In this document: positions 1 to 64,000 of the stretch, in pieces | Numbering within the stretch: the stretch's first letter is position 1 | Layout: each line of letters opens with the position of its first letter | Assembly: GCA_903933915.1 (NCBI GenBank) | Contig: CAIZLW010000244.1 | Location: 1-64,000, forward strand | Direction: 5' to 3' | DNA from: an uncultured beta proteobacterium | Lineage (GTDB): Bacteria > Pseudomonadota > Gammaproteobacteria > Burkholderiales > SG8-41 | Length of the DNA stretch: 64,000 nt | Notes under the pieces: model-generated | The model's input: the letters and a program-made list of their open reading frames with translations, nothing else | What the model was told of the DNA's origin: nothing | Databases searched by the model: none | Position numbers and translations under genes: made by a program

Positions 1-767
1 GACAGGTTCATGGCAGAGAGTCGCCACGTCGTCGGGTTGGACTCCTGACCATAGATGGAGACATCCCCCACCTTGCCACCGTGCGCCTCCACGAACTTCT
101 CGCTCTGCACGAACATGCCGCTTGATCCGCAGCAGGGGTCATAGACCTTGCCGTGGTTCGGTGCCAGCACGGCCACCAACGTCTTGACAATACTGGTCGG
201 GGTGTAGAACTGTCCGCCCTTCTTGCCTTCCGCACTGGCGAACTGGCCAAGGAAGTATTCATAGACCTCCCCGAGGACATCCCGCGCCTTGCTGGGGTCG
301 TCGCCGAAGCCGATGGTGGAGATCATATCGACCAGCTCCCCGAGCTTGCCGTCCGGCAACTGGGCGCGGCCATAGCGTTTGTCGAGAATGCCCTTGAGCT
401 TGGGGTTCTCGGCTTCAATGGCCGTCAGGGCGTCGTCAATACGCTTGCCGATGTCGGTTTGTTTGGCGGCTGCGCGTAACGCCTCCCAGCGGGCAGATTC
501 AGGTACCCAGAAGACGTTCGCCTCCTTGTAATAGTCCCGATCCTCCAGCTCCTCGGCCAGCATGGCGGCGTCGGCATCGGGCAGGAAGTAGTCATCCTTC
601 TTATCGGCGAAACGCCTTGTAAGCTCCTCCCGCCGGGCGGTGAAGGTGTTGGAGATGTATTTCAGGAAGATGAGGCCGAGCACGATGTGCTTGTACTCGG
701 CGGCGTCCATATTGGCGCGGAGCTTGTCGGCGGCAGCCCAGAGGGTTTTTTTAATGTTATCAATCAT
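1..767 (-). CDS. hsdM: Type I restriction-modification system DNA methyltransferase subunit HsdM (C-terminus truncated by window edge)
   Basis: Absent from the ORF track because it runs off the left edge. Minus-strand translation from ATG at 767: [42 protein letters not shown]...[42 protein letters not shown]; typical HsdM N-terminal and N6-MTase motifs. Confidence 0.95.
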
Positions 768-1534
768 TTTTATTGTTTAGATGACAGCAGAATTGGGCGA
801 ATCCCCTTGCTGCAACTTCCTCCGAAATTAGGTTGCAGAAATCCTAAACTGACTAGCGAGCAGCTTCTAGCTTACTACGCCAGAAGTGCGCTCCCCTTCC
901 CTGTTTTTCACCACCCACGAGGGGGGGGCGTGAAGCCACTATTTATGCTCAAGCAGAATCATGGCCCAGAACGGCAGGAATCAAACTACCCAATAGTAGC
1001 CGAGCGCGAAGTAGTGGCAACCCCGCTTTTGGAAAACACACAGGACGGAGGGCGTCCAATGTGCAGCTGGTCATCAATTCAAAAGCGAAAATCGGTTTTT
1101 TTGGGAGGTCTAAGGCCCCTCTCATCGCAGAATTAGGGCTTGGAAAAATGATACCTATGCCGAGATGGCGGAAGGTCGGGACTCCTCCCGGGGTGGGCGT
1201 TTCCGTGTGGGTGGGATCGGCTGAGCAGATCATAGTGCTATGCCAGCCGCAGGAGGAGGTAAGCGATTTTGTGGGGGTGCCGGGTGGGTGGGGTTCGAGC
1301 TTGGACGAATATTGCTTTGGGGGGGGTAGCTTCGGGATTAGCGAGGCCGAGAGTATTAGGTAACAGCCTCAAGCCCTCAGAACAATCCGAACATCGTAAA
1401 AAGCCATCGCAATTCCATCGCTGTCACGACTTGTAATTGGTGATGATTACAGGTACTTTCGCATCAACGGGGCAATATGCTTTTAAACCTAAGTGCTTAA
1501 TGTGCAAGGTAAAAGGGAATGTGCGAACGACCGG

Positions 1535-1610
1535 GCCCCGGTAGCTCAGTGGATAGAGCAGCCCCCTCCTAAGGGGCAGGTCGGACGTTCGATTCGTCTC
1601 CGGGGCGCCA
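1535..1610 (+). tRNA. tRNA-Arg (anticodon CCT), CCA encoded
   Basis: GCCCCGG...GTAGCTCAGTGGATAGAGCA...CCCCTCCTAAGGGG...GGTCGGACGTTCGATTCGTCTCCGGGGCGCCA; cloverleaf arms pair, anticodon loop CTCCTAA. Confidence 0.95.
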
Positions 1611-1633
1611 CGCAGCAGAACGCTGGCGCAGCC

Positions 1634-2955
1634 TTAAATCCCCGCTAATTTTGAATTGGCCGCAGCAAGCCGCTCGACCAGTATGCGCAGATAGGTGCGG
1701 TCGAAGTTCAGCCGGCAGATTTCCGAGGCGTTCTCCAGTCGCTTCACCTCGATCTTGATCATGCGCAGATCAGTCGCCGCCACCACATCGGCCGAGCGCA
1801 GCGTGTCGGCACCACTCAGGTAGGCCATTTCACCCACGCATTCGCCAGCCTTGAGCAGGCTCAGCAACAGACGGCGCTTGCGCAGCACGCGCGCTTCGCC
1901 GCTGACGATGATTCCGAAGAAATTCCCGGGATCACCCTCGTTGATGATGACCTCGCCCTTGGCGATATCCACCCACTCCGAAAATCGCAGTACTTCCCAC
2001 AGCTCGACATCGCCGAACGACTTGAAAAATGACAGTGTGCGCAGGGTGTTGAACTTTTCGGTATCCAGCACGCCGTGTTTGGGCAGTGGCGCGCCCGCAG
2101 CGACGGCGGCGAGATCGCCAGCGAACTGTTCCCAGGTCATGTAACGCACCGACTGGTCACGCGCCATGGCCCGCCGCACCACGACATCGATCTCCGACGG
2201 AATGTCCTGGCGGATTTCCGAGGGCAGCGGCGGATCAGCATTGAGGATCTGATGGGCCAGTCCGGCGATATTGTCGGCCGTAAACGGCAGCCTTCCCGTC
2301 AGCAGCTGGAACATCACCACGCCCAGCGCATAAATAGCAGCTGGAACATCACCACGCCCAGCGCATAAATATCGGTCTGCAGATTGAGCGGCAGGTTCAA
2401 ATGCTGCTCGGGCGACATGTAAGCCGGTGTGCCGATGCCGTCAACCATGGTGCGCTCGGTCATGGCGATCGCCGCAGAGCCGAAATCGGTGACCTTGATG
2501 TCGGTATTGTCCTTGACCAGGATGTTGGCTGGCTTGATGTCGCGATGGATCACGCCGATCTGGGTAGCAAAATCCAGGGCACGCGCACATTTGTAAACGA
2601 CTTCGATGACATCGCCAATGGCCAGCAGATTGTCCGGCCGGGTAAACCGCTGCAGTGTGCCGCCGGAAACATACTCCATGACGATATAGGCATTTTCCTC
2701 GTCAGCCACGGCATCATAGATCTCGACAATATGCGGATGATTCAGCTTGCCCGCCAGTGATGCCTCGGTCAGGAACAGGCGATGCATCAGCTGACCGCGG
2801 TTCTGGTCCTTCAGCGCCGTCTGCGACACCAGCTTGATCGCCACCTGGCGGTCATTGAACTCATCCTTGGCGAGATACACGACGCTGGTCGCGCCGTCGC
2901 CGAGTTTCCCCAGGATTTCATACTTGCCGATCCTGTGAATGGCTGATTCAGACAT
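1634..2955 (-). pseudogene. Serine/threonine protein kinase with C-terminal cyclic-nucleotide-binding domain, frameshifted by a 35-bp tandem duplication
   Basis: N-terminal ORF MSESAIHRIGKYEILGKLGDGATSVVYLAKDE...HRDIKPANILV...DFGSAAIA...GTPAYMSPEQ...YALGVVMFQLL; the next ORF resumes MVMFQLLTGRLPFTADNIAG... and then a CNBD (KGEVIINEGDPGNFFGIIVSGEARVL). The break coincides with a perfect duplication at 2301-2370. Confidence 0.85.
2301..2370. repeat. Perfect 35-bp direct tandem duplication
   Basis: AGCAGCTGGAACATCACCACGCCCAGCGCATAAAT at 2301-2335 and 2336-2370. Confidence 0.98.
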
Positions 2956-3104
2956 GAAGCTGCGCCTCTCGATGATATTCAACCCGCACAGCGGCATTGA
3001 GCACGCCACGATGTCGCCAAGGGCAAGCTCTGATTAGACCCTGCACACTGTCGAGCGTCAACCATGCAATGCGCTACCATGGCGTCTCCGACACACGAAT
3101 AAAA

Positions 3105-6100
3105 ATGAAGACTAACGCCGCTCACAACCATCAGCGCTGGCATTTCTGGATCGATCGCGGCGGCACGTTTACCGACATCGTCGCCCGCACTCCCGAAGGC
3201 GCCATCGTCACACACAAACTGCTGTCGGAAGATCCGTCCCGCTATCGCGATGCGGCGCTGGCCGGCATCCGCGATCTGCTCGGCATCGACCGCGATGCCG
3301 CCATCCCATCGGCGGACATTGCCGAAGTGCGCATGGGCACGACTGTCGCCACCAACGCCTTACTGGAACGCAAAGGTGAACCGGTTGCGCTGTTCATCAC
3401 CCGCGGCTTCGGCGATGCCCTGCGCATCGCCTGGCAGAACCGTCCACGCATCTTCGATCGGCATATCGTCCTGCCGGAACTGCTTTACGGCGCCGTATAT
3501 GAAGTCGATGAGCGTATCGGCGCTCAGGGTAAAGTCATCACAAAACCGGGCATCCCGGCGCTGCAGCGCGACTTCGCCGCCGCCAAGGCCGCCGGCTACA
3601 ACGCCATCGCCATCGCATTCATGCATGGTTACCGCCATCCCCAACACGAACAGCTTGCCGCGCAACTGGCACGCGACTGCGGCTTTACCCAGATCTCGGT
3701 GTCGCACCAAGTCAGTCCGCTGATGAAACTGGTCGCGCGCGGCGACACCACGGTTGTCGATGCCTACCTGACACCGGTACTGCGCCGCTATGTCGAGCAG
3801 ATCCGCAGCGAATTGCCGGACACCCGGCTGCTGTTCATGCAATCGAACGGCGGACTCACCGATGCCGGCTGTTTTCAGGGCAAGGACAGCATTCTCTCCG
3901 GCCCTGCCGGCGGCATCGTCGGTGCGGTACGTACGGCGGCTGCAGCAGGCTTCGATCGCATCATCGGATTCGACATGGGCGGCACTTCGACCGATGTTGC
4001 GCACTTTGCAGGCACGGACCTCGCCGCGCTGGAGCGCACTTTCGATGGCATGGTGGCCGGCGTGCGCGTGCGCGCACCGATGCTCGCCATCCATACCGTC
4101 GCCGCCGGCGGCGGATCGATCCTTCAGTTTGACGGCACCCGTCTGCGCGCAGGCCCGGAATCCGCCGGCGCCAACCCGGGTCCCGCCTGCTACGGTAAAG
4201 ACGGTCCGCTCACCATCACCGACTGCAATGTGCTGCTCGGACGCATCCAGCCCGCGTTTTTCCCCAGCGTCTTCGGCGCGGATGGCCGGCAATCGCTGGA
4301 CGTTGCCGCGACCCGGAGCAAATTCAGCCACTTCCTTAAAAATATTAATAAAAACAATTACTTACAAAACGTCGAGGCGGTGGCCGAAGGCGGTCTGCGC
4401 ATTGCCGTCGAGAACATGGCCAATGCCATCAAGAAAATATCGGTGCAGCGCGGCCATGATGTCACGGCCTACACACTGGTCTGCTTCGGCGGCGCCGGTG
4501 GACAACACGCCTGCCGCGTCGCCGATGCCCTCGGCATGCCCCGCATATTCATCCACCCGCTCGCCGGCGTACTGTCCGCCTGCGGCATGGGGCTCGCCGA
4601 TATCACCGCAATGCGCGAACAGGCGGTCGAATCAATACTCTCCGACAGCACGCTGCAAGCATTACAACCGGTCATCGCACAGCTCGGTGCCGCAGCACAC
4701 GATCAGGTAGTGGCACAGGGCGTACCCGCCACCGCAATCCGGCTGCAGATCAGGCTGCTGATCAAATATGCGGGCACCGATACCGCCATTGGCGTGATGC
4801 ACGACACATTGACCGCGATGCAGTATCAATTCGAACAGATTTATCTGCAGCGCTACAGCTTCCTGATGCAGGACCGTCCGCTGGTCGTCGACTCCGTCAC
4901 CGTGGAAGCCATAGGCCAGGGCGATCATCACGCCGCGTCCATTGCCATGACATCACCTGAAAAACAGCCCACCGCGGCGCGGGTGCCGATGTATTGCGAC
5001 GGTGCCTGGCGGGAAGTCGATGCGCACGCCCGTGCCGCACTCAATCCGGGGAACCGGGTGACAGGACCCGCGATCATTACCGATGCCCATGCCACCACGG
5101 TCATTGAACCCGGCTGGCAGGCCGAGGTTGCGCCCGAAGGTCATCTGCTGCTGAGCCGCGCGGCACCCCGAAAACAGGAACATACCGTTGCGCAGGCCGA
5201 CCCCGTCATGCTCGAAGTATTCAACAATCTCTACATGTCGATCGCCGAGCAGATGGGTGCGACACTGGCCAACACCGCGCATTCGGTCAACATCAAGGAA
5301 CGGCTGGATTTCTCCTGTGCGCTTTTCGATGCCGACGGCAACCTGATTGCCAATGCCCCGCATATGCCCGTGCACCTGGGATCGATGGGCGCCAGCGTCC
5401 GCGCCATCATCGATGCCAATCAGGGCCGCATGAATCCGGGTGATGCCTGGATGCTCAACGACCCCTATGCCGGCGGCACCCATCTGCCGGACATCACCGT
5501 GATCACACCGGTGTTCGACGCCGAAAGCCGCCGGGTCCTGTTCTATACCGGTTCACGCGGACACCACGCCGATGTCGGCGGCATCACGCCGGGCTCGATG
5601 CCGCCCGACAGCCGCCACATCGACGATGAAGGCGTGCTGATTTCGAATTTCCTGCTGGTACAGGGCGGGAAATTCCGCGAAAGCGAAACCCGCGGGCTGT
5701 TTGCCTCGACACCATACCCGGCGCGCAATATCGATCAGAACATTGCCGATTTGCGCGCAATGATCGCAGCCAACCGCAAAGGCGCCGTCGAACTGGAACG
5801 GATGATCGGCCAGTTCGGACTTGACGTCGTTCAGGCCTATATGCGGCATGTGCAGGACAATGCCGAGGTTGCCGTGCAACGCGTCATCGACCGGTTGCAT
5901 GACGGCAGCTTCAGTTATGAGATGGATCACGGCGCGGTCATTCGTGTCGCCATCCGCGTCGACAATGCCGCGCGCAGCGCCGTCATCGACTTCACCGGCA
6001 CCTCTCCGCAGGGCCATGACAATTTCAACGCCCCGCTGGCCGTAACCATGGCTGCAGTGCTCTACGTATTCCGTTCGCTGGTGGATGACGACATTCCGCT

Positions 6101-6728
6101 CAACGCCGGCTGCCTGCGGCCGCTGACTGTGATCGTGCCGCCGGGCACGCTGCTCAACCCGCAGCACCCGGCCGCCGTCGTCGCCGGCAATGTCGAGACT
6201 TCGCAATGCGTCACCGATGCGCTCTACGGCGCGCTCGGCGTGATGGGCGCCTCTCAGGGCACGATGAATAATTTCACCTTCGGCAACGCGCGCCACCAGT
6301 ATTACGAAACCATAGCCGGCGGCTCCGGCGCCGGTGACGGCTTTGACGGCACCGCCTGCGTGCAGACCCACATGACCAATTCGCGCCTCACCGATCCGGA
6401 AGTACTGGAATGGCGCTACCCGGTGCAGCTCGACAGCTTTGCCATCCGCCGTAACAGCGGCGGCGCGGGGCGCTGGCACGGCGGTGATGGCGCGATCCGC
6501 AAACTGCGCTTTCTGGAACCGATGACTGCTGCCATTCTCTCCGGGCATCGCCGCGTACCGCCCTATGGCATGGCCGGCGGCGAGCCTGGCGTCACCGGAC
6601 GCAATGCCGTGCAGCGCAACGATGGCAAAGTCACGGAACTGGACGCCTGCGCCAGTGTGGAAATGAATTCCGGCGATGTCTTCATCATCGAAACGCCGGG
6701 CGGCGGCGGATACGGCCCGGTACAATAA
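3105..6728 (+). CDS. Fused hydantoinase A/B (5-oxoprolinase-like)
   Basis: [87 protein letters not shown]; HyuB half [41 protein letters not shown]. Confidence 0.93.
4335..4370 (+). repeat. AT-rich dispersed repeat, copy A (inside the 5-oxoprolinase ORF)
   Basis: CTTAAAAATATTAATAAAAACAATTACTTACAAAAC; 17/18 match to copy B over AATAAAAACAAATACTTA. Confidence 0.7.
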
Positions 6729-6802
6729 TGAATCATAAAAACACCGCGCATCACCGATCAGCCCAGCTTGAAACCGTATGCCGTCCAATCCGCAGCGGTC
6801 GC

Positions 6803-6835
6803 TAAAAATAATTAATCAATAAAAACAAATACTTA
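6803..6835 (+). repeat. AT-rich dispersed repeat, copy B (5' of CMD-family gene)
   Basis: CTAAAAATAATTAATCAATAAAAACAAATACTTA; ends 9 nt before the ATG at 6845. Confidence 0.75.
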
Positions 6836-6844
6836 GGAATTATC

Positions 6845-7372
6845 ATGGCCCGTGTCCCCTTGTTAGGCGAGGAACGCAATGACCTCGCGCCCTTTATCGC
6901 ACGCGTCAAGGCAGAGCGCGGCAAATTGATCAATCTGTACCGGGTGCTGATGAACAGCCCGACGATCGCCGCAGGCTGGCTCGACTTCAACAGCATCATC
7001 CGTTACAAAACATCGCTCGATGCGGCACTGCGCGAGATGATCATCCTGCGCGTATCGCTGCTCAACGGCGCCGAATATCAGGCTCGCATCCATGGCGCCT
7101 CCCATGCACTGCATGCCGGACTCAGCGTCGAACAGATTGCAGCCCTCGATCACTGGCAGGACAGCGAACTGTTCACACCGGCGCAGCGCGCCGCATTGGC
7201 CTGGACGGACGCGATGACCCGCCAGATCGACGTCCCCGATGCGCTGCATGAGGAACTGAAAAAACATTTCCACGACCAGGCCATCGTCGAAATCACCGTA
7301 CTCGCCGGCGCCTACAATATGCACACCCGGGTTGCGCGCGCACTGCGCATCGAACCCGAACAAAAATCATGA
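6845..7372 (+). CDS. Carboxymuconolactone decarboxylase (CMD)/AhpD-like family protein
   Basis: RVLMNSPTIAAGWLDFNSIIRYKTSLDAALREMIILRVSLLNGAEYQARIHGASH; CMD-fold signature. Confidence 0.8.
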   Translation: MARVPLLGEERNDLAPFIARVKAERGKLINLYRVLMNSPTIAAGWLDFNSIIRYKTSLDAALREMIILRVSLLNGAEYQARIHGASHALHAGLSVEQIAALDHWQDSELFTPAQRAALAWTDAMTRQIDVPDALHEELKKHFHDQAIVEITVLAGAYNMHTRVARALRIEPEQKS

Positions 7373-8457
7373 CCCGACAACTGCCCGTACTGGTCGTCGA
7401 AAACGACCCCTTTCTCCGCCTTCTTGGCGTCATCCTCGATCCCGAACACACCGATCCGCAACGCATCGCCGCGTTCAGCGATTTTTTTGCTCACGACCTT
7501 CCGGACTTCAACGGCTGGCTGTCCCAGCTGCGCGGTCGCCTGAAAAAACTCTACCCGGCAACCGTACACCTGGTCGATGACGAAGCCGCGCTGCACAAAC
7601 ACCTGCCGGCGGCCGAAATCGCCGTCATCGAATCGCTGCGTATCGGCGCCGATGAACTGGCGATTGCGCCGCGGCTGCGGGCCGTGCAGAAATTTGGCGC
7701 CATCGCCAGCAGCGTCGATGAACCCGCCTGCGCTGCCCGACAGGTCGCCGTACTGAAGCTGCGCCGTCGCGCCAATATCGCCTGCGCCGAACATGCCATC
7801 GCCATGATGCTCGGCCTTTCACGCCAACTGCATCGCGTCATCAACCGCATCAGCACCGAGTCACTGCAGGCCGCAGGCTACTCGCCGCGCACCTATGACC
7901 GGCGCCACACCGCCAATTCGAACTGGGCGCGGGTGCCCGGCATCACCCTGCTCCACGGCACCACGCTGGGCATCGTCGGCATGGGCGAAATCGGGCGCGA
8001 AGTCGCGCTGCGCGCGACGGCCTTCGGCATGAACATTCTCTATCACCAGCGGACTCCTATGCCGCGGGCACTCGAAACCGCGCACCACGCGCATTACGCC
8101 GATCTCGACACCCTGCTCGAAACCTGCGACTGGGTGGTGATCTGCCTGCCGGGAAACGACAACACCCATCACCTGTTCAACGCCCGCCGCCTCGCGCAGA
8201 TGAAACCGGGGGCGCGACTGATCAACATCTCCCGCGCTGAAATTGTCGAGCGTAACGCCGTCATCGGCGTGCTGCGCTCGGGCCGCCTCGGCGGTTTCGC
8301 GCTGGACCCGCTATACGAAGCGCCGGGTCGAGATGATGATGAACTGCTGCAGTTCGAAAACGTGCTGCTGACCCCGCACATCGCCGCTCAGCCGCGATTC
8401 AATGCGCTGAACGACATTGCCGACCTGCTGACCGGACTTGAGGAACAAATAAAATGA
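7369..8457 (+). CDS. D-isomer-specific 2-hydroxyacid dehydrogenase family protein
   Basis: GTTLGIVGMGEIGREVALRATAFGMNILYHQRT, LINISRAEIVERNAVIGVLRSGRLGGFALDPLYEAP, LLTPHIA. Confidence 0.9.
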   Translation: MTRQLPVLVVENDPFLRLLGVILDPEHTDPQRIAAFSDFFAHDLPDFNGWLSQLRGRLKKLYPATVHLVDDEAALHKHLPAAEIAVIESLRIGADELAIAPRLRAVQKFGAIASSVDEPACAARQVAVLKLRRRANIACAEHAIAMMLGLSRQLHRVINRISTESLQAAGYSPRTYDRRHTANSNWARVPGITLLHGTTLGIVGMGEIGREVALRATAFGMNILYHQRTPMPRALETAHHAHYADLDTLLETCDWVVICLPGNDNTHHLFNARRLAQMKPGARLINISRAEIVERNAVIGVLRSGRLGGFALDPLYEAPGRDDDELLQFENVLLTPHIAAQPRFNALNDIADLLTGLEEQIK

Positions 8458-9476
8458 TTGCCACCAGAATCTCGCTCACGCTGTGCGCCACCTTGATATC
8501 CGGCAGTTTTGCCGCCCTGATAGCCGGCAGTTTTGCCGCCCTGATAGCCGGCAGTTTTGCCGCACAGGCGGCGGACGCCTGGCCGTCGCGCCCGATCCGT
8601 ATGATTGCCCCCTTCCCCGCCGGCAGTTCGGTGGATGCGGCGGCACGGGTCATCACGCCGCGCGTTGGTGAAGCCCTCGGGCAATCGATTGTCATCGACA
8701 ACCGCGCCGGTGCCAGCGGCGCCATCGGCGCCGAACTCGGCGCGCGCGCCGCACCCGACGGTTACACCATCTCCGGCGGCACCACCAGCACGCACGCGCT
8801 GTCAAAAGCCTTGAACCCGCACCTCAGCTATGACCCGGAAAAGGATTTTGCGCCGATCACCATGTTCGGCCACCTGCCCTACATCCTCGCCGTGCACCCG
8901 GGCGTGCCCGCCTCAAACCTGCAGGAACTGATCGCCATTGCCAAAGCAAAACCGGGACAGATCCGTTACACCACCGTCGGCAACGCCAGCATGGCGCGCC
9001 TGGGCGGGGAATTGCTGTCCAACCTGACCGGCGCCCAGCTCACGCCGATTTCCTACAAGAGTTCTGCGCAATCGGTTGTCGACACCCTCGCCGGACGCAT
9101 CGAACTGCAGTTCGGCACCATGGCACCGGTGCTGCCGCATGTGCGCGCGGGCAAGCTGCGCGCGCTGGCGGTCACCAGCAGTACGCGCGCGCCGGCACTG
9201 CCGGAAGTGCCCACCGTACAGGAATCCGGGATCAAGAATTTCGAGGTGACATTATGGCTGGCCGTTTTTGCACCGGCAAAAACACCGCGCCCGATCGTTG
9301 AGCGGCTGAACCGCGAATTTGTGGCCGCAATCGCCGTGCCGCAGATCCGCGAGGCACTGCTCACTCAGGGGCTGCAGCCGGAAACCACCAGTCCGGCAGC
9401 GTTTTCCCGTTTCCTGTCCGCAGAAATCACCAAATGGCGCGATGTGGCGCGCAAGGCGAATCTGAAACCCGAGTAA
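8454..9476 (+). CDS. Tripartite tricarboxylate transporter substrate-binding protein (Bug/TctC family)
   Basis: Signal peptide, then WPSRPIRMIAPFPAGSSVDAAARVI...IDNRAGASGAIGAE...PDGYTI; ATGA overlap with the upstream gene. Confidence 0.93.
   Translation: MIATRISLTLCATLISGSFAALIAGSFAALIAGSFAAQAADAWPSRPIRMIAPFPAGSSVDAAARVITPRVGEALGQSIVIDNRAGASGAIGAELGARAAPDGYTISGGTTSTHALSKALNPHLSYDPEKDFAPITMFGHLPYILAVHPGVPASNLQELIAIAKAKPGQIRYTTVGNASMARLGGELLSNLTGAQLTPISYKSSAQSVVDTLAGRIELQFGTMAPVLPHVRAGKLRALAVTSSTRAPALPEVPTVQESGIKNFEVTLWLAVFAPAKTPRPIVERLNREFVAAIAVPQIREALLTQGLQPETTSPAAFSRFLSAEITKWRDVARKANLKPE
8500..8563 (+). repeat. 24-bp tandem repeat (about 2.7 copies) in signal-peptide coding region
   Basis: CCGGCAGTTTTGCCGCCCTGATAG at 8500-8523 and 8524-8547, partial third copy 8548-8563; encodes GSFAALIAGSFAALIAGSFAA. 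Confidence 0.95.
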
Positions 9477-9507
9477 ATACAGAAACAACCCGAACTGCAG
9501 CCGACCA

Positions 9508-10476
9508 TCAGATTATAGGAAGCAACTTTGCCGCGAGTCCCGTGCCGCTGAGATAAGCCCCTTCAATACGGCCGTCGGCACACCAGTCGCCGCAGATACC
9601 GATGCGCCGGCTGACATCCCAGAAGGAGCCTGCGCTCAAACCGTCTGACAACGCAAACCGCCAGCAGTGCGCCCGGGATTCGACCACTTCGGCATGAATG
9701 CCGGCCGCAGCATGGAAAGCTTCTACCAGCATTGGTCCCACAGTTTCTGCATTGGCTTCCAGATGCACCCTGGACCATTCTGCACTCGCGTGCAGCACCC
9801 AGCGCTCGCCTGCTGCACGGCCTGGGCGGGAGGCATCGCGCATCACCCATCCGACGGCAGCGCCCGAAACAAACGCCGCATCGAATTCGAGTGCCAACGG
9901 CTGGTCATAACAGACCATCACCGCCCAACACGGCGCGTGCCCGCCCTGACGGATCTGAGTCGCAAGCTCAGGCACCGCAGTGCACAGCGGCAAGGCCTGC
10001 GCTGCCGGGATTGCCAGCACAACCGCAGCGAATCCCGACTCGCCGCCTTCCTCCCAGGACAGGCGCCAGCCGTCTTCGCCGGGCGTAACGGCCGTGATCC
10101 GGCACTCAAAATCGACATCCATATTCGCAGACAACGCGCGGCAGACTGACGTCATCGCCGGTGTTGCAACGTAACGCTGCTCGGTGTGCGACAGCGGCCG
10201 GGTTGTACCGGCGTGCAAATGCACAATGCGTCCGGCATAAGGCGCAATAACCCCATTGGCCAGCCACTGATCGACCACCGCACGAAAAGCGGGATCACGC
10301 ACCGTGAAATACTGGGCGCCATGGTCAAAGCTACCGTGCCCGGTGCGGCGGGTGGCCATGCGTCCTCCGGCGCCGCGACTTTTTTCAAATACGTGGACTT
10401 CATGTCCGGCGTTGTGCAAGGACTGCGCGCAGGCCAGTCCTGCGATGCCGGCACCGACCACGGCTACACGCGCCAT
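9508..10476 (-). CDS. NAD(P)/FAD-dependent oxidoreductase (amine oxidase/renalase-like)
   Basis: MARVAVVGAGIAGLACAQSLHNAGHEVHVFEKSRGAGGRMATRRTGHGSFDHGAQYFTVRDPAF. Confidence 0.9.
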   Translation of the reverse strand: MARVAVVGAGIAGLACAQSLHNAGHEVHVFEKSRGAGGRMATRRTGHGSFDHGAQYFTVRDPAFRAVVDQWLANGVIAPYAGRIVHLHAGTTRPLSHTEQRYVATPAMTSVCRALSANMDVDFECRITAVTPGEDGWRLSWEEGGESGFAAVVLAIPAAQALPLCTAVPELATQIRQGGHAPCWAVMVCYDQPLALEFDAAFVSGAAVGWVMRDASRPGRAAGERWVLHASAEWSRVHLEANAETVGPMLVEAFHAAAGIHAEVVESRAHCWRFALSDGLSAGSFWDVSRRIGICGDWCADGRIEGAYLSGTGLAAKLLPII

Positions 10477-10500
10477 AAATCCGCTTTCCACTGAATCATT

Positions 10501-10752
10501 TCAGTTTTTGCCCGTATCACGGGATCCCTGGGCCATGCCGGGATCCAGCCCCATCAGGCGCAACGCCCAGGCAGAAAGTAAACCAAGCACCAGCGGCCAC
10601 CAGACATTCATCGTTACCGACAAACCCGCAGCAACCAGGTACGTCATTGCCAGCAGCAGTGCACCGGTATGGCGGCTGCGCCACCAGGTAAACACCAGCG
10701 CTGCGGCCAGCACCGTGAATACCGCGGCCAATACATAGATCACTATTTCCAT
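10501..10752 (-). CDS. Small integral membrane protein, unknown function
   Basis: MEIVIYVLAAVFTVLAAALVFTWWRSRHTGALLLAMTYLVAAGLSVTMNVWWPLVLGLLSAWALRLMG; multiple TM segments. Confidence 0.6.
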   Translation of the reverse strand: MEIVIYVLAAVFTVLAAALVFTWWRSRHTGALLLAMTYLVAAGLSVTMNVWWPLVLGLLSAWALRLMGLDPGMAQGSRDTGKN

Positions 10753-10854
10753 ATCAACACCCAGATTGACACTGTTCAAAGAACGGAAGCGTAGCATCAA
10801 CTCTTCAATGCCGGGAGCACTCTATAATGAATTATCTTCCGACCATGAACCTCG

Positions 10855-12039
10855 ATGAAACCCGCAACGCCCAAACAGGCACTGACCACCTGCTGTGCCG
10901 CTCACACACTGCACGACGGGCTTTCTGATCTGACCTATGTGCTGCTGCCGCTGCTGGCGCAGACTTTCGGTCTGACGCTGGCGCAGGTCGGTATGATCCG
11001 CGCCGCACACCGCACCGCGATGGCGGCGTTCCAGATCCCGGCAGGCCTGATTGCAGAACGCTTCGGCGAACGCAATCTGCTCGCCGTCGGCACCGCATTG
11101 GCCGGCGCCGCATTCGTCGGCTTGGGGTATGCCAACGGATTCTGGATGATTCTGGTCGCACTGTTTTTTGCCGGCATGGGTTCCGCCGTTCAACACCCGC
11201 TGTGCTCGACCATTATTTCCAACGCTTACCCAGAAGCCGGCCGCCGCACGGCGCTGGGCACCTACAACCTGTTCGGCGATGTCGGCAAATTTGCATTCGG
11301 CGGATTGCTGAGCCTGCTGCTGATGGCCGGGCTGCCCTGGCAGGGGCCCGTCGTCGCCTACGGCATCATCGGGCTGACGATTGCCGGACTGGCCTGCTTC
11401 TGGCTCGCGGACTCACGCCCCGCTCACGCATCGGAACAGGCCGCAATGGCCACCGGCAAAGGCTGGGGCATCCGCAATCGCCGCGGGTTTCTGGCCTTAT
11501 GTCTGATCGAAATCATCGACAGCAGCACACGCGTCGGCTTCCTGACGCTGATTGCGTTTTTGCTGATCGACAAGGGACTCTCCACCGGCTGGGCCACACT
11601 CGCCGTGCCGCTGATCCTCGTCGGCGGCATGGCCGGCAAACTCGCCTGCGGCGTGCTGGCCGAACGCGTCGGCATCATCCGCACCATCATCATCACTGAA
11701 GTGGTGACCGGCGCCGGCATTTTTACGGTAGTAGCGCTGCCCGGTGTTGCTACCGCGCTGCTGCTGCCCCTGCTGGGTGTCGCATTGCAGGGGACCTCCT
11801 CAGTGCTCTACGCCACCATCGGCGACCTTGTCGAACGCGAACGCCTGCCACGGGCCTTCGGACTGTTCTATACGCTGGGCTCCCTGTGCGGCATCGCTGC
11901 GCCACTGGGTTACGGCCTCATCGGCGATCATCTCGGCGTCAGCAATGCGATCGCGCTGATGGGCATCGCCATTTTCCTGACACTGCCGCTATGCGCGATG
12001 CTGCGCCCGATCGTCAGCGCTGCACCCATAAAAATCTGA
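10855..12039 (+). CDS. MFS transporter
   Basis: Polytopic: DGLSDLTYVLLPLLAQTFGLTLAQVGMIRAAHRTAMAAFQIPAGLIAERFGERNLLAVGTALAG; about 12 hydrophobic segments. Confidence 0.9.
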   Translation: MKPATPKQALTTCCAAHTLHDGLSDLTYVLLPLLAQTFGLTLAQVGMIRAAHRTAMAAFQIPAGLIAERFGERNLLAVGTALAGAAFVGLGYANGFWMILVALFFAGMGSAVQHPLCSTIISNAYPEAGRRTALGTYNLFGDVGKFAFGGLLSLLLMAGLPWQGPVVAYGIIGLTIAGLACFWLADSRPAHASEQAAMATGKGWGIRNRRGFLALCLIEIIDSSTRVGFLTLIAFLLIDKGLSTGWATLAVPLILVGGMAGKLACGVLAERVGIIRTIIITEVVTGAGIFTVVALPGVATALLLPLLGVALQGTSSVLYATIGDLVERERLPRAFGLFYTLGSLCGIAAPLGYGLIGDHLGVSNAIALMGIAIFLTLPLCAMLRPIVSAAPIKI

Positions 12040-12061
12040 ACTTCAACGGAGGAGTATCACC

Positions 12062-12712
12062 ATGGCCACACAACGTATCAGCTACGTAGCGCTGGAAAAA
12101 ATGACACCGGAAATGCGTGCGGAGATGGAACGCTGCGCGCACGAGGGCACACCGCGACCGGAAAGCACCGCCGTGCGCGCCCATGTGCCGGCCTGCTTCT
12201 GGTTCTTCGCCAATTCCTGGAACAATGTATTCCGCAACGGCATTCTTGATCACGCGATCAAGGAGGTGTGCCGACTCTACGTGTCGCGCGCAGTGGTTTG
12301 CGAATTCTGCGGCAACCAGCGTTCGATCAAAGGCCAGCAGGCCGGGCTGCAGGAGGCTCAAGTCGATGACCTGATGAATTTTGAAAAATCCGCCCACTAC
12401 AGTGAACGCCAGAAAGCCGCGCTCGCCTATGCCGAAGCCATCGTCTGGCGCACCGACACCGACGACGGTTTCTGGGGGCGCATGCACCGCCACTTCAGCG
12501 AGCCCGAACTGGTGGAACTCGGCTGCGCCATCGGCCTTACTTACGGCCAGCAAAGCTGGCTGCGCCTGCTCAACATTGATCATCACCAGGTGATGGCCGG
12601 CACCACCGCATCGATGGCCCCGGGATTTGAAACCGCTGAAGATCTGGCAAAAACCAAAGCGGCACCGGACTACTGGGCGCGGCAGGCCACGGGTTCACGC
12701 AACAAGGCCTGA
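12062..12712 (+). CDS. Carboxymuconolactone decarboxylase (CMD) family protein with CXXC
   Basis: IKEVCRLYVSRAVVCEFCGNQRSIKGQQAG...; AhpD/CMD-type CXXC motif. Confidence 0.8.
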   Translation: MATQRISYVALEKMTPEMRAEMERCAHEGTPRPESTAVRAHVPACFWFFANSWNNVFRNGILDHAIKEVCRLYVSRAVVCEFCGNQRSIKGQQAGLQEAQVDDLMNFEKSAHYSERQKAALAYAEAIVWRTDTDDGFWGRMHRHFSEPELVELGCAIGLTYGQQSWLRLLNIDHHQVMAGTTASMAPGFETAEDLAKTKAAPDYWARQATGSRNKA

Positions 12713-12765
12713 GACGCGGCAGCATTCACTGTCAGACATTAAAATACTTGCACAAGGGAATACAT

Positions 12766-13572
12766 ATGCTGGATTTAAAAGGCAAGGTTGCATTCGTAAC
12801 CGGCGCCGGCGCCATCGGCGCGGGCTGGGGCAACGGCAAGGCCACCGCGGTGCTGCTGGCCCGTCAGGGCGCCAAGATCTTCGGCACCGACATTAATTCG
12901 GCTGCGGTCGAGGAAACCCGCGCCATCATCGCCCATGAAGGCGGCGTCTGCTTCACCACCACCTGCGACATGACGGACTCCGCTGCGGTCAAACAATCCG
13001 TCGATGCCTGCCTCGAGCGTTTCGGCCGCATCGACATCCTGATCAACAACGTCGGCGGCTCGGCGCCGGGCGACCCGGTGAGCATGAGCGAAGAAGTCTG
13101 GGACCGCCAGCTCGACCACAACCTGAAAACCGCATTTCTCGGCTGCAAACATGTGCTGCCGGTGATGGAAAAACAGGGCAGCGGTGCGATCGTCAACATC
13201 TCCTCGGTCGCCGGCTTTTCCCATCAAGTCGACGGCCGCGTGCATGTTGCCTACAGCACGGCCAAATCCGGCCTCGTCGGATTCACGCGCTCCACCGCCA
13301 TGGCCTACGTCAAAAAGGGCATCCGCTGCAATCTGGTGATCGTCGGCACCATGCATACGCCGCTGGTGGAAGAGCGGCTGGTGAAACAGCTCGGCCCCGA
13401 AGCCGGCGCCAATCTCGTCGCCAAACGCCATGCCGCGGTGCCGATCGGACGCATGGGCGACGCCTGGGATACCGCGCATGCGGTGCTGTTCCTCGCTTCC
13501 GACGAGGCGCGTTACATCACGGCGACGCACCTCGTGGTTGACGGCGGACTGACTGCGGCAAGGCCAGGCTGA
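12766..13572 (+). CDS. SDR family oxidoreductase
   Basis: MLDLKGKVAFVTGAGAIGAGWGNGKATAVLLARQGAKIFGTD, NNVGG, YSTAKSGLVGFTRSTAMAYVKKGIRCN, VVDGGLTAARPG. Confidence 0.93.
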   Translation: MLDLKGKVAFVTGAGAIGAGWGNGKATAVLLARQGAKIFGTDINSAAVEETRAIIAHEGGVCFTTTCDMTDSAAVKQSVDACLERFGRIDILINNVGGSAPGDPVSMSEEVWDRQLDHNLKTAFLGCKHVLPVMEKQGSGAIVNISSVAGFSHQVDGRVHVAYSTAKSGLVGFTRSTAMAYVKKGIRCNLVIVGTMHTPLVEERLVKQLGPEAGANLVAKRHAAVPIGRMGDAWDTAHAVLFLASDEARYITATHLVVDGGLTAARPG

Positions 13573-13644
13573 ACTTTAGCGTCACGGCGCGCGGAACTTG
13601 CCGCCGTTCGCATTGCCCAATGGCGGCACACCTAGGAGACCGCC

Positions 13645-14577
13645 ATGATTGAACAGGAGCAGAAAGCCATACTGACCGCGTGCCTGATGGCCGCGTTCGC
13701 GGATGGCAATAAACACGCGCGCGAGCGCGCCGAAATCAAAAGCATCGCAGAGTCATTGGCTGGCGAGGCCTCGATTAACCTCAGCGCGCTCGTCCAGGAC
13801 GTACTGCTTAAACGCGTATCGCTGCCGGCGCTGACCGCTGCATTGAGCACCTCGCAATCGCGCCAGCTCGCCTACGAGATGGCGGTCTGCGTCTGTGACG
13901 CCGACGGCGCGCAGTCGCCGGCCGAGCGCGAGTTCCTCATCACGCTACGTGACGCACTGGGGGTCGACGCCGGTACAGCGGAGGCCTTTGCCGCGGAGGC
14001 CGAAAAGATGGCTGAAGTTCCGATCGCGCCGATGACGCCAGTCGCAGCTGCATCGACGATGGGCCGCGAAGAAATCGACAAAGCTATCCTCGATGCCGCC
14101 ATCCTCAATGGGGCCGTCGAACTGCTGCCCGAATCGCTGGCGACGATGGCGATCATTCCACTGCAGATGAGGCTGGTTTACCGGATCGGCAAGTCGTATG
14201 GCTACGAACTCGACCGCGGCCACATCAAGGATTTTCTTGCCACCGCGGGCGTCGGCCTGACTTCGCAGTACCTCGAGCAGGCCGGACGCAAGCTGCTCGG
14301 CGGACTGCTGCGTGGTGTCGGCGGCGGACTGCTTGGCGGCCTCGGCAAACAAGCGGTAAGTTCGGGCATGAGCTTCGCAAGCACCTATGCGCTGGGCCAG
14401 GTCGCGCGCCACTACTACGCCGGTGGCCGCACCTTAAATGCACAGATGCTGCGCGATGCCTTCAGCGAAATACTCGGCGAAGCGAAAACCCTGCATTCGC
14501 GTTACCTGCCGCAGATGCAGGCGCAGGCCCGCACGCTGGATGCAGGGCGCCTGCTGAACCTCGTGCAGCGGAGTTAA
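13645..14577 (+). CDS. TerB-like/DUF697-type protein
   Basis: N-terminal TerB-like helical region (ACLMAAFADGNKHARERAEIKSIAESLAG) and DUF697-like C-terminus (SYGYELDRGHIKDFLATAGVGLTSQYLEQAGRKLLGGLLRGVGGGLLGGLGKQAVSSGMSFASTYALGQVARHYYAGG). Confidence 0.7.
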   Translation: MIEQEQKAILTACLMAAFADGNKHARERAEIKSIAESLAGEASINLSALVQDVLLKRVSLPALTAALSTSQSRQLAYEMAVCVCDADGAQSPAEREFLITLRDALGVDAGTAEAFAAEAEKMAEVPIAPMTPVAAASTMGREEIDKAILDAAILNGAVELLPESLATMAIIPLQMRLVYRIGKSYGYELDRGHIKDFLATAGVGLTSQYLEQAGRKLLGGLLRGVGGGLLGGLGKQAVSSGMSFASTYALGQVARHYYAGGRTLNAQMLRDAFSEILGEAKTLHSRYLPQMQAQARTLDAGRLLNLVQRS

Positions 14578-14598
14578 GTCAAACCGCCTGAGCCGTTA

Positions 14599-14630
14599 CA
14601 AGTATCTGATTTTATTAATTTTTTAAGATA
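14599..14630 (-). repeat. AT-rich dispersed repeat, copy G (carries the PrpF-family stop codon)
   Basis: Minus strand ATCTTAAAAAATTAATAAAATCAGATACTTG; 15/18 to AATAAAAACAAATACTTA. Confidence 0.65.
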
Positions 14631-15813
14631 ACTTGCGGCTGCCGGCCGCACTCAACCCCGGCACCCCCGACGCGCGCACCAGCACTTGGCCCTCAAACAT
14701 CCGGCGCTGGGTGCGGTAGAACGCGCCCTGATCGGCGTGCCAGTCGCTGTCTTTCTGCCTGACCGTCGCCGCCACGGTGAGGATGCCCGAAGGCATGCCG
14801 ATGCGGATCGGCGCTTCGGCATCCGTCCCCTTGCGCAGCACTTCGCTGACCACAGAGCCTTCGATCCGTGAAGCCACGGCCATGCACAACGAGACCGTCA
14901 GCGGCAGTGCGCGGTGCGGCTGGCCGTTGGAAATGACCCGGCCGGTGAGATCGATCTCATCGGCCTTGATGGTTTCACCCGAAAGCAGCTTGGCATCCTG
15001 CGGCGCCGAAACAAAACCGATAAACGGCACGGATTTTCGTTTGGCCGCCTCTTCGACGTTCGGCGCGATACCCATCGCCACGGATGCAGCGATACGGATG
15101 GCCGACAGCTTCTGCATAGCAACCGTGTTCGCTTCCAGCGGTTCCGGCAGCTCGATACCGCTCAAACCGATATCTGCGGCTTTGACCCATACCGTGGCAT
15201 TCGCCGCATCGACCATCGACACCCGGATTTTGCCGATACCCGGCACATCCAGCGTGTCGACGACATTGCCGGTTGGCAACAGTTTGCCGGTGGTAGCGCC
15301 GCCGGGATCACGGAACTCGAGTTTCACCGGTGAACCGGTGCCCGACACACCGGGAATCGCGAGATCGCCATCGACAGCGGCCAGACCGTCATCGACACTG
15401 AACAGCGCATGGATGATTTTTTTGGTATTGGTGTTGTGGATGCGCACCAGCGCCTCGCGCCCCGACACCTTGACCATGCCTTCATCAAGCGCAAACGGGC
15501 CCATCGCCGAAGACATGTTGCCGCAGTTCGCGCCGTAATCAACCTTGGCCTCCTTCACCTGCACCTGAGCAAAGGTATAGTCGATGTCGGCATCCGGCCG
15601 GGTGGAGGGTCCGACTACACAGACCTTGGACAGCGACGATACGCCACCGCCCATGCCGTCGAGTTGCCGGCCATTGGGGTCGGGACTGCCGATCGCCGCC
15701 AGGAAAATCTCATCCCACAGCGCGCGATCCTGCGGCAGGTCCTTCTGGTTGAAAACGACGGCGTTGCTGGTGCCGCCGCGCATGAATACGGCCGGTAATT
15801 TAAGTTGTTTCAT
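14623..15813 (-). CDS. PrpF family protein (methylaconitate/oxalomesaconate isomerase-like)
   Basis: MKQLKLPAVFMRGGTSNAVVFNQKDLPQDRALWDEIFLAAIGSPDPNGRQLDGMGGGVSSLSKVCVV...VDYGANCGNMSSAMGPFALDEG. Confidence 0.92.
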   Translation of the reverse strand: MKQLKLPAVFMRGGTSNAVVFNQKDLPQDRALWDEIFLAAIGSPDPNGRQLDGMGGGVSSLSKVCVVGPSTRPDADIDYTFAQVQVKEAKVDYGANCGNMSSAMGPFALDEGMVKVSGREALVRIHNTNTKKIIHALFSVDDGLAAVDGDLAIPGVSGTGSPVKLEFRDPGGATTGKLLPTGNVVDTLDVPGIGKIRVSMVDAANATVWVKAADIGLSGIELPEPLEANTVAMQKLSAIRIAASVAMGIAPNVEEAAKRKSVPFIGFVSAPQDAKLLSGETIKADEIDLTGRVISNGQPHRALPLTVSLCMAVASRIEGSVVSEVLRKGTDAEAPIRIGMPSGILTVAATVRQKDSDWHADQGAFYRTQRRMFEGQVLVRASGVPGLSAAGSRKLS

Positions 15814-15842
15814 GGTGTTCTCCTGATGCTGCTGTACCTGAT

Positions 15843-17006
15843 TTACACGGAGTCAGGCCTCTCCAGAAATTGTCGCCCGAGATCGGTAACGCAGGTGCAG
15901 CCGATCAGTGCCATCACGCGGTCGGTTTCGCTGCGCAGCAGTTCCAGCGCACGCACCACCCCGGCTTCGCCGCCAACAGACGCGCCATAAAGCGTCGCCC
16001 GGCCAAAAAATACGAAGTCGGCGCCCAATGCCAGCGCCTTGACGATATCGGCACCGCGGCGCACACCGCTGTCAAACAGCACGGCTATTTTGCCACCAAC
16101 CGCATCGACGATTTCCGGCAACGCATCGATCGCTGCACGCGCACCGTCGAGCTGCCGGCCGCCGTGGTTGGACACCACGACACCATCAGCGCCGTGCGCG
16201 AGGGCGAGGCGCGCGTCTTCAGCGACCAGTATGCCTTTCACCAGCAGCTTATGCGGCCAGATCTTGCGCAGCCAGACAATATCGCTCCAATCGAGCGCAT
16301 CGCGACGCGCACGGAAAGCCGACAGATCCTTGGACACGATGCGCCCTCCCTCCTCACTGTCGACATTGCGGAATCGGGGAACACCATCGGTCAGCAGCGT
16401 GCGTAGAAACACCTGGGTCAGCCAGCGCGGATGCAGCAGGCCATCGACCACGTTGCGCGCGTTGATGCGGAATGGGATCGTGAAGCCGTTACGCAGGTTG
16501 TATTCCCGGTTTGCGCCCACCGGCACATCGGTGGTGACCACCAGCGCTTCGAAGCCAGCCGCCAGTGCGCGCTTGACCAGCCGTTCAGCCGCGTCCCTAT
16601 CCTTGGACATATAGAGCTGGAACCATTTGCTGCCCGCCGCTTGCTGCGCAACACGCTCCATCGCGACAAACGATGCCGTCGACAACACGAACGGCACTCC
16701 GGCTGTTGCTGCAGCACGCGCTAACGCAACGTCGGCATCATGGCAATACAGACCCGCGGCGCCGGTCGGCGCAATACCGAAGGGCGCCGTGTAGGTTTTT
16801 CCGAACAGCGTGTGCCGCAGTGATCTCGCCGACACATCGACCAGCGTTCGCGGCCGGAACAGGATGCGTTCCAGGGCGACGCGATTGGCCGTCATCGTGA
16901 TGTCGTCTTCTGCGCCGCGCTCCAGATAATCCCATGCCACTTTCGGCAACCGACGCTGCGCCAGCCGGCGCAGGTCATGAATATTGTGAGCGGCACTGAG
17001 GCTCAT
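15843..17006 (-). CDS. Alpha-hydroxy-acid oxidizing protein (FMN-dependent, lactate/mandelate dehydrogenase-like)
   Basis: DLRRLAQRRLPKVAWDYLERGAEDD, FGIAPTGAAGLYCHDADVALARAAATAGVPFVLSTAS, WFQLYMSKDR, VVSNHGGRQLDGARAAIDALPEIV. Confidence 0.93.
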   Translation of the reverse strand: MSLSAAHNIHDLRRLAQRRLPKVAWDYLERGAEDDITMTANRVALERILFRPRTLVDVSARSLRHTLFGKTYTAPFGIAPTGAAGLYCHDADVALARAAATAGVPFVLSTASFVAMERVAQQAAGSKWFQLYMSKDRDAAERLVKRALAAGFEALVVTTDVPVGANREYNLRNGFTIPFRINARNVVDGLLHPRWLTQVFLRTLLTDGVPRFRNVDSEEGGRIVSKDLSAFRARRDALDWSDIVWLRKIWPHKLLVKGILVAEDARLALAHGADGVVVSNHGGRQLDGARAAIDALPEIVDAVGGKIAVLFDSGVRRGADIVKALALGADFVFFGRATLYGASVGGEAGVVRALELLRSETDRVMALIGCTCVTDLGRQFLERPDSV

Positions 17007-17171
17007 ACTGAAGTTCACTATACGGATTAATGGGATTCATCCGCCGCACTGACGCCACGCGGAGATGAAATTTTTGTCACAGACTGCGGTATTCTACTGT
17101 CATTCACAGACTGCAGCCCGGCACAGCCGCGGGCCGGCGTCGGTTAACCCATCCGTATAGGACTCCATCAT

Positions 17172-17993
17172 ATGACACGACGAGCCGCAACCGCTTCCGC
17201 CAAACACCGTCCCGCCAATTTCCGCAGCGCCGCACGCACCGCTCGTGGCATCAGCCCCGAGGAATGGCAGGCGCGCGTTGAACTGGCGGCCGCTTACCGC
17301 CTGACCGCGATGATGGGCTGGACCGACATGCTGGGCACCCACATTTCCTGCCGCGTCCCCGGCACCCACGATCAGTTCCTGATCAATCCCTACGGCCTGC
17401 TGTTCGAGGAAATGACCGCCTCCGATCTGATCAAGTGCGGTATCGAAGGCGGCAAGCTGTCGGAATCCCCTTATGAAGTGAACTCGGCCGGATTCACCAT
17501 CCACAGCGCCATACACATGAACTGCCCGGGCGCTGACGCGGTCATGCATTGCCATACGCAATACGGTGTAGCAGTCGCCTCACAGAAGGATGGTTTGCTG
17601 CCGCTGACGCAGATGGCGCTGACCGCACTCTCCCAGGTGCGTTATCACGATTTCGAAGGTGTCGCCGAAGACCACAATGAACGCGAGCGCCTGGTCAAAG
17701 ATCTGGGCGATGGCGGCATGCTGATCCTGCGCAATCACGGCACACTCAGTGTGGGCACCAGCATCGGCGAAATGTTCGCCCGCATGTACCGGCTGGAACG
17801 GGCCTGCAAAATGCAGATTACTGCAATGACCGGCGGTGCCGCGTTGAACCTGCTTCCCGACGAGGTGGTGAAACATACCGTGGATCAGGGACAGTTCATC
17901 TACGGACCCGGCGGACGCGGTGCCGGCGGCAAGCTGATGTGGGCCGCACTGATGCGCAAACTGGATCGCGAATCGCCAGGCTACGCCTCCTGA
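17172..17993 (+). CDS. Class II aldolase/adducin family protein
   Basis: GWTDMLGTHISCRVPGTHDQFLINPYGLLFEEMTASDLIK, HMNCPGADAVMHCHTQYGVAVASQKDGLLPL, ILRNHGTLSVG. Confidence 0.93.
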   Translation: MTRRAATASAKHRPANFRSAARTARGISPEEWQARVELAAAYRLTAMMGWTDMLGTHISCRVPGTHDQFLINPYGLLFEEMTASDLIKCGIEGGKLSESPYEVNSAGFTIHSAIHMNCPGADAVMHCHTQYGVAVASQKDGLLPLTQMALTALSQVRYHDFEGVAEDHNERERLVKDLGDGGMLILRNHGTLSVGTSIGEMFARMYRLERACKMQITAMTGGAALNLLPDEVVKHTVDQGQFIYGPGGRGAGGKLMWAALMRKLDRESPGYAS

Positions 17994-18010
17994 CCTCTTT
18001 TCATCACTTT

Positions 18011-18054
18011 GGGGTGCAGCCGCCTGAACCGGCGGCCGCACCCCTGCTTTTTTT
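18011..18054 (+). terminator. Rho-independent terminator after class II aldolase gene
   Basis: GGGGTGCaGCCGCC-tgaacc-GGCGGCcGCACCCC then TGCTTTTTTT. Confidence 0.85.
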
Positions 18055-18066
18055 GCGAACGCCGTA

Positions 18067-19203
18067 TTGAATCCAATCACCTTAATCACGCTGCTCACCC
18101 TGGCGATGCAGGGCGGCCATATGGGCAGTCGCGTGGTCGCCTCGCTGCTCGCCTTGAGCCTCGGCGCCGGTCCCATGGTGATCGGCGTACTGATTGCGGC
18201 CTATTCGATATTCCCTCTGATCTTCGCCCTCGTTGTCGGGCGTATCTCCGACCGCTACGGTTCACGCTGGCCCATGCTGGGCGGCGCCATTGCCTTTGGT
18301 TGCGGCCTGATCATTCCTGCCGTATCACCGACATTGTCGGCACTGTTCATTTCTGCCCCATTAATCGGCATTGGTTTCGTGTTTTTCAACGTCGCCGCAC
18401 AAAATCTGGTCGGCACCCTCGGCAGCGCGGCTGAGCGCACGCGGAACTTTTCGACCATGGGCCTGGGTTATTCAGGCGGCCACATGATCGGCCCCGTTCT
18501 CGCCGGCATCATGATCGATCGCTTCGGCTTCGGTTCAGCTTACATCGCCTTTACCGTGCTGACCCTGGCTCCGATACTGGCGCTCGCCGCATCCCGACAT
18601 CTGGGCGCCCAGGGCACGCGCAGCGAACCACCGGCAAGCAGCGCCTTTGACCTGCTGCGCCTGCCACCGTTGCGCCGGATGATCATTGTCAGCGGGCTGG
18701 TCACCACCGGCTGGGATCTCTACACCTTCTATGTACCGATTTACGGCCACTCGATCGGCCTGTCGGCCTCGACCATCGGCACCATTCTCGGGGCTTTTGC
18801 GGCAGCCAGCTTTATTGTCCGTGTAGCGCTGCCGGTGCTGACACGCCGGTTCAGCGTGGAAACCGTACTGGCAGCAGCCATGTGCATCGGCGCTTTGCTG
18901 TTCTTGCCATTCACTTTTATCGAATACGTACCAGGCTTGCTGGCCCTGTCCTTCGGTATCGGACTGACTCTCGGCGTCAGCCAGCCGCTGACTCTGAACC
19001 TGACCTACAACCGTTCGCCGGCCGGTCGCTCAGGCGAAGTCACCGGTCTGCGCCTGACCATCAACAACATCACCCACATCGCCGTGCCGCTCGCCGCCGG
19101 TTCAGTCGGCGCCCTGCTCGGCATCGCCCCGGTATTCTGGGCCAGCGCAGGCATCCTGCTGGCCAGCGGTTACCTCTCGCACATTGACCGGCACGACCAA
19201 TAA
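18067..19203 (+). CDS. MFS transporter (TTG start)
   Basis: LALSLGAGPMVIGVLIAAYSIFPLIFALVVGRISDRYGSRWPMLGGAIAFG; polytopic. Confidence 0.88.
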   Translation: MNPITLITLLTLAMQGGHMGSRVVASLLALSLGAGPMVIGVLIAAYSIFPLIFALVVGRISDRYGSRWPMLGGAIAFGCGLIIPAVSPTLSALFISAPLIGIGFVFFNVAAQNLVGTLGSAAERTRNFSTMGLGYSGGHMIGPVLAGIMIDRFGFGSAYIAFTVLTLAPILALAASRHLGAQGTRSEPPASSAFDLLRLPPLRRMIIVSGLVTTGWDLYTFYVPIYGHSIGLSASTIGTILGAFAAASFIVRVALPVLTRRFSVETVLAAAMCIGALLFLPFTFIEYVPGLLALSFGIGLTLGVSQPLTLNLTYNRSPAGRSGEVTGLRLTINNITHIAVPLAAGSVGALLGIAPVFWASAGILLASGYLSHIDRHDQ

Positions 19204-19239
19204 AAAACGCCGTGTGCGGTTGCCCGCGCACGGCGTTTT
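19204..19239. terminator. Bidirectional terminator between convergent MFS and Bug genes
   Basis: AAAACGCCGTGTGCGG-TTGC-CCGCGCACGGCGTTTT; 16-bp arms with one G-U wobble. Confidence 0.9.
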
Positions 19240-19271
19240 ACAGCGGCTGTCGCCGCCAAATGACTTAAAGC

Positions 19272-20258
19272 TTATTTGAGCGAGACGCCCGCTGCCTTGA
19301 CGACCTTGCCGTATTTCTCAAGCTCGGTCTTCATCAGCATATTCATTTCCGTCGGCGTATTGGTCACTGCGCTGGCGCCGTTCTTTTCGAACTGCGCCTT
19401 CATCTCCGCGTTGTTGGCGATGTCGGTCAGTTCTTTCTGCAGACGGGTCAGAATCGGCTTCGGCGTGCCCTTCGGTGCAAAAAAGCCCAGCCACAGCGAA
19501 ACCTCGAATCCTGGATAGCCCGACTCGGCGACGGTCGGCACATTGGGCAGTGCCGGCGAACGCTGCGACGTACCCACGGCAATCGGGCGCAAACGGCCCG
19601 CCTGCGCATGCGGCAGGACTGCCGGCATGCTGCCGAACAGCGCCTGCACCTGTCCGCCGAGCGTCGCCGCACCTGCAGGACCGTTGCCGTTGTAGGGCAC
19701 GTGCACGATATCAATGCCGGCAACCCCCTTGAGCATTTCCATGGCCAGTTGTGTCGTCGATCCGGTCCCGGCCGAGGCGTAATTCATTTTGCCCGGTTGT
19801 GACTTTGCCAGTGCGACGAATTCCTTCAGATTGTTGGCCTTGACGCCCGGGTGCAGCACCAGCAGGTAAGGTGTCGAAGCCACCAGGGTGATGGGATCAA
19901 AATCCTTGACCGGGTCATAGTTGACCTTGGCATAGGCGGCAGGCGCAATCACGTGAGTGCTCGTCGTGCCCATGGTCAGGGTATGACCGTCAGGCGACGC
20001 CCGGGCGGCAATCTCGGTACCGATGGTGCCGCCGGCACCGCCACGATTGTCGACGATGACTTGCTGACCCAGCTTCTCGCCCAGCCGCTGCGCAACCAGA
20101 CGCGCGATGATGTCCGTCGAACCACCTGCCGGGAAGGCCACGATCAGGCGGATCGGCTTGGTCGGATAGGCCTGCGCCGCAGCCGTCATCGGCACAGCAA
20201 GCACTGCAGCCGCGATAACGCCCGCGAACATTGACTTCATTTTATGTTTATTTTGCAT
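19272..20258 (-). CDS. tctC: Tripartite tricarboxylate transporter substrate-binding protein TctC-like (Bug)
   Basis: YPTKPIRLIVAFPAGGSTDIIARLVAQRLGEKLGQQVIVDNRGGAGGTIGTEIAARASPDGHTLTMGTTSTH; downstream of tctBA. Confidence 0.93.
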   Translation of the reverse strand: MQNKHKMKSMFAGVIAAAVLAVPMTAAAQAYPTKPIRLIVAFPAGGSTDIIARLVAQRLGEKLGQQVIVDNRGGAGGTIGTEIAARASPDGHTLTMGTTSTHVIAPAAYAKVNYDPVKDFDPITLVASTPYLLVLHPGVKANNLKEFVALAKSQPGKMNYASAGTGSTTQLAMEMLKGVAGIDIVHVPYNGNGPAGAATLGGQVQALFGSMPAVLPHAQAGRLRPIAVGTSQRSPALPNVPTVAESGYPGFEVSLWLGFFAPKGTPKPILTRLQKELTDIANNAEMKAQFEKNGASAVTNTPTEMNMLMKTELEKYGKVVKAAGVSLK

Positions 20259-20271
20259 TTTCCCTCTCCTC

Positions 20272-20305
20272 AAAAAAAAACACGCGGCAAGATGCCGCGT
20301 GTTTT
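20272..20305 (-). terminator. Terminator-like hairpin between tctA and tctC-like gene
   Basis: AAAACACGCGGCA-AGA-TGCCGCGTGTTTT, read on the minus strand into a U9 run (A9 at 20272-20280), 13 nt before the TctC start codon. Confidence 0.85.
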
Positions 20306-20345
20306 AACTTTTTCACAACAACAAACCTGAACTGGTGCTGATCGA

Positions 20346-21872
20346 TTACAGCGCTTCCGAATCAGCCACAGCTTCCTCACGCTTCTTGCGGAAGGAAGGA
20401 ACAATCATGAACGCCAGCAGCAGCGCGGTGGCCACCAGGAAGGCGGCGCTGATCGGCCGCGTGATGAACACCGTCGGGTCACCGCGTGAAATCAGCAATG
20501 CGCGACGCAGGTTCTCTTCCATCAGCGGGCCGAGCACAAACGCCAGAATCAACGGTGCCGGTTCGCACTTCAGTTTGATGAAGATATAACCCAGGATGCC
20601 GAACAGGATCGTCATGTAGATATCAAGGTCAAGGTTGTTGACGCTGTAAACGCCGATCGCCATGAACACCATGATCGCCGGGAACAGGAAACGGTACGGC
20701 ACCTTGAGCAATTTGATCCACAGGCCAACCAGCGGCAGGTTCAGGATCACCAGCATCGCGTTACCAATCCACATACTGGCGATCAGGCCCCAGAACAGGT
20801 CGGGACGCTGGGTCATTACCTGCGGGCCCGGCGCAATACCCTGAATCGTCAGCGCACCGAGAAGCAGCGCCATCGTCGCGCCGTGGGGAATACCCAGAGT
20901 CAGCGTGGTGATGAACGCGCACTGCACTGCGGCGTTGTTCGCCGATTCCGGTGCAGCCACACCTTCAATCGCACCTTTGCCGAAACGCGACGGGTCCTTG
21001 GCCAGCTTCTTCTCGACCGCGTAGGCCGAGAATGCGCTGATCGTCGGTCCGCCACCCGGCAGTGTGCCGAAGAATGCACCGATCGCCGTGCCGCGGACAA
21101 TCGCGCCGAACGCGGCTTTCATGTCAGTAGCGGTCGGCATCAGGCCGGTGATTTTCTGGTTCAGAATGTCACGGCTCGCGGTATCCGCCTTGTCCTGCAG
21201 GTTGCACAGGATTTCGGCAAAACCGAACAGGCCCATCGCGACCACCACGAAGCTCAGACCGTCTGCCAGACCCGATGCACCGAAGGTAAAGCGCGACATG
21301 CCGGAGTTAACGTCCGTGCCGACGATACCGACGAGCAGACCGAGTACGATCATGCAAATCGTTTTCAGCATCGATCCATGCGCCAGCACTGCAGCAGCAA
21401 TCAGCGCCATGACCATCAGCGAGAAATATTCGGGAGCACCGAACTTCAGCGCGATTTCAGCCAGGGGCGGTCCAAGCAGAGCAACCAGGATCGTGCCGAC
21501 TGTGCCGGCAAAGAACGAACCGATCGCCGCAATGGCCAGAGCGGGGCCTGCACGACCGTTACGCGCCATGGCGTATCCGTCCATACAGGTCACAACCGAG
21601 GCCGATTCGCCAGGCAGGTTCACCAGAATGGCCGTTGTCGAACCACCATACTGTGTGCCGTAATAAATACCGGACAGCATGATGATCGCGCCGACCGCAT
21701 CCAGGTTGAACGTCAGCGGCAACAGCATCGCCACTGCAGCAACCGGACCGATGCCGGGAAGAACGCCGATCAGCGTGCCAACAAGTACGCCGATGAAGCA
21801 GTAAAACAGATTGATTGGCGAAACGGCTGTCGAGAAGCCCAGCGCCAAATTCGAGATGATGTCAGCGTCCAT
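20346..21872 (-). CDS. tctA: Tripartite tricarboxylate transporter permease TctA
   Basis: IGVLVGTLIGVLPGIGPVAAVAMLLPLTFNLDAVGAIIMLSGIYYGTQYGGSTTAILVNLPGESASVVTCMDGYAMARNGRAGPAL. Confidence 0.97.
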   Translation of the reverse strand: MDADIISNLALGFSTAVSPINLFYCFIGVLVGTLIGVLPGIGPVAAVAMLLPLTFNLDAVGAIIMLSGIYYGTQYGGSTTAILVNLPGESASVVTCMDGYAMARNGRAGPALAIAAIGSFFAGTVGTILVALLGPPLAEIALKFGAPEYFSLMVMALIAAAVLAHGSMLKTICMIVLGLLVGIVGTDVNSGMSRFTFGASGLADGLSFVVVAMGLFGFAEILCNLQDKADTASRDILNQKITGLMPTATDMKAAFGAIVRGTAIGAFFGTLPGGGPTISAFSAYAVEKKLAKDPSRFGKGAIEGVAAPESANNAAVQCAFITTLTLGIPHGATMALLLGALTIQGIAPGPQVMTQRPDLFWGLIASMWIGNAMLVILNLPLVGLWIKLLKVPYRFLFPAIMVFMAIGVYSVNNLDLDIYMTILFGILGYIFIKLKCEPAPLILAFVLGPLMEENLRRALLISRGDPTVFITRPISAAFLVATALLLAFMIVPSFRKKREEAVADSEAL

Positions 21873-21873
21873 G

Positions 21874-22332
21874 TTATCTCCACCAGAACAGCGGGAACGG
21901 CAGGTCGATGCCGTAAATGAAAATGCCGACAGCTCCAGCGATCAGCACCACAGTCATCAGCAGCACTTCGACGACGTTGAACTTCTGACCGGCTGCCGCG
22001 GTGATCACCGACAGGCCGAACAGCGCCGGAATGAAGCCGATGTGATCAACACCCCAGCCAAAGAGCACAAAGCCCAGGCTGAGCATGATCATCGGTTTCC
22101 AGGCAAACGGTGTAATCTTTTCACCGTTCCCCGATTTCAGTGACATCATCGCCACGATCGCGCCGAGAACCAGCATGATCGCGCCGAGATAGGTCGGGAA
22201 ATATCCCGGGCCCATACGGCTAGCTGTACCCATCGGATACTCGGTAGACAGCCAAATGGCAAGTGTCCCGAAACTGGCAAACATCATGCCGGCCCAGAAG
22301 TCTTCCTGATTCTTGATTTTCAAAATGAACAC
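21874..22332 (-). CDS. tctB: Tripartite tricarboxylate transporter TctB family protein
   Basis: DFWAGMMFASFGTLAIWLSTEYPMGTASRMGPGYFPTYLGAIMLVLGAIV; four hydrophobic segments; directly upstream of tctA. Confidence 0.93.
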   Translation of the reverse strand: MFILKIKNQEDFWAGMMFASFGTLAIWLSTEYPMGTASRMGPGYFPTYLGAIMLVLGAIVAMMSLKSGNGEKITPFAWKPMIMLSLGFVLFGWGVDHIGFIPALFGLSVITAAAGQKFNVVEVLLMTVVLIAGAVGIFIYGIDLPFPLFWWR

Positions 22333-22524
22333 CCTCCTGATTTCAAAAACGGATACCGGAACGAACCACTATCCCGGTGCGATGAACCGCACATCGCGCT
22401 TGACGTGCAATCTAAGCGGCAACTGCTAATTAGTTCCTTTTTCCGGTACTAATTTATTGTGCTTATGCGCCGGAACCGAACTCTACACGAAGGCTCAAAG
22501 GCGACAAAGCTTTTTCAGCTCTGA

Positions 22525-22543
22525 TATTGTGCGCTGCACAATA
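22525..22543. promoter_or_regulatory. Candidate operator: perfect inverted repeat TATTGTGC-GCT-GCACAATA
   Basis: 8-bp arms, 3-nt spacer, in the intergenic region upstream of tctBA; a second TATTGTGC half-site at 22455-22462. Confidence 0.5.
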
Positions 22544-22819
22544 GTATTTCACCTGCTTAATCCGCTGATTGCACGCCTCGGAACATCGTTGCGCAACCCG
22601 CAAAAACGCAGGCAGTCTAGACTGCTGTCGCTTACGGCTGGCTTACGCGCGCTGAAACAGAAATTCCGCAACCATCGCGAGTGAAAATGAGCGCTGAAAA
22701 ACCAGCCCTGACCGCCGTCTTCACCCTCTCAAAAAACGCCGTTCAAGCAAAACACCGATGCGCACTTGTGCTGTACAGGCACGATGCCGGAACCTCATCC
22801 GATCAGCCCCCGCAACCCA

Positions 22820-23806
22820 CTAGTCCATCATCTCCACCCGCTTGGTATTGATCAGCATGGACAATTTGTCCGCTTCGGTTTTGATGAATGCGCCAAACTC
22901 CTCGGGAGTCCCGCCGACTTTCACCAAGCCGAGCTGATCCAGCCGCGCCTGGACATCGGGCATCGTCATGATCTGGTTCATTTGGCTATTGAGCTTGTTG
23001 ATGATCGGCCGCGGTGTCTTTGCCTGCACCTGGACACCGAACCAGACTGTGGCTTCAGCATTCTTGATGCCCTCTTCCAGCAACGTAGGCACATTGGGCA
23101 GTATGGCCTGGCGCTTGGGTGCAGCTACCGCAAGCACCTTGACCCGCCCCGCCTTGATCTGCGCTTCGGCACTGACCACCGTGGTGTGCATGACATCAAC
23201 ACGCCCGCTCATCACATCAGTGATCGCCGGCACAGTTCCTTTGTAGGGCACATGCACGATATCCAGACCGGTGGCCGCGCCGAACAACGCAAGGCCGATG
23301 TGCAGGCTGCTGCCGTTGCCGGAAGAAGCCCAAGTCAGCTTGCCCGGATTGGCCTTGGCATAACTCACCAGTTCACGGCTGTTATTGGCGGCGAACTTGG
23401 GACTGGCGAGAATCAGCAACGGCGTGTAGCCCATAAAAAACACCGGGGCAAAGTCGTTGATCTGATACGGCGACTTGCGTCGCATGATCACGTTGTTGAC
23501 GCTGGGACCGGGGTTCGCATGCAGCAGCGTATGGCCGTCAGGCGCGGCTTCCGCCGCCAGTTGCGCGCCGATCGAACCGCCGGCGCCGGGCCGGTTGTCG
23601 ATGATGAACTGCTGCCCCGTGGCCTCCGACATTTTCTGCGCAAACAGGCGCGCCGTGATGTCGTTGGACGCGCCAGGCGTAAACGGCACGACCCAGCGCA
23701 CGGGTTTCGACGGATAAGCCGCGGCCGGACCCTGCGCCAGTGCCGGCAACGCCATCAGACCGGCAATACCGCAGGCCACGGCAAACCACTGTTTTCCGGT
23801 GCTCAT
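22820..23806 (-). CDS. Bug/TctC family substrate-binding protein
   Basis: YPSKPVRWVVPFTPGASNDITARLFAQKMSEATGQQFIIDNRPGAGGSIGAQLAAEAAPDGHTLL. Confidence 0.92.
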   Translation of the reverse strand: MSTGKQWFAVACGIAGLMALPALAQGPAAAYPSKPVRWVVPFTPGASNDITARLFAQKMSEATGQQFIIDNRPGAGGSIGAQLAAEAAPDGHTLLHANPGPSVNNVIMRRKSPYQINDFAPVFFMGYTPLLILASPKFAANNSRELVSYAKANPGKLTWASSGNGSSLHIGLALFGAATGLDIVHVPYKGTVPAITDVMSGRVDVMHTTVVSAEAQIKAGRVKVLAVAAPKRQAILPNVPTLLEEGIKNAEATVWFGVQVQAKTPRPIINKLNSQMNQIMTMPDVQARLDQLGLVKVGGTPEEFGAFIKTEADKLSMLINTKRVEMMD

Positions 23807-23880
23807 CGCATCTCCTCCCACTTTAATGTTGTCGTTGTTGTCGTAGTACCTCGCAAGGATGCTACTCCAACAGCAGGCGC

Positions 23881-24864
23881 TCAGGCTCGCCTGTGGTCCA
23901 GAACCTCTGGATTGACCATATTCTGCGGCTGGCCAGCGGCATAAGCCGCAATCTGCTCGAAAATATTGTCAAATATCCGCTCGTAACCGGCGCGTTCGAC
24001 ATAACCGATATGCGGCGTACACACCGCGTTGTCGAGTTTGAGCAGCGGATGACTGGCGTTAAGCACCGGCTCATCCTCGAACACATCGATTGCAGCCATG
24101 CCCGGGCATCCTTGCTTCAGCGCGTGCTCCAGCGCGCCGGCCTCGATCAATCCGGCACGGCTGGTATTGACGATCAGCGCGGTTTTTTTCATGCGCGCAA
24201 GATCGGCCGCAGTCACGATGCCGCGGGTAGCGTCAATTAATCGCAGATGCAGCGAAATCACATCGCTGTCGGCAAAAAACGCTTCCCGGCTCTGCGCCAC
24301 GGCATAACCGTCGGCTCGCGCCCTCTCGTGCGAACCCTCGCGCCCCCACACCAGCACCTTCATGCCAAAAGCCTTACCGTAGCCGGCAACCACGGCGCCG
24401 ATGCGACCGTAACCGTAGATGCCCAGCGTCTTGCCGCGCAGGCCCAGGCCCACTGTCGACTGCCAGCGTCCGGCTTTCATGGCGGCGACTTCCTGCGGAA
24501 TATGGCGCATGGTGGCAATGATCAGCCCCCAGGTCAGTTCCGCTGTTGCATAGGACGGCTGCCCCGGATGCAGGCTGGTGCACAACAGCACGCCGTGCCG
24601 GGTGCAGGCGTCGAGATCGATGTGCGGATAAACACTGTGATGACTGATCAGCTTCAGCTTCGGCAGTCGCGCGATCAGCGGTGCGCGGATCGGCGTGCGT
24701 TCGCGGATCAGCACCAGAGCGTCGGTATCCTTGAGCCGCTCGGCCAGCACATCGACATCTTTGGTATGGTCATTCCAGATCTGCACCTCGTGGTCCCTGA
24801 GCTTGGCGAAACAATCCAGGGAGCGAACGACATTCTGGTAATCGTCGAGTATTGAAATTTTCAT
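23881..24864 (-). CDS. D-2-hydroxyacid dehydrogenase family protein (phosphoglycerate dehydrogenase-like)
   Basis: MKISILDDYQNVVRSLDCFAKLRDHEVQIWNDHTKD, GKTLGIYGYGRIGAVVAGYGKAFGMKVLVWGRE, NTSRAGLIEAGALEHALKQGCPGMAAIDVFEDEP. Confidence 0.92.
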   Translation of the reverse strand: MKISILDDYQNVVRSLDCFAKLRDHEVQIWNDHTKDVDVLAERLKDTDALVLIRERTPIRAPLIARLPKLKLISHHSVYPHIDLDACTRHGVLLCTSLHPGQPSYATAELTWGLIIATMRHIPQEVAAMKAGRWQSTVGLGLRGKTLGIYGYGRIGAVVAGYGKAFGMKVLVWGREGSHERARADGYAVAQSREAFFADSDVISLHLRLIDATRGIVTAADLARMKKTALIVNTSRAGLIEAGALEHALKQGCPGMAAIDVFEDEPVLNASHPLLKLDNAVCTPHIGYVERAGYERIFDNIFEQIAAYAAGQPQNMVNPEVLDHRRA

Positions 24865-24876
24865 GGCCAGCCTCGA

Positions 24877-24917
24877 AATAATCAATAAATTATTGTTTTT
24901 ATTGATTATTAATTAAG
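24877..24917 (-). repeat. AT-rich dispersed repeat, copy C (between lyase and dehydrogenase genes; includes lyase stop and a 13-bp inverted repeat)
   Basis: Minus strand CTTAATTAATAATCAATAAAAACAATAATTTATTGATTATT; shares the 16-mer TAATCAATAAAAACAA with copy B; arms AATAATCAATAAA/TTTATTGATTATT. Confidence 0.7.
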
Positions 24918-26273
24918 CCAGCCGGCGGCACGCTGCTGCTGCAGCACTTCATCGACGATTTCCGGCGCGCGGCCGACATAGGTGGTCGGGTCTAACACCG
25001 CCTTCACTTCGGCGAGGGTCATCGCTTGTTTGACCTGCGGGTTCTGCAACAAGGCGTCCTCGAACGAAAGGCCGTTTTCGATGCCATGCATCGAAGCCTC
25101 ATAAACCAGTTCATGCGCGGTCTGCTTGCCGACTTTCTCGGACAGCGCAAACATCACCCGTTCCGACAACAGGAAACCGCCCAGGCTGTCGAGGTTGCGG
25201 CGCATGCTGGCGACATCGACATGCAGATCCGACAACACGCCTTTCATGATCGCCAGCATGCCGCCGGTGATCAGGCAGGATTCCGGCAACGCCTTCCACT
25301 CGCCGCGCCAGGATGAACCGTCGCGCTCGTGTTCGACCAGCATGCACTCGAGCATGTAGGCGACGTTGTAGCGCACCGCGCGGCTCGCACCAACCACGGC
25401 TTCACAGCTCGACGGATTACGTTTGTGCGGCATCGTCGACGAACCGACCTTGCCGGCACTGAATGGCTCATACAGCTCGCCGATCTCGGTGTGTTCCAGC
25501 GTGATGATCTCGTTGGCGATCTTGGCCAGCGTCGCGCCGATCAAACCGAGCACGTTTACATACTCGGCGAAACGGTCTCGCGCGGGCTGCCAGTTGATGT
25601 CGGCCACACCCAGACCCAGCCGTTTCATCACGCCCTGCTCCAGCGCCTTGGCTTTCGGCCCAAAGGAAGCCTGCGTGCCGACCGCACCCACCATCCCGCC
25701 GACAAACATCCGCGGCTCCAGTTGGCGCATGCGCTCATAGTGCCGCCCCATTTCCGACAACCAGATCGCGGCCTTGTGACCGAAAGTAATCGGCAGCGCC
25801 TGCACGCCATGCGAGCGGCCCACCATCGGCGTATCGCGATGGGTCTCGCACAGCGTGACCAGCGCATTACCGATGGCCTTGATGTCGCGCAGGTAAAGCG
25901 CGTGCGCCTCTTTGATCTGCAGCATCACCGCAGTGTCAAGCACGTCCTGCGTCGTCGGGCCAAAGTGAATGTATTCGCCATGGTCGCCCTGACACAGCTT
26001 CTGCACCGCCTTCACCGCCGGCACCAGCGGATGCTTGATGCGGCGGATTTCAGTCGCCACCGCATTGACGTCGATTTTCGAAATCTTGCAATTGGCGGCG
26101 ATGTCCGCGGCAGCCTCTTTCGGAATAATCCCCAGCTCGCCCTGTTCCAGCGCGAATGCCGCCTCGAAGTCGTACCACTTCTGCAGACGATTGTGGTCGT
26201 TGAAAATATTGCGAAACTCCTCGGTGCTCCACAGGTGCTGGATCAGGATGTCGTCAAATACGCCGGAGGCCAT
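24909..26273 (-). CDS. Adenylosuccinate lyase/fumarase superfamily lyase (PurB/PcaB-like)
   Basis: HLWSTEEFRNIFNDHNRLQKWYDFEAAFALEQGELGIIP, IHFGPTTQDVLDTAVMLQIKEA, GRSHGVQALPITFGHKAAIWLSE, GKVGSSTMPHKRNPSSCE (superfamily signature). Confidence 0.92.
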   Translation of the reverse strand: MASGVFDDILIQHLWSTEEFRNIFNDHNRLQKWYDFEAAFALEQGELGIIPKEAAADIAANCKISKIDVNAVATEIRRIKHPLVPAVKAVQKLCQGDHGEYIHFGPTTQDVLDTAVMLQIKEAHALYLRDIKAIGNALVTLCETHRDTPMVGRSHGVQALPITFGHKAAIWLSEMGRHYERMRQLEPRMFVGGMVGAVGTQASFGPKAKALEQGVMKRLGLGVADINWQPARDRFAEYVNVLGLIGATLAKIANEIITLEHTEIGELYEPFSAGKVGSSTMPHKRNPSSCEAVVGASRAVRYNVAYMLECMLVEHERDGSSWRGEWKALPESCLITGGMLAIMKGVLSDLHVDVASMRRNLDSLGGFLLSERVMFALSEKVGKQTAHELVYEASMHGIENGLSFEDALLQNPQVKQAMTLAEVKAVLDPTTYVGRAPEIVDEVLQQQRAAGWLN

Positions 26274-26325
26274 GGTTATTCCTTGAATAGGTGGATGAAT
26301 GAGTCAGAAACCGGTTGGAATCGGG

Positions 26326-27558
26326 TCAGGTGCGCTCGAGAATGTGCAGACCGCGCACCCGGTCGAGCAGATACATCAAGCCCCGGTCATCAACCGTAAC
26401 GTCATTACTCTGCACGCGGTCCGACCCTTGCGGAACGTCCGGCACAAAGTAGGCTACTTCCTTCATCGAATGCGGGTTGGCGATGTCGACAATGCGCAGG
26501 CCATGGGCAAACCACGCCACCGGGATTTCGGTACCGGTGACTTTTTCGCAGGGTTGATGGCACCCGGTTGCGTAAGGCTGCTGTTCGACCGGAATATCTT
26601 CCAACTGGAAGCTGGACACCACCGCGGGATGTTTCTCGTCGGTGACATCAACCATCCACAGGAACGCCGAGTTGTGCGGCGGACAATCCGGCAGACGCAC
26701 CACGTCCTCGTCGGACACCACCAGAAAATCACGGTTCTTGATCTTGAACGGGATGCGCAGCGCGGTATGTGTCGGCCACGGAAACGGCGGGCTCCAGTCC
26801 AGGCCCGACACGAACTTGGGCTTGCTCATATCGTCAATGTCGAGGATGACAAAACCGCCATGCCAGTAGCTGGTGTAGAGCCGGTTACCGTAACGCAAGG
26901 GGTGATGGCATTTGTGCGCGGCGCCGCGCCAGGTCGGCGTCTCACCGCCGGCGATATGCTGCCCCGGCATCCACCAGCGCCCCACTTCTTGCGGCTTCGC
27001 CGGATCTTTCAGATCAAGAATCATCACGATGTTGCCGAGGTAGCCGTCCATCGTCGGCGAGATATAGGCGTAGCGGCCATCGAAATCAAAACGGTGTACG
27101 CCGCGCGCATAGTCCACGCCGGACTTGTCGTCGGTCTGCCACAGCGTGATCAGCTTGGGCTTCGCTGGATTGGACACGTCGTAAATGCCCAGGCCGCCGT
27201 GAAAATCATCCGGAGGCGTCTCGCCTTTTGCATTCTTCGCTGACAGCACTTCGCGATTGGTCAGCATGATGTCGCCATGCACCCGCACCTTGTGCGAATG
27301 CGTACCCTTGGGCATGTTGATTTCCGACAGAAACTTTGGATGCTTGGGATCCTTGACGTCGAAGATCAGCGTGCCGTGCGGGTTGCGCATGTTGCCGACG
27401 TAGGCGATGTTGCGCTCAACCACCACCTGGCCGCCGCCGGCGCAGTCGGTGAATGACAGCGGCTGCATGCCGGCGCTGCAATTGTGCTGATGTCCGTCGC
27501 CACCACCGGCGCGCACATCAACATAGGCGACTTCGCGAATACCCTTGGATTTGCTCAT
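26326..27558 (-). CDS. LVIVD-repeat/beta-propeller-like protein, function unknown
   Basis: Repeated blades: GTLIFDVKDPKHPKFLSEI, GLGIYDVSNPAKPKLITLW, VMILDLKDPAKPQEVGRW, FVILDIDDMSKPKFVSGL, GLRIVDIANPHSMKEV. Confidence 0.8.
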   Translation of the reverse strand: MSKSKGIREVAYVDVRAGGGDGHQHNCSAGMQPLSFTDCAGGGQVVVERNIAYVGNMRNPHGTLIFDVKDPKHPKFLSEINMPKGTHSHKVRVHGDIMLTNREVLSAKNAKGETPPDDFHGGLGIYDVSNPAKPKLITLWQTDDKSGVDYARGVHRFDFDGRYAYISPTMDGYLGNIVMILDLKDPAKPQEVGRWWMPGQHIAGGETPTWRGAAHKCHHPLRYGNRLYTSYWHGGFVILDIDDMSKPKFVSGLDWSPPFPWPTHTALRIPFKIKNRDFLVVSDEDVVRLPDCPPHNSAFLWMVDVTDEKHPAVVSSFQLEDIPVEQQPYATGCHQPCEKVTGTEIPVAWFAHGLRIVDIANPHSMKEVAYFVPDVPQGSDRVQSNDVTVDDRGLMYLLDRVRGLHILERT

Positions 27559-27585
27559 GATTGAAGTTTTCCCTGTTTTTTACTT

Positions 27586-28554
27586 TTACTGAATTTGTAT
27601 CTTGGCGGCCTTGATGACCTTGCCCCACTTTTCATATTCGCTGCGGATGAAGCCACCGAATTCTTCGGGCTTGTCTCCCACCGGCACTGTGGCCAGACTC
27701 AGCAGCCGGTCTTTGACTTCCGGATTGGCCAGCGACTTGACCAGTTCCCGGTTGAGCCGGTCGACGATGGGTTTGCCGGTCTTGGCCGGCGCCAGCCAGC
27801 CGAACCAGCCGATGACTTCGAACCCCGGATAGCCGGATTCGGCCACGGTCGGCAGTTCCGGGGCCACCGGCGAGCGTTTCGCGCTGGTGATCGCCAGTGC
27901 CCGCACTTTGCCGGCCTTGACCTGTGGCGTCGCCGCCAGCGCGATGCTGAACAGCGCCTGCACCTGTCCGGCGACGGTTTCCTGCAGCGCAGGACCACCG
28001 CCTTTGTACGGCACATGCACGAAGGATGTGCCGGTAGACAGCCTGAACTGCTCCAGCGCTAGGTGCCCGGAGGTGCCGTTGCCGGCCGAGGCGAAGGAAA
28101 AACCGCCCTGCTTGGCCTTGATCACAGCCACCAGTTCCTGCACCGACTTCGCAGCCACTGAAGGATGTACCACCAGGATGTTGGGCACGGTGATGCCGAG
28201 GGTGATCGGCGCAAAATCCTTGATCGGGTGGTACGGCACGTTCTGGTAAAGGCTGGGGTTGATCGCCACACCGGCCGCGACCAGCACGAAGGTATAACCA
28301 TCGGGGTTCGCGCGTGCGGTGGTTTCATAGGCGATGCCGCCATTCGCACCGGGCCGGTTGTCGATGACCACCGTCTGCCCCAGCGCCGTGTTCAGATGCG
28401 GGCTCACCAGGCGCGCCAGCGTGTCCGCCGGCCCACCGGGCGGAACGGCAACCAGCATACGCACGGGGCGATTGGGATAATCCTGGGCTTGCACGGCACT
28501 CATACAGGCCATCCATCCAAGCAGTGCCGCTGCGATCCATGGAATCTGCTTCAC
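27586..28554 (-). CDS. Bug/TctC family substrate-binding protein
   Basis: YPNRPVRMLVAVPPGGPADTLARLVSPHLNTALGQTVVIDNRPGANGGIAYETTARANPDGYTFVL. Confidence 0.92.
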   Translation of the reverse strand: MKQIPWIAAALLGWMACMSAVQAQDYPNRPVRMLVAVPPGGPADTLARLVSPHLNTALGQTVVIDNRPGANGGIAYETTARANPDGYTFVLVAAGVAINPSLYQNVPYHPIKDFAPITLGITVPNILVVHPSVAAKSVQELVAVIKAKQGGFSFASAGNGTSGHLALEQFRLSTGTSFVHVPYKGGGPALQETVAGQVQALFSIALAATPQVKAGKVRALAITSAKRSPVAPELPTVAESGYPGFEVIGWFGWLAPAKTGKPIVDRLNRELVKSLANPEVKDRLLSLATVPVGDKPEEFGGFIRSEYEKWGKVIKAAKIQIQ

Positions 28555-28599
28555 TGAACCCTCCTCCGGGTAATTTTTATCAGGATTGTTTTCGCGCCC

Positions 28600-29505
28600 T
28601 CAGACTGCCAGCGCGCGATTCTGCGGCATCGCCATGAACGACGTCATCGCATGCCAGAACTTGTGGCGATTGATGCTCAGCGTTGCCGCGTGCGCCAGGT
28701 CCGACACAAACACGAACTGCTTGTCCTTGCTCGGCAGCTTGGCGAAAAAATCCAGCAGGTCGGGCTCGGCGGCAATGCCGTCAAATTCGCCGCGGATGAT
28801 GCACACCGGACAGGTGATTTTCAGCGGATCGATCACCGGCAGATTGGCGCACATGTCGAGATAGGTACCATTCGGCACGGTATCACCCAGCGCCAGTTCG
28901 GCTTCGGCCAAAGCATCCGCCGCAATCATTTCCGAAGTGCCCGGCTTGTCACGGGTGAACATGCTGTGAACGAAGGCGCGATCGACCTTGCGTCGAGGAT
29001 GTGCACGGTATTCCTCGACTTTCTCGCGGCGCTTGGCCAGCGTCGGCGAGCCCGCACCGGTATACACCAGCGCCGACACCATCAGGCGTTTGACGCGCCC
29101 GGGATTCTGCTGCGCATACAGCGCGGCGCGCAAAGCGCCAGAAGAACCGCCATACATGTATACGCTGTTTTGGCCGGTTTCGCGTTTCACGATCTCCATC
29201 GCAGCCGCCAGATCCAGCGCCCCCGATGCGATGCCGGAATGACTGTCGGTGCGGTCGGAACGACCGTAACCCTCATGGTCCACCGTCCACACGTCGTAAC
29301 CGAGGCCGGCAAAGTGGTTCATCAGCGAATAGTCATTGCGGCCCGGCACATCGAGATCAAAACTCGATCGTCCCGAAGCCGAAGAGCCGTGGACCAGGAA
29401 CAGCACCGGCGCATCCTTCGGCAAACCGGCCGCATGTTTGCGGTAGACATACAGCTTTACGCTATCTTTTTGCGCCCAGTATTCCGCGCGGTCGATCTGT
29501 GCCAT
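28600..29505 (-). CDS. Alpha/beta hydrolase
   Basis: APVLFLVHGSSASGRSSFDLDVPG, YDVWTVDHEGYGRSDRTDSHSG, SVYMYGGSSGALRAALYAQQNP. Confidence 0.9.
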   Translation of the reverse strand: MAQIDRAEYWAQKDSVKLYVYRKHAAGLPKDAPVLFLVHGSSASGRSSFDLDVPGRNDYSLMNHFAGLGYDVWTVDHEGYGRSDRTDSHSGIASGALDLAAAMEIVKRETGQNSVYMYGGSSGALRAALYAQQNPGRVKRLMVSALVYTGAGSPTLAKRREKVEEYRAHPRRKVDRAFVHSMFTRDKPGTSEMIAADALAEAELALGDTVPNGTYLDMCANLPVIDPLKITCPVCIIRGEFDGIAAEPDLLDFFAKLPSKDKQFVFVSDLAHAATLSINRHKFWHAMTSFMAMPQNRALAV

Positions 29506-29624
29506 GTTCTGCTCCGTGATATTCAGCGAGCGGCGATTATCGCACCGCCGGCACGACTGGCGCAGTGCAGTCCGAATGCTGGTCGCCATGTAAAATCAGC
29601 GCATCAGCGTCTCCGGAGCAGAAG

Positions 29625-30458
29625 ATGAACACCAACACCTCGAAAATCATCAGTCTTGGCGAACTCGCCGCCCGCATCCCTGACGGCGCCGCGCTGGGGC
29701 TGGGCGGCGTGTTTCTGCATCGCGGTCCTTTTGCTTTGGTGCGGGAACTGGCGCGTCAGGGACGCCGCAACCTCGAAATCATCAAACCTTCGCCCGGCTA
29801 CGACCTTGATCTGCTGTGCCGTGCCGGTGCAGTCGCAAAAGTTCGCGCGGGCATCGTTGCAATGGAAGGCAACTTCGGTCTTGCGCGCTGGTACCGCAAA
29901 GCCATCGAGCGCAAGGAAGCGCATCTCGAAGAACACGCCTGAATGACCCTGGTCGCGGGGCTGCGTGCAGCCTCCTACGGAATCCCGTTCCAGCCGGTCG
30001 CCGGCGTACATGGCAGTGAACTGGCACGCATCAACCAGTGGCAGACCCTGCGTGACCCTTATGGCTCGGGAACCGATGTCTACGTAATCCCGGCAATCCG
30101 GCCCGATATAGCAGTCATTCATGCCGCAGAAATCGATGACCAGGGCAACGCGCGCATTTACGGCTCGCCGTTCTGGGACCATCCGTTGACCCGTGCGGCG
30201 AAACGCGTACTGGTCACCGCAGAAAAACTGGTGACTACAGACCGTCTGCGCGAACAGCCGGAACTGACGCTGGTGCCGGGATTCATGGTCGAAGCCGCGG
30301 CCGTAGTGCCGCGCGGCGGCTGGCCCGGTTCGATGCATCCCGATTATGAGATCGACTACCCGGCCGTCGAGCGTTATATGGAAGATGCTGCGGGCGTACT
30401 CGAACGGCATCTGGCCGAAGCCCCCGAGTGTTCGGGCGACGCAGCCGCCAGACACTGA
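29625..30458 (+). pseudogene. CoA-transferase subunit A (GctA-like), interrupted by one in-frame TGA at 29940-29942
   Basis: ORFs 29625-29942 and 29943-30458 are contiguous and in the same frame: ...KAIERKEAHLEEHA[TGA]MTLVAGLRAASYGIPFQPVAGVHGSELA... Confidence 0.8.
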
Positions 30459-30471
30459 ACAGATTACACAC

Positions 30472-30981
30472 ATGCCGGTCATCCACAGTTTTGCGCCTGT
30501 TGCCGATGCAGCAGCACGCGTACTGATTCTCGGCAGCATGCCCGGCGTTGAATCGCTTCAAGCCGGGCAGTACTACGCGCATCCACGCAACGCCTTCTGG
30601 CGCATCATGGGCGAGCTCGTTGGCGCATCCACGGACCTGCCTTATGCAACACGTACCCGCACGCTGCGGCAGTCAGGCATCGCGCTATGGGATGTGCTCG
30701 CGGCCTGCGCAAGAGCAGGCAGTCTCGATGCCGCCATCGACCAACGCTCGATCATCGCCAATGATCTGCTGTCTTTCCTCGCACAGCATCGCGGCATCAC
30801 TCACGTGTTTTTCAACGGCGCTACCGCAGAGCGTTGTTTTCGCTTGCACGTGCAGCCGGCGCTGCAAGCCGATGCGCTGCAATTGCAGCGTCTGCCGTCG
30901 ACCAGTCCGGCGCATGCCGCCATGCGATATGCGGACAAAGTGCAGGCGTGGCGCCCCATCCTGCAAGCGCTCTCAAAATAA
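30472..30981 (+). CDS. DNA-deoxyinosine glycosylase/uracil-DNA glycosylase-superfamily protein
   Basis: [52 protein letters not shown]...[27 protein letters not shown]-like motifs. Confidence 0.88.
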
Positions 30982-31002
30982 TACAATAAAAACAAGTAGA
31001 TA
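30974..31002 (+). repeat. AT-rich dispersed repeat, copy D (bridges glycosylase stop and EamA start)
   Basis: CAAAATAATACAATAAAAACAAGTAGATA; 15/18 to AATAAAAACAAATACTTA; carries the upstream TAA and abuts the downstream ATG. Confidence 0.65.
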
Positions 31003-31874
31003 TGATCGATCTCGCCCTGCTCTTCGCGATCCTCAGCGCGCTCTGCTTCGGCACCGGCATGATCACCTCACGCATCGGCCTGCATCACCTCGACGCGCGA
31101 TCAGGCGCGGCCATCAGCATTCCGACGGCGACACTGCTGTTTGTGATGACCACACCGTTCACCGTCGACTTGTCTGCCTTTAATCTCGCGGCCACATTCA
31201 TCTTCGCCGCGGTCGGCCTGTTCTACCCGGCCATGGTCACGCTGCTGACCTTCCGTTCCAACGAAGAACTGGGCCCGACCATCACCAGCGCGATTTCCGG
31301 AACCGCACCACTGTTCGCGATGCTTGCAGCCGCACTGCTGCTGGGTGAACGCGTGCCGCCGCAGGCCGCCATCGCAGCCATTGCCATCGCCGCCGGCGTG
31401 GCGCTGCTGTCGTGGCGACCCGGGGCTGCGAGCGGCGCCATCTCCGGCAGCAAGCTCGTGTGGCCGGTAGCCGGCGCCATTGTTCGCGGCTTTGCCCAGG
31501 CCGGCGCCAAAGCCGGACTGCTGCTGTGGGGCAACCCGTTCGCCGCCAGCGTCATCGGTTACCTGGTGTCTTCAACAGCCGTGGTCGGCGCGGAACAACT
31601 GCGGCATGGCGGACGCAGAACGCTGAACCGCCGTGGAATGCAGTGGTTCGCCATCACCGGGTTCATCAACGGCGGCGCAATGGTGTTGATGTATGCCGCG
31701 CTGGCGCGGGCGCCGGTCTCGGCGGTAGCGCCGATCATTGCCGCCTATCCATTGATCACAGTGCTCGGCAGCGCGCTGTTCCTGCGCAGCGAACCGCTCA
31801 ATCGTCGCATCGTTGCCGGCGCCATCATCACGGTCGCGGCCGTCGCCTGGCTCGCCACTTACCGCACGAACTGA
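31002..31874 (+). CDS. EamA/DMT family transporter
   Basis: FAILSALCFGTGMITSRIGLHHLDARSGAAISIPTATLLFV...; about 10 TM segments, two repeats. Confidence 0.88.
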   Translation: MIDLALLFAILSALCFGTGMITSRIGLHHLDARSGAAISIPTATLLFVMTTPFTVDLSAFNLAATFIFAAVGLFYPAMVTLLTFRSNEELGPTITSAISGTAPLFAMLAAALLLGERVPPQAAIAAIAIAAGVALLSWRPGAASGAISGSKLVWPVAGAIVRGFAQAGAKAGLLLWGNPFAASVIGYLVSSTAVVGAEQLRHGGRRTLNRRGMQWFAITGFINGGAMVLMYAALARAPVSAVAPIIAAYPLITVLGSALFLRSEPLNRRIVAGAIITVAAVAWLATYRTN

Positions 31875-31900
31875 ACCTTCACGCTCGTTATACTCGCCCC

Positions 31901-32629
31901 ATGAACTGGACCCCGTTCTCCTTCGTCGTCATCAATCTCGCGCGCCAGATCCGCGCCGGCGAAATCACTTTCAGCGGCGTCAACTCGACGCTGCCGATGA
32001 TCGCCTGCCTGCTCGCCAAGCGCGCCTACGATTTCGATTTCACCTGGATCAATGTCGCCGGCGGCGTTGAGCCGCAGCCGCTGACCGTGCCGCTGTCAAG
32101 CAGCGACCCGGCCATCGTTCATGGCTCGGCGGCGATTTTCGCCAACCAGGATTTCTACGACCTGTGCGCGCGCGGTGGACTCGATCTGGTGTATCTGGGC
32201 TGTGCACAAATCGACGCCGAGGGCCGCACCAACGTGTCGGCGATCGGCTCCTGGGAAAACCCGCGGGTGCGTCTGCCCGGCGGCGGCGGCGCCGCAGTGA
32301 TGCTGCCGACGGCAAAACGCGTGGTGACCTGGCGTACCGACCACACTACGCGCGCGCTGGTCGACAAACTCGACTTTGTCACCGCCGCAGGTCACATGAC
32401 GGTACTGGTGACGCCGCTGGCGGTATTTAGCCGTGAACCGCGCAACGGCTCGCGCTTCCGGCTTGAACATTACAACCCGGCCACCGGCATAGAACAGATC
32501 GCCGCGCACACGGGATTCACTTTTGACAGCAATGGTGCGCAACCGCCAGCTCCACCCACCCGCCGCGAAATCGACGCATTGCATGATCTGGACCGCGACG
32601 GCAGCTTTGCCGCCACGGTCTCGGGCTGA
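31901..32629 (+). CDS. CoA-transferase subunit B (GctB-like)
   Basis: MNWTPFSFVVINLARQIRAGEITFSGVNSTLPMIACLLAKRAYDFDFTWINVAGGVEPQP...DLVYLGCAQIDAEGRTNVSAIG...RLPGGGGAAVMLPTAKRVVTW. Confidence 0.85.
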   Translation: MNWTPFSFVVINLARQIRAGEITFSGVNSTLPMIACLLAKRAYDFDFTWINVAGGVEPQPLTVPLSSSDPAIVHGSAAIFANQDFYDLCARGGLDLVYLGCAQIDAEGRTNVSAIGSWENPRVRLPGGGGAAVMLPTAKRVVTWRTDHTTRALVDKLDFVTAAGHMTVLVTPLAVFSREPRNGSRFRLEHYNPATGIEQIAAHTGFTFDSNGAQPPAPPTRREIDALHDLDRDGSFAATVSG

Positions 32630-32726
32630 ACACCGCGTGATACGATAGCAACTGCCTCGCGCAACAGAATTCTTCTGTGCCGGCGCGGGATCCGTGCCAC
32701 TGTTTTACCTACCACTGCCCATCCTG

Positions 32727-33869
32727 ATGCTGCCGCTACAAGGTGTAAAAGTCGTCGAGTTCTGCCAGGTGCTGGCCGGACCTTTTGCGGGCTGCCTTCT
32801 TGCCGACATGGGCGCCGATGTCATCAAGGTTGAGTCGCCCGACGGTGATCTGATGCGGCAATGGCCGCCGATCCTCGATGGCTACAGCCAGTATTTCGCC
32901 TCGGTCAACCGCAACAAACGCTCGATCGTACTCGACCTGAAGCAGGAAACCGACAAAGCCGCAGCACGGCAACTGACCCTGTCTGCCGACATCCTGCTCG
33001 AAAATTTCCGGCCGGGGGTGATGGCCAAATTCGGACTCGATTACGCATCATTGTCCAAAGATCACCCCGCACTGGTGTATTGCTCAGTGTCGGCCTTCGG
33101 CCAGACCGGACCGCGCGCCAGCGAAGGCGGCTTTGACATGACCGTGCAGGCAATGAGCGGCGTGATGAGCGTCACCGGCGACAAGGACGGACGCCCGGCC
33201 AAATGCGGTATCCCGATCGCCGATTTTTCCGCAGGACTTTATGCAGCATTCAGCGTCACCGCCGCGCTGCACAAGGCACGTTCCACCGGACAGGGCGATC
33301 ACCTGGATGTCTCCATGCTCGGCAGCATGCTCGGCATCGCCAACCTGCAGACCAGCGAGTTATTCGGCACCGGTCGCGACCCGGTGCGCCTCGGCTCCGC
33401 GCATCCGATGAATGCCCCTTATGCCGCGTTCTGCTGCCGCGACGGCTACTTCGCCCTCGCCGCAGGCACCAACAAGCTGTGGGAATCGGCCTGCGAAGCG
33501 ATCAGCCGCAGCGACCTGCCCGCGGACCCGCGCTTCGCCACACCGACGCTGCGTGCGCAGCATCAGGATGCACTGCGCGATCTGCTCGAAACCGAGTTCG
33601 TCAAATACGATGCGGCCGACCTGCTGCAACGGATGAATGCCCGCGGTGTGCCCTGCGCACCGCTTTATTCGTATTCCCAGGTGCTCGCCGACCCGCAGGT
33701 CAAACACATGCAGTGGGTAGAAGACATTACGCTGCCCAATGGCACCGCCACCAAAACCGTGGTCTCGCCGCAACGCGTGTCCGGCCAGCGCCTCGGCGTG
33801 CGCAGGCCGCCGCCGGCGCTGGGCGCACACAGCGCAGAAATCCTTTCCGAACTGAAAGACCGATCATGA
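32727..33869 (+). CDS. CaiB/BaiF family (class III) CoA-transferase
   Basis: MLPLQGVKVVEFCQVLAGPFAGCLLADMGADVIKVESPDGDLMRQWPP...NRNKRSIVLDLK...LLENFRPGVMAKFGLDY...ARGVPCAPLYS. Confidence 0.95.
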   Translation: MLPLQGVKVVEFCQVLAGPFAGCLLADMGADVIKVESPDGDLMRQWPPILDGYSQYFASVNRNKRSIVLDLKQETDKAAARQLTLSADILLENFRPGVMAKFGLDYASLSKDHPALVYCSVSAFGQTGPRASEGGFDMTVQAMSGVMSVTGDKDGRPAKCGIPIADFSAGLYAAFSVTAALHKARSTGQGDHLDVSMLGSMLGIANLQTSELFGTGRDPVRLGSAHPMNAPYAAFCCRDGYFALAAGTNKLWESACEAISRSDLPADPRFATPTLRAQHQDALRDLLETEFVKYDAADLLQRMNARGVPCAPLYSYSQVLADPQVKHMQWVEDITLPNGTATKTVVSPQRVSGQRLGVRRPPPALGAHSAEILSELKDRS

Positions 33870-34486
33870 AAAATGCGCAGCGCTTCCGTCACTTCGTCGC
33901 CGAATTCACCCGCCTCATCGAAAAAAGCGGCAATGACGAAAAAACCATGCATGAGTCCGGCGGCAAACTGCTGGGCGAGTTGATCAGGCACGATGACTGG
34001 CTGCCCGAAGAAGCCGCACAGCCGCATCCGCAGTTTTATCAGCAGTTCCTGCTCTACTGCGATCCGCTGGAACGTTTCTCGGTGGTCAGCTTCGTTTGGG
34101 GTCCCGGACAAAAAACACCGGTGCATGATCACACCGTGTGGGGACTGGTCGGCATGATGCGCGGCGCGGAAAATGCGCGACGCTTCGCCCACACCGCGCC
34201 GGGCAAGCCGATGAGCGTCAGCAAAACCGAGGGTCTGATGCCGGGGCAGGTGGATCGCGTCTCACCGACCGTCGGCGACATCCACGAAGTATCGAATGCC
34301 CTGAGCGACAAACCGTCGATCAGCATTCACGTCTACGGCGCCAACATCGGCGCCGTGAAACGCCACGTGTTCGATCCGGCCACCGGCGCCGACAAACCGT
34401 TCGTCTCCGGCTACTCCAGCCCGCAGATCCCTAATTTCTGGGACCGCTCGGCCGAAGTCCGCGCAAGCATCACGCCCACAACCTGA
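33866..34486 (+). CDS. Cysteine dioxygenase-like (thiol dioxygenase, cupin) protein
   Basis: RFSVVSFVWGPGQKTPVHDHTVWGLVGMMRGAE...GDIHEVSNALSDKPSISIHVYGANIGAVKRHVFD; cupin metal motif and terminal SIHVYG; ATGA overlap with the CaiB gene. Confidence 0.88.
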   Translation: MKNAQRFRHFVAEFTRLIEKSGNDEKTMHESGGKLLGELIRHDDWLPEEAAQPHPQFYQQFLLYCDPLERFSVVSFVWGPGQKTPVHDHTVWGLVGMMRGAENARRFAHTAPGKPMSVSKTEGLMPGQVDRVSPTVGDIHEVSNALSDKPSISIHVYGANIGAVKRHVFDPATGADKPFVSGYSSPQIPNFWDRSAEVRASITPTT

Positions 34487-34490
34487 AACC

Positions 34491-35216
34491 ATGAGCGACG
34501 AACTGCTGCGCCAGCACGACAATCACATCACACGGCTGACGCTGAATCGCGCGCAAAAAGCGAACGCACTGTCGGCCCCGCTGGTGGAAGCCATGCTGGA
34601 TGCAGTTGAATATGCCGCCACCGACGGCACCCGGCTGCTGATCATTGAAGGCGCCGGCGCGCATTTCTGCGCGGGTTTCGATTTCACCGATGCGCAGACG
34701 CAAAGCGAAGGCGATCTCGTGCTGCGCTTCATCCGCATCGAAACGCTGCTGCAGGCGATCTACCACGCCCCTTTCGAAACTCTGGCGCTGGCGCACGGCC
34801 GCGTCTTCGGCGCCGGCGCCGACATCGTCGCCAGCTGCGGCATGCGTATTGCCGCGCCCGACACCACCTTCCGCATGCCCGGCTTGCGTTTCGGCGTCGT
34901 CCTCGGCACGCGTCGCCTCGTGCACCGGGTCGGCGCCGACCGGGCCCGGGACATACTGTCGACCTCGCGCGCTTTCGACAGCGGCGAGGCCCTGGCCAGC
35001 GGTTTCCTGACCGGTATTGCTCCGCAAGCAGAGTGGCCGGCGGTCATCGCCAGCGCCAAACCAGCGGCCGAAGCATTGGCACCTGCTGCTGCCTCTGCGC
35101 TGCGCCGCCGCACGGTCACCGACAGCCGCGCTGAAGATATGGCCGAGCTCACCCGCTCGGTGAGCACGCCCGGCCTGAAAGAACGTATCCGCCGCTACCG
35201 CGAAACCAGCAAATAG
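34491..35216 (+). CDS. Enoyl-CoA hydratase/isomerase family protein
   Basis: ITRLTLNRAQKANALSAPLVEAMLDAVEYA, LLIIEGAGAHFCAGFDFTD, AHGRVFGAGADIVASCGMRIAAPDTTFRMPGLRFGVVLG. Confidence 0.93.
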   Translation: MSDELLRQHDNHITRLTLNRAQKANALSAPLVEAMLDAVEYAATDGTRLLIIEGAGAHFCAGFDFTDAQTQSEGDLVLRFIRIETLLQAIYHAPFETLALAHGRVFGAGADIVASCGMRIAAPDTTFRMPGLRFGVVLGTRRLVHRVGADRARDILSTSRAFDSGEALASGFLTGIAPQAEWPAVIASAKPAAEALAPAAASALRRRTVTDSRAEDMAELTRSVSTPGLKERIRRYRETSK

Positions 35217-35247
35217 AAACCGACAAGAAACCGAGAGACCGATCATC

Positions 35248-36243
35248 ATGAGCACAACCCTGCCCGCAACCATGCAAGCCGTCGAAATCTCCGCACCCGG
35301 CGGCCCGGAAGTCCTGAAACCAACCGAACGTCCGCTCCCGGTGCCGAAAGCCCATGAGGTGCTGATCAAAGTCGCCGCAGCCGGCATCAACGGCCCCGAC
35401 ATCATGCAGCGCAAGGGCCTCTACCCAGCGCCGGCCGGGGCCTCCGATCTGCCCGGCCTGGAAGTGTCCGGTGAAATCGTCGCCAAAGGCGCTTCGGTGA
35501 CCCGTTGGTCCCCTGGTGACCAGGTCGTCGCATTAACCAACGGCGGCGCTTACGCCGAATACGTCGCCGTCGACGCCGAACACTGCCTGACAGTGCCCAA
35601 AGGCATCAGCATGCTCGACGCCGCCGGACTGCCCGAAACCTTTTTTACGGTGTGGAGCAATGTATTCATTGGCGCCGGCCTGAAAGCCGGAGAAACGTTT
35701 CTGGTGCACGGCGGCGCCGGCGGCATCGGCACTACCTGCATCCAGCTCGGCAAGGCGTTCGGCGCCAAAGTCATCGCCACCGACAGCCCGGCCGCACGCT
35801 GCCGGTTATGCACAGACCTCGGCGCGGACCGCGTCGTCGATTACCGCAGCGAAGATTTTGTCGAAGTGGTGCGCACTGAAGGCGGCGCCAACGTCATCCT
35901 CGACATTGTCGGCGGCGCCAACATCGAAAAGAACTTCAAGGCGGCCAGCCCCGATGCGCGCATCATCCAACTCGCCTTTTCGACCGGCTCAAAAGTGGAA
36001 ATCAACCTGATGCCGGTGATGCTGAAACGGCTGACCTATACCGGCTCGACACTACGCACCCGGCCCGACGCCTTCAAGGCGCGAGTGGCGCGCGAACTGG
36101 AGGCACAGGTGTGGCCGCACATCGCCAGCGGCAAAATCCGCGTGGTGACGCACACGGCGCTGCCGCTCGCCGAAGCGGCGCAGGCACATGCATTGATGGA
36201 ATCCAGCCAGCACACCGGCAAGATTCTGTTACGCGTTTCCTGA
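35248..36243 (+). CDS. NAD(P)H-quinone oxidoreductase (PIG3-like MDR family)
   Basis: MQAVEISAPGGPEVLKPTERPLPVPKAHEVLIKVAAAGINGPDIMQRKGLYPAPAGASDLPGLEVSGEIV; FLVHGGAGGIGTTCIQLGKAFGAKVIATDS. Confidence 0.93.
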   Translation: MSTTLPATMQAVEISAPGGPEVLKPTERPLPVPKAHEVLIKVAAAGINGPDIMQRKGLYPAPAGASDLPGLEVSGEIVAKGASVTRWSPGDQVVALTNGGAYAEYVAVDAEHCLTVPKGISMLDAAGLPETFFTVWSNVFIGAGLKAGETFLVHGGAGGIGTTCIQLGKAFGAKVIATDSPAARCRLCTDLGADRVVDYRSEDFVEVVRTEGGANVILDIVGGANIEKNFKAASPDARIIQLAFSTGSKVEINLMPVMLKRLTYTGSTLRTRPDAFKARVARELEAQVWPHIASGKIRVVTHTALPLAEAAQAHALMESSQHTGKILLRVS

Positions 36244-36590
36244 GACAGCCGGTCAATGTCGGCAAAAACCCGCAGCACGCCCGAAGGGAACTCGCGCTGA
36301 TAGATGCACTCATAAATCTGCGCGACCTCAAACGACACCGCAGAAGGATCCGTGGTGTCGATCTGATTCGTCACATCATACTCGGCGCGACGACAGTCCA
36401 TGACTTCAGGCCCCTGTTGCATCGGTCATGACTATGTTTTTGTTGTATCAGGTATAGTAAGAACAATTTTCGGGCACGCGCACCGCTGACCGCAAGCATG
36501 CACCAGTCGCGGCAGACACCGGTGGTAACGGGGTTGGTCCGCTCCGCGCCATCCCCAAAAAACTGTTCAATAAACCACGGTGTTAATGCC

Positions 36591-39500
36591 ATGCACCCGC
36601 AAACGGTCTACGCCAAAACCTCCAAAGGCGTGCTCGAAATCAAGAACAAGACGGTCAAACTCGACCGTGACAGCGGCAATATTTTCCTGTCCGTCGACGG
36701 CAAATCCACGGTTGCCGAACTGGTCGCCAAGAACAAGCTGGAGATCAAGGCGGTCGAAAGCATTCTCAATGAACTGACCAAATCCGGATTTATCAAGGTT
36801 TTCTCAACACCGGCTGAACGCCCTGCAGCCGCAAAACCCGCCGGCACCGCAACACCGGCTCGCCCGGCAGCACCGACACCTGCGGCTGAAGAGGAGATGG
36901 ACCTCGATTTCACCTCACCCGAGGCCGTTGCCAAAATCAACGCTGAAGCCGAATCACGCAAGCTGAAGGAAGAAGAAGCCAAGGCCCGGGCCCAGGCCGC
37001 GGCCAAGGCGGCGCTGGAAGCCAAGGCGCGGCAACAGGTGGAAGCGCAGGCGCGTGCGGCGGCGGAAGCGCGGGCCAAGGTCGAAGCTGAAGCCAAGGCC
37101 AAGGCTGACGCCCAGGCCAAAGCGGCAGAAGCTGCCCGCGCCAAAGCGGAAATGGAAGCCAAAGCCGCCGTCGACACTCAGGTCAAGGCGGCGGCAGAAG
37201 CCCGGATGAAGGTCGCTCAGGAAGAAACTGCCAGAGCAGAGGCCGAATCCAGGGCCCGCGCACAGGCCGAAGCCCGCGCCAAAGCCGAAGCCATCGCCAA
37301 AGCCACCTCCGAGGCCCGCGCCAAAGCCGAGGCCGAAGCGCAAAAGCTGGCCGAGGTCGAAGCCAATGCCCACGCCGCTGCCGAGACCAAGGCGCGGGAA
37401 GCCCTCGAAGCGCAGATGAAAGCCATGGGCGAAGCCCTCGCGCGCGCGCAGGACGCCGCGAAGCGTGAAGCCGAAGCGCGCGTCAAGATGGAAGCGGAAA
37501 TCAAGACCCGCCTTGAATCCGAGCGCAAAGCCGTTGTTGAAGCCGAAGCCCGCGCCAAGACGGCGGAAGCCGCGATCGCCGAAGCGCGTCAGATGGCGGA
37601 AGAAGCTGCACGCGCCAAAGCGGCCGTTGAAGCGCGGTTCGCAACGCAGGGGGTCGACCCCGAGGCCGTCGCCAAAGCCGAGGCGGCGATGAAAGCCCTG
37701 GAGGAAGCCAAGGCGCGAGCAAGGTCGGAAGCAGAGGCCCGTATTGCAGCCGAAGCCAGGGCCAAAGCCGAGGCCGATGCCAGGCAGCGCGAGGAAGAAC
37801 AGCGGAAGATTGCCGACGAAGCCACCAATAAGGAGCGTGCCGAGGCCGATGCCCGCTCCAAAGCCGAATTAAGAGCCCTGCAGGATCAGGCTCGCCAGGC
37901 GAGTAAGGAAGCCGAACGCCGCGCCGAGCACGAACGTCTCGCCCGCGAGGAAATGGAAGCCAAGATCGCCATCGAGCGCCGCGCCCGCGAGGAAGCCGAG
38001 GCCAAGGTGGCCGAGGAACGCGAATTGCGCGAGGAAGCGATCCGCAAGGTCAAGGTCGAAGCCGAAGCCAAGGCCCGCACGGCAGTTGACGCCGCCATTG
38101 AAATTGAACGCAAGAAGCGCGTGGAAGCGGAGGTCAAGGCCGCCGCCGAGATCGCAGCACGCACTGTGGCCGAGCGCAAAGCACGCGAAGAAGCCGAACG
38201 TCAGCTTGAAATCGCCCAGCGCGCGCGCGCAGACGCTGAGCGCCTGGCCCGCGAAGCCGGCAGCGGCGAAAGCGCGCAGAGCCGCCAGGCCCGTGAAGAC
38301 GCCGAGGTCCGGGCGAAGATGGCCGAAGCCGCCGTCGCCAAAGCACAAGCCCAGGCTGAAACCGAACGCCAGGCCCGGGCTCAGGCCGAAGAACGCGCAA
38401 AGACCGAGGCTGTGGCACGCGTCATGCGCGAAAACGAAATGCGTGAAAGCGCAGAAAAAAACGTCAAGGCGCTGGTCGAAGAAGAACTGCGCGCACGCGC
38501 CAAAGCCGAGGTGGAAGCCGATGTGCGTTATCGCACAGAAGCCGGGGAGCGTGCAAAAACCGCCGCGGCCGACCGCAAGCTGCGCATGGAGTCGGAAGCG
38601 CGCGATGCAGCCTCCTCATTCCGCAGCGATAGCAAACCCAAAAGCAAGGCGACGCTCGCCGCAGTCATCCTGTTCGTGCTGCTGGCCTGCGGCCTCGGCG
38701 CGCTGCAGCTGATGCCAATGGTTGGTTACATCCCCGGCGTGCAGCAATTGATTTCGCAGCGCTTCAACCAGCCCGTGCATATCTCCAACATGCGCTACAC
38801 GGTTTACCCTGAACAGATGCTCAGACTGGAGAAAGTCAGCATCGGCAGCGTGCAACAGATCAAAGCCGACATGGTGACTATCCCGATGATGCCGTGGACC
38901 CTGCTGTCGGGTGCAACAGAGTTTGATTCGATCGTCGCCAATGCCGTCGTGCTCGAACCTTCCGGCGTTGATCTGCTGCCGGCCATGGCCAAGGCCAGCG
39001 GTGGCAATGCCCTGAAGCTGCGCGAACTGCGGCTCACCGGCGTAAAGGTCAGCGGCATCCCGTTTGATGTGCCGATGTTTGACGCGCAGGTTTCCTTCAG
39101 CGGCGATGGTTCGGTGCAGAAAATGCGCCTCAATGACAGCAAGATCACCATCAACGCAACACCCAAGGACGGTGGACTCTCGCTGAGCATCGAAGCACGC
39201 GAGTGGCAACCGCCGTTCGGCCCGACACTGCAGTTCAGCGACCTCTCGATCAGCGCGCAGGTCAGCCGGCAGCAGGCCACCCTGAGTTCCATCGAAGGCC
39301 GGCTCGGCGGCGGACGCCTGAAAGGCGCGGCAAAAGCAACCTGGAGCGGCGACATCCGGATCGAGGGCGAATTCAATCTTGAAGGCGGCAAGCTGCAGCA
39401 GTTGCTGCCAGCCTACACCCGAAAATTCTCAGCCACCGGCAACCTGAACACCAACGGCAGTTACGCCCTGCAGGGCAAATCACTGCAAACGCTGTTTGAC

Positions 39501-39839
39501 GTCAGTGAGGCCGAAGCGACATTCACCATTGATGTCGGCGAACTGATCAATGTCGACGTAGTGCGCGCCATCCAGTCGCCGGCAGCCGGCGGCATCCGCG
39601 GCGGCAAAACCAAGTTTGACACACTGGCCGGTTCCGTCAGCATCAACAGCGGACGTTACGCCTACAAGCAGTTACAGATGACGTCTGGACCGCTCAACGC
39701 CACCGGCGGGATAAACATCGGCGGCGACGGCTCCATTGCCGGACGCCTCAACGCCGAACTGGGATCGAAAGGCCTGGTCGTCGCCCGCGGCAGCCTCAAC
39801 ATCACCGGCAGCGTAGGCGACCCTCTGCTCCGTCCCTGA
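36591..39839 (+). CDS. Large coiled-coil protein: N-terminal small domain, ~550-600-aa Ala/Glu/Lys/Arg coiled coil, TM helix, AsmA-like C-terminal domain
   Basis: MHPQTVYAKTSKGVLEIKNKTVKLDRDSGNIFLSVDGKSTVAELV...; (A+AEAEA+)n; TM KATLAAVILFVLLACGLGALQLMPMV; C-terminal ...GRLGGGRLKGAAKATWSGDIRIEGEFNLEGGKLQQLLPAY...FDTLAGSVSINSGRYAYKQLQMTSGPLNATGGINIGGDGSIAGRLNAEL. Confidence 0.85.
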   Translation: MHPQTVYAKTSKGVLEIKNKTVKLDRDSGNIFLSVDGKSTVAELVAKNKLEIKAVESILNELTKSGFIKVFSTPAERPAAAKPAGTATPARPAAPTPAAEEEMDLDFTSPEAVAKINAEAESRKLKEEEAKARAQAAAKAALEAKARQQVEAQARAAAEARAKVEAEAKAKADAQAKAAEAARAKAEMEAKAAVDTQVKAAAEARMKVAQEETARAEAESRARAQAEARAKAEAIAKATSEARAKAEAEAQKLAEVEANAHAAAETKAREALEAQMKAMGEALARAQDAAKREAEARVKMEAEIKTRLESERKAVVEAEARAKTAEAAIAEARQMAEEAARAKAAVEARFATQGVDPEAVAKAEAAMKALEEAKARARSEAEARIAAEARAKAEADARQREEEQRKIADEATNKERAEADARSKAELRALQDQARQASKEAERRAEHERLAREEMEAKIAIERRAREEAEAKVAEERELREEAIRKVKVEAEAKARTAVDAAIEIERKKRVEAEVKAAAEIAARTVAERKAREEAERQLEIAQRARADAERLAREAGSGESAQSRQAREDAEVRAKMAEAAVAKAQAQAETERQARAQAEERAKTEAVARVMRENEMRESAEKNVKALVEEELRARAKAEVEADVRYRTEAGERAKTAAADRKLRMESEARDAASSFRSDSKPKSKATLAAVILFVLLACGLGALQLMPMVGYIPGVQQLISQRFNQPVHISNMRYTVYPEQMLRLEKVSIGSVQQIKADMVTIPMMPWTLLSGATEFDSIVANAVVLEPSGVDLLPAMAKASGGNALKLRELRLTGVKVSGIPFDVPMFDAQVSFSGDGSVQKMRLNDSKITINATPKDGGLSLSIEAREWQPPFGPTLQFSDLSISAQVSRQQATLSSIEGRLGGGRLKGAAKATWSGDIRIEGEFNLEGGKLQQLLPAYTRKFSATGNLNTNGSYALQGKSLQTLFDVSEAEATFTIDVGELINVDVVRAIQSPAAGGIRGGKTKFDTLAGSVSINSGRYAYKQLQMTSGPLNATGGINIGGDGSIAGRLNAELGSKGLVVARGSLNITGSVGDPLLRP

Positions 39840-39855
39840 CCAGACAGCAAGCATG

Positions 39856-39887
39856 AAAAAGCCCGCGCCATATGGCGCGGGCTTTTT
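39856..39887. terminator. Perfect-palindrome bidirectional terminator
   Basis: AAAAAGCCCGCGCCATATGGCGCGGGCTTTTT between convergent genes. Confidence 0.95.
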
Positions 39888-39905
39888 GTTGAAACGAACG
39901 GCCGC

Positions 39906-40781
39906 TTAACGCGCTGCGCGCAAGGCGGCAATGCGCTCGTCCAGCGGTGGATGCGACATGAACAGCTTCATCATCGCGCCGCCGCCGGAGATGCCGAGCG
40001 CTGACATTTGCGCCGGCAGCGCCGTCTGCTCATGGTTACCCTTTAGCCGCTCCAGCGCGGCAATCATCTTTTCACGCCCGGCCAGAGAAGCGCCGCCGGC
40101 ATCGGCGCGGAATTCGCGATGGCGGCTGAACCAGGCAACCACCATGCTGGCCAGCACGCCCAGCACCACTTCGGCCACCATCGTGGCAATAAAAAATCCC
40201 ATGCCTTCACCCTTTTCGTTTTTCAGCAGCACCCGGTCGACGATATAGCCGATCACGCGGGAAATGAAAATGACGAAGGTATTGACCACGCCCTGGATCA
40301 GCGTCAGCGTCACCATGTCGCCGTTGGCGACGTGGCTGATTTCGTGCCCGAGCACGGCTTCAGCTTCGTCCTGCGACATGTTGTTGAGCAGGCCGGTGCT
40401 GACCGCGACCAGCGCATTGTTGCGGTTCCAGCCGGTGGCAAACGCGTTGACGTCGGGCGCGTCGTAAATGGCGACTTCCGGCATGCCGATGCCGGCGCGC
40501 TCCGCCTGGCGGCGCACGGTGTCGACCAGCCAGCGTTCGGTAGTGTTGGCCGGCACTTCGATGACGTGAGCACCGGTAGAACGCTTGGCCATCCATTTCG
40601 AAATGAACAGCGAAATGAACGCGCCGCCAAAACCGAACATTGCCGCAAACACCAGCAACCCCTGCAGATTCAGGCCAGTCTCGTTGGTCAGCGCACTGTC
40701 GATGCCCAGCAACTGCATGGTCACGCTGAGCACCGCGAGTATCGCGAAGTTGGTGACGATCAGCAGAAAAACGCGTTTCAT
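39906..40781 (-). CDS. htpX: Protease HtpX
   Basis: [26 protein letters not shown]...[39 protein letters not shown]. Confidence 0.97.
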
Positions 40782-40867
40782 AGTTTTATCGAATCCCCGT
40801 AAGGTTGAACACGGACGTTAGATGATGGCGAATGGCGCAAGTTCAAGTCCTGGCGCGCCACCCCAGG

Positions 40868-40904
40868 TAAATTATAAATATTTGATTATTAATGGTATTT
40901 TTTA
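40868..40904 (-). repeat. AT-rich dispersed repeat, copy H (between dtd and htpX)
   Basis: Plus strand TAAATTATAAATATTTGATTATTAATGGTATTTTTTA; shares TAAATTAT and TTGATTATTAAT with copy C. Confidence 0.65.
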
Positions 40905-40951
40905 GCGGCTGCCGCCCACTCCAGGACAAGGGGCAGCGCCGCGATATTACC

Positions 40952-41401
40952 TCAAGCGCCGGCGCCGACCTGTAACCAGAACGTCACCGGGCCGTCGTTG
41001 GTCAGCGTGACTTTCATGTCGGCGCCAAAGCGGCCTTGTGCCACTGGCGCATGCAGACCCTGCGCCCGCAGCCACAGATGATCAAACAGCATCCGCCCCT
41101 GCTCCGGCGGCGCCGCGCTGGAAAAACTGGGTCGCAAACCTTTACGGGTATCGGCCGCCAGTGTGAACTGGGGTACCAGCAGCACGCCGCCGCCGACATC
41201 GCGCACCGACAGATTCATTTTCCCGGCGGCGTCACTGAACACGCGGTAACTGAGCAGCCGCTCCAGCAGACGGTCAGCTTCATTCGTCGTATCACCCGAC
41301 TCGACCCCCACCAGCACCAGCAGTCCGTGCTCAATCGCGCCCACGGTCTCGCCATCGACCACAACACGCGCTGAACTCACCCGCTGCAATAATGCAATCA
41401 T
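40952..41401 (-). CDS. dtd: D-aminoacyl-tRNA deacylase
   Basis: [38 protein letters not shown]...[31 protein letters not shown]...[21 protein letters not shown]. Confidence 0.97.
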
Positions 41402-41422
41402 CGCACTGTCCTCATCATCCAG

Positions 41423-42217
41423 TCACCGCCGCGCATCGCGTCCCGGCCGGAAATAACCGGTATCGTCGTAATACCCGGCCTTGGCGTTGTCGACCCACCA
41501 GCCGGGCACGCCCAATACCGGTACCGGCGCCAGATGTCGCGTCGTCTGCAAGGCCTGCGGATCGGCCAGCAGATTCGCCAGCCGTCCATCCACCGAACGC
41601 AGCAGTGCCGGCATCGGCAACACCAGCAGTTCGACATCAATGTCCAGCAACAACGCATGGCCGGTCAGTCCTCGATACGGCGCCAGCACTTTTTCGCACA
41701 GGGCGTGGCCAAAGGGCAAAAAGCGCATGGCGTCGGTCACCGCGGCCCGCTGCTCCCAGAACAACGGCTTCCAGCGAAAATCACGGATCAGCTGCAGCAG
41801 CGCAGGCTGCGCCGACAACACCACCAGGCCGCTCTCGTCGAACAGCGTCAGCGCATCGCGAACAGCGCCGCGGCCAGCGCTGGCGTCGGCTGCCCAGGCC
41901 GCATGATGCCGGGCATTCAGCGCAGCCTTGGTCTGCGGAAAAGCCAGCCACGCCAGAACGTTGAACAGGTCATGCCAGTTGCGCTCGCGGCATTCCAGTT
42001 CGCCGCAATCGTAAACGCGGATTTCATAAGGCAGCTTGCCGCCCGCGGCCACCAGTTGCAGCGGCCGGCCCGAAGCCACGCGCACGCCGGCATCGTCGAA
42101 CAGGCGCTGCAGCACGCCAAGATCCGGCCAGTCGTTTCCGTCCATCCGTCCCGCCGATTCGCGCAGCGGCAGCAGCAAGGGGTGCGCTTGCGCAAAGGCG
42201 GCGTTCCATTTGTCCAT
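41423..42217 (-). CDS. DUF3025 domain-containing protein
   Basis: LPYEIRVYDCGELECRERNWHDLFNVLAWLAFPQTKAALNARH; DUF3025 signature. Confidence 0.85.
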   Translation of the reverse strand: MDKWNAAFAQAHPLLLPLRESAGRMDGNDWPDLGVLQRLFDDAGVRVASGRPLQLVAAGGKLPYEIRVYDCGELECRERNWHDLFNVLAWLAFPQTKAALNARHHAAWAADASAGRGAVRDALTLFDESGLVVLSAQPALLQLIRDFRWKPLFWEQRAAVTDAMRFLPFGHALCEKVLAPYRGLTGHALLLDIDVELLVLPMPALLRSVDGRLANLLADPQALQTTRHLAPVPVLGVPGWWVDNAKAGYYDDTGYFRPGRDARR

Positions 42218-42447
42218 GACCGGAGTGTACGACGCGGCGCCGCACGATCCGTTTAACTTTCAAGTAAAATAAAATATTGGCAAAACAGTTTCCCACAACC
42301 CGTTTTGCGTTCCCGGCACCAGGTCATCAGGATAGTGCGGGCCGCACGGATTTCTTGGATACCCAGTCGCGGGGTTTGACGTCTGCACTGGCAATCACCG
42401 ATCATGTCGCCACCCTGCTGTCCTGAACAAAGTTGCGAACAACAACA

Positions 42448-43251
42448 ATGACCGCAAATACCACATATCGCACTACAGCCCAAGGCGCCGCAGAAGTTGC
42501 CGCGAAACCGGGCAAGCTGAAACCCGGATTAAAAGGCCTGCTGGCCGCAGTGGGTGAAAAAGCGTCCGCAGAAAGTCTTCGCGTCAAATTCCCGCGCGCC
42601 GGCGACCTCGAGGCCGCCCTCGCCCAACTCGCCCGCGACGGCTATGTCGAACCGCTGCCTGCAACACCACCGAAAGCGGCGCCACAACCCGCCGTAGCCG
42701 CAGCACCCGCAGGGTCGCTGGAAAACCTGTTCAACGAAAAACCGAAGGAACCGACGATCCATCAACTGAAGATGGCCGAGGGCACGATCTCCGGTGCACG
42801 CCGGTTGAAGGCAGGTTACCAGATCAGCATCGTCAACCGTCCGGGACGGCCGCTGCTGCCGCGGGGTGGCGCCGGCCAGAAGCATGTCGTGCTGGTCATC
42901 GACGGCCATGAAGCGGAAGCACTGGAAACCGCGCGCGGCATGATGCTCGGCGGGTTTGAAGTGCGCGGGGCCGGCACCAAAACCGAAATCGTCGCCGCGC
43001 TGGGCAAACAACCGCTGCCTGACCTGATCATCATGGATGTCGACCTGCCCGATGCCGTCGGCCTCGACCTGTTGGGCAAGTTCCGCGAACACGACGAACT
43101 GAAAGACACGCCGATCATCGTGGTGACCGCACGCGCCGAACGCGACGACATCGTCGCCGCACTGGCCTACGGCGCCACCGGCTATCTGAACAAACCGATC
43201 AAGGCCGAAGCCCTGCTCCGTCACGTCAAGGACGCGCTGGGCATTCCCTGA
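42448..43251 (+). CDS. Response regulator with N-terminal accessory domain
   Basis: Receiver domain HVVLVIDGHEAEALETARGMMLGGFEVRGAGT...LPDLIIMDVDLPDAVGLDLLGKFR...TPIIVVTARAERDDIVAALAYGATGYLNKPIKAEALL; N-terminal TYRTTAQGAAEVAAKPGKLKPGLKGLLAAVGEKASAE.... Confidence 0.9.
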   Translation: MTANTTYRTTAQGAAEVAAKPGKLKPGLKGLLAAVGEKASAESLRVKFPRAGDLEAALAQLARDGYVEPLPATPPKAAPQPAVAAAPAGSLENLFNEKPKEPTIHQLKMAEGTISGARRLKAGYQISIVNRPGRPLLPRGGAGQKHVVLVIDGHEAEALETARGMMLGGFEVRGAGTKTEIVAALGKQPLPDLIIMDVDLPDAVGLDLLGKFREHDELKDTPIIVVTARAERDDIVAALAYGATGYLNKPIKAEALLRHVKDALGIP

Positions 43252-43266
43252 CCGGTAGCACCACGC

Positions 43267-44073
43267 TCAGCAGCCGAGCAGCTGCTTGATTTGCGGCAGC
43301 ATCAGCTCCGTCGCCAGCCGACCTTCTTCGATAGATTCCGCCGCTCGGTGGTAATCCAGTGAGCCCATATCCCCCAGACGCGGCATGATCAGCGCGTCCG
43401 CCGGTTCACCGGCGAGACGGCTGCGGGTAATCCGCACCTGCATGATGTTGATGCTTTCCGTCAGCACCTCGATCATATTCGGCTCACGGCTTTTTGCGGT
43501 GCTGCGCACATGTCGACCGGCGAGGCCGGAACCCAGATCAACAGCGATGACAAAATCCGCACCCATCGCCCGGCACAACGACACCGGCACCGGATTGACC
43601 AACGCACCGTCAACCAGCAGATGCCCGTCGCGTTCGCAAGGCGTAAATAAGCCCGGCAGCGCGATGGAAGCACGCACCACATCGACGACGCGACCTTCGC
43701 GCAGCCAGATTTCGCGACCGCTTCGCAGATCGGTTGCGACTGCGCCAAAAGGCAAAGCCAGCTCTTCCACTTCGGTTTCTAGCAGGTTATCTTGCAGATA
43801 ACTGATCAGCTTCGCACCCTTGAGAAATCCGCCGTTGAAGCTGATGTCAAAAAACCCCAGTACCTTGCGCCAGGTCAGGCTCAACACCCATTCCTCCAGC
43901 GCATCCAGGCCGCCGTTGGCGTAAACCGCACCGACCAGCGCCCCGATCGATGCACCGCAGACGATTTGTGGCCGGATACCCGCCTGTTCCAGCGCGCGCA
44001 GTACGCCGATATGCGCCCAGCCGCGAGCTGAACCCGCGCCAAGGACAATGCCGATTTTCAGATCTGTTTTCAT
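43267..44073 (-). CDS. Patatin-like phospholipase family protein (RssA-like)
   Basis: IGIVLGAGSARGWAHIGVLRALEQAGIRPQIVCGASIGALVGAVYANG...LVDGALVNPVPVSLCRAMGADFVIAVDLGSG. Confidence 0.95.
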   Translation of the reverse strand: MKTDLKIGIVLGAGSARGWAHIGVLRALEQAGIRPQIVCGASIGALVGAVYANGGLDALEEWVLSLTWRKVLGFFDISFNGGFLKGAKLISYLQDNLLETEVEELALPFGAVATDLRSGREIWLREGRVVDVVRASIALPGLFTPCERDGHLLVDGALVNPVPVSLCRAMGADFVIAVDLGSGLAGRHVRSTAKSREPNMIEVLTESINIMQVRITRSRLAGEPADALIMPRLGDMGSLDYHRAAESIEEGRLATELMLPQIKQLLGC

Positions 44074-44118
44074 TTTCGCAATAAAATCATAATGTTATTG
44101 CAAAGCTACGACTGCGGA

Positions 44119-45099
44119 TCAGCCCATCCAGCGCAACGGCGGTTCATCCAGCGCCGCCGCCTGCTCGCGCAGCGACAGGATGTGATCCTGCCAGTAATGC
44201 TGGGTATTGAAATACGGAAAGCTTGCCGGGAAGGCCGGATCATCCCAGCGCCGCGCCAGCCAGCCGGCGTAATGCACGATGCGCAGCGTGCGCAGCGCTT
44301 CAATCAGCATCAGCTCGGCCGCATCGAATTCGCGGAATTCAGAGTAGCCTTCCAGCACCGATATCAACTGCGTCTGCTGCGACTTGCGGTCGCCCGACAG
44401 GCACATCCACAAATCCTGCACCGCCGGCCCCATGCGCGCATCGTCAAGGTCGACAAAATGCGGGCCCTCGTCGGTCCACAACACATTACCGGCATGGCAG
44501 TCGCCGTGCAGCCGGATCTGGCGCAACGCGCCGGCATCGGCCCAGCGCCGCTCGATGCGTTCAACCACATCCTCGGCGACGCTGGCGTAGGTGTCGTACA
44601 GATCATCCGGCACAAAATCGCTGTCGAGTATGAACTGCACCGGCTCGTAGGCGAAGGATTCGATGTCCAGCGTCGGGCGATGTTCAAAGGGCTTGGTCGC
44701 CCCCACCGCATGAATGCGCGCAATGAAGCGCCCCATCCACTGCAAGGTCTCCGGATCATCCAGCTCCGGCGTGCGCCCGCCGCGGCGCGGCGTCAGCGCA
44801 AACTGGAAGCCACCGTGTTCATGCAGCGTACGGCCGTTGAACACCAGCGGTGCCACCACCGGCAACTCGCGGGCGGCGAGTTCAGCGGCAAAATCATGTT
44901 CTTCCTGGATCGCCGCACTGCTCCAGCGTTGCGGCCGGTAGAACTTGGCAACCACCGACACGCCGTCCTCCAGCCACACCTGGTAGACGCGATTTTCATA
45001 ACTGTTGAGCCCCTGCAAGCGGCCATCGCAGCGCAGGCCGCAGCAGGATTCGATGGCGTCAAGTATGAGTTCGGGATTCAGTGCGGCATAGGGTTTCAT
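44119..45099 (-). CDS. srkA: Stress response serine/threonine protein kinase SrkA/YihE (RdoA)
   Basis: GLNSYENRVYQVWLEDGVSVVAKFYRPQRWSSAAIQEEHDFAAEL...RLHGDCHAGNVLWTDEGPHFVDLDDARMGPAVQDLWM. Confidence 0.95.
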   Translation of the reverse strand: MKPYAALNPELILDAIESCCGLRCDGRLQGLNSYENRVYQVWLEDGVSVVAKFYRPQRWSSAAIQEEHDFAAELAARELPVVAPLVFNGRTLHEHGGFQFALTPRRGGRTPELDDPETLQWMGRFIARIHAVGATKPFEHRPTLDIESFAYEPVQFILDSDFVPDDLYDTYASVAEDVVERIERRWADAGALRQIRLHGDCHAGNVLWTDEGPHFVDLDDARMGPAVQDLWMCLSGDRKSQQTQLISVLEGYSEFREFDAAELMLIEALRTLRIVHYAGWLARRWDDPAFPASFPYFNTQHYWQDHILSLREQAAALDEPPLRWMG

Positions 45100-45155
45100 G
45101 GCGCGCACTGTAGCAGTTTCGGAATTGCAGGCTGCGAAAGACCCGCTTTTCGTAG

Positions 45156-45187
45156 GGCGGATTAGGCGCGAAGCGCCGTTATCCGCC
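45156..45187. repeat. Short imperfect palindrome, possible REP-like repeat
   Basis: GGCGGATTAGGCGCGAAGCGCCGTTATCCGCC: outer arms GGCGGAT/ATCCGCC, inner arms GGCGC/GCGCC, loop GAA. Confidence 0.6.
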
Positions 45188-45260
45188 AGATAATTACGCA
45201 GCGAAAAGTCACATGCTGCGGAGCAAGCCCTCTTGGGGGGCGGCTTGGACTAAAGAAAAT

Positions 45261-46346
45261 TCAATGCCGCGCAGGCTCCCGCCCCAAGCTCTCCAGCATC
45301 CTTCCCGCCACAAACACCGACCCGCCCGCCAAGCGCTCCGGCAACACTTGCTGAAGCACCGTCACTGCAGGCACGCGACATTCGGCGAGCACGGCCTGAA
45401 ACAGTTGCGAGACTTCAGCCGCGTCATCCTGGGGCTGCAGCGGCCAGGCAAATCCTTCGAACAGTGAATCGTCAAACGGCGTGCTCAGGCTCAGCCGCAG
45501 TTCTCCGGCACCGTTGTCGAGCTTGTGCGATGACAGCACGGCTTCGGGATCGCCGACAGCCATACGGAATTTGCGCAGCGTGTTGCCGAGGAACAGGCTC
45601 AGCGCGGCTTCGAGCTGGGCACGGCGGCCGGCGTGGACTGCCGTCAGCAAAGGCTGCGGCGGACGCGGCATCGGCAGGATTTCGAGACCGGACTGGGCAA
45701 GCTGACGCGCGAGTTCCTTGGTCATCGCCATGCCCCAGGTGCCGATATTGGACGCCGACTCAAGGAAGGACGGCAGATGCTGCGGCGTGATGCCGGCGCC
45801 GGTGATGAACCGCAGATGCACCTGTTCGCGGCTGCCTGCAACCTGGATCGGTTCCGGCTGCAGCGCATCCAGCGGCGCGCGCTGCGCGGGATCACCGGCA
45901 GCGCGCCACAGCGCCGAGGGTGACAGGGCATCCAGCGCTTCGGCGCTGACCAGCGCATTGCCAAGGCCGAAGTTGCGGGTGACGCCGACTGCGCCGTGCT
46001 GTTCGAGTAATCCGCGCAGCACATGCACTTCGGGCAACGCACCCTGCACGGTGCAGGGTTTGCGCGCACCGGCAACGATCACCAGCGGAATGGCAAAAAA
46101 ACGCAGGCCGATGCCTTCGCCCTGTGCATCGAGTGCGGCCGCGAGCAGACGCGCGACGCGCTGCGCGCGGGCCGGCGGTTGCACGGCCAGTGCGGTGCGG
46201 ATGCCGGCGTCGTCTCCCGCTTCCAGTGCATGCTGCAGCGCCGTGCGTAGCGCGGCATCATCAGCCTGTTGGGCCGCCTCAAGCAGCGGGTGTTTTCCAG
46301 CTAAGAGCGTCTCTCGCGGGTCCGGCAGTGTTTCAGTGTTGCTCAT
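45261..46346 (-). CDS. Conserved hypothetical protein
   Basis: Long ORF with coding-like composition: MSNTETLPDPRETLLAGKHPLLEAAQQADDAALRTALQHALEAGDDAG... Confidence 0.65.
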   Translation of the reverse strand: MSNTETLPDPRETLLAGKHPLLEAAQQADDAALRTALQHALEAGDDAGIRTALAVQPPARAQRVARLLAAALDAQGEGIGLRFFAIPLVIVAGARKPCTVQGALPEVHVLRGLLEQHGAVGVTRNFGLGNALVSAEALDALSPSALWRAAGDPAQRAPLDALQPEPIQVAGSREQVHLRFITGAGITPQHLPSFLESASNIGTWGMAMTKELARQLAQSGLEILPMPRPPQPLLTAVHAGRRAQLEAALSLFLGNTLRKFRMAVGDPEAVLSSHKLDNGAGELRLSLSTPFDDSLFEGFAWPLQPQDDAAEVSQLFQAVLAECRVPAVTVLQQVLPERLAGGSVFVAGRMLESLGREPARH

Positions 46347-46357
46347 TCGACTTTCGT

Positions 46358-47368
46358 TCAATCTACCTTTGCTCCCGAGGCTTTGACGGCCTTGCCCCAT
46401 TTATCCAGTTCGCTGCGGATGTAGGCGGTGAATTGCGCCGGTGTGTCGCCGACGAATTCAGCGCCTTCGGCAATCATGCGATCACGCAGATCCGGCGCCT
46501 GCAAAGCCTTGGTCGACTCCGCGTGCAGCTTGGTAATGATCGCCTGCGGCGTGCCGGTCGGCACGGCCATGCCAAACCAGGAGCCGGTTTCAAATCCCTT
46601 GAGGCCCTGTTCATCCAGCGTCGGAATATCTTTTGCGGCATCGACGCGTTTGAGGCTGGTGACACCCAACGCGCGCAAGCGGTTGGAACGGGCATGCGGC
46701 AGCGTCGACACCATCGCGCCAAAATAGACTTCGATGTGCCCAGCAATGATGTCGGCAATCGCCGGCGTCGCGCCCTTGTACGGCACATGAATCATTTTCA
46801 CGCCGGCCATAGTCTTGAAAATTTCTCCGGCGAGGTGATGCGGACTGCCGATGCCAGTGGAACCGTGACGCAGCGAATTCGGATTGGCCTTGGCGATGGC
46901 GATCAGTTCTTTGGCATTCTTCGCCGGCAGCGACGGATGCACGACAACAATGCCCGGAACCTTGGCGAAATTGGTGACATAGGCAAAATCCTTGAGCATG
47001 TCGTAACCGAGTTTCGGATACAGCGTCGGATTGATCGCATTGGCCACGGTCGGCATGAACAGCGTGTAGCCGTCGGCCGGCGCACGCGCGCCCAGTTCGG
47101 TACCGATGTTGGTGCCGGCGCCAGCCCGGTTGTCGACAATCACCTGCTGCCCCCAGGCTGCCGCCAGTTTCTGGCCGACGGCACGCGCCAGCATGTCGGC
47201 CGTGCCGCCGGGGGTATAACCGACGATGTAACGAATCGAGCGCGACGGGTAATTCGCCGCAGCGTCCTGCGCCAGAGCCCCATTCGGAACCGCTGCTACA
47301 GTGCCGGCCACCAGCATCACCGCAAAAGTATTATTTAAGTATTTGTTTTTAAATGATTTTTTATACAT
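46358..47368 (-). CDS. Bug/TctC family substrate-binding protein
   Basis: YPSRSIRYIVGYTPGGTADMLARAVGQKLAAAWGQQVIVDNRAGAGTNIGTELGARAPADGYTLFM. Confidence 0.92.
   Translation of the reverse strand: MYKKSFKNKYLNNTFAVMLVAGTVAAVPNGALAQDAAANYPSRSIRYIVGYTPGGTADMLARAVGQKLAAAWGQQVIVDNRAGAGTNIGTELGARAPADGYTLFMPTVANAINPTLYPKLGYDMLKDFAYVTNFAKVPGIVVVHPSLPAKNAKELIAIAKANPNSLRHGSTGIGSPHHLAGEIFKTMAGVKMIHVPYKGATPAIADIIAGHIEVYFGAMVSTLPHARSNRLRALGVTSLKRVDAAKDIPTLDEQGLKGFETGSWFGMAVPTGTPQAIITKLHAESTKALQAPDLRDRMIAEGAEFVGDTPAQFTAYIRSELDKWGKAVKASGAKVD
47336..47365 (-). repeat. AT-rich dispersed repeat, copy E (N-terminal codons of a Bug protein)
   Basis: Minus strand AAAAAATCATTTAAAAACAAATACTTA; identical 15-mer AAAAACAAATACTTA to copy B. 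Confidence 0.7.
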
Positions 47369-47410
47369 TCTTCCTCCCAGTTACAACCGCCGGTCATTGC
47401 CGGCAAATCG

Positions 47411-48388
47411 TCAATCGACTCGCGCCCCCGACTCCTTCACGACACGCCCCCATTTCGCATAATCGGCGCGCACCACGCGCTCGAATTCTTCCGGGGTGCC
47501 GCCGACGGCCTCCGCGCCCTGCGCCTGCAGCATCTTGACCAGTTCCGGCGCACGCAACGCTTCATTCAGTACTGCATTGATGCGTGAAGTCAGTGCTTTC
47601 GGCGTTCCGGCCGGCGCAAAAATGCCGAACCAGTTGATGACTTCATAACCTTTCACGGTCTCCGCGATCGCCGGGATCGTCGGGAAGGCCGGTGAGCGTT
47701 TCGGGCCGGTCACGCCAAGACCGCGCAGTTTGCCCGAACGAACATGCGGCGCCAGCGGCACCGCACTGGCAATGGTCAAACCGACCTGACCGGCCATCAT
47801 GTCGGTGATCAACGGGCCGGTCCCTTTATAAGGGATGTGATCCATGCGGATGCCGGCCATCGACTTGAACAATTCGACCGCGAGATGGCTCGATGAACCG
47901 TTTCCGGCCGACCCGTAATTGAGCTTGCCGGGATTGGCATTGGCGTAGGCAATCAGTTCCTTCACCGACTGCACAGGCAAGGCATTGCTTGAAGCCATCA
48001 TCAGCGGCACCGCGACAAACTGCACCACAGGCACAAAGTCCTTCAGCGCGTCATACGATACTTTTTTGTAGAGATGCGGATTGATCACATGCGGGATTGA
48101 CGAAAACAGCAGTGTGTAACCATCGGCATTGGCGCGCGCCGTGGTCTCGGTCGCGATCAGGCCACCGGCACCGCCGCGATTGTCCACCACCACCTGCTGG
48201 CCGAGGCGCTCGGACAACTGCTGAGCCGACACGCGAGCAAGAATGTCGGCAGCCCCGCCCGGCGGAAAGCCGACGATCATGCGCACCGGGCGATCGGGAT
48301 AGGTCGAAGCCGCAAGGCCGGTTGCAGGTAAAAGAACCGCAGCGGCAACTGCCGCGCAAATAGCCGAATAAGTTTTGATCATATGCAT
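47411..48388 (-). CDS. Bug/TctC family substrate-binding protein
   Basis: YPDRPVRMIVGFPPGGAADILARVSAQQLSERLGQQVVVDNRGGAGGLIATETTARANADGYTLLF. Confidence 0.92.
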   Translation of the reverse strand: MHMIKTYSAICAAVAAAVLLPATGLAASTYPDRPVRMIVGFPPGGAADILARVSAQQLSERLGQQVVVDNRGGAGGLIATETTARANADGYTLLFSSIPHVINPHLYKKVSYDALKDFVPVVQFVAVPLMMASSNALPVQSVKELIAYANANPGKLNYGSAGNGSSSHLAVELFKSMAGIRMDHIPYKGTGPLITDMMAGQVGLTIASAVPLAPHVRSGKLRGLGVTGPKRSPAFPTIPAIAETVKGYEVINWFGIFAPAGTPKALTSRINAVLNEALRAPELVKMLQAQGAEAVGGTPEEFERVVRADYAKWGRVVKESGARVD

Positions 48389-48447
48389 TCTCCAGTTCAG
48401 CCGGTTGATTCCGGACCCGTCATCCGGAGCAGCAATCGTGCCATTGT

Positions 48448-50166
48448 TCACCAGCCGAGCACGTAAGCCGGGCGTCGCGGATCAGCACCGCCGTGCAGCA
48501 CACCCTGCTTGAAATCGTTCACGATGGTGCACACCGAACCGGCGAGCCAGGTCATGTCGTCCCACCAGTAGATCTTGTGGCCCATCGCGGAAAGCGCATC
48601 ACCGGTGGCCTTGTCGATGCGCGATTCCAGATACAGACGACCGGGGAAATAGGCATGCGGCTCGAACGAACCAGGATAGCTGTAGCTGGCAAAACGCGGC
48701 GCCTCGACGGCATCCTGCACGCCCATGCCGAACACATTGACGTTGAGGAACACCTGGATCATCGCCTGAATCTGCACATCACCACCCGGGGTGCCGAAAG
48801 GCATATAGGCATGGCCGTTTTTCAGCGCCAGCGCCGGATTCGGCGTCAGTCGCGGGCGTTTGCCCGGCGCCACCGAGGAAGGATGCGATGGATCGGCCCA
48901 GGACTGCGTGCCACGGCCCGAACACAGAATGCCCACGCCGGGAATGATCGGCGTCTTGTCGGAGCCATCCGAAGGCGTTGCCGAGAAGGCATTGCCGTGG
49001 CGGTCGATCACGCACAGATAGGACGTGTCGCCGGGGCCCGGTGCTTCATCCTTCTGCGGCACCGGCATGCAGATGTTCTGCAACGCGGACAGCGTTTTCG
49101 GATCACCCGCCGGCGGCATTTCCGGCCAGGCCTTGTCGGGACTGATCATCGAACGGCGCCATGCTGAATATTTCTCCGACAGCAGTCCTTTCAGCGGCAC
49201 GTCGACGAACTTGGGATCGCCGAAATGATGGTGACGGTCGGCGAATGCCAGATTGATCGCTTCGGTGACGACGTGGATGTATTGCGGCGTGTTGTGCCCC
49301 ATCGCCTTCAGGTCGTAACCCTTGAGGATGTTCAGCGCCATCGGCAATGCCGGCCCCTGTGACCACGGTCCGCAGGCGTGCAGTTCGATGTTGCCGAATT
49401 TCGATTTCACCGTCGGTTCGAAATTGACCTTGAAGTTGGCAAAGTCGTCGTAACGCATCAGGCCGCCCTGCTGGCCGATCCACTTGGTGACGGCATGCGC
49501 GATGTCACCCTTGTAGAACGCATCGCGCGCCGCTTGCAGCCCGGCCTTGCGGCCCTTGCGTTTCCCGCGCCGTTCTTCATCCACCATGTATTTCAGCGTG
49601 CGGCCGAGATCGGCCTGCACAAACTTCCTGCCCGGCACTGGCGGCTTGCCGCCCGGCAGGTACACCTTCTTGCTCGACGGCCAGCGGGAATAGTTGTCGA
49701 CGTTGCTGCCGATGAACTCGGCCATCAGCGGATACATCGGAAAACCCTCGCTGGCGAAACGGATCGCCGCACTGGCAACCTCGCCGAAACTCATGGTGCC
49801 GAAACGTGACAGCGCGGTGATCCACGCATCAGGCGCGGCAGGTACCACGCAGCGTTCAATGCCCGGCGGGATCTTGCCGCCGTGCTTTTTCATGAAGTAA
49901 TCCGGAGTAATCGACTGCGGCCACACACCGAGGCCGTCAATCGAATGCACCTTGCGGTCCTTTGCCGTGAAAATAATCTGCGGCGCAACGCCGCCGATGT
50001 TGACCTTTTCGGTCTGCAGCACGCCGATCGCCAGACCGGCCGCGACGCCGGCGTCGATGGCATTGCCGCCGGCCTCAAGGATTTCGAAGGCCGCGTGGGC
50101 GGCCAGGTAATGGCCGGCCGCAACGACGTGCCGGGTGCCCATGATGGTCATGCGTTTTGCTGTCAT
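48448..50166 (-). CDS. Gamma-glutamyltransferase family protein
   Basis: GTRHVVAAGHYLAAHAAFEILEAGGNAIDAGVAAGLAIGVLQTEKVNIGGVAPQIIFTAKDRKVHSIDGLGVWPQ...DTSYLCVIDRHGNAFSATPSDG...GTPGGDVQIQAMIQVFLN. Confidence 0.92.
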   Translation of the reverse strand: MTAKRMTIMGTRHVVAAGHYLAAHAAFEILEAGGNAIDAGVAAGLAIGVLQTEKVNIGGVAPQIIFTAKDRKVHSIDGLGVWPQSITPDYFMKKHGGKIPPGIERCVVPAAPDAWITALSRFGTMSFGEVASAAIRFASEGFPMYPLMAEFIGSNVDNYSRWPSSKKVYLPGGKPPVPGRKFVQADLGRTLKYMVDEERRGKRKGRKAGLQAARDAFYKGDIAHAVTKWIGQQGGLMRYDDFANFKVNFEPTVKSKFGNIELHACGPWSQGPALPMALNILKGYDLKAMGHNTPQYIHVVTEAINLAFADRHHHFGDPKFVDVPLKGLLSEKYSAWRRSMISPDKAWPEMPPAGDPKTLSALQNICMPVPQKDEAPGPGDTSYLCVIDRHGNAFSATPSDGSDKTPIIPGVGILCSGRGTQSWADPSHPSSVAPGKRPRLTPNPALALKNGHAYMPFGTPGGDVQIQAMIQVFLNVNVFGMGVQDAVEAPRFASYSYPGSFEPHAYFPGRLYLESRIDKATGDALSAMGHKIYWWDDMTWLAGSVCTIVNDFKQGVLHGGADPRRPAYVLGW

Positions 50167-50370
50167 ACCAGTATCTCCGGAAGTTGCCGCCAACGCGCGG
50201 CCAATAGACCGCTGATTCTAACCCGCGCGGCCGCCCTCGCCCCTTGTATTGCCACGGATTGGACCCTTGCGACGGCGCTGCGCGACAGCCGCAGGAATTG
50301 GTAAACTACGGACAGATCAACTAACTGTCTGCGGCCTTCCAGGCACGCGGCGGCAACCGAGGAGATACCG

Positions 50371-51339
50371 ATGAAATTGAACCGATTGCGGATTGCCGCA
50401 GCCGTGGCCCTGATCGCCGCAAACTGCACGGCGCTGGCGCAAAACTATCCTGCGCGGACAATCCGCATGGTGATTCCGTTCGCCGCCGGCGGCAACACCG
50501 ACATCATCGGCCGCATCTTCGCGCCGAAAATGGCGGAAATCCTCGGCCAGCAGATCATCATCGACAACCGCGGCGGCGCGGGCGGCGCAATCGGCACCGA
50601 AATCGTCATGCGCGCACCGCCCGATGGCTACACGCTGCTGATGGCCTCGGCCGGCCATACCATCAATCCTTCGATGATCAAAAAACTGCCCTACGACTCT
50701 GTCAGGGATTTCACACCCATGGGCATCGTCGCCGATGTGCCAACCGCATTCGTGCTCCACCCCTCGCTGCCGCCGAAAAACCTCAAGGAATTCGTCGCAC
50801 TGGCCAAAGCACGGCCCAACGACATTTTCTACTCGACTGCCGGCATCGGCACCGTGGGCCACCTCTCTGCGGAACTGCTGATCTCGACGGCCAAGATCAA
50901 GCTCACCGGGGTGCACTACAAGGGCAGCGGCCCGTCGATGACCGACCTCGTCGGCGGCCACATCCAGATGCAGTTTCCGAGCATGCCGGCGGCCGTGCCC
51001 TATGTCGCCTCCAACCGGCTGCGCATGATCGCGCAGACCGGCGAAAAACGCTCACCGGCAGCTCCGACGGTTCCGACCATGATCGAACAGGGCATGAAGG
51101 ATTTCATTGTGTCCAGCGGGTTCTCGATGTTCGGTCCCGCCAACACGCCCAAAGCCGTGGTTGACCGGGTCAATGCCGCGCTGGTACAGGCACTGAAGGA
51201 TCCCAAGGTCAGCAAGACGCTGCTCGAACAGGGCGCCGAACCCAATGGCAGCACGCCGGATGTCCACGACAAGTTCAACCGCGCCGAAATCCAGAAATGG
51301 ATTCAAGTCGTACGCGCCGCCGGCATTGAAGCGCAGTAA
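50371..51339 (+). CDS. Bug/TctC family substrate-binding protein
   Basis: YPARTIRMVIPFAAGGNTDIIGRIFAPKMAEILGQQIIIDNRGGAGGAIGTEIVMRAPPDGYTLLM. Confidence 0.92.
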   Translation: MKLNRLRIAAAVALIAANCTALAQNYPARTIRMVIPFAAGGNTDIIGRIFAPKMAEILGQQIIIDNRGGAGGAIGTEIVMRAPPDGYTLLMASAGHTINPSMIKKLPYDSVRDFTPMGIVADVPTAFVLHPSLPPKNLKEFVALAKARPNDIFYSTAGIGTVGHLSAELLISTAKIKLTGVHYKGSGPSMTDLVGGHIQMQFPSMPAAVPYVASNRLRMIAQTGEKRSPAAPTVPTMIEQGMKDFIVSSGFSMFGPANTPKAVVDRVNAALVQALKDPKVSKTLLEQGAEPNGSTPDVHDKFNRAEIQKWIQVVRAAGIEAQ

Positions 51340-51438
51340 CGGGGCTGTAACGCACTGCGTAGGTTAGAATTCGGGGCTTCGTGCCCCGTTTTCAATTCGG
51401 GGCTTCGTGCTCCGTTTTCTTTTTTGAACCCCATTATC

Positions 51439-53028
51439 ATGACCACTCTCGATTTTCAGTTCCCCTACACTTCCCAGCGCATGCCGATACTGGCGCGCAA
51501 TGCCGTCGCCACCTCGCAACCGCTCGCCGCGCAGGCCGGCCTGCGCATGATGCTCAAGGGCGGCAATGCCGTTGACGCGATACTCGCCACAGCCATTTCA
51601 CTGACCGTGCTGGAACCGACCAGCAACGGCATCGGCAGCGATGCCTTCTGCATCCTCTGGGACGGCAAGAAACTGCATGGTCTCAACGCCTCGGGACGTT
51701 CACCGGCCGGCTGGACGCCCGACCGCTTCAAGGGCGCGCAGGCGATGCCGCAACGGGGCTGGGATTCGGTCACCGTGCCAGGCTGCGTGTCCGCCTGGGC
51801 GGAAATGTCGCAGAAGTTCGGCAAGCTGCCATTTGCCGACCTGTTCGAACCGGCGATCAAATACGCCAGCGACGGCTATATGGTCACGCCGACCATTGCC
51901 CGGCTGTGGGCGAACCAGGTGCCGGAACTGAAAAACCAACCCGGCTTCGCCGAAGCCTTCATGCCGCGCGGCCGCGCACCGCTGCCCGGCGAAAAATTCT
52001 CGTTCCCGGCTCAGGCCAAGACCCTCGCCCGCATCGCCGAAACCAAGGGCGAAGCGTTCTACAAGGGCGACCTTGCCGAAAAAATTGTCGCCTGGTCCAA
52101 ACAGCACGGCGGCGCGATGACCATGGATGATCTGGCCAGCCACACGCTGGATTGGGTCGAGCCCATCGGCATCGATTATCGCGGTTACACGCTGCATGAG
52201 ATTCCGCCCAACGGCCAGGGCATCGCCGCGCTGATCGCGCTGGGCATCCTCGAGAATTTCGATGTCGCCAAGCTGCCGGTCGACTCTGCGGACAGCATGC
52301 ACCTGCAGATTGAAGCGATGAAGCTGGCCTTCGCCGACATCAATGAATACGTATCCGATTCCTCGACAATGCGTATCAAGCCCGCCGAAATGCTCGACAA
52401 GGCGTACCTGAAAAAGCGTGCGCAATTGATCGACATGAAAAAAGCGCAGGCGCCGACGTTCGGCAACCCGGCCAAGGGCGGCACGGTTTACCTGACCGCC
52501 GCCGACGAGTCCGGCATGATGGTGTCGTACATCCAGTCGAACTTTGCCGGCTTCGGTTCCGGTGTTGTAGTACCCGGCACCGGCATCAGCCTGCAGAACC
52601 GCGGTTACGGTTTCAGCCTGAAGCTGGAACACGCCAACGTCGTCGCGCCGCGCAAGCGCCCCTTCCACACCATCATCCCGGGCTTCCTGACCAAAAACGG
52701 CAAGCCGCTGATGAGCTTCGGCGTCATGGGTGGCTCGATGCAGGCGCAGGGCCACATGCAGGTGGTTTCGCGCATGGTCGATTATGCGCAGAACCCGCAG
52801 GCCGCCGCCGACGCACCACGCTGGCGCATCGATACCGGCCTGAAAGTCGGCATCGAACACGGCGTCGCTGCCGAAACCATTGCTGAACTGCGCGCCCGCG
52901 GCCACGACATGCCGCAGGCCGACCGCTGGTCCACCGATTTCGGCCGCGCCCAGCTGATCTACAAAATGGAAGACGGTTATTTTGCCGCGTCCGAGCGCCG
53001 CACTGACGGCCAGGCTGTCGGCTTCTGA
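51439..53028 (+). CDS. Gamma-glutamyltransferase family protein
   Basis: [71 protein letters not shown]...[42 protein letters not shown]. Confidence 0.93.
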
Positions 53029-53042
53029 TTCGGGAGCTTGCG

Positions 53043-53567
53043 ATGAAATACAGCCTCGGTGAACGCAAGGTGGTGTGCAAGGGCGATTACTGGATCGCGC
53101 CTACGGCCACCGTCGTCGGCAGCGTGGTGCTGGAAAACAACGCCAGCATCTGGTGGAACTGTGTGCTGCGCAGCGATAATGAAAACATCACCATCGGCGA
53201 GAATTCGCAGGTGCAGGACGGCTCGGTGCTGCATGCCGACCCCGGTTTCCCGCTGACGCTGGAGAAAAACGTCAGCGTCGGCCACATGGCGATGCTGCAC
53301 GGCTGCACCATCGGCGAAGGCAGCTTGGTCGGCATCGGCGCCGTGATTCTCAATGGCGCCAGGATCGGCAAGAATTGTCTGATCGGCGCCCGCGCCTTCA
53401 TCGGCGAAGGCAAGGAAATTCCCGACGGCTCGATGGTGCTGGGCATGCCTGGCAAAGTGGTGCGCCAGCTTTCCGTGGAGGAGATCGCGAACATCAACCG
53501 TATCGCCGACCATTACGTGCAGAATTTCAAACGGTTCCGCAGCGAGTTGAAGCCCGATCCTTCCTGA
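53043..53567 (+). CDS. Gamma carbonic anhydrase family protein (left-handed beta-helix)
   Basis: [91 protein letters not shown]. Confidence 0.95.
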
Positions 53568-53590
53568 AACCCGGGCTAACGGGGGTGCGC

Positions 53591-53821
53591 ATGACCGGCA
53601 TGACGAAATACGGATTCCGTATCAGGACCCGCGGCGGCATGACCGTCGAGAACCTGGCTGTTCAGGCGCGCTCGCGCGAAGACGCCGAGACCCGCATCCG
53701 GCAGATTTACCAGCACTGCGAAATTCTGGAATGCAGCGAGATCGCCGCTGGCAACCGTGGCGATAGCGTTGATCTGGAAAGCATGATTTCACTGATCAGC
53801 AAGCAGGACGAACAAGGCTGA
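53591..53821 (+). CDS. Small hypothetical protein
   Basis: MTGMTKYGFRIRTRGGMTVENLAVQARSREDAETRIRQIYQHCEILECSEIAAGNRGDSVDLESMISLISKQDEQG; follows the gamma-CA gene on the same strand. Confidence 0.65.
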   Translation: MTGMTKYGFRIRTRGGMTVENLAVQARSREDAETRIRQIYQHCEILECSEIAAGNRGDSVDLESMISLISKQDEQG

Positions 53822-53888
53822 TCGTGTGGTGCCTGCGCCAACGCGCAAGCAAACAGTCAGGTGCGCGTATGCCGCGTGTGCACCAGCT

Positions 53889-54656
53889 TCAGACTGGAGG
53901 CAACCTGGCGCTGCACGGAAGCCCCCCGCTCTGCCGCCAGCGCGGTGCGCGCGCCCGGCGGCTCGTCGGCGCATGTTCGAACACATCCTGATTTCTGGCC
54001 GGGCTTTCGGCCAGACTGACGTTTTCCGCGATGCGCGTGGCGCAGACTTCGTCGCCATAACGCTCACGCAACTGGCGCTCGATGTCCACCGCCATGCGCC
54101 GCCGCGAATCGTAACGCGTGATCAAGTAGCGGCGTGGCACCCGCCGCTTCAGCACATGCTCCAGCGCCTTGAGCGTGCGCTCCATCTGCAGCGCACCCTT
54201 CAAAGCCAGATAGTCAGCGGAGATCGGTATCAGCACGCCGTCCGCGGCAAAAACACTGCTCAAAGACAATACGCCCAGCATCGGGCATGAATCCATCAGT
54301 ACCGGACGCTCGGCGGGCTCGCGCTCCAGCGCCAGCGACAAGCGGCTCAGGGCAGATGGGCCTTTGCCGAACTGGGTGTCGACCTTGGACAGCTCCAGAT
54401 GCGACGGCACCAGTTTCCAGCCGTTGCGCGTCGCGCAGATCAGCGCGGACAGCGGCGCGCCGTGCGCATACAAACCATACAGGCTGGCCTCGGCACGCGG
54501 CACGACCACGCCGCAAACGGCAGTCAGGTGCGCCTGCGGATCAAGATCGATGACCAGCGGATCGTCGCCACGACGCGTCAGCAGACCGGCAAGATTCAGC
54601 GTCGTCGTTGTTTTTCCAACGCCGCCCTTCTGATTGAACACCGCGATGCGCGCCAC
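53889..54656 (-). CDS. ParA family ATPase (orphan)
   Basis: MARIAVFNQKGGVGKTTTTLNLAGLLTRRGDDPLVIDLDPQAHLTAVCGV; deviant Walker A KGGVGKTT. Confidence 0.92.
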   Translation of the reverse strand: MARIAVFNQKGGVGKTTTTLNLAGLLTRRGDDPLVIDLDPQAHLTAVCGVVVPRAEASLYGLYAHGAPLSALICATRNGWKLVPSHLELSKVDTQFGKGPSALSRLSLALEREPAERPVLMDSCPMLGVLSLSSVFAADGVLIPISADYLALKGALQMERTLKALEHVLKRRVPRRYLITRYDSRRRMAVDIERQLRERYGDEVCATRIAENVSLAESPARNQDVFEHAPTSRRARAPRWRQSGGLPCSARLPPV

Positions 54657-55183
54657 ACGACCTCCTGCAAATCATTGCATTGGATACTGCCGGGGGAACA
54701 TGGATTTTGCGCTGATAATCAGCAGATTGGCAACATAACTTGCGACTGTTTCTGAGAAATCGCATGCAAGTGCTTAGCTTATTACCCAGACCGGATATTT
54801 GTAAAATAAAATATATAAAACAATAGGTTACCGAAATATTCCACCCCCATTGACCGGCGATTGGCCTGTAATTTGATACCCGTCCAACCACAAGGCTGTA
54901 TGCGATGCTTCATCAGCAAACCACTAATTATGCAAATTACTGCACAAATTGATGACCACTTCACGCGCCCCTTCCTTATCCGCAACGGGGGCGTCCGATG
55001 ACCACGAAAAGCAAGGCCGGAAATTTGCGGCTTACACCGCCATCCACAAATTTCCATTGATGAATTTGCATTGCACCTGCTCAAATCGAGCCGCCACGCA
55101 CCCCCTTGGCAACAACCACAATGCAATAGCGACTACGGTCGAATTCGGTTATCCTGCGCACAATTAATGAGGGAGTACTGCAA

Positions 55184-55324
55184 ATGGCGTTTTATGTTTT
55201 TTATGCAATCGCGATTGTTGTGCTGATTCTCCACTTCACAGGTTGGCTGAAACGCAAGAATCTGGAGTGGGTGGTGCTGGCGCTTGCGGTTTCGGTATTC
55301 CCCGTCGTCATTTTCCTGCGTTAA
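55184..55324 (+). CDS. Small (46-aa) putative membrane protein, below ORF-track cutoff
   Basis: MAFYVFYAIAIVVLILHFTGWLKRKNLEWVVLALAVSVFPVVIFLR; GGGAG upstream; two hydrophobic helices. Confidence 0.55.
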   Translation: MAFYVFYAIAIVVLILHFTGWLKRKNLEWVVLALAVSVFPVVIFLR

Positions 55325-55342
55325 ACGGCACGCACACTCGCA

Positions 55343-56086
55343 CTACTTTGCCAACAGGCTGAGTCCGCTGGCCAGCAGCATCACCGCCAGCACTCTTGCG
55401 AACGTCTCACTGTCCACCTTGTTGCCAAGGCGCTCGCCGACCACCGTTCCTGCCCACATCAGTGGCAACAGCATCAGGAACAGCAGCAGCACAGTGCTGC
55501 TGTAAAAGCCGGACCAGGCATAACCGCCGATCCGGGCAATCATTTCGAAAAACCACAACGCGGCAACCGTCGCCCGGAATCCGGCGCGGGTCACGCCACG
55601 CGCGTTGACATATATCACCACCAACGTCCCGCCGCCGCCACCGAACAGCGTATCGAAAAAGCTGCCGAAGAATCCCGCCGGCCATGCCCAGCGCGATGAA
55701 CAGCGCAGTTGCGGCAACCCCAGAATGCTGACCGTCAGCATGTACAGCGAATACAGCACCAGAAAACCACCAAGCATGGTCACCAGCACCCGGTTGTCGA
55801 GCACGGCGAACAGCCACAGACCGATTACCGCACCGATGATGGTCGGCGGCAGCAGCAACCACAGCTCACGCCAAACCACCTGCCCGTGATCGCGAATCAG
55901 CAGAATCACAAACAGCACGAACACCAGCAGGCTGCACAACGGCACTGCGAGTTGCAGCGGTATCGCAAAGGCCAGCAACGGCACCGCGATCATGCCAGCC
56001 CCAAAGCCCGACATGCCGCGCACGACAAATGCGCTGAAGATGACCAGCGCCACCCAGGCGAACTGCGCGTAACCCAGATCAGCCAT
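55343..56086 (-). CDS. TauE/SafE family sulfite-exporter-type permease
   Basis: FSAFVVRGMSGFGAGMIAVPLLAFAIPLQLAVPLCSLLVFVLF...AGFFGSFFDTLFGGGGGTLVVIY. Confidence 0.9.
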   Translation of the reverse strand: MADLGYAQFAWVALVIFSAFVVRGMSGFGAGMIAVPLLAFAIPLQLAVPLCSLLVFVLFVILLIRDHGQVVWRELWLLLPPTIIGAVIGLWLFAVLDNRVLVTMLGGFLVLYSLYMLTVSILGLPQLRCSSRWAWPAGFFGSFFDTLFGGGGGTLVVIYVNARGVTRAGFRATVAALWFFEMIARIGGYAWSGFYSSTVLLLFLMLLPLMWAGTVVGERLGNKVDSETFARVLAVMLLASGLSLLAK

Positions 56087-56089
56087 TTT

Positions 56090-56836
56090 TCATTTAATCA
56101 GCAACGCCCCGCCACTTGCCAGCAGAACTGCGCCGACTGCGCGATTGAACCACTCCGGATTGAAGCGACGCACCAGGCGCGCGCCCAACCATGATCCGAT
56201 CAACATCATCGGCAAAGCTGCCGCGAGCAATACCAATACATTGCGATCATAGAGGCCGAGCACGGCATACCCCACCAGACGTGTCACCCCCTGAAAAAGC
56301 ATGATCGAAGTAATCGTGACACGGAAAGCATCGCGCCCCAGTCGCAATCCATTGAGGTAAATCACATACATCGGCCCCGCAGCACCGCCGAAAAGGGCGC
56401 CAATCAGCCCGGCCGAAGTGCTGGTCAGCACCGCGACCACCGGCAGCCACCGTCTCGGCACATGCACCTCACGGCCGGCGAGCAGCAGCACATACAACGC
56501 ATACAGCACTACAAAAACACCCAGGGCCCGGCCCAACGGCTGCGGATCGAACAACCCCATCATGTAAAGTCCGATCAACACGCCGATCAGGCTGCCCGGC
56601 ATGATGTGCCAAATGGCGCGCCAGACAATGTGACGCCAGTCGGCGATGCCGTGTCCGATCGACGACAGCATGTTGAGCACAGTGACCACCGGCACCGTGA
56701 CCTGCAAGGGAAAGACCAGCGCCAGCAACGGAACAGCGATCGCCCCGCCGCCGAATCCGGTGCCGCCACGAACCGCGAACGCCAGAGTCACCACCAGGGC
56801 GCAAAACAACAGTTGCCAGTCCGACAGGGCTTCCAT
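56090..56836 (-). CDS. TauE/SafE family sulfite-exporter-type permease
   Basis: VVTLAFAVRGGTGFGGGAIAVPLLALVFPLQVTVPVVTVLNMLSSIGHGIADWRHI...GLIGALFGGAAGPMYVIYLN. Confidence 0.9.
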   Translation of the reverse strand: MEALSDWQLLFCALVVTLAFAVRGGTGFGGGAIAVPLLALVFPLQVTVPVVTVLNMLSSIGHGIADWRHIVWRAIWHIMPGSLIGVLIGLYMMGLFDPQPLGRALGVFVVLYALYVLLLAGREVHVPRRWLPVVAVLTSTSAGLIGALFGGAAGPMYVIYLNGLRLGRDAFRVTITSIMLFQGVTRLVGYAVLGLYDRNVLVLLAAALPMMLIGSWLGARLVRRFNPEWFNRAVGAVLLASGGALLIK

Positions 56837-56840
56837 GGCT

Positions 56841-58058
56841 TCAGTGTCCGGCGCGCATCGCGCGTTTGCCGGCGTGCAAGGCAAAAAGCGTCAGCACGGC
56901 AATCACGGCAATGGCGCCAAAAGTCGTCGTATAACTGCCGATCGCCTTGTACAACAGCGTGAACGCAGTAGGACCGGTGAGAATTCCGGCAAAATTCCAC
57001 ACCATCGCTCCACCGGTCACCAGACTGACCTGGCCGGGCGGACTGCGCCGCGCCACCTCAGCGGTATACAGTCCGTTCCAGCCGATGGCCGTGGCACCGA
57101 ACACGGCATACAACAGCGCGGTCAGCCACACCGGCCAGCCCGGCGCCAGAAAAAATACCGCGACACAGCACGCGACCGACACCAATGTCAGGTACTGCAA
57201 CGCCGCCATGCAATCCCCGCTGCGGTCGGCAACCCAGCCCCAGGCGATACGGCCGAGCACGCCGAATATCTGCGCCACCGACAGCATCAGCCCGGCTTCG
57301 ACCAGCGTGTAACCGCCCTCGCCGACCAGCATCACTACGGTAAACGTGCTGACGCACAACTGGATGAACGCCAGACAGAAAGCCGCAACACCCAGCCAGC
57401 GCAATGCCGGCATACTCCACACCAACCGCACGCCATCGAACACACGGGCTTGCACCGGCAAATCCGGACGCCGGTCATCATCCCAGGCTCGGCGGGACGG
57501 CTGTATCACGAGCAGCGTGATCAGGCACGACGCCAGCACCAGCGCGAGCGCCCAGCGCCAGCCCCAGGTCAGCGTGACGGCCGGCGCAATCAGCGCCATC
57601 AGCGCCCAGGCCAGCGGCACGCCGGTCTGCTTCAGGGAAAAAATGAAATTGCGGTGCTGCGGCGGGCTGAAACGGAACAGCAGATGCGCCGCCGCCGGCA
57701 GGTTTATGCTCATCGCTGCGCCGATAAAAATAGAGGCAACAACCAGTGACCAGACACTGCCATACAGGGCAATCGCCATGCCCAGCACGCAACAGGCCAT
57801 GCCGAACTGTGTCGTTCGGCAGCCGCCGTAACGCGCGACCATCCAGGTGAACAACATCGAACCCAGCATCGCCGCGCCGTAGATCACGCTCATCTGGTAA
57901 CCGATCAACGACGCTTCGACGCCAAGGTTGCGTGCAAGCTCCGGGGCAATCACCGGAAACACGGCCGCCCCCATCGCGCCGGCGACCTGCGCCGCGGTGG
58001 TTGCCGCCACTACTGCGGCGACCGTACGCGCCGGATAAGCTTCTGCCTTCATGCTCAT
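56841..58058 (-). CDS. MFS transporter (tandem array, member 3)
   Basis: VAAVVAATTAAQVAGAMGAAVFPVIAPELARNLGVEASLIGYQMSVIYGAAMLGSM...RNFIFSLKQTGVPLAWALMALIAP. Confidence 0.92.
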   Translation of the reverse strand: MSMKAEAYPARTVAAVVAATTAAQVAGAMGAAVFPVIAPELARNLGVEASLIGYQMSVIYGAAMLGSMLFTWMVARYGGCRTTQFGMACCVLGMAIALYGSVWSLVVASIFIGAAMSINLPAAAHLLFRFSPPQHRNFIFSLKQTGVPLAWALMALIAPAVTLTWGWRWALALVLASCLITLLVIQPSRRAWDDDRRPDLPVQARVFDGVRLVWSMPALRWLGVAAFCLAFIQLCVSTFTVVMLVGEGGYTLVEAGLMLSVAQIFGVLGRIAWGWVADRSGDCMAALQYLTLVSVACCVAVFFLAPGWPVWLTALLYAVFGATAIGWNGLYTAEVARRSPPGQVSLVTGGAMVWNFAGILTGPTAFTLLYKAIGSYTTTFGAIAVIAVLTLFALHAGKRAMRAGH

Positions 58059-59281
58059 GACTTGCGGTCCGCGCGTACCGCAAAAGCGGCGAGTGTTGCG
58101 CTGATCAGCGCGCCCACCGCCAGATAACCAAACATCGCCGTGTAGCTGCCGATGCTGCGATAGACCACAGCGAAAAGTGCAGGCCCGATGAGAATGCCGG
58201 CAAAAATCCATACCATCACGCCGCCGGTCGCAACGCTGACCATGCCTGGAGGACTCAGCCGCGCAATCTGTGCATGCATGACCCCGTTCCAGCCGTAGGC
58301 AACGACGCCGAACAGCGCGTAGAACAGTCCAAGCGCAAACGTCGGCCATGTCGTTGAAATGAATACGCTGCCCACACATCCAGCCGCCGCGGCGACGCTG
58401 GTCAGCGTCAGTATCGCTATGGCATTACCACTGCGATCGGCAATCCAGCCGAACGTCAGCCGGCCGGCCATGCCCGCAATCTGCACCAGAGAAAGCATCA
58501 CGCCTGCCGCCACCAGACTGTAACCGACGTCATGCACCAGCAGATTGACGGTGAACGTGCCCACACAGAGTTGCACCAGCGAGAAAAAAAACGCTGCAAT
58601 CCCCAGATAACGCAATGTCGGATACCGCCACAGCACAATCACGCCGGTCAGCAGATGGGTCTGGCCCGCAGCATGCGGGTCGCGGTCGTCGTCCCAGAAC
58701 CGCCGCCACCGCTCCAGTGCCAGTGCGGTCGCAATCGCATAAGCCAGTATCACCAGCAGCGGTACCTGCCAGCCAAAAGACAATGTCATTGTCGGCGCCA
58801 CCAGCGCGATCGCTGCCCAGCCCAGCGGCACGCCGGTCTGCTTGATCGAAAAAATCAGGTTGCGATGTTGCGAAGGACCAAAACGGAACAGCAGGTGCGC
58901 GGCGCCGGCAGCGGCCAGCGCATTGCTGGTGCCAATGCATAGCGCCGCCAGGGGCATCAGCCATAACTCGCCAGCCAGTGCTGCAATCATGCCCGCGGCC
59001 GACAGCCACAACGCAACCTGCATGGCCCGGCATGCCCCCCAGCGCAGGACCACGGGACCAACCATGCCGGAGGCCAACATGGCGGCGCCGAACAGCAGGC
59101 TGATCTGATAGCCCACGTAAGAAGCATCAATATCGAGCATGCGCGCAAGGTATGGCGCCATCACCGGAAAAATCGCAATCCCCATCGCCGACGCGATCTG
59201 CGCCGCAGTCGTGGCCAGCACAACGACTGCAACCGAAGGCTGCAGTCCGGAAACCGCACCCTGGGGTGCCGCCGGATTCAT
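58055..59281 (-). CDS. MFS transporter (tandem array, member 2)
   Basis: VAVVVLATTAAQIASAMGIAIFPVMAPYLARMLDIDASYVGYQISLLFGAAMLASG...RNLIFSIKQTGVPLGWAAIALVAP; 4-nt overlap with neighbour. Confidence 0.92.
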   Translation of the reverse strand: MNPAAPQGAVSGLQPSVAVVVLATTAAQIASAMGIAIFPVMAPYLARMLDIDASYVGYQISLLFGAAMLASGMVGPVVLRWGACRAMQVALWLSAAGMIAALAGELWLMPLAALCIGTSNALAAAGAAHLLFRFGPSQHRNLIFSIKQTGVPLGWAAIALVAPTMTLSFGWQVPLLVILAYAIATALALERWRRFWDDDRDPHAAGQTHLLTGVIVLWRYPTLRYLGIAAFFFSLVQLCVGTFTVNLLVHDVGYSLVAAGVMLSLVQIAGMAGRLTFGWIADRSGNAIAILTLTSVAAAAGCVGSVFISTTWPTFALGLFYALFGVVAYGWNGVMHAQIARLSPPGMVSVATGGVMVWIFAGILIGPALFAVVYRSIGSYTAMFGYLAVGALISATLAAFAVRADRKS

Positions 59282-60495
59282 GCGGTGCTCCGGCCGCGCG
59301 CTGCTGCGCGCTGCGCCAATACCAGCATTCCGAGCGCAGCCAAGGCCACGCCCGGAACCAGCAGAAAGGTCTTGCTGTAACTGCCAATGCCGCCATAAGC
59401 CGCAGCAAATGCGGCGGGACCGATCAGCACACCGGCAAATACAAAGAAAGTGGTTCCGGCGGCCACCACGCTGGCCATTCCCTGCGGGCTGAGTCGCGCG
59501 GCTTCCGCGTGAAATACGCCGTTCCAGCCCACCGCCGTGGCGCCAATGATGAAAAACAGCAGGTAAATCATCATCCGGTTCCAGCCCGGATCGAAATACA
59601 CCAGTACCAGCGTCGAGGCCAAAGTCACCAAGCAGATGATCATCAGCACGGTCAGGCTGCTGCCCAGTCGGTCGGCCAGCCAGCCCCAGCAGATGCGTGA
59701 CGCCGAACCGCCAACCTGCACCACCGACAGCAATACGCCCGCCTCCACCAAACCCAGTCCGCCCTCGGCCACCAGATAAATCACGGTAAAACTCAGTACG
59801 ATGCGCTGGATGCCGGAAAAAACCATCGCCACCAGGGAAATCCAGCGCAGGCTGCGCTGCCGCCAGACCAGCGGCACGCCGCCAAATGCGGCCTTTTTGC
59901 CGCCGCCGTCGCCGCGCTGGTCACTGTCCCAGTGCGCGCGATGACGCTGGATGACAACCAGCAACACGACAATCAGCGCCCCAACCACAAGCAGCGACCA
60001 GCGATATCCGAAATGCACGGCAATACCCGGCGCCGTCAGCGCGGTGATGACGCCGCCGACGGGCACACCGGTCTGTTTGATCGAGAACATGATGTTGCGT
60101 CGCTCGGGCGGCGTGTAAGTGACCAGCATATGGGCTGCAGCGGAATTGATCATGCCCATCCCGATCCCGATTGCGGCCGAACCGAACGCAATGGCCACAA
60201 CATCAGGCACTGCAAACAGGGCCATGCCCAAGCCGCAGCACAAAATCGACAACTGGGTGGCGCGGGCCCCGCCATAACGCAGAACAACATTGCCGCCGAT
60301 CATGGTCGCCAGTGTTGCCACGCCAAAAGTCAGACTCACCTGATAACCGATCAAAATCGGGCTGACGCCCAGCGCTTCGGCCAGTTTGGGCGCGATCGTG
60401 GGTAGCAGGATGTTCGACATCGCCACGATCATCTGGGCGATGGTCGCAACGGCAAGAACCGTCCAGGGGCCGGGCATGGCAACAGCTTTCATCAC
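59278..60495 (-). CDS. MFS transporter (tandem array, member 1)
   Basis: TVLAVATIAQMIVAMSNILLPTIAPKLAEALGVSPILIGYQVSLTFGVATLATM...RNIMFSIKQTGVPVGGVITALTAP; 4-nt overlap with neighbour. Confidence 0.92.
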   Translation of the reverse strand: MMKAVAMPGPWTVLAVATIAQMIVAMSNILLPTIAPKLAEALGVSPILIGYQVSLTFGVATLATMIGGNVVLRYGGARATQLSILCCGLGMALFAVPDVVAIAFGSAAIGIGMGMINSAAAHMLVTYTPPERRNIMFSIKQTGVPVGGVITALTAPGIAVHFGYRWSLLVVGALIVVLLVVIQRHRAHWDSDQRGDGGGKKAAFGGVPLVWRQRSLRWISLVAMVFSGIQRIVLSFTVIYLVAEGGLGLVEAGVLLSVVQVGGSASRICWGWLADRLGSSLTVLMIICLVTLASTLVLVYFDPGWNRMMIYLLFFIIGATAVGWNGVFHAEAARLSPQGMASVVAAGTTFFVFAGVLIGPAAFAAAYGGIGSYSKTFLLVPGVALAALGMLVLAQRAAARGRSTA

Positions 60496-60692
60496 GACCG
60501 GTCTTTTGAGGGAAAACTTAAATTCGGAGGAATACTGGCATTGTGGTGAGTGCGGCAGTCCGGCGCAAGGCGGGTTTTCACGATGCGGTCTTAAGGAACC
60601 GGCTGCGATGATTTCGCAACCTCGGAATGTCCGCGATAAACCCAGTGCCGTACCATTGACATGTCAGATATCAACTTCTAAGATTTCACAAA

Positions 60693-61388
60693 ATGGCCGC
60701 TACCGTCAAAACCATCCCCCTGCTCAGTGAGCGCGCGTATGAACGCGTGAAACACGACATCATCTGCTGCCTGTTCGCGCCGGGAAGCGAAATCTCCGAG
60801 GCCCGGTTGTGCGCCCAGTACAAACTGGGCAAGGCGCCGGTGCGCATGGCGCTGTCGCGTCTGGCCCATGACGGTCTGGTGCGCGCGATCCCGCGCCGCG
60901 GCTACATGGTCACCCCGGTCACGCTGAAAGACATCCAGGACGTTTTCGAACTGCGGCTGCTGCTGGAACCGCCGGCCGCGAGACTCGCCGCCGGCAAGGT
61001 GGATGCCAAACGCCTGCGCCTGCTCGACGAAATCTGCCGTGCTGGCTACCAGTCCGATGAACCCAAAAGCATCGCGCGCTTTCTGGAAGCCAACAAGGAA
61101 TTCCATGTGGCAATTGCGCAGGCGGCGGACAATACCCGCTTGGTGCATTCGATCGATCAGTTGCTCGACGAAATGACCCGACTGCTGCATCTGGGCCTCG
61201 GCGTGCGCAACCGGTCCCGGGAAATGCAGCACGAACATCGCACGCTGCTGCGCGCGCTGGTGCGCGGCGACGGCACGATGGCGGAACAGATCTGCCGCGA
61301 ACAGATTGAAACCGCCCGCGACATGGTGCTCAAAGCCATCATGAACAGCAGCGCCGTGATGAATTTTGCGCTCACCGCCGACGCCTGA
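60693..61388 (+). CDS. GntR family transcriptional regulator (FadR/FCD type)
   Basis: YERVKHDIICCLFAPGSEISEARLCAQYKLGKAPVRMALSRLAHDGLVRAIPRRGYMVTPVTLKDIQDVFELRLLLEP; FCD C-terminus. Confidence 0.95.
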   Translation: MAATVKTIPLLSERAYERVKHDIICCLFAPGSEISEARLCAQYKLGKAPVRMALSRLAHDGLVRAIPRRGYMVTPVTLKDIQDVFELRLLLEPPAARLAAGKVDAKRLRLLDEICRAGYQSDEPKSIARFLEANKEFHVAIAQAADNTRLVHSIDQLLDEMTRLLHLGLGVRNRSREMQHEHRTLLRALVRGDGTMAEQICREQIETARDMVLKAIMNSSAVMNFALTADA

Positions 61389-61390
61389 CC

Positions 61391-61891
61391 ATGCAAACGC
61401 CGCTGCAACAATTGGTCCATCGTCTTGACGCCGCGGTTGCCGCCCCGCAGGAGGGCCTGCCGGACGCCGTGACTGCCGCCCTGGGCGAGGCTGTAGCAGC
61501 CGGTGCATGGCTGTTGCCTGAACAACAGCGCGCCAGCCATGACCATTACGCCCGACACGTGATTTATGCCGACCCCGAAGACCGCTACACCATCGTCTCG
61601 ATTGCCTGGGGCAGCGGCCAGCAAAGCCCCATCCACGGACACCACACCTGGTGCGGCGTGGCGGTCTACCGTGGCACGGTGGTCGAAACGTTCTACGAAA
61701 CCGCCGGCAATAATGCCCCGCCCCGCGCACTGCGCAGCACGGTACGGTGGCCCGGCACACTGAGCTTTGATGCCGACCTCACCGGCGTGCACCGCATCGC
61801 CAATACCACACAGGATGTGGCGGTTTCCATTCATGTTTACGGCGTCGGCGGAGCACGCATCGCCACCGACGTCAACCGCGTTTTGGGTTAG
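61391..61891 (+). CDS. Cysteine dioxygenase-like (thiol dioxygenase, cupin) protein
   Basis: DRYTIVSIAWGSGQQSPIHGHHTWCGVAVYRGTVVETFYE...LTGVHRIANTTQDVAVSIHVYGVGGARIATDVNRVL. Confidence 0.85.
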   Translation: MQTPLQQLVHRLDAAVAAPQEGLPDAVTAALGEAVAAGAWLLPEQQRASHDHYARHVIYADPEDRYTIVSIAWGSGQQSPIHGHHTWCGVAVYRGTVVETFYETAGNNAPPRALRSTVRWPGTLSFDADLTGVHRIANTTQDVAVSIHVYGVGGARIATDVNRVLG

Positions 61892-61991
61892 GCGAATCGC
61901 GGATCAGGATTCATAATTACACTGTTGCCGAAGCGCACTCCGCGCTTGCCCCCGGCACAGCCTCACCAATATCACCCAACGGAGAAATGCA

Positions 61992-62996
61992 ATGAAAGCA
62001 GTCGTCCTTCGCGAACACGGCGGTCTCGACAAACTGGAATACGTGACCGACTTTCCCGATCCCACGGTCTGCGAAGGCCATGTCGTCATCCGGGTTAAAG
62101 CCACCTCGTTCAACTATCACGATGTATTCACGGTGCGCGGCATGCCCGGCATCAAGGTGCCGTTCCCGATGATCATCGGCCTTGACTTGGCCGGCGAAAT
62201 CCTCGAAGTCGGTGCCGGCGTCACGGGCTGGAAAGCTGGAGACCGCGTTCTGGTCAATCCGCTGAACAAGAAAAAAGGCCTGATGGGCGAAATGATGCAT
62301 GGCGGCCTCGCCGAAAAATGCCTGGTTTCCGCTGATCAGCTGATCAAGATGCCGGACAACGTCAGTTTTGAGCAGGCCGCTTCGCTGCCCGTGGCCTACG
62401 GCACCGCCCACCGCATGATCATCACCCACAACACCATCAAGAAGGGCGACAAGGTGCTGGTACTGGGCGCCAGCGGCGGGGTCGGCACCGGCTGTGTGCT
62501 GCTCGCCAAGATGCTCGGCGCGGAAGTCATTGCCTGTGCATCCAGCGCCGACAAGATCCAGCGCCTCAAGGACCTGGGCGCCGATCACGTGATCAACTAC
62601 AAGGAAACCGACTTCTCGAAGTGGGCTGTCGAGAAATTCGGCAAACCGCAGCGCCGTAACTATGAGGGCGGTGTCGACGTGGTGATCAACTTCACCGGCG
62701 GCGATACCTGGGCGCCGTCGCTGAAATGCGTCAAGCGCGGCGGCAAGATTCTGGTCTGCGGCGCCACTGCTGGCTACGACCCCAAGGAAGACCTGCGCTA
62801 CATCTGGAGCTTCGAACTCCAGGTCGTCGGCTCGAACAGTTTCTACGACGACAACCTGAAAGCACTAATGGATCTGATCCAGGAAGGCAAGATGAAGCCG
62901 GTGATCGACGAAGTGCTGCCGCTGGAAAAAGCCGCGCAGGGTCTGAAGCTGATCGAAGACCGCGAGGTCTTCGGCAAAGTCATCATCACCCCCTGA
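61992..62996 (+). CDS. MDR-family zinc-type alcohol dehydrogenase/quinone oxidoreductase
   Basis: MKAVVLREHGGLDKLEYVTDFPDPTVCEGHVVIRVKATSFNYHDVFTVRGMPGIKVPFPMIIGLDLAGEI; VLVLGASGGVGTGCVLLAKMLGAEVIAC. Confidence 0.93.
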   Translation: MKAVVLREHGGLDKLEYVTDFPDPTVCEGHVVIRVKATSFNYHDVFTVRGMPGIKVPFPMIIGLDLAGEILEVGAGVTGWKAGDRVLVNPLNKKKGLMGEMMHGGLAEKCLVSADQLIKMPDNVSFEQAASLPVAYGTAHRMIITHNTIKKGDKVLVLGASGGVGTGCVLLAKMLGAEVIACASSADKIQRLKDLGADHVINYKETDFSKWAVEKFGKPQRRNYEGGVDVVINFTGGDTWAPSLKCVKRGGKILVCGATAGYDPKEDLRYIWSFELQVVGSNSFYDDNLKALMDLIQEGKMKPVIDEVLPLEKAAQGLKLIEDREVFGKVIITP

Positions 62997-63006
62997 ACGG
63001 AAAATC

Positions 63007-64000
63007 ATGGCTGTTCCCCGTCCTGAACCACGGGGTTACCCAGGCAATCTGGGGACCCCGTTCAGCGCGCATGCCGACAGCACACGCGCCGCCCTGATCG
63101 ACCTGCGCGACCCCGGGTCAGCGCGGGAGCACAGCTTTGCCGGTCTCGATGCACAGGCTGATGCTGTTGCGCGCGGACTGATCCGCCGCGGCCTGAAGGC
63201 CGGCGACCGTATCTGCATCCTCTCACTGAACCGCACCGAGTTCGTCACCACCCTGCTCGGTGCGATGCGCGCCGGCGTGATTCCGGTACCGGTCAACATC
63301 AAGTTGGCCGCCGAAACCGTGCGCTACATTGCCGCTGATGCTGGCGCAAGGCTGGCCTTTTGCGAATCGGCATATTGTCATCTGCTTCCGCCTGAATTGC
63401 CCACAATCGCCTTTGATGGCAAGGATGCGTTCGCAGACTTTCTCGACGCCGGTCCGTTCACCCCGGTCGAGCCCGGCCCCGATACCATCGCCATCCAGCC
63501 CTATACCTCGGGCTCGACCGGAAAGCCCAAAGGCGTGCTGCTCAGCCATTACGGCCAGAACTGGAGCCGCCGGATACTGGCGCACACCCGCGGCACCCGC
63601 GAGCAGGACGTCATCCTCGTCGCCGCACCGCTTTATCACAAGAATGCGTTGAACGCGATCAAACAGGGCCTGACTGCCGGCGCCACCCTGGTGCTGATGC
63701 CGCAGTTCAATGTGGAACACTACATTGCAGCGATACAACGCTTTCACTGCACAGTGATTTCCGGCGTGCCGACGATGATCTCGATGCTGCTGGCGCGCAG
63801 GGATCTGCTCGCCAACACCGACACCACGTCGGTGCGCACGGTGATGATGGGCTCGGCGCCCTCCTCGCCGCAGTTGCTGGCCGATATACGCTTGCATTTC
63901 CCCAACGCCGAACCCCTGGTGGTCTACGGCGTGACCGAAGGCGGCCCGGTGCCGCTGGGACCGCATCCTGACAACAAACCGCGCCCGACGGGCTCCATCG
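63007..64000 (+). CDS. AMP-dependent acyl-CoA synthetase/ligase (3' truncated by window edge)
   Basis: Read-through ORF: LKAGDRICILSLNRTEFVTTLLGAMRAGVIPVPVNIKLAAETVRYI; IQPYTSGSTGKPKGVLLSHYGQNW (P-loop-like AMP-binding motif). Confidence 0.93.
   Translation, partial: MAVPRPEPRGYPGNLGTPFSAHADSTRAALIDLRDPGSAREHSFAGLDAQADAVARGLIRRGLKAGDRICILSLNRTEFVTTLLGAMRAGVIPVPVNIKLAAETVRYIAADAGARLAFCESAYCHLLPPELPTIAFDGKDAFADFLDAGPFTPVEPGPDTIAIQPYTSGSTGKPKGVLLSHYGQNWSRRILAHTRGTREQDVILVAAPLYHKNALNAIKQGLTAGATLVLMPQFNVEHYIAAIQRFHCTVISGVPTMISMLLARRDLLANTDTTSVRTVMMGSAPSSPQLLADIRLHFPNAEPLVVYGVTEGGPVPLGPHPDNKPRPTGSI

Follow-up and report, generated by a model that had tools for sequence, protein, structure and literature searches.

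A genome-wide family of AT-rich sites with an IHF-like layout in uncultured freshwater Burkholderiales

The genome of an uncultured Burkholderiales bacterium, from which a 64,000-nt stretch of DNA (the window) was analysed, contains a family of short AT-rich elements that is real, genome-wide and a feature of the DNA level. The reading that we favour, to which we give a probability of about one half, is that these elements are chromosome-anchoring sites of the IHF type. Each copy would then bind a DNA-bending protein of the IHF type, IHF itself (IhfA/IhfB) being the most likely one, as a single asymmetric site of ~36 bp; the left A-tract and right AAWCAANNNNTTA block of the site would allow the protein to wrap and sharply bend the DNA. 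The sites, which occur every 9-10 kb and mostly between genes, would serve as fixed bend or anchor points that pin supercoil loops, whatever the direction of transcription. Both the binding of IHF and the purpose in chromosome architecture are what we infer from sequence comparison.

A sequence check of the window confirmed the positions of all seven copies listed in the initial annotation (Table 1), although one of them, H, proved to be decayed and a clear copy at 54797-54838 (+), here called I, had been overlooked. Among the three weaker candidates, 44078-44101 is a decayed member of the family (J; its orthologues score 25-38 bits in four relatives), 757-780 is unsupported (7 bits), and 36431-36455 is absent among the matches listed. 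With at most 3 mismatches, AATAAAAACAAWWAYTTA has 6 matches in the window, compared to 0.01 expected from dinucleotide shuffles. In the whole genome (3.80 Mb in 246 contigs), WWWAATAAAAACAAWWAYTTA at the same tolerance gives 192 matches (101 forward and 91 reverse) versus 19 for the reversed pattern, and the consensus core at no more than 2 mismatches gives 107 versus 0 for the control. When 464 kb sampled from the same genome were scanned with a position matrix derived from close matches to the consensus, 47 copies reached 25 bits or more; the mean for 20 column-permuted matrices was 0.8, and the reversed matrix gave 9. Extrapolated to the whole genome, this is ~390, or about 400, copies. The distribution of matrix scores is nearly bimodal: lowering the threshold from 20 to 12 bits raises the number of copies from 49 to 59. 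An iterated matrix with a low threshold drifted to general AT-richness and was discarded. Low complexity of AT-rich DNA is ruled out by the permuted and reversed controls, and the proposal of a dispersed, alignable family thus stands, far above shuffled expectation.

Table 1. Copies of the AT-rich element in the window. Scores are those of the position matrix; the last column gives the occurrence of the copy in related genomes.
Copy	Position	Strand	Bits	Location	Relatives
A	4331..4372	+	54.6	Inside the HyuA domain of a fused hydantoinase/oxoprolinase ORF (3069-6728); in frame reads ..NKNNYL..	See text
B	6802..6843	+	60.0	Between hydantoinase (end 6728) and carboxymuconolactone decarboxylase-family gene (start 6845)	Orthologues in G006, G011, G012, G013, G015, G016; absent from several others with differing upstream region
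G	14591..14632	-	37.2	Between convergent genes, 3' end of PrpF-family gene (14623-15813, -)	Orthologues in 5/5 relatives compared
C	24878..24919	-	53.4	Between tandem lyase/ADSL-like and 2-hydroxyacid dehydrogenase genes	Orthologues in 4/5
D	30969..31010	+	32.8	Spans UDG-family gene stop and EamA-family gene start	Orthologues in 4/5, up to 58 bits
H	40867..40908	-	17.1 (decayed)	Between tandem genes	Orthologues of 25-55 bits in 4/5; G007, 55
J	44064..44105	+	13.8 (strongly decayed)	Weak candidate 44078-44101	Matching place: G019, 38; G001, 29; G005, 28; G013, 25 bits
E	47328..47369	-	35.9	Encodes lysine-rich signal-peptide start of TctC receptor gene	Matching place in G019: copy of 26 bits
I	54797..54838	+	28.8	Intergenic, antisense to neighbours	Orthologues in 3/3 alignable, up to 48 bits

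The element is longer than the ~30 nt first assigned to it: it measures ~36-38 bp (motif positions about -8 to +28) and consists of an A-tract, the sequence TnAATAAAAWCAAWWAcTTA and an AT-rich tail. The AT-rich stretch around the core WTnAATAAAAWCAAWWAcTTA extends from about -8 to +28 and changes sharply to GC-rich flanks on both sides. Columns 7-13 (A A A W C A A) and 18-20 (T T A) are near-invariant and columns 14-17 are weaker, a pattern that reads WAWCAANNNNTTA; the second information peak is the A-tract at -7 to -3. Each site holds 39-45 bits, a value somewhat inflated by the selection of copies, compared to the 11-14 bits needed for locating the sites; an excess of this size is unusual for ordinary binding sites. 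By inspection, the consensus has no internal inverted repeat, and a partial inverted copy adjoins a few copies. The initial annotation did not recognise the repeat as a named one, and the motif corresponds to no Rfam RNA family: an Rfam search of the window matched a tRNA alone. The motif was not found in a bacterial repeat context in the literature, where AATAAAAACAA occurs, among the matches listed, only in unrelated sequences and primers, and a plasmid search returned chance AT-rich matches only.

The gene context of the copies was established with a simple codon-usage gene caller. Intergenic copies account for 42 of 52 (~80%), though intergenic DNA makes up only about 10% of the sequence. 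Between tandem genes, 12 copies lie in the sense of the genes and 14 against it; convergent intervals hold 8 copies versus the 2.6 expected by length, and divergent intervals 7 versus 12.3. No intergenic interval has two copies. The mean spacing is 9.3 kb, roughly one site per 9-10 kb, and it is more regular than under random intergenic placement, both in the gaps below 2 kb (1 observed versus 7.1 expected, p = 0.003) and in the coefficient of variation (0.69 versus 0.87, p = 0.04). The absence of gene-strand bias, the even spacing, the limit of one copy per interval, and the conserved positions and orientations described below point to a role at the level of the chromosome.

These counts also bear on the possibility that the element acts in mRNA, as an A-rich leader, translation enhancer, processing signal or terminator, which we regard as very unlikely. 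Copies B, C, D and E do adjoin gene starts in the window, and convergent intervals are enriched. However, neither the window's genome nor G417, the carrier from a second family described below, favours the sense strand; copies occur between convergent genes and antisense inside genes, and Rfam offers no match. It had been reported that all seven copies lie on the strand of their flanking genes; this holds for six of them, since G is placed between convergent genes, and the additional copy I is antisense to its neighbours. The co-orientation seen in the window is a local coincidence and not a trait of the family. In the absence of a genome-wide gene-strand preference, the leader, translation-enhancer and mRNA-processing roles that had been suggested fall away, and a leader or enhancer is contradicted as a general function.

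At 72-88% identity, the places and orientations of the sites are conserved across the genus. In comparisons with five relatives, copies C, D, G, H, I and the decayed J were found again where the window has them, with unchanged orientation; H and J, decayed in the window's genome, are strong in other genomes. Copy A lies in coding sequence. Its motif is present in 16 of 16 orthologues from the genus, whose flanks are 75-88% identical, and the codons AAT AAA AAC are identical in all 16. Elsewhere in the hydantoinase gene, a single codon is used throughout in 56 of 542 columns with an invariant residue and in none of the 20 Asn columns; the Leu codon TTA is found at the motif in 12 of 16 sequences, compared to 32 of 1,500 in the rest of the gene. 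It follows from these frozen codons that the DNA is under selection or is kept by some other force.

Two carriers from other genera, G293 and G025 (g6 and g9), have the motif at exactly the place of copy A; the sequence found there in six non-carriers, and in G026, a carrier with few copies, is a GC-rich segment that differs little in length. The near-equal length of this segment in the non-carriers argues that the motif at copy A arose by substitution, not insertion, and it is old. A small mobile element of the MITE type, or its remnants, was another of the roles initially proposed, and many near-identical copies dispersed in several related species would be expected from it. We nevertheless consider it the least probable explanation: the consensus lacks terminal inverted repeats, the positions and orientations are stable between species, and the comparison of orthologous junctions, suggested as a check, revealed no empty site at the hydantoinase copy but the GC-rich segment of near-equal length. 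The origin by substitution at copy A contradicts it.

The distribution of the array is patchy. All 21 sampled genomes of the window's genus carry the motif, with 27 to 205 copies at no more than 2 mismatches. In the same family, the motif is carried by the genera g6, g7 (few copies) and g9 (up to 509 copies), and g2, g3, g4, g5 and g8 are without the array (0-5 copies). The carriers, which are uncultured freshwater bacteria, thus comprise four genera, out of nine sampled, in one Burkholderiales family, together with a single species from a second family. The latter, G417 (family f25), is the only clear carrier outside the family among 399 genomes of the order, with 241 copies versus 2 for the control; two of its genus mates have 0 matches, one has 1 and one has 14. 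The lineages differ in dialect: AAAAAC is used in g1, g6 and g9, and AAAATC in G417, being also frequent in G034. The G417 dialect, TTCAATAAAATCAAATACTTA, sits in the same extended frame, AAAATATTCAATAAAATCAAATACTTAtaWaa. In samples of 180-200 kb from the non-carriers G021, G022 and G027, we found no comparable motif, only unrelated repeats.

The layout of the element can be compared directly with that of IHF sites, which are 35 bp long and have WATCARNNNNTTR on the right and an affinity-raising A-tract on the left (PMC8421141). Order, spacing and length agree: a left A-tract, WATCAANNNNTTR on the right, and 35 bp, with AT-rich information from about -8 to +28 and background outside for an expected length of about 35 bp. 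In the lambda H' site, AAAAAAGCATTGCTTATCAATTTGTTGCA, which we confirmed in lambdoid phages, the A-tract starts 14 nt before the W; counting likewise in our motif leads to position -6, within the A-tract peak (-7 to -3). The element resembles sites such as lambda H' in being asymmetric and about 35 bp long, and its A-tract and the block at the place of WATCARNNNNTTR follow each other in the same order and at the same distance. For the G417 dialect, AATCAAATACTTA, the fit to the IHF consensus is exact. The window's own genome departs from the strict consensus: the T of the IHF core ATCAA is an A in 41 of 47 copies (W-A-A-C-A-A) and a T in 6, and this change from T to A prevails in most copies of the genus. 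By its anatomy, the element appears to work like an IHF site; with this one-base core mismatch in most copies of the window's genome, it is a candidate member of that class.

Additional indications come from non-carrier Burkholderiales, in which the few, single CAATAAAATCAATGACTTA-like copies often adjoin the 3' ends of tRNA or tmRNA genes. These ends are typical attachment sites of integrases, where IHF normally works. A tRNA or tmRNA was detected at the CAATAAAATCAATGACTTA-like copy in 4 of the 19 loci examined, which were chosen by pattern, and others show tRNA-like ends; we take these loci as supporting evidence only for the IHF reading.

Other properties separate the array from known IHF sites, namely its hundreds of near-identical copies, its conserved spacer (TnAATAA), a feature that known IHF sites do not need, and its absence from close relatives with the same IHF. 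Carriers and non-carriers have almost the same IhfA and IhfB, arm residues included, and IHF alone therefore cannot explain which lineages have the array. An additional HU/IHF paralogue was looked for in the carriers of the window's family and rejected: they have only IhfA and IhfB, as do some non-carriers, with nearly the same arm residues. A different chromosome-associated protein, dedicated to the site, restricted to carriers and possibly spread by horizontal transfer (hence G417), would account for the patchy range over four genera and, in a second family, a single species, for the absence in sister genera with the same IHF, and for a spacer and core conserved beyond the IHF consensus. We rank this explanation third and judge it unlikely, as there is no candidate protein and the IHF-like layout would have to be a coincidence. 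The strong replication-strand polarity of G417 would also fit such a protein, but there is none in the window's genus. The orientation of the G417 copies depends on the contig (permutation p below 1/20,000), and their A-rich strand lies where the GC skew predicts the lagging strand; this polarity, which may be compositional, is seen neither in G019 nor in the window's genome. A replication-polarised site of the KOPS or Chi type was rejected on these observations.

The main rival of the IHF reading, more probable than a dedicated protein though still doubtful in our view, is a sequence of the DNA-uptake type, which would mark self DNA for natural transformation through a pilus-associated receptor and accumulate by biased uptake and recombination. 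Like the uptake sequences of Neisseriaceae (DUS) and Pasteurellaceae (USS), the motif is non-palindromic, dispersed, strongly over-represented (107 versus 0 at no more than 2 mismatches), independent of the gene strand, and kept in coding sequence too, where it arises by substitution in tolerant positions. It has lineage dialects one A/T change apart, as in Neisseriaceae (PMC3630211), its spacing is even, and its information per site is far beyond the need for localisation. Viral contigs nearly lack the motif, the exact 21-mer being found in one stretch only, and comEC is present in every carrier examined. However, comEC is equally present in non-carriers (24 of 25 genomes overall), and, at one copy per 10 kb, the motif is much sparser than the Neisseriaceae dialects, of which a genome has about 2,200-5,900 copies (PMC3630211). 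The motif is ~ten times less numerous than the DUS, AT-rich, 36 bp long and mostly intergenic, it has no known receptor, and its layout coincides with that of an IHF site.

The IHF reading also relates the array to dispersed repeats already associated with this protein. The RIB or BIME-1 elements of E. coli are IHF-binding intergenic repeats at the 3' ends of transcription units, with which some excess between convergent genes agrees here; unlike them, the sites described here are single, have no palindromic REP units, arise by substitution and not transposition, and occur also in coding sequence. The Correia elements of Neisseria, MITEs with an IHF site, are likewise dispersed repeats associated with IHF, but the present family shows no terminal inverted repeats and no sign of insertion. 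It is possible, and we propose it tentatively, that the array represents a chromosome-marking system new to the Burkholderiales, composed of hundreds of evenly spaced, dialect-bearing 36-bp sites through which an IHF-type protein with an evolved, extended specificity would define chromosome domains, or which would serve as self-DNA uptake marks. It would be a lineage trait with gains and losses among sister genera and an independent acquisition in a second family.

Sites of nucleoid proteins tend to be degenerate and difficult to recognise from sequence; where such or very similar sites form a uniform array with even spacing, they can be counted, compared and traced in evolution, and the near-sister genera without the array are natural controls. 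If the protein is IHF, the idea of fixed bend points as definers of chromosome domains becomes directly testable; if the motif serves DNA uptake, sequences of this kind would also exist outside the Neisseriaceae and Pasteurellaceae, in an uncultured freshwater clade.

A class-wide scan gave a weak excess of the pattern over its control, in 163 of 369 genomes compared to about 54 with control matches; the coding bias of AT-rich genomes could be its cause, and we do not take it as evidence. Named records with the exact motif are mostly metagenome-assembled genomes (MAGs) of uncultured Burkholderiales or Betaproteobacteria, and the records nearest to the window's genus by DNA include JAKFUS, JAURHM, JAIEPF and a Hainich record.

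Several coding copies of the motif, including those at loci L022 and L033 and copy E of the window, fall at the lysine/asparagine-rich start of a signal peptide, a spot where the protein can tolerate the AT-rich motif. Copy E belongs to a gene for a TctC receptor, two of which are found in the window (see table), and the over-representation of k-mers such as CCCTTGTACGGCA in the window's genome is probably due to numerous TctC paralogues.

Among non-carrier Burkholderiales, a sequence similar to the motif, (C)AATAAAATCAAWNACTTA, immediately adjoins the 3' ends of tRNA and tmRNA genes; these are probably attachment sites of integrative elements that incorporate an IHF site. A motif-like sequence also lies between priA-like and hemE-like genes in two unrelated genera (L262 and L274), possibly representing a single conserved site.

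Coordinates or loci of the features described
Feature	Location
TctC (tripartite tricarboxylate transporter receptor) gene	window 8454-9476
TctC (tripartite tricarboxylate transporter receptor) gene	window 46358-47368
tRNA-Arg, tmRNA, tRNA-Lys and tRNA-Thr genes with (C)AATAAAATCAAWNACTTA at the 3' end	L263, L269, L272, L277

Contig-wise polarity of the motif was seen in the distant carrier G417 but not in the window's genus; copies are strongly polarised on each of G417 contigs C6, C7, C9, C11, C13 and C15, where the A-rich strand is apparently the lagging one. Two genomes of non-carrier genera have other repeats: G027 (L208-L217), whose genus belongs to the family of the window's genus, carries dispersed copies of a distinct repeat, CAAAATGGATTCCCG accompanied by GGGAATGACG, of REP-like appearance, and G022 (L198-L207) has an excess of short tandem repeats, such as CTTACCGCTTACC and CAATCCTCAATCC. 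The motif is also present in several MAG records titled Bordetella parapertussis (L051, L052, L059, L065 and similar), which look like misnamed uncultured bacteria.
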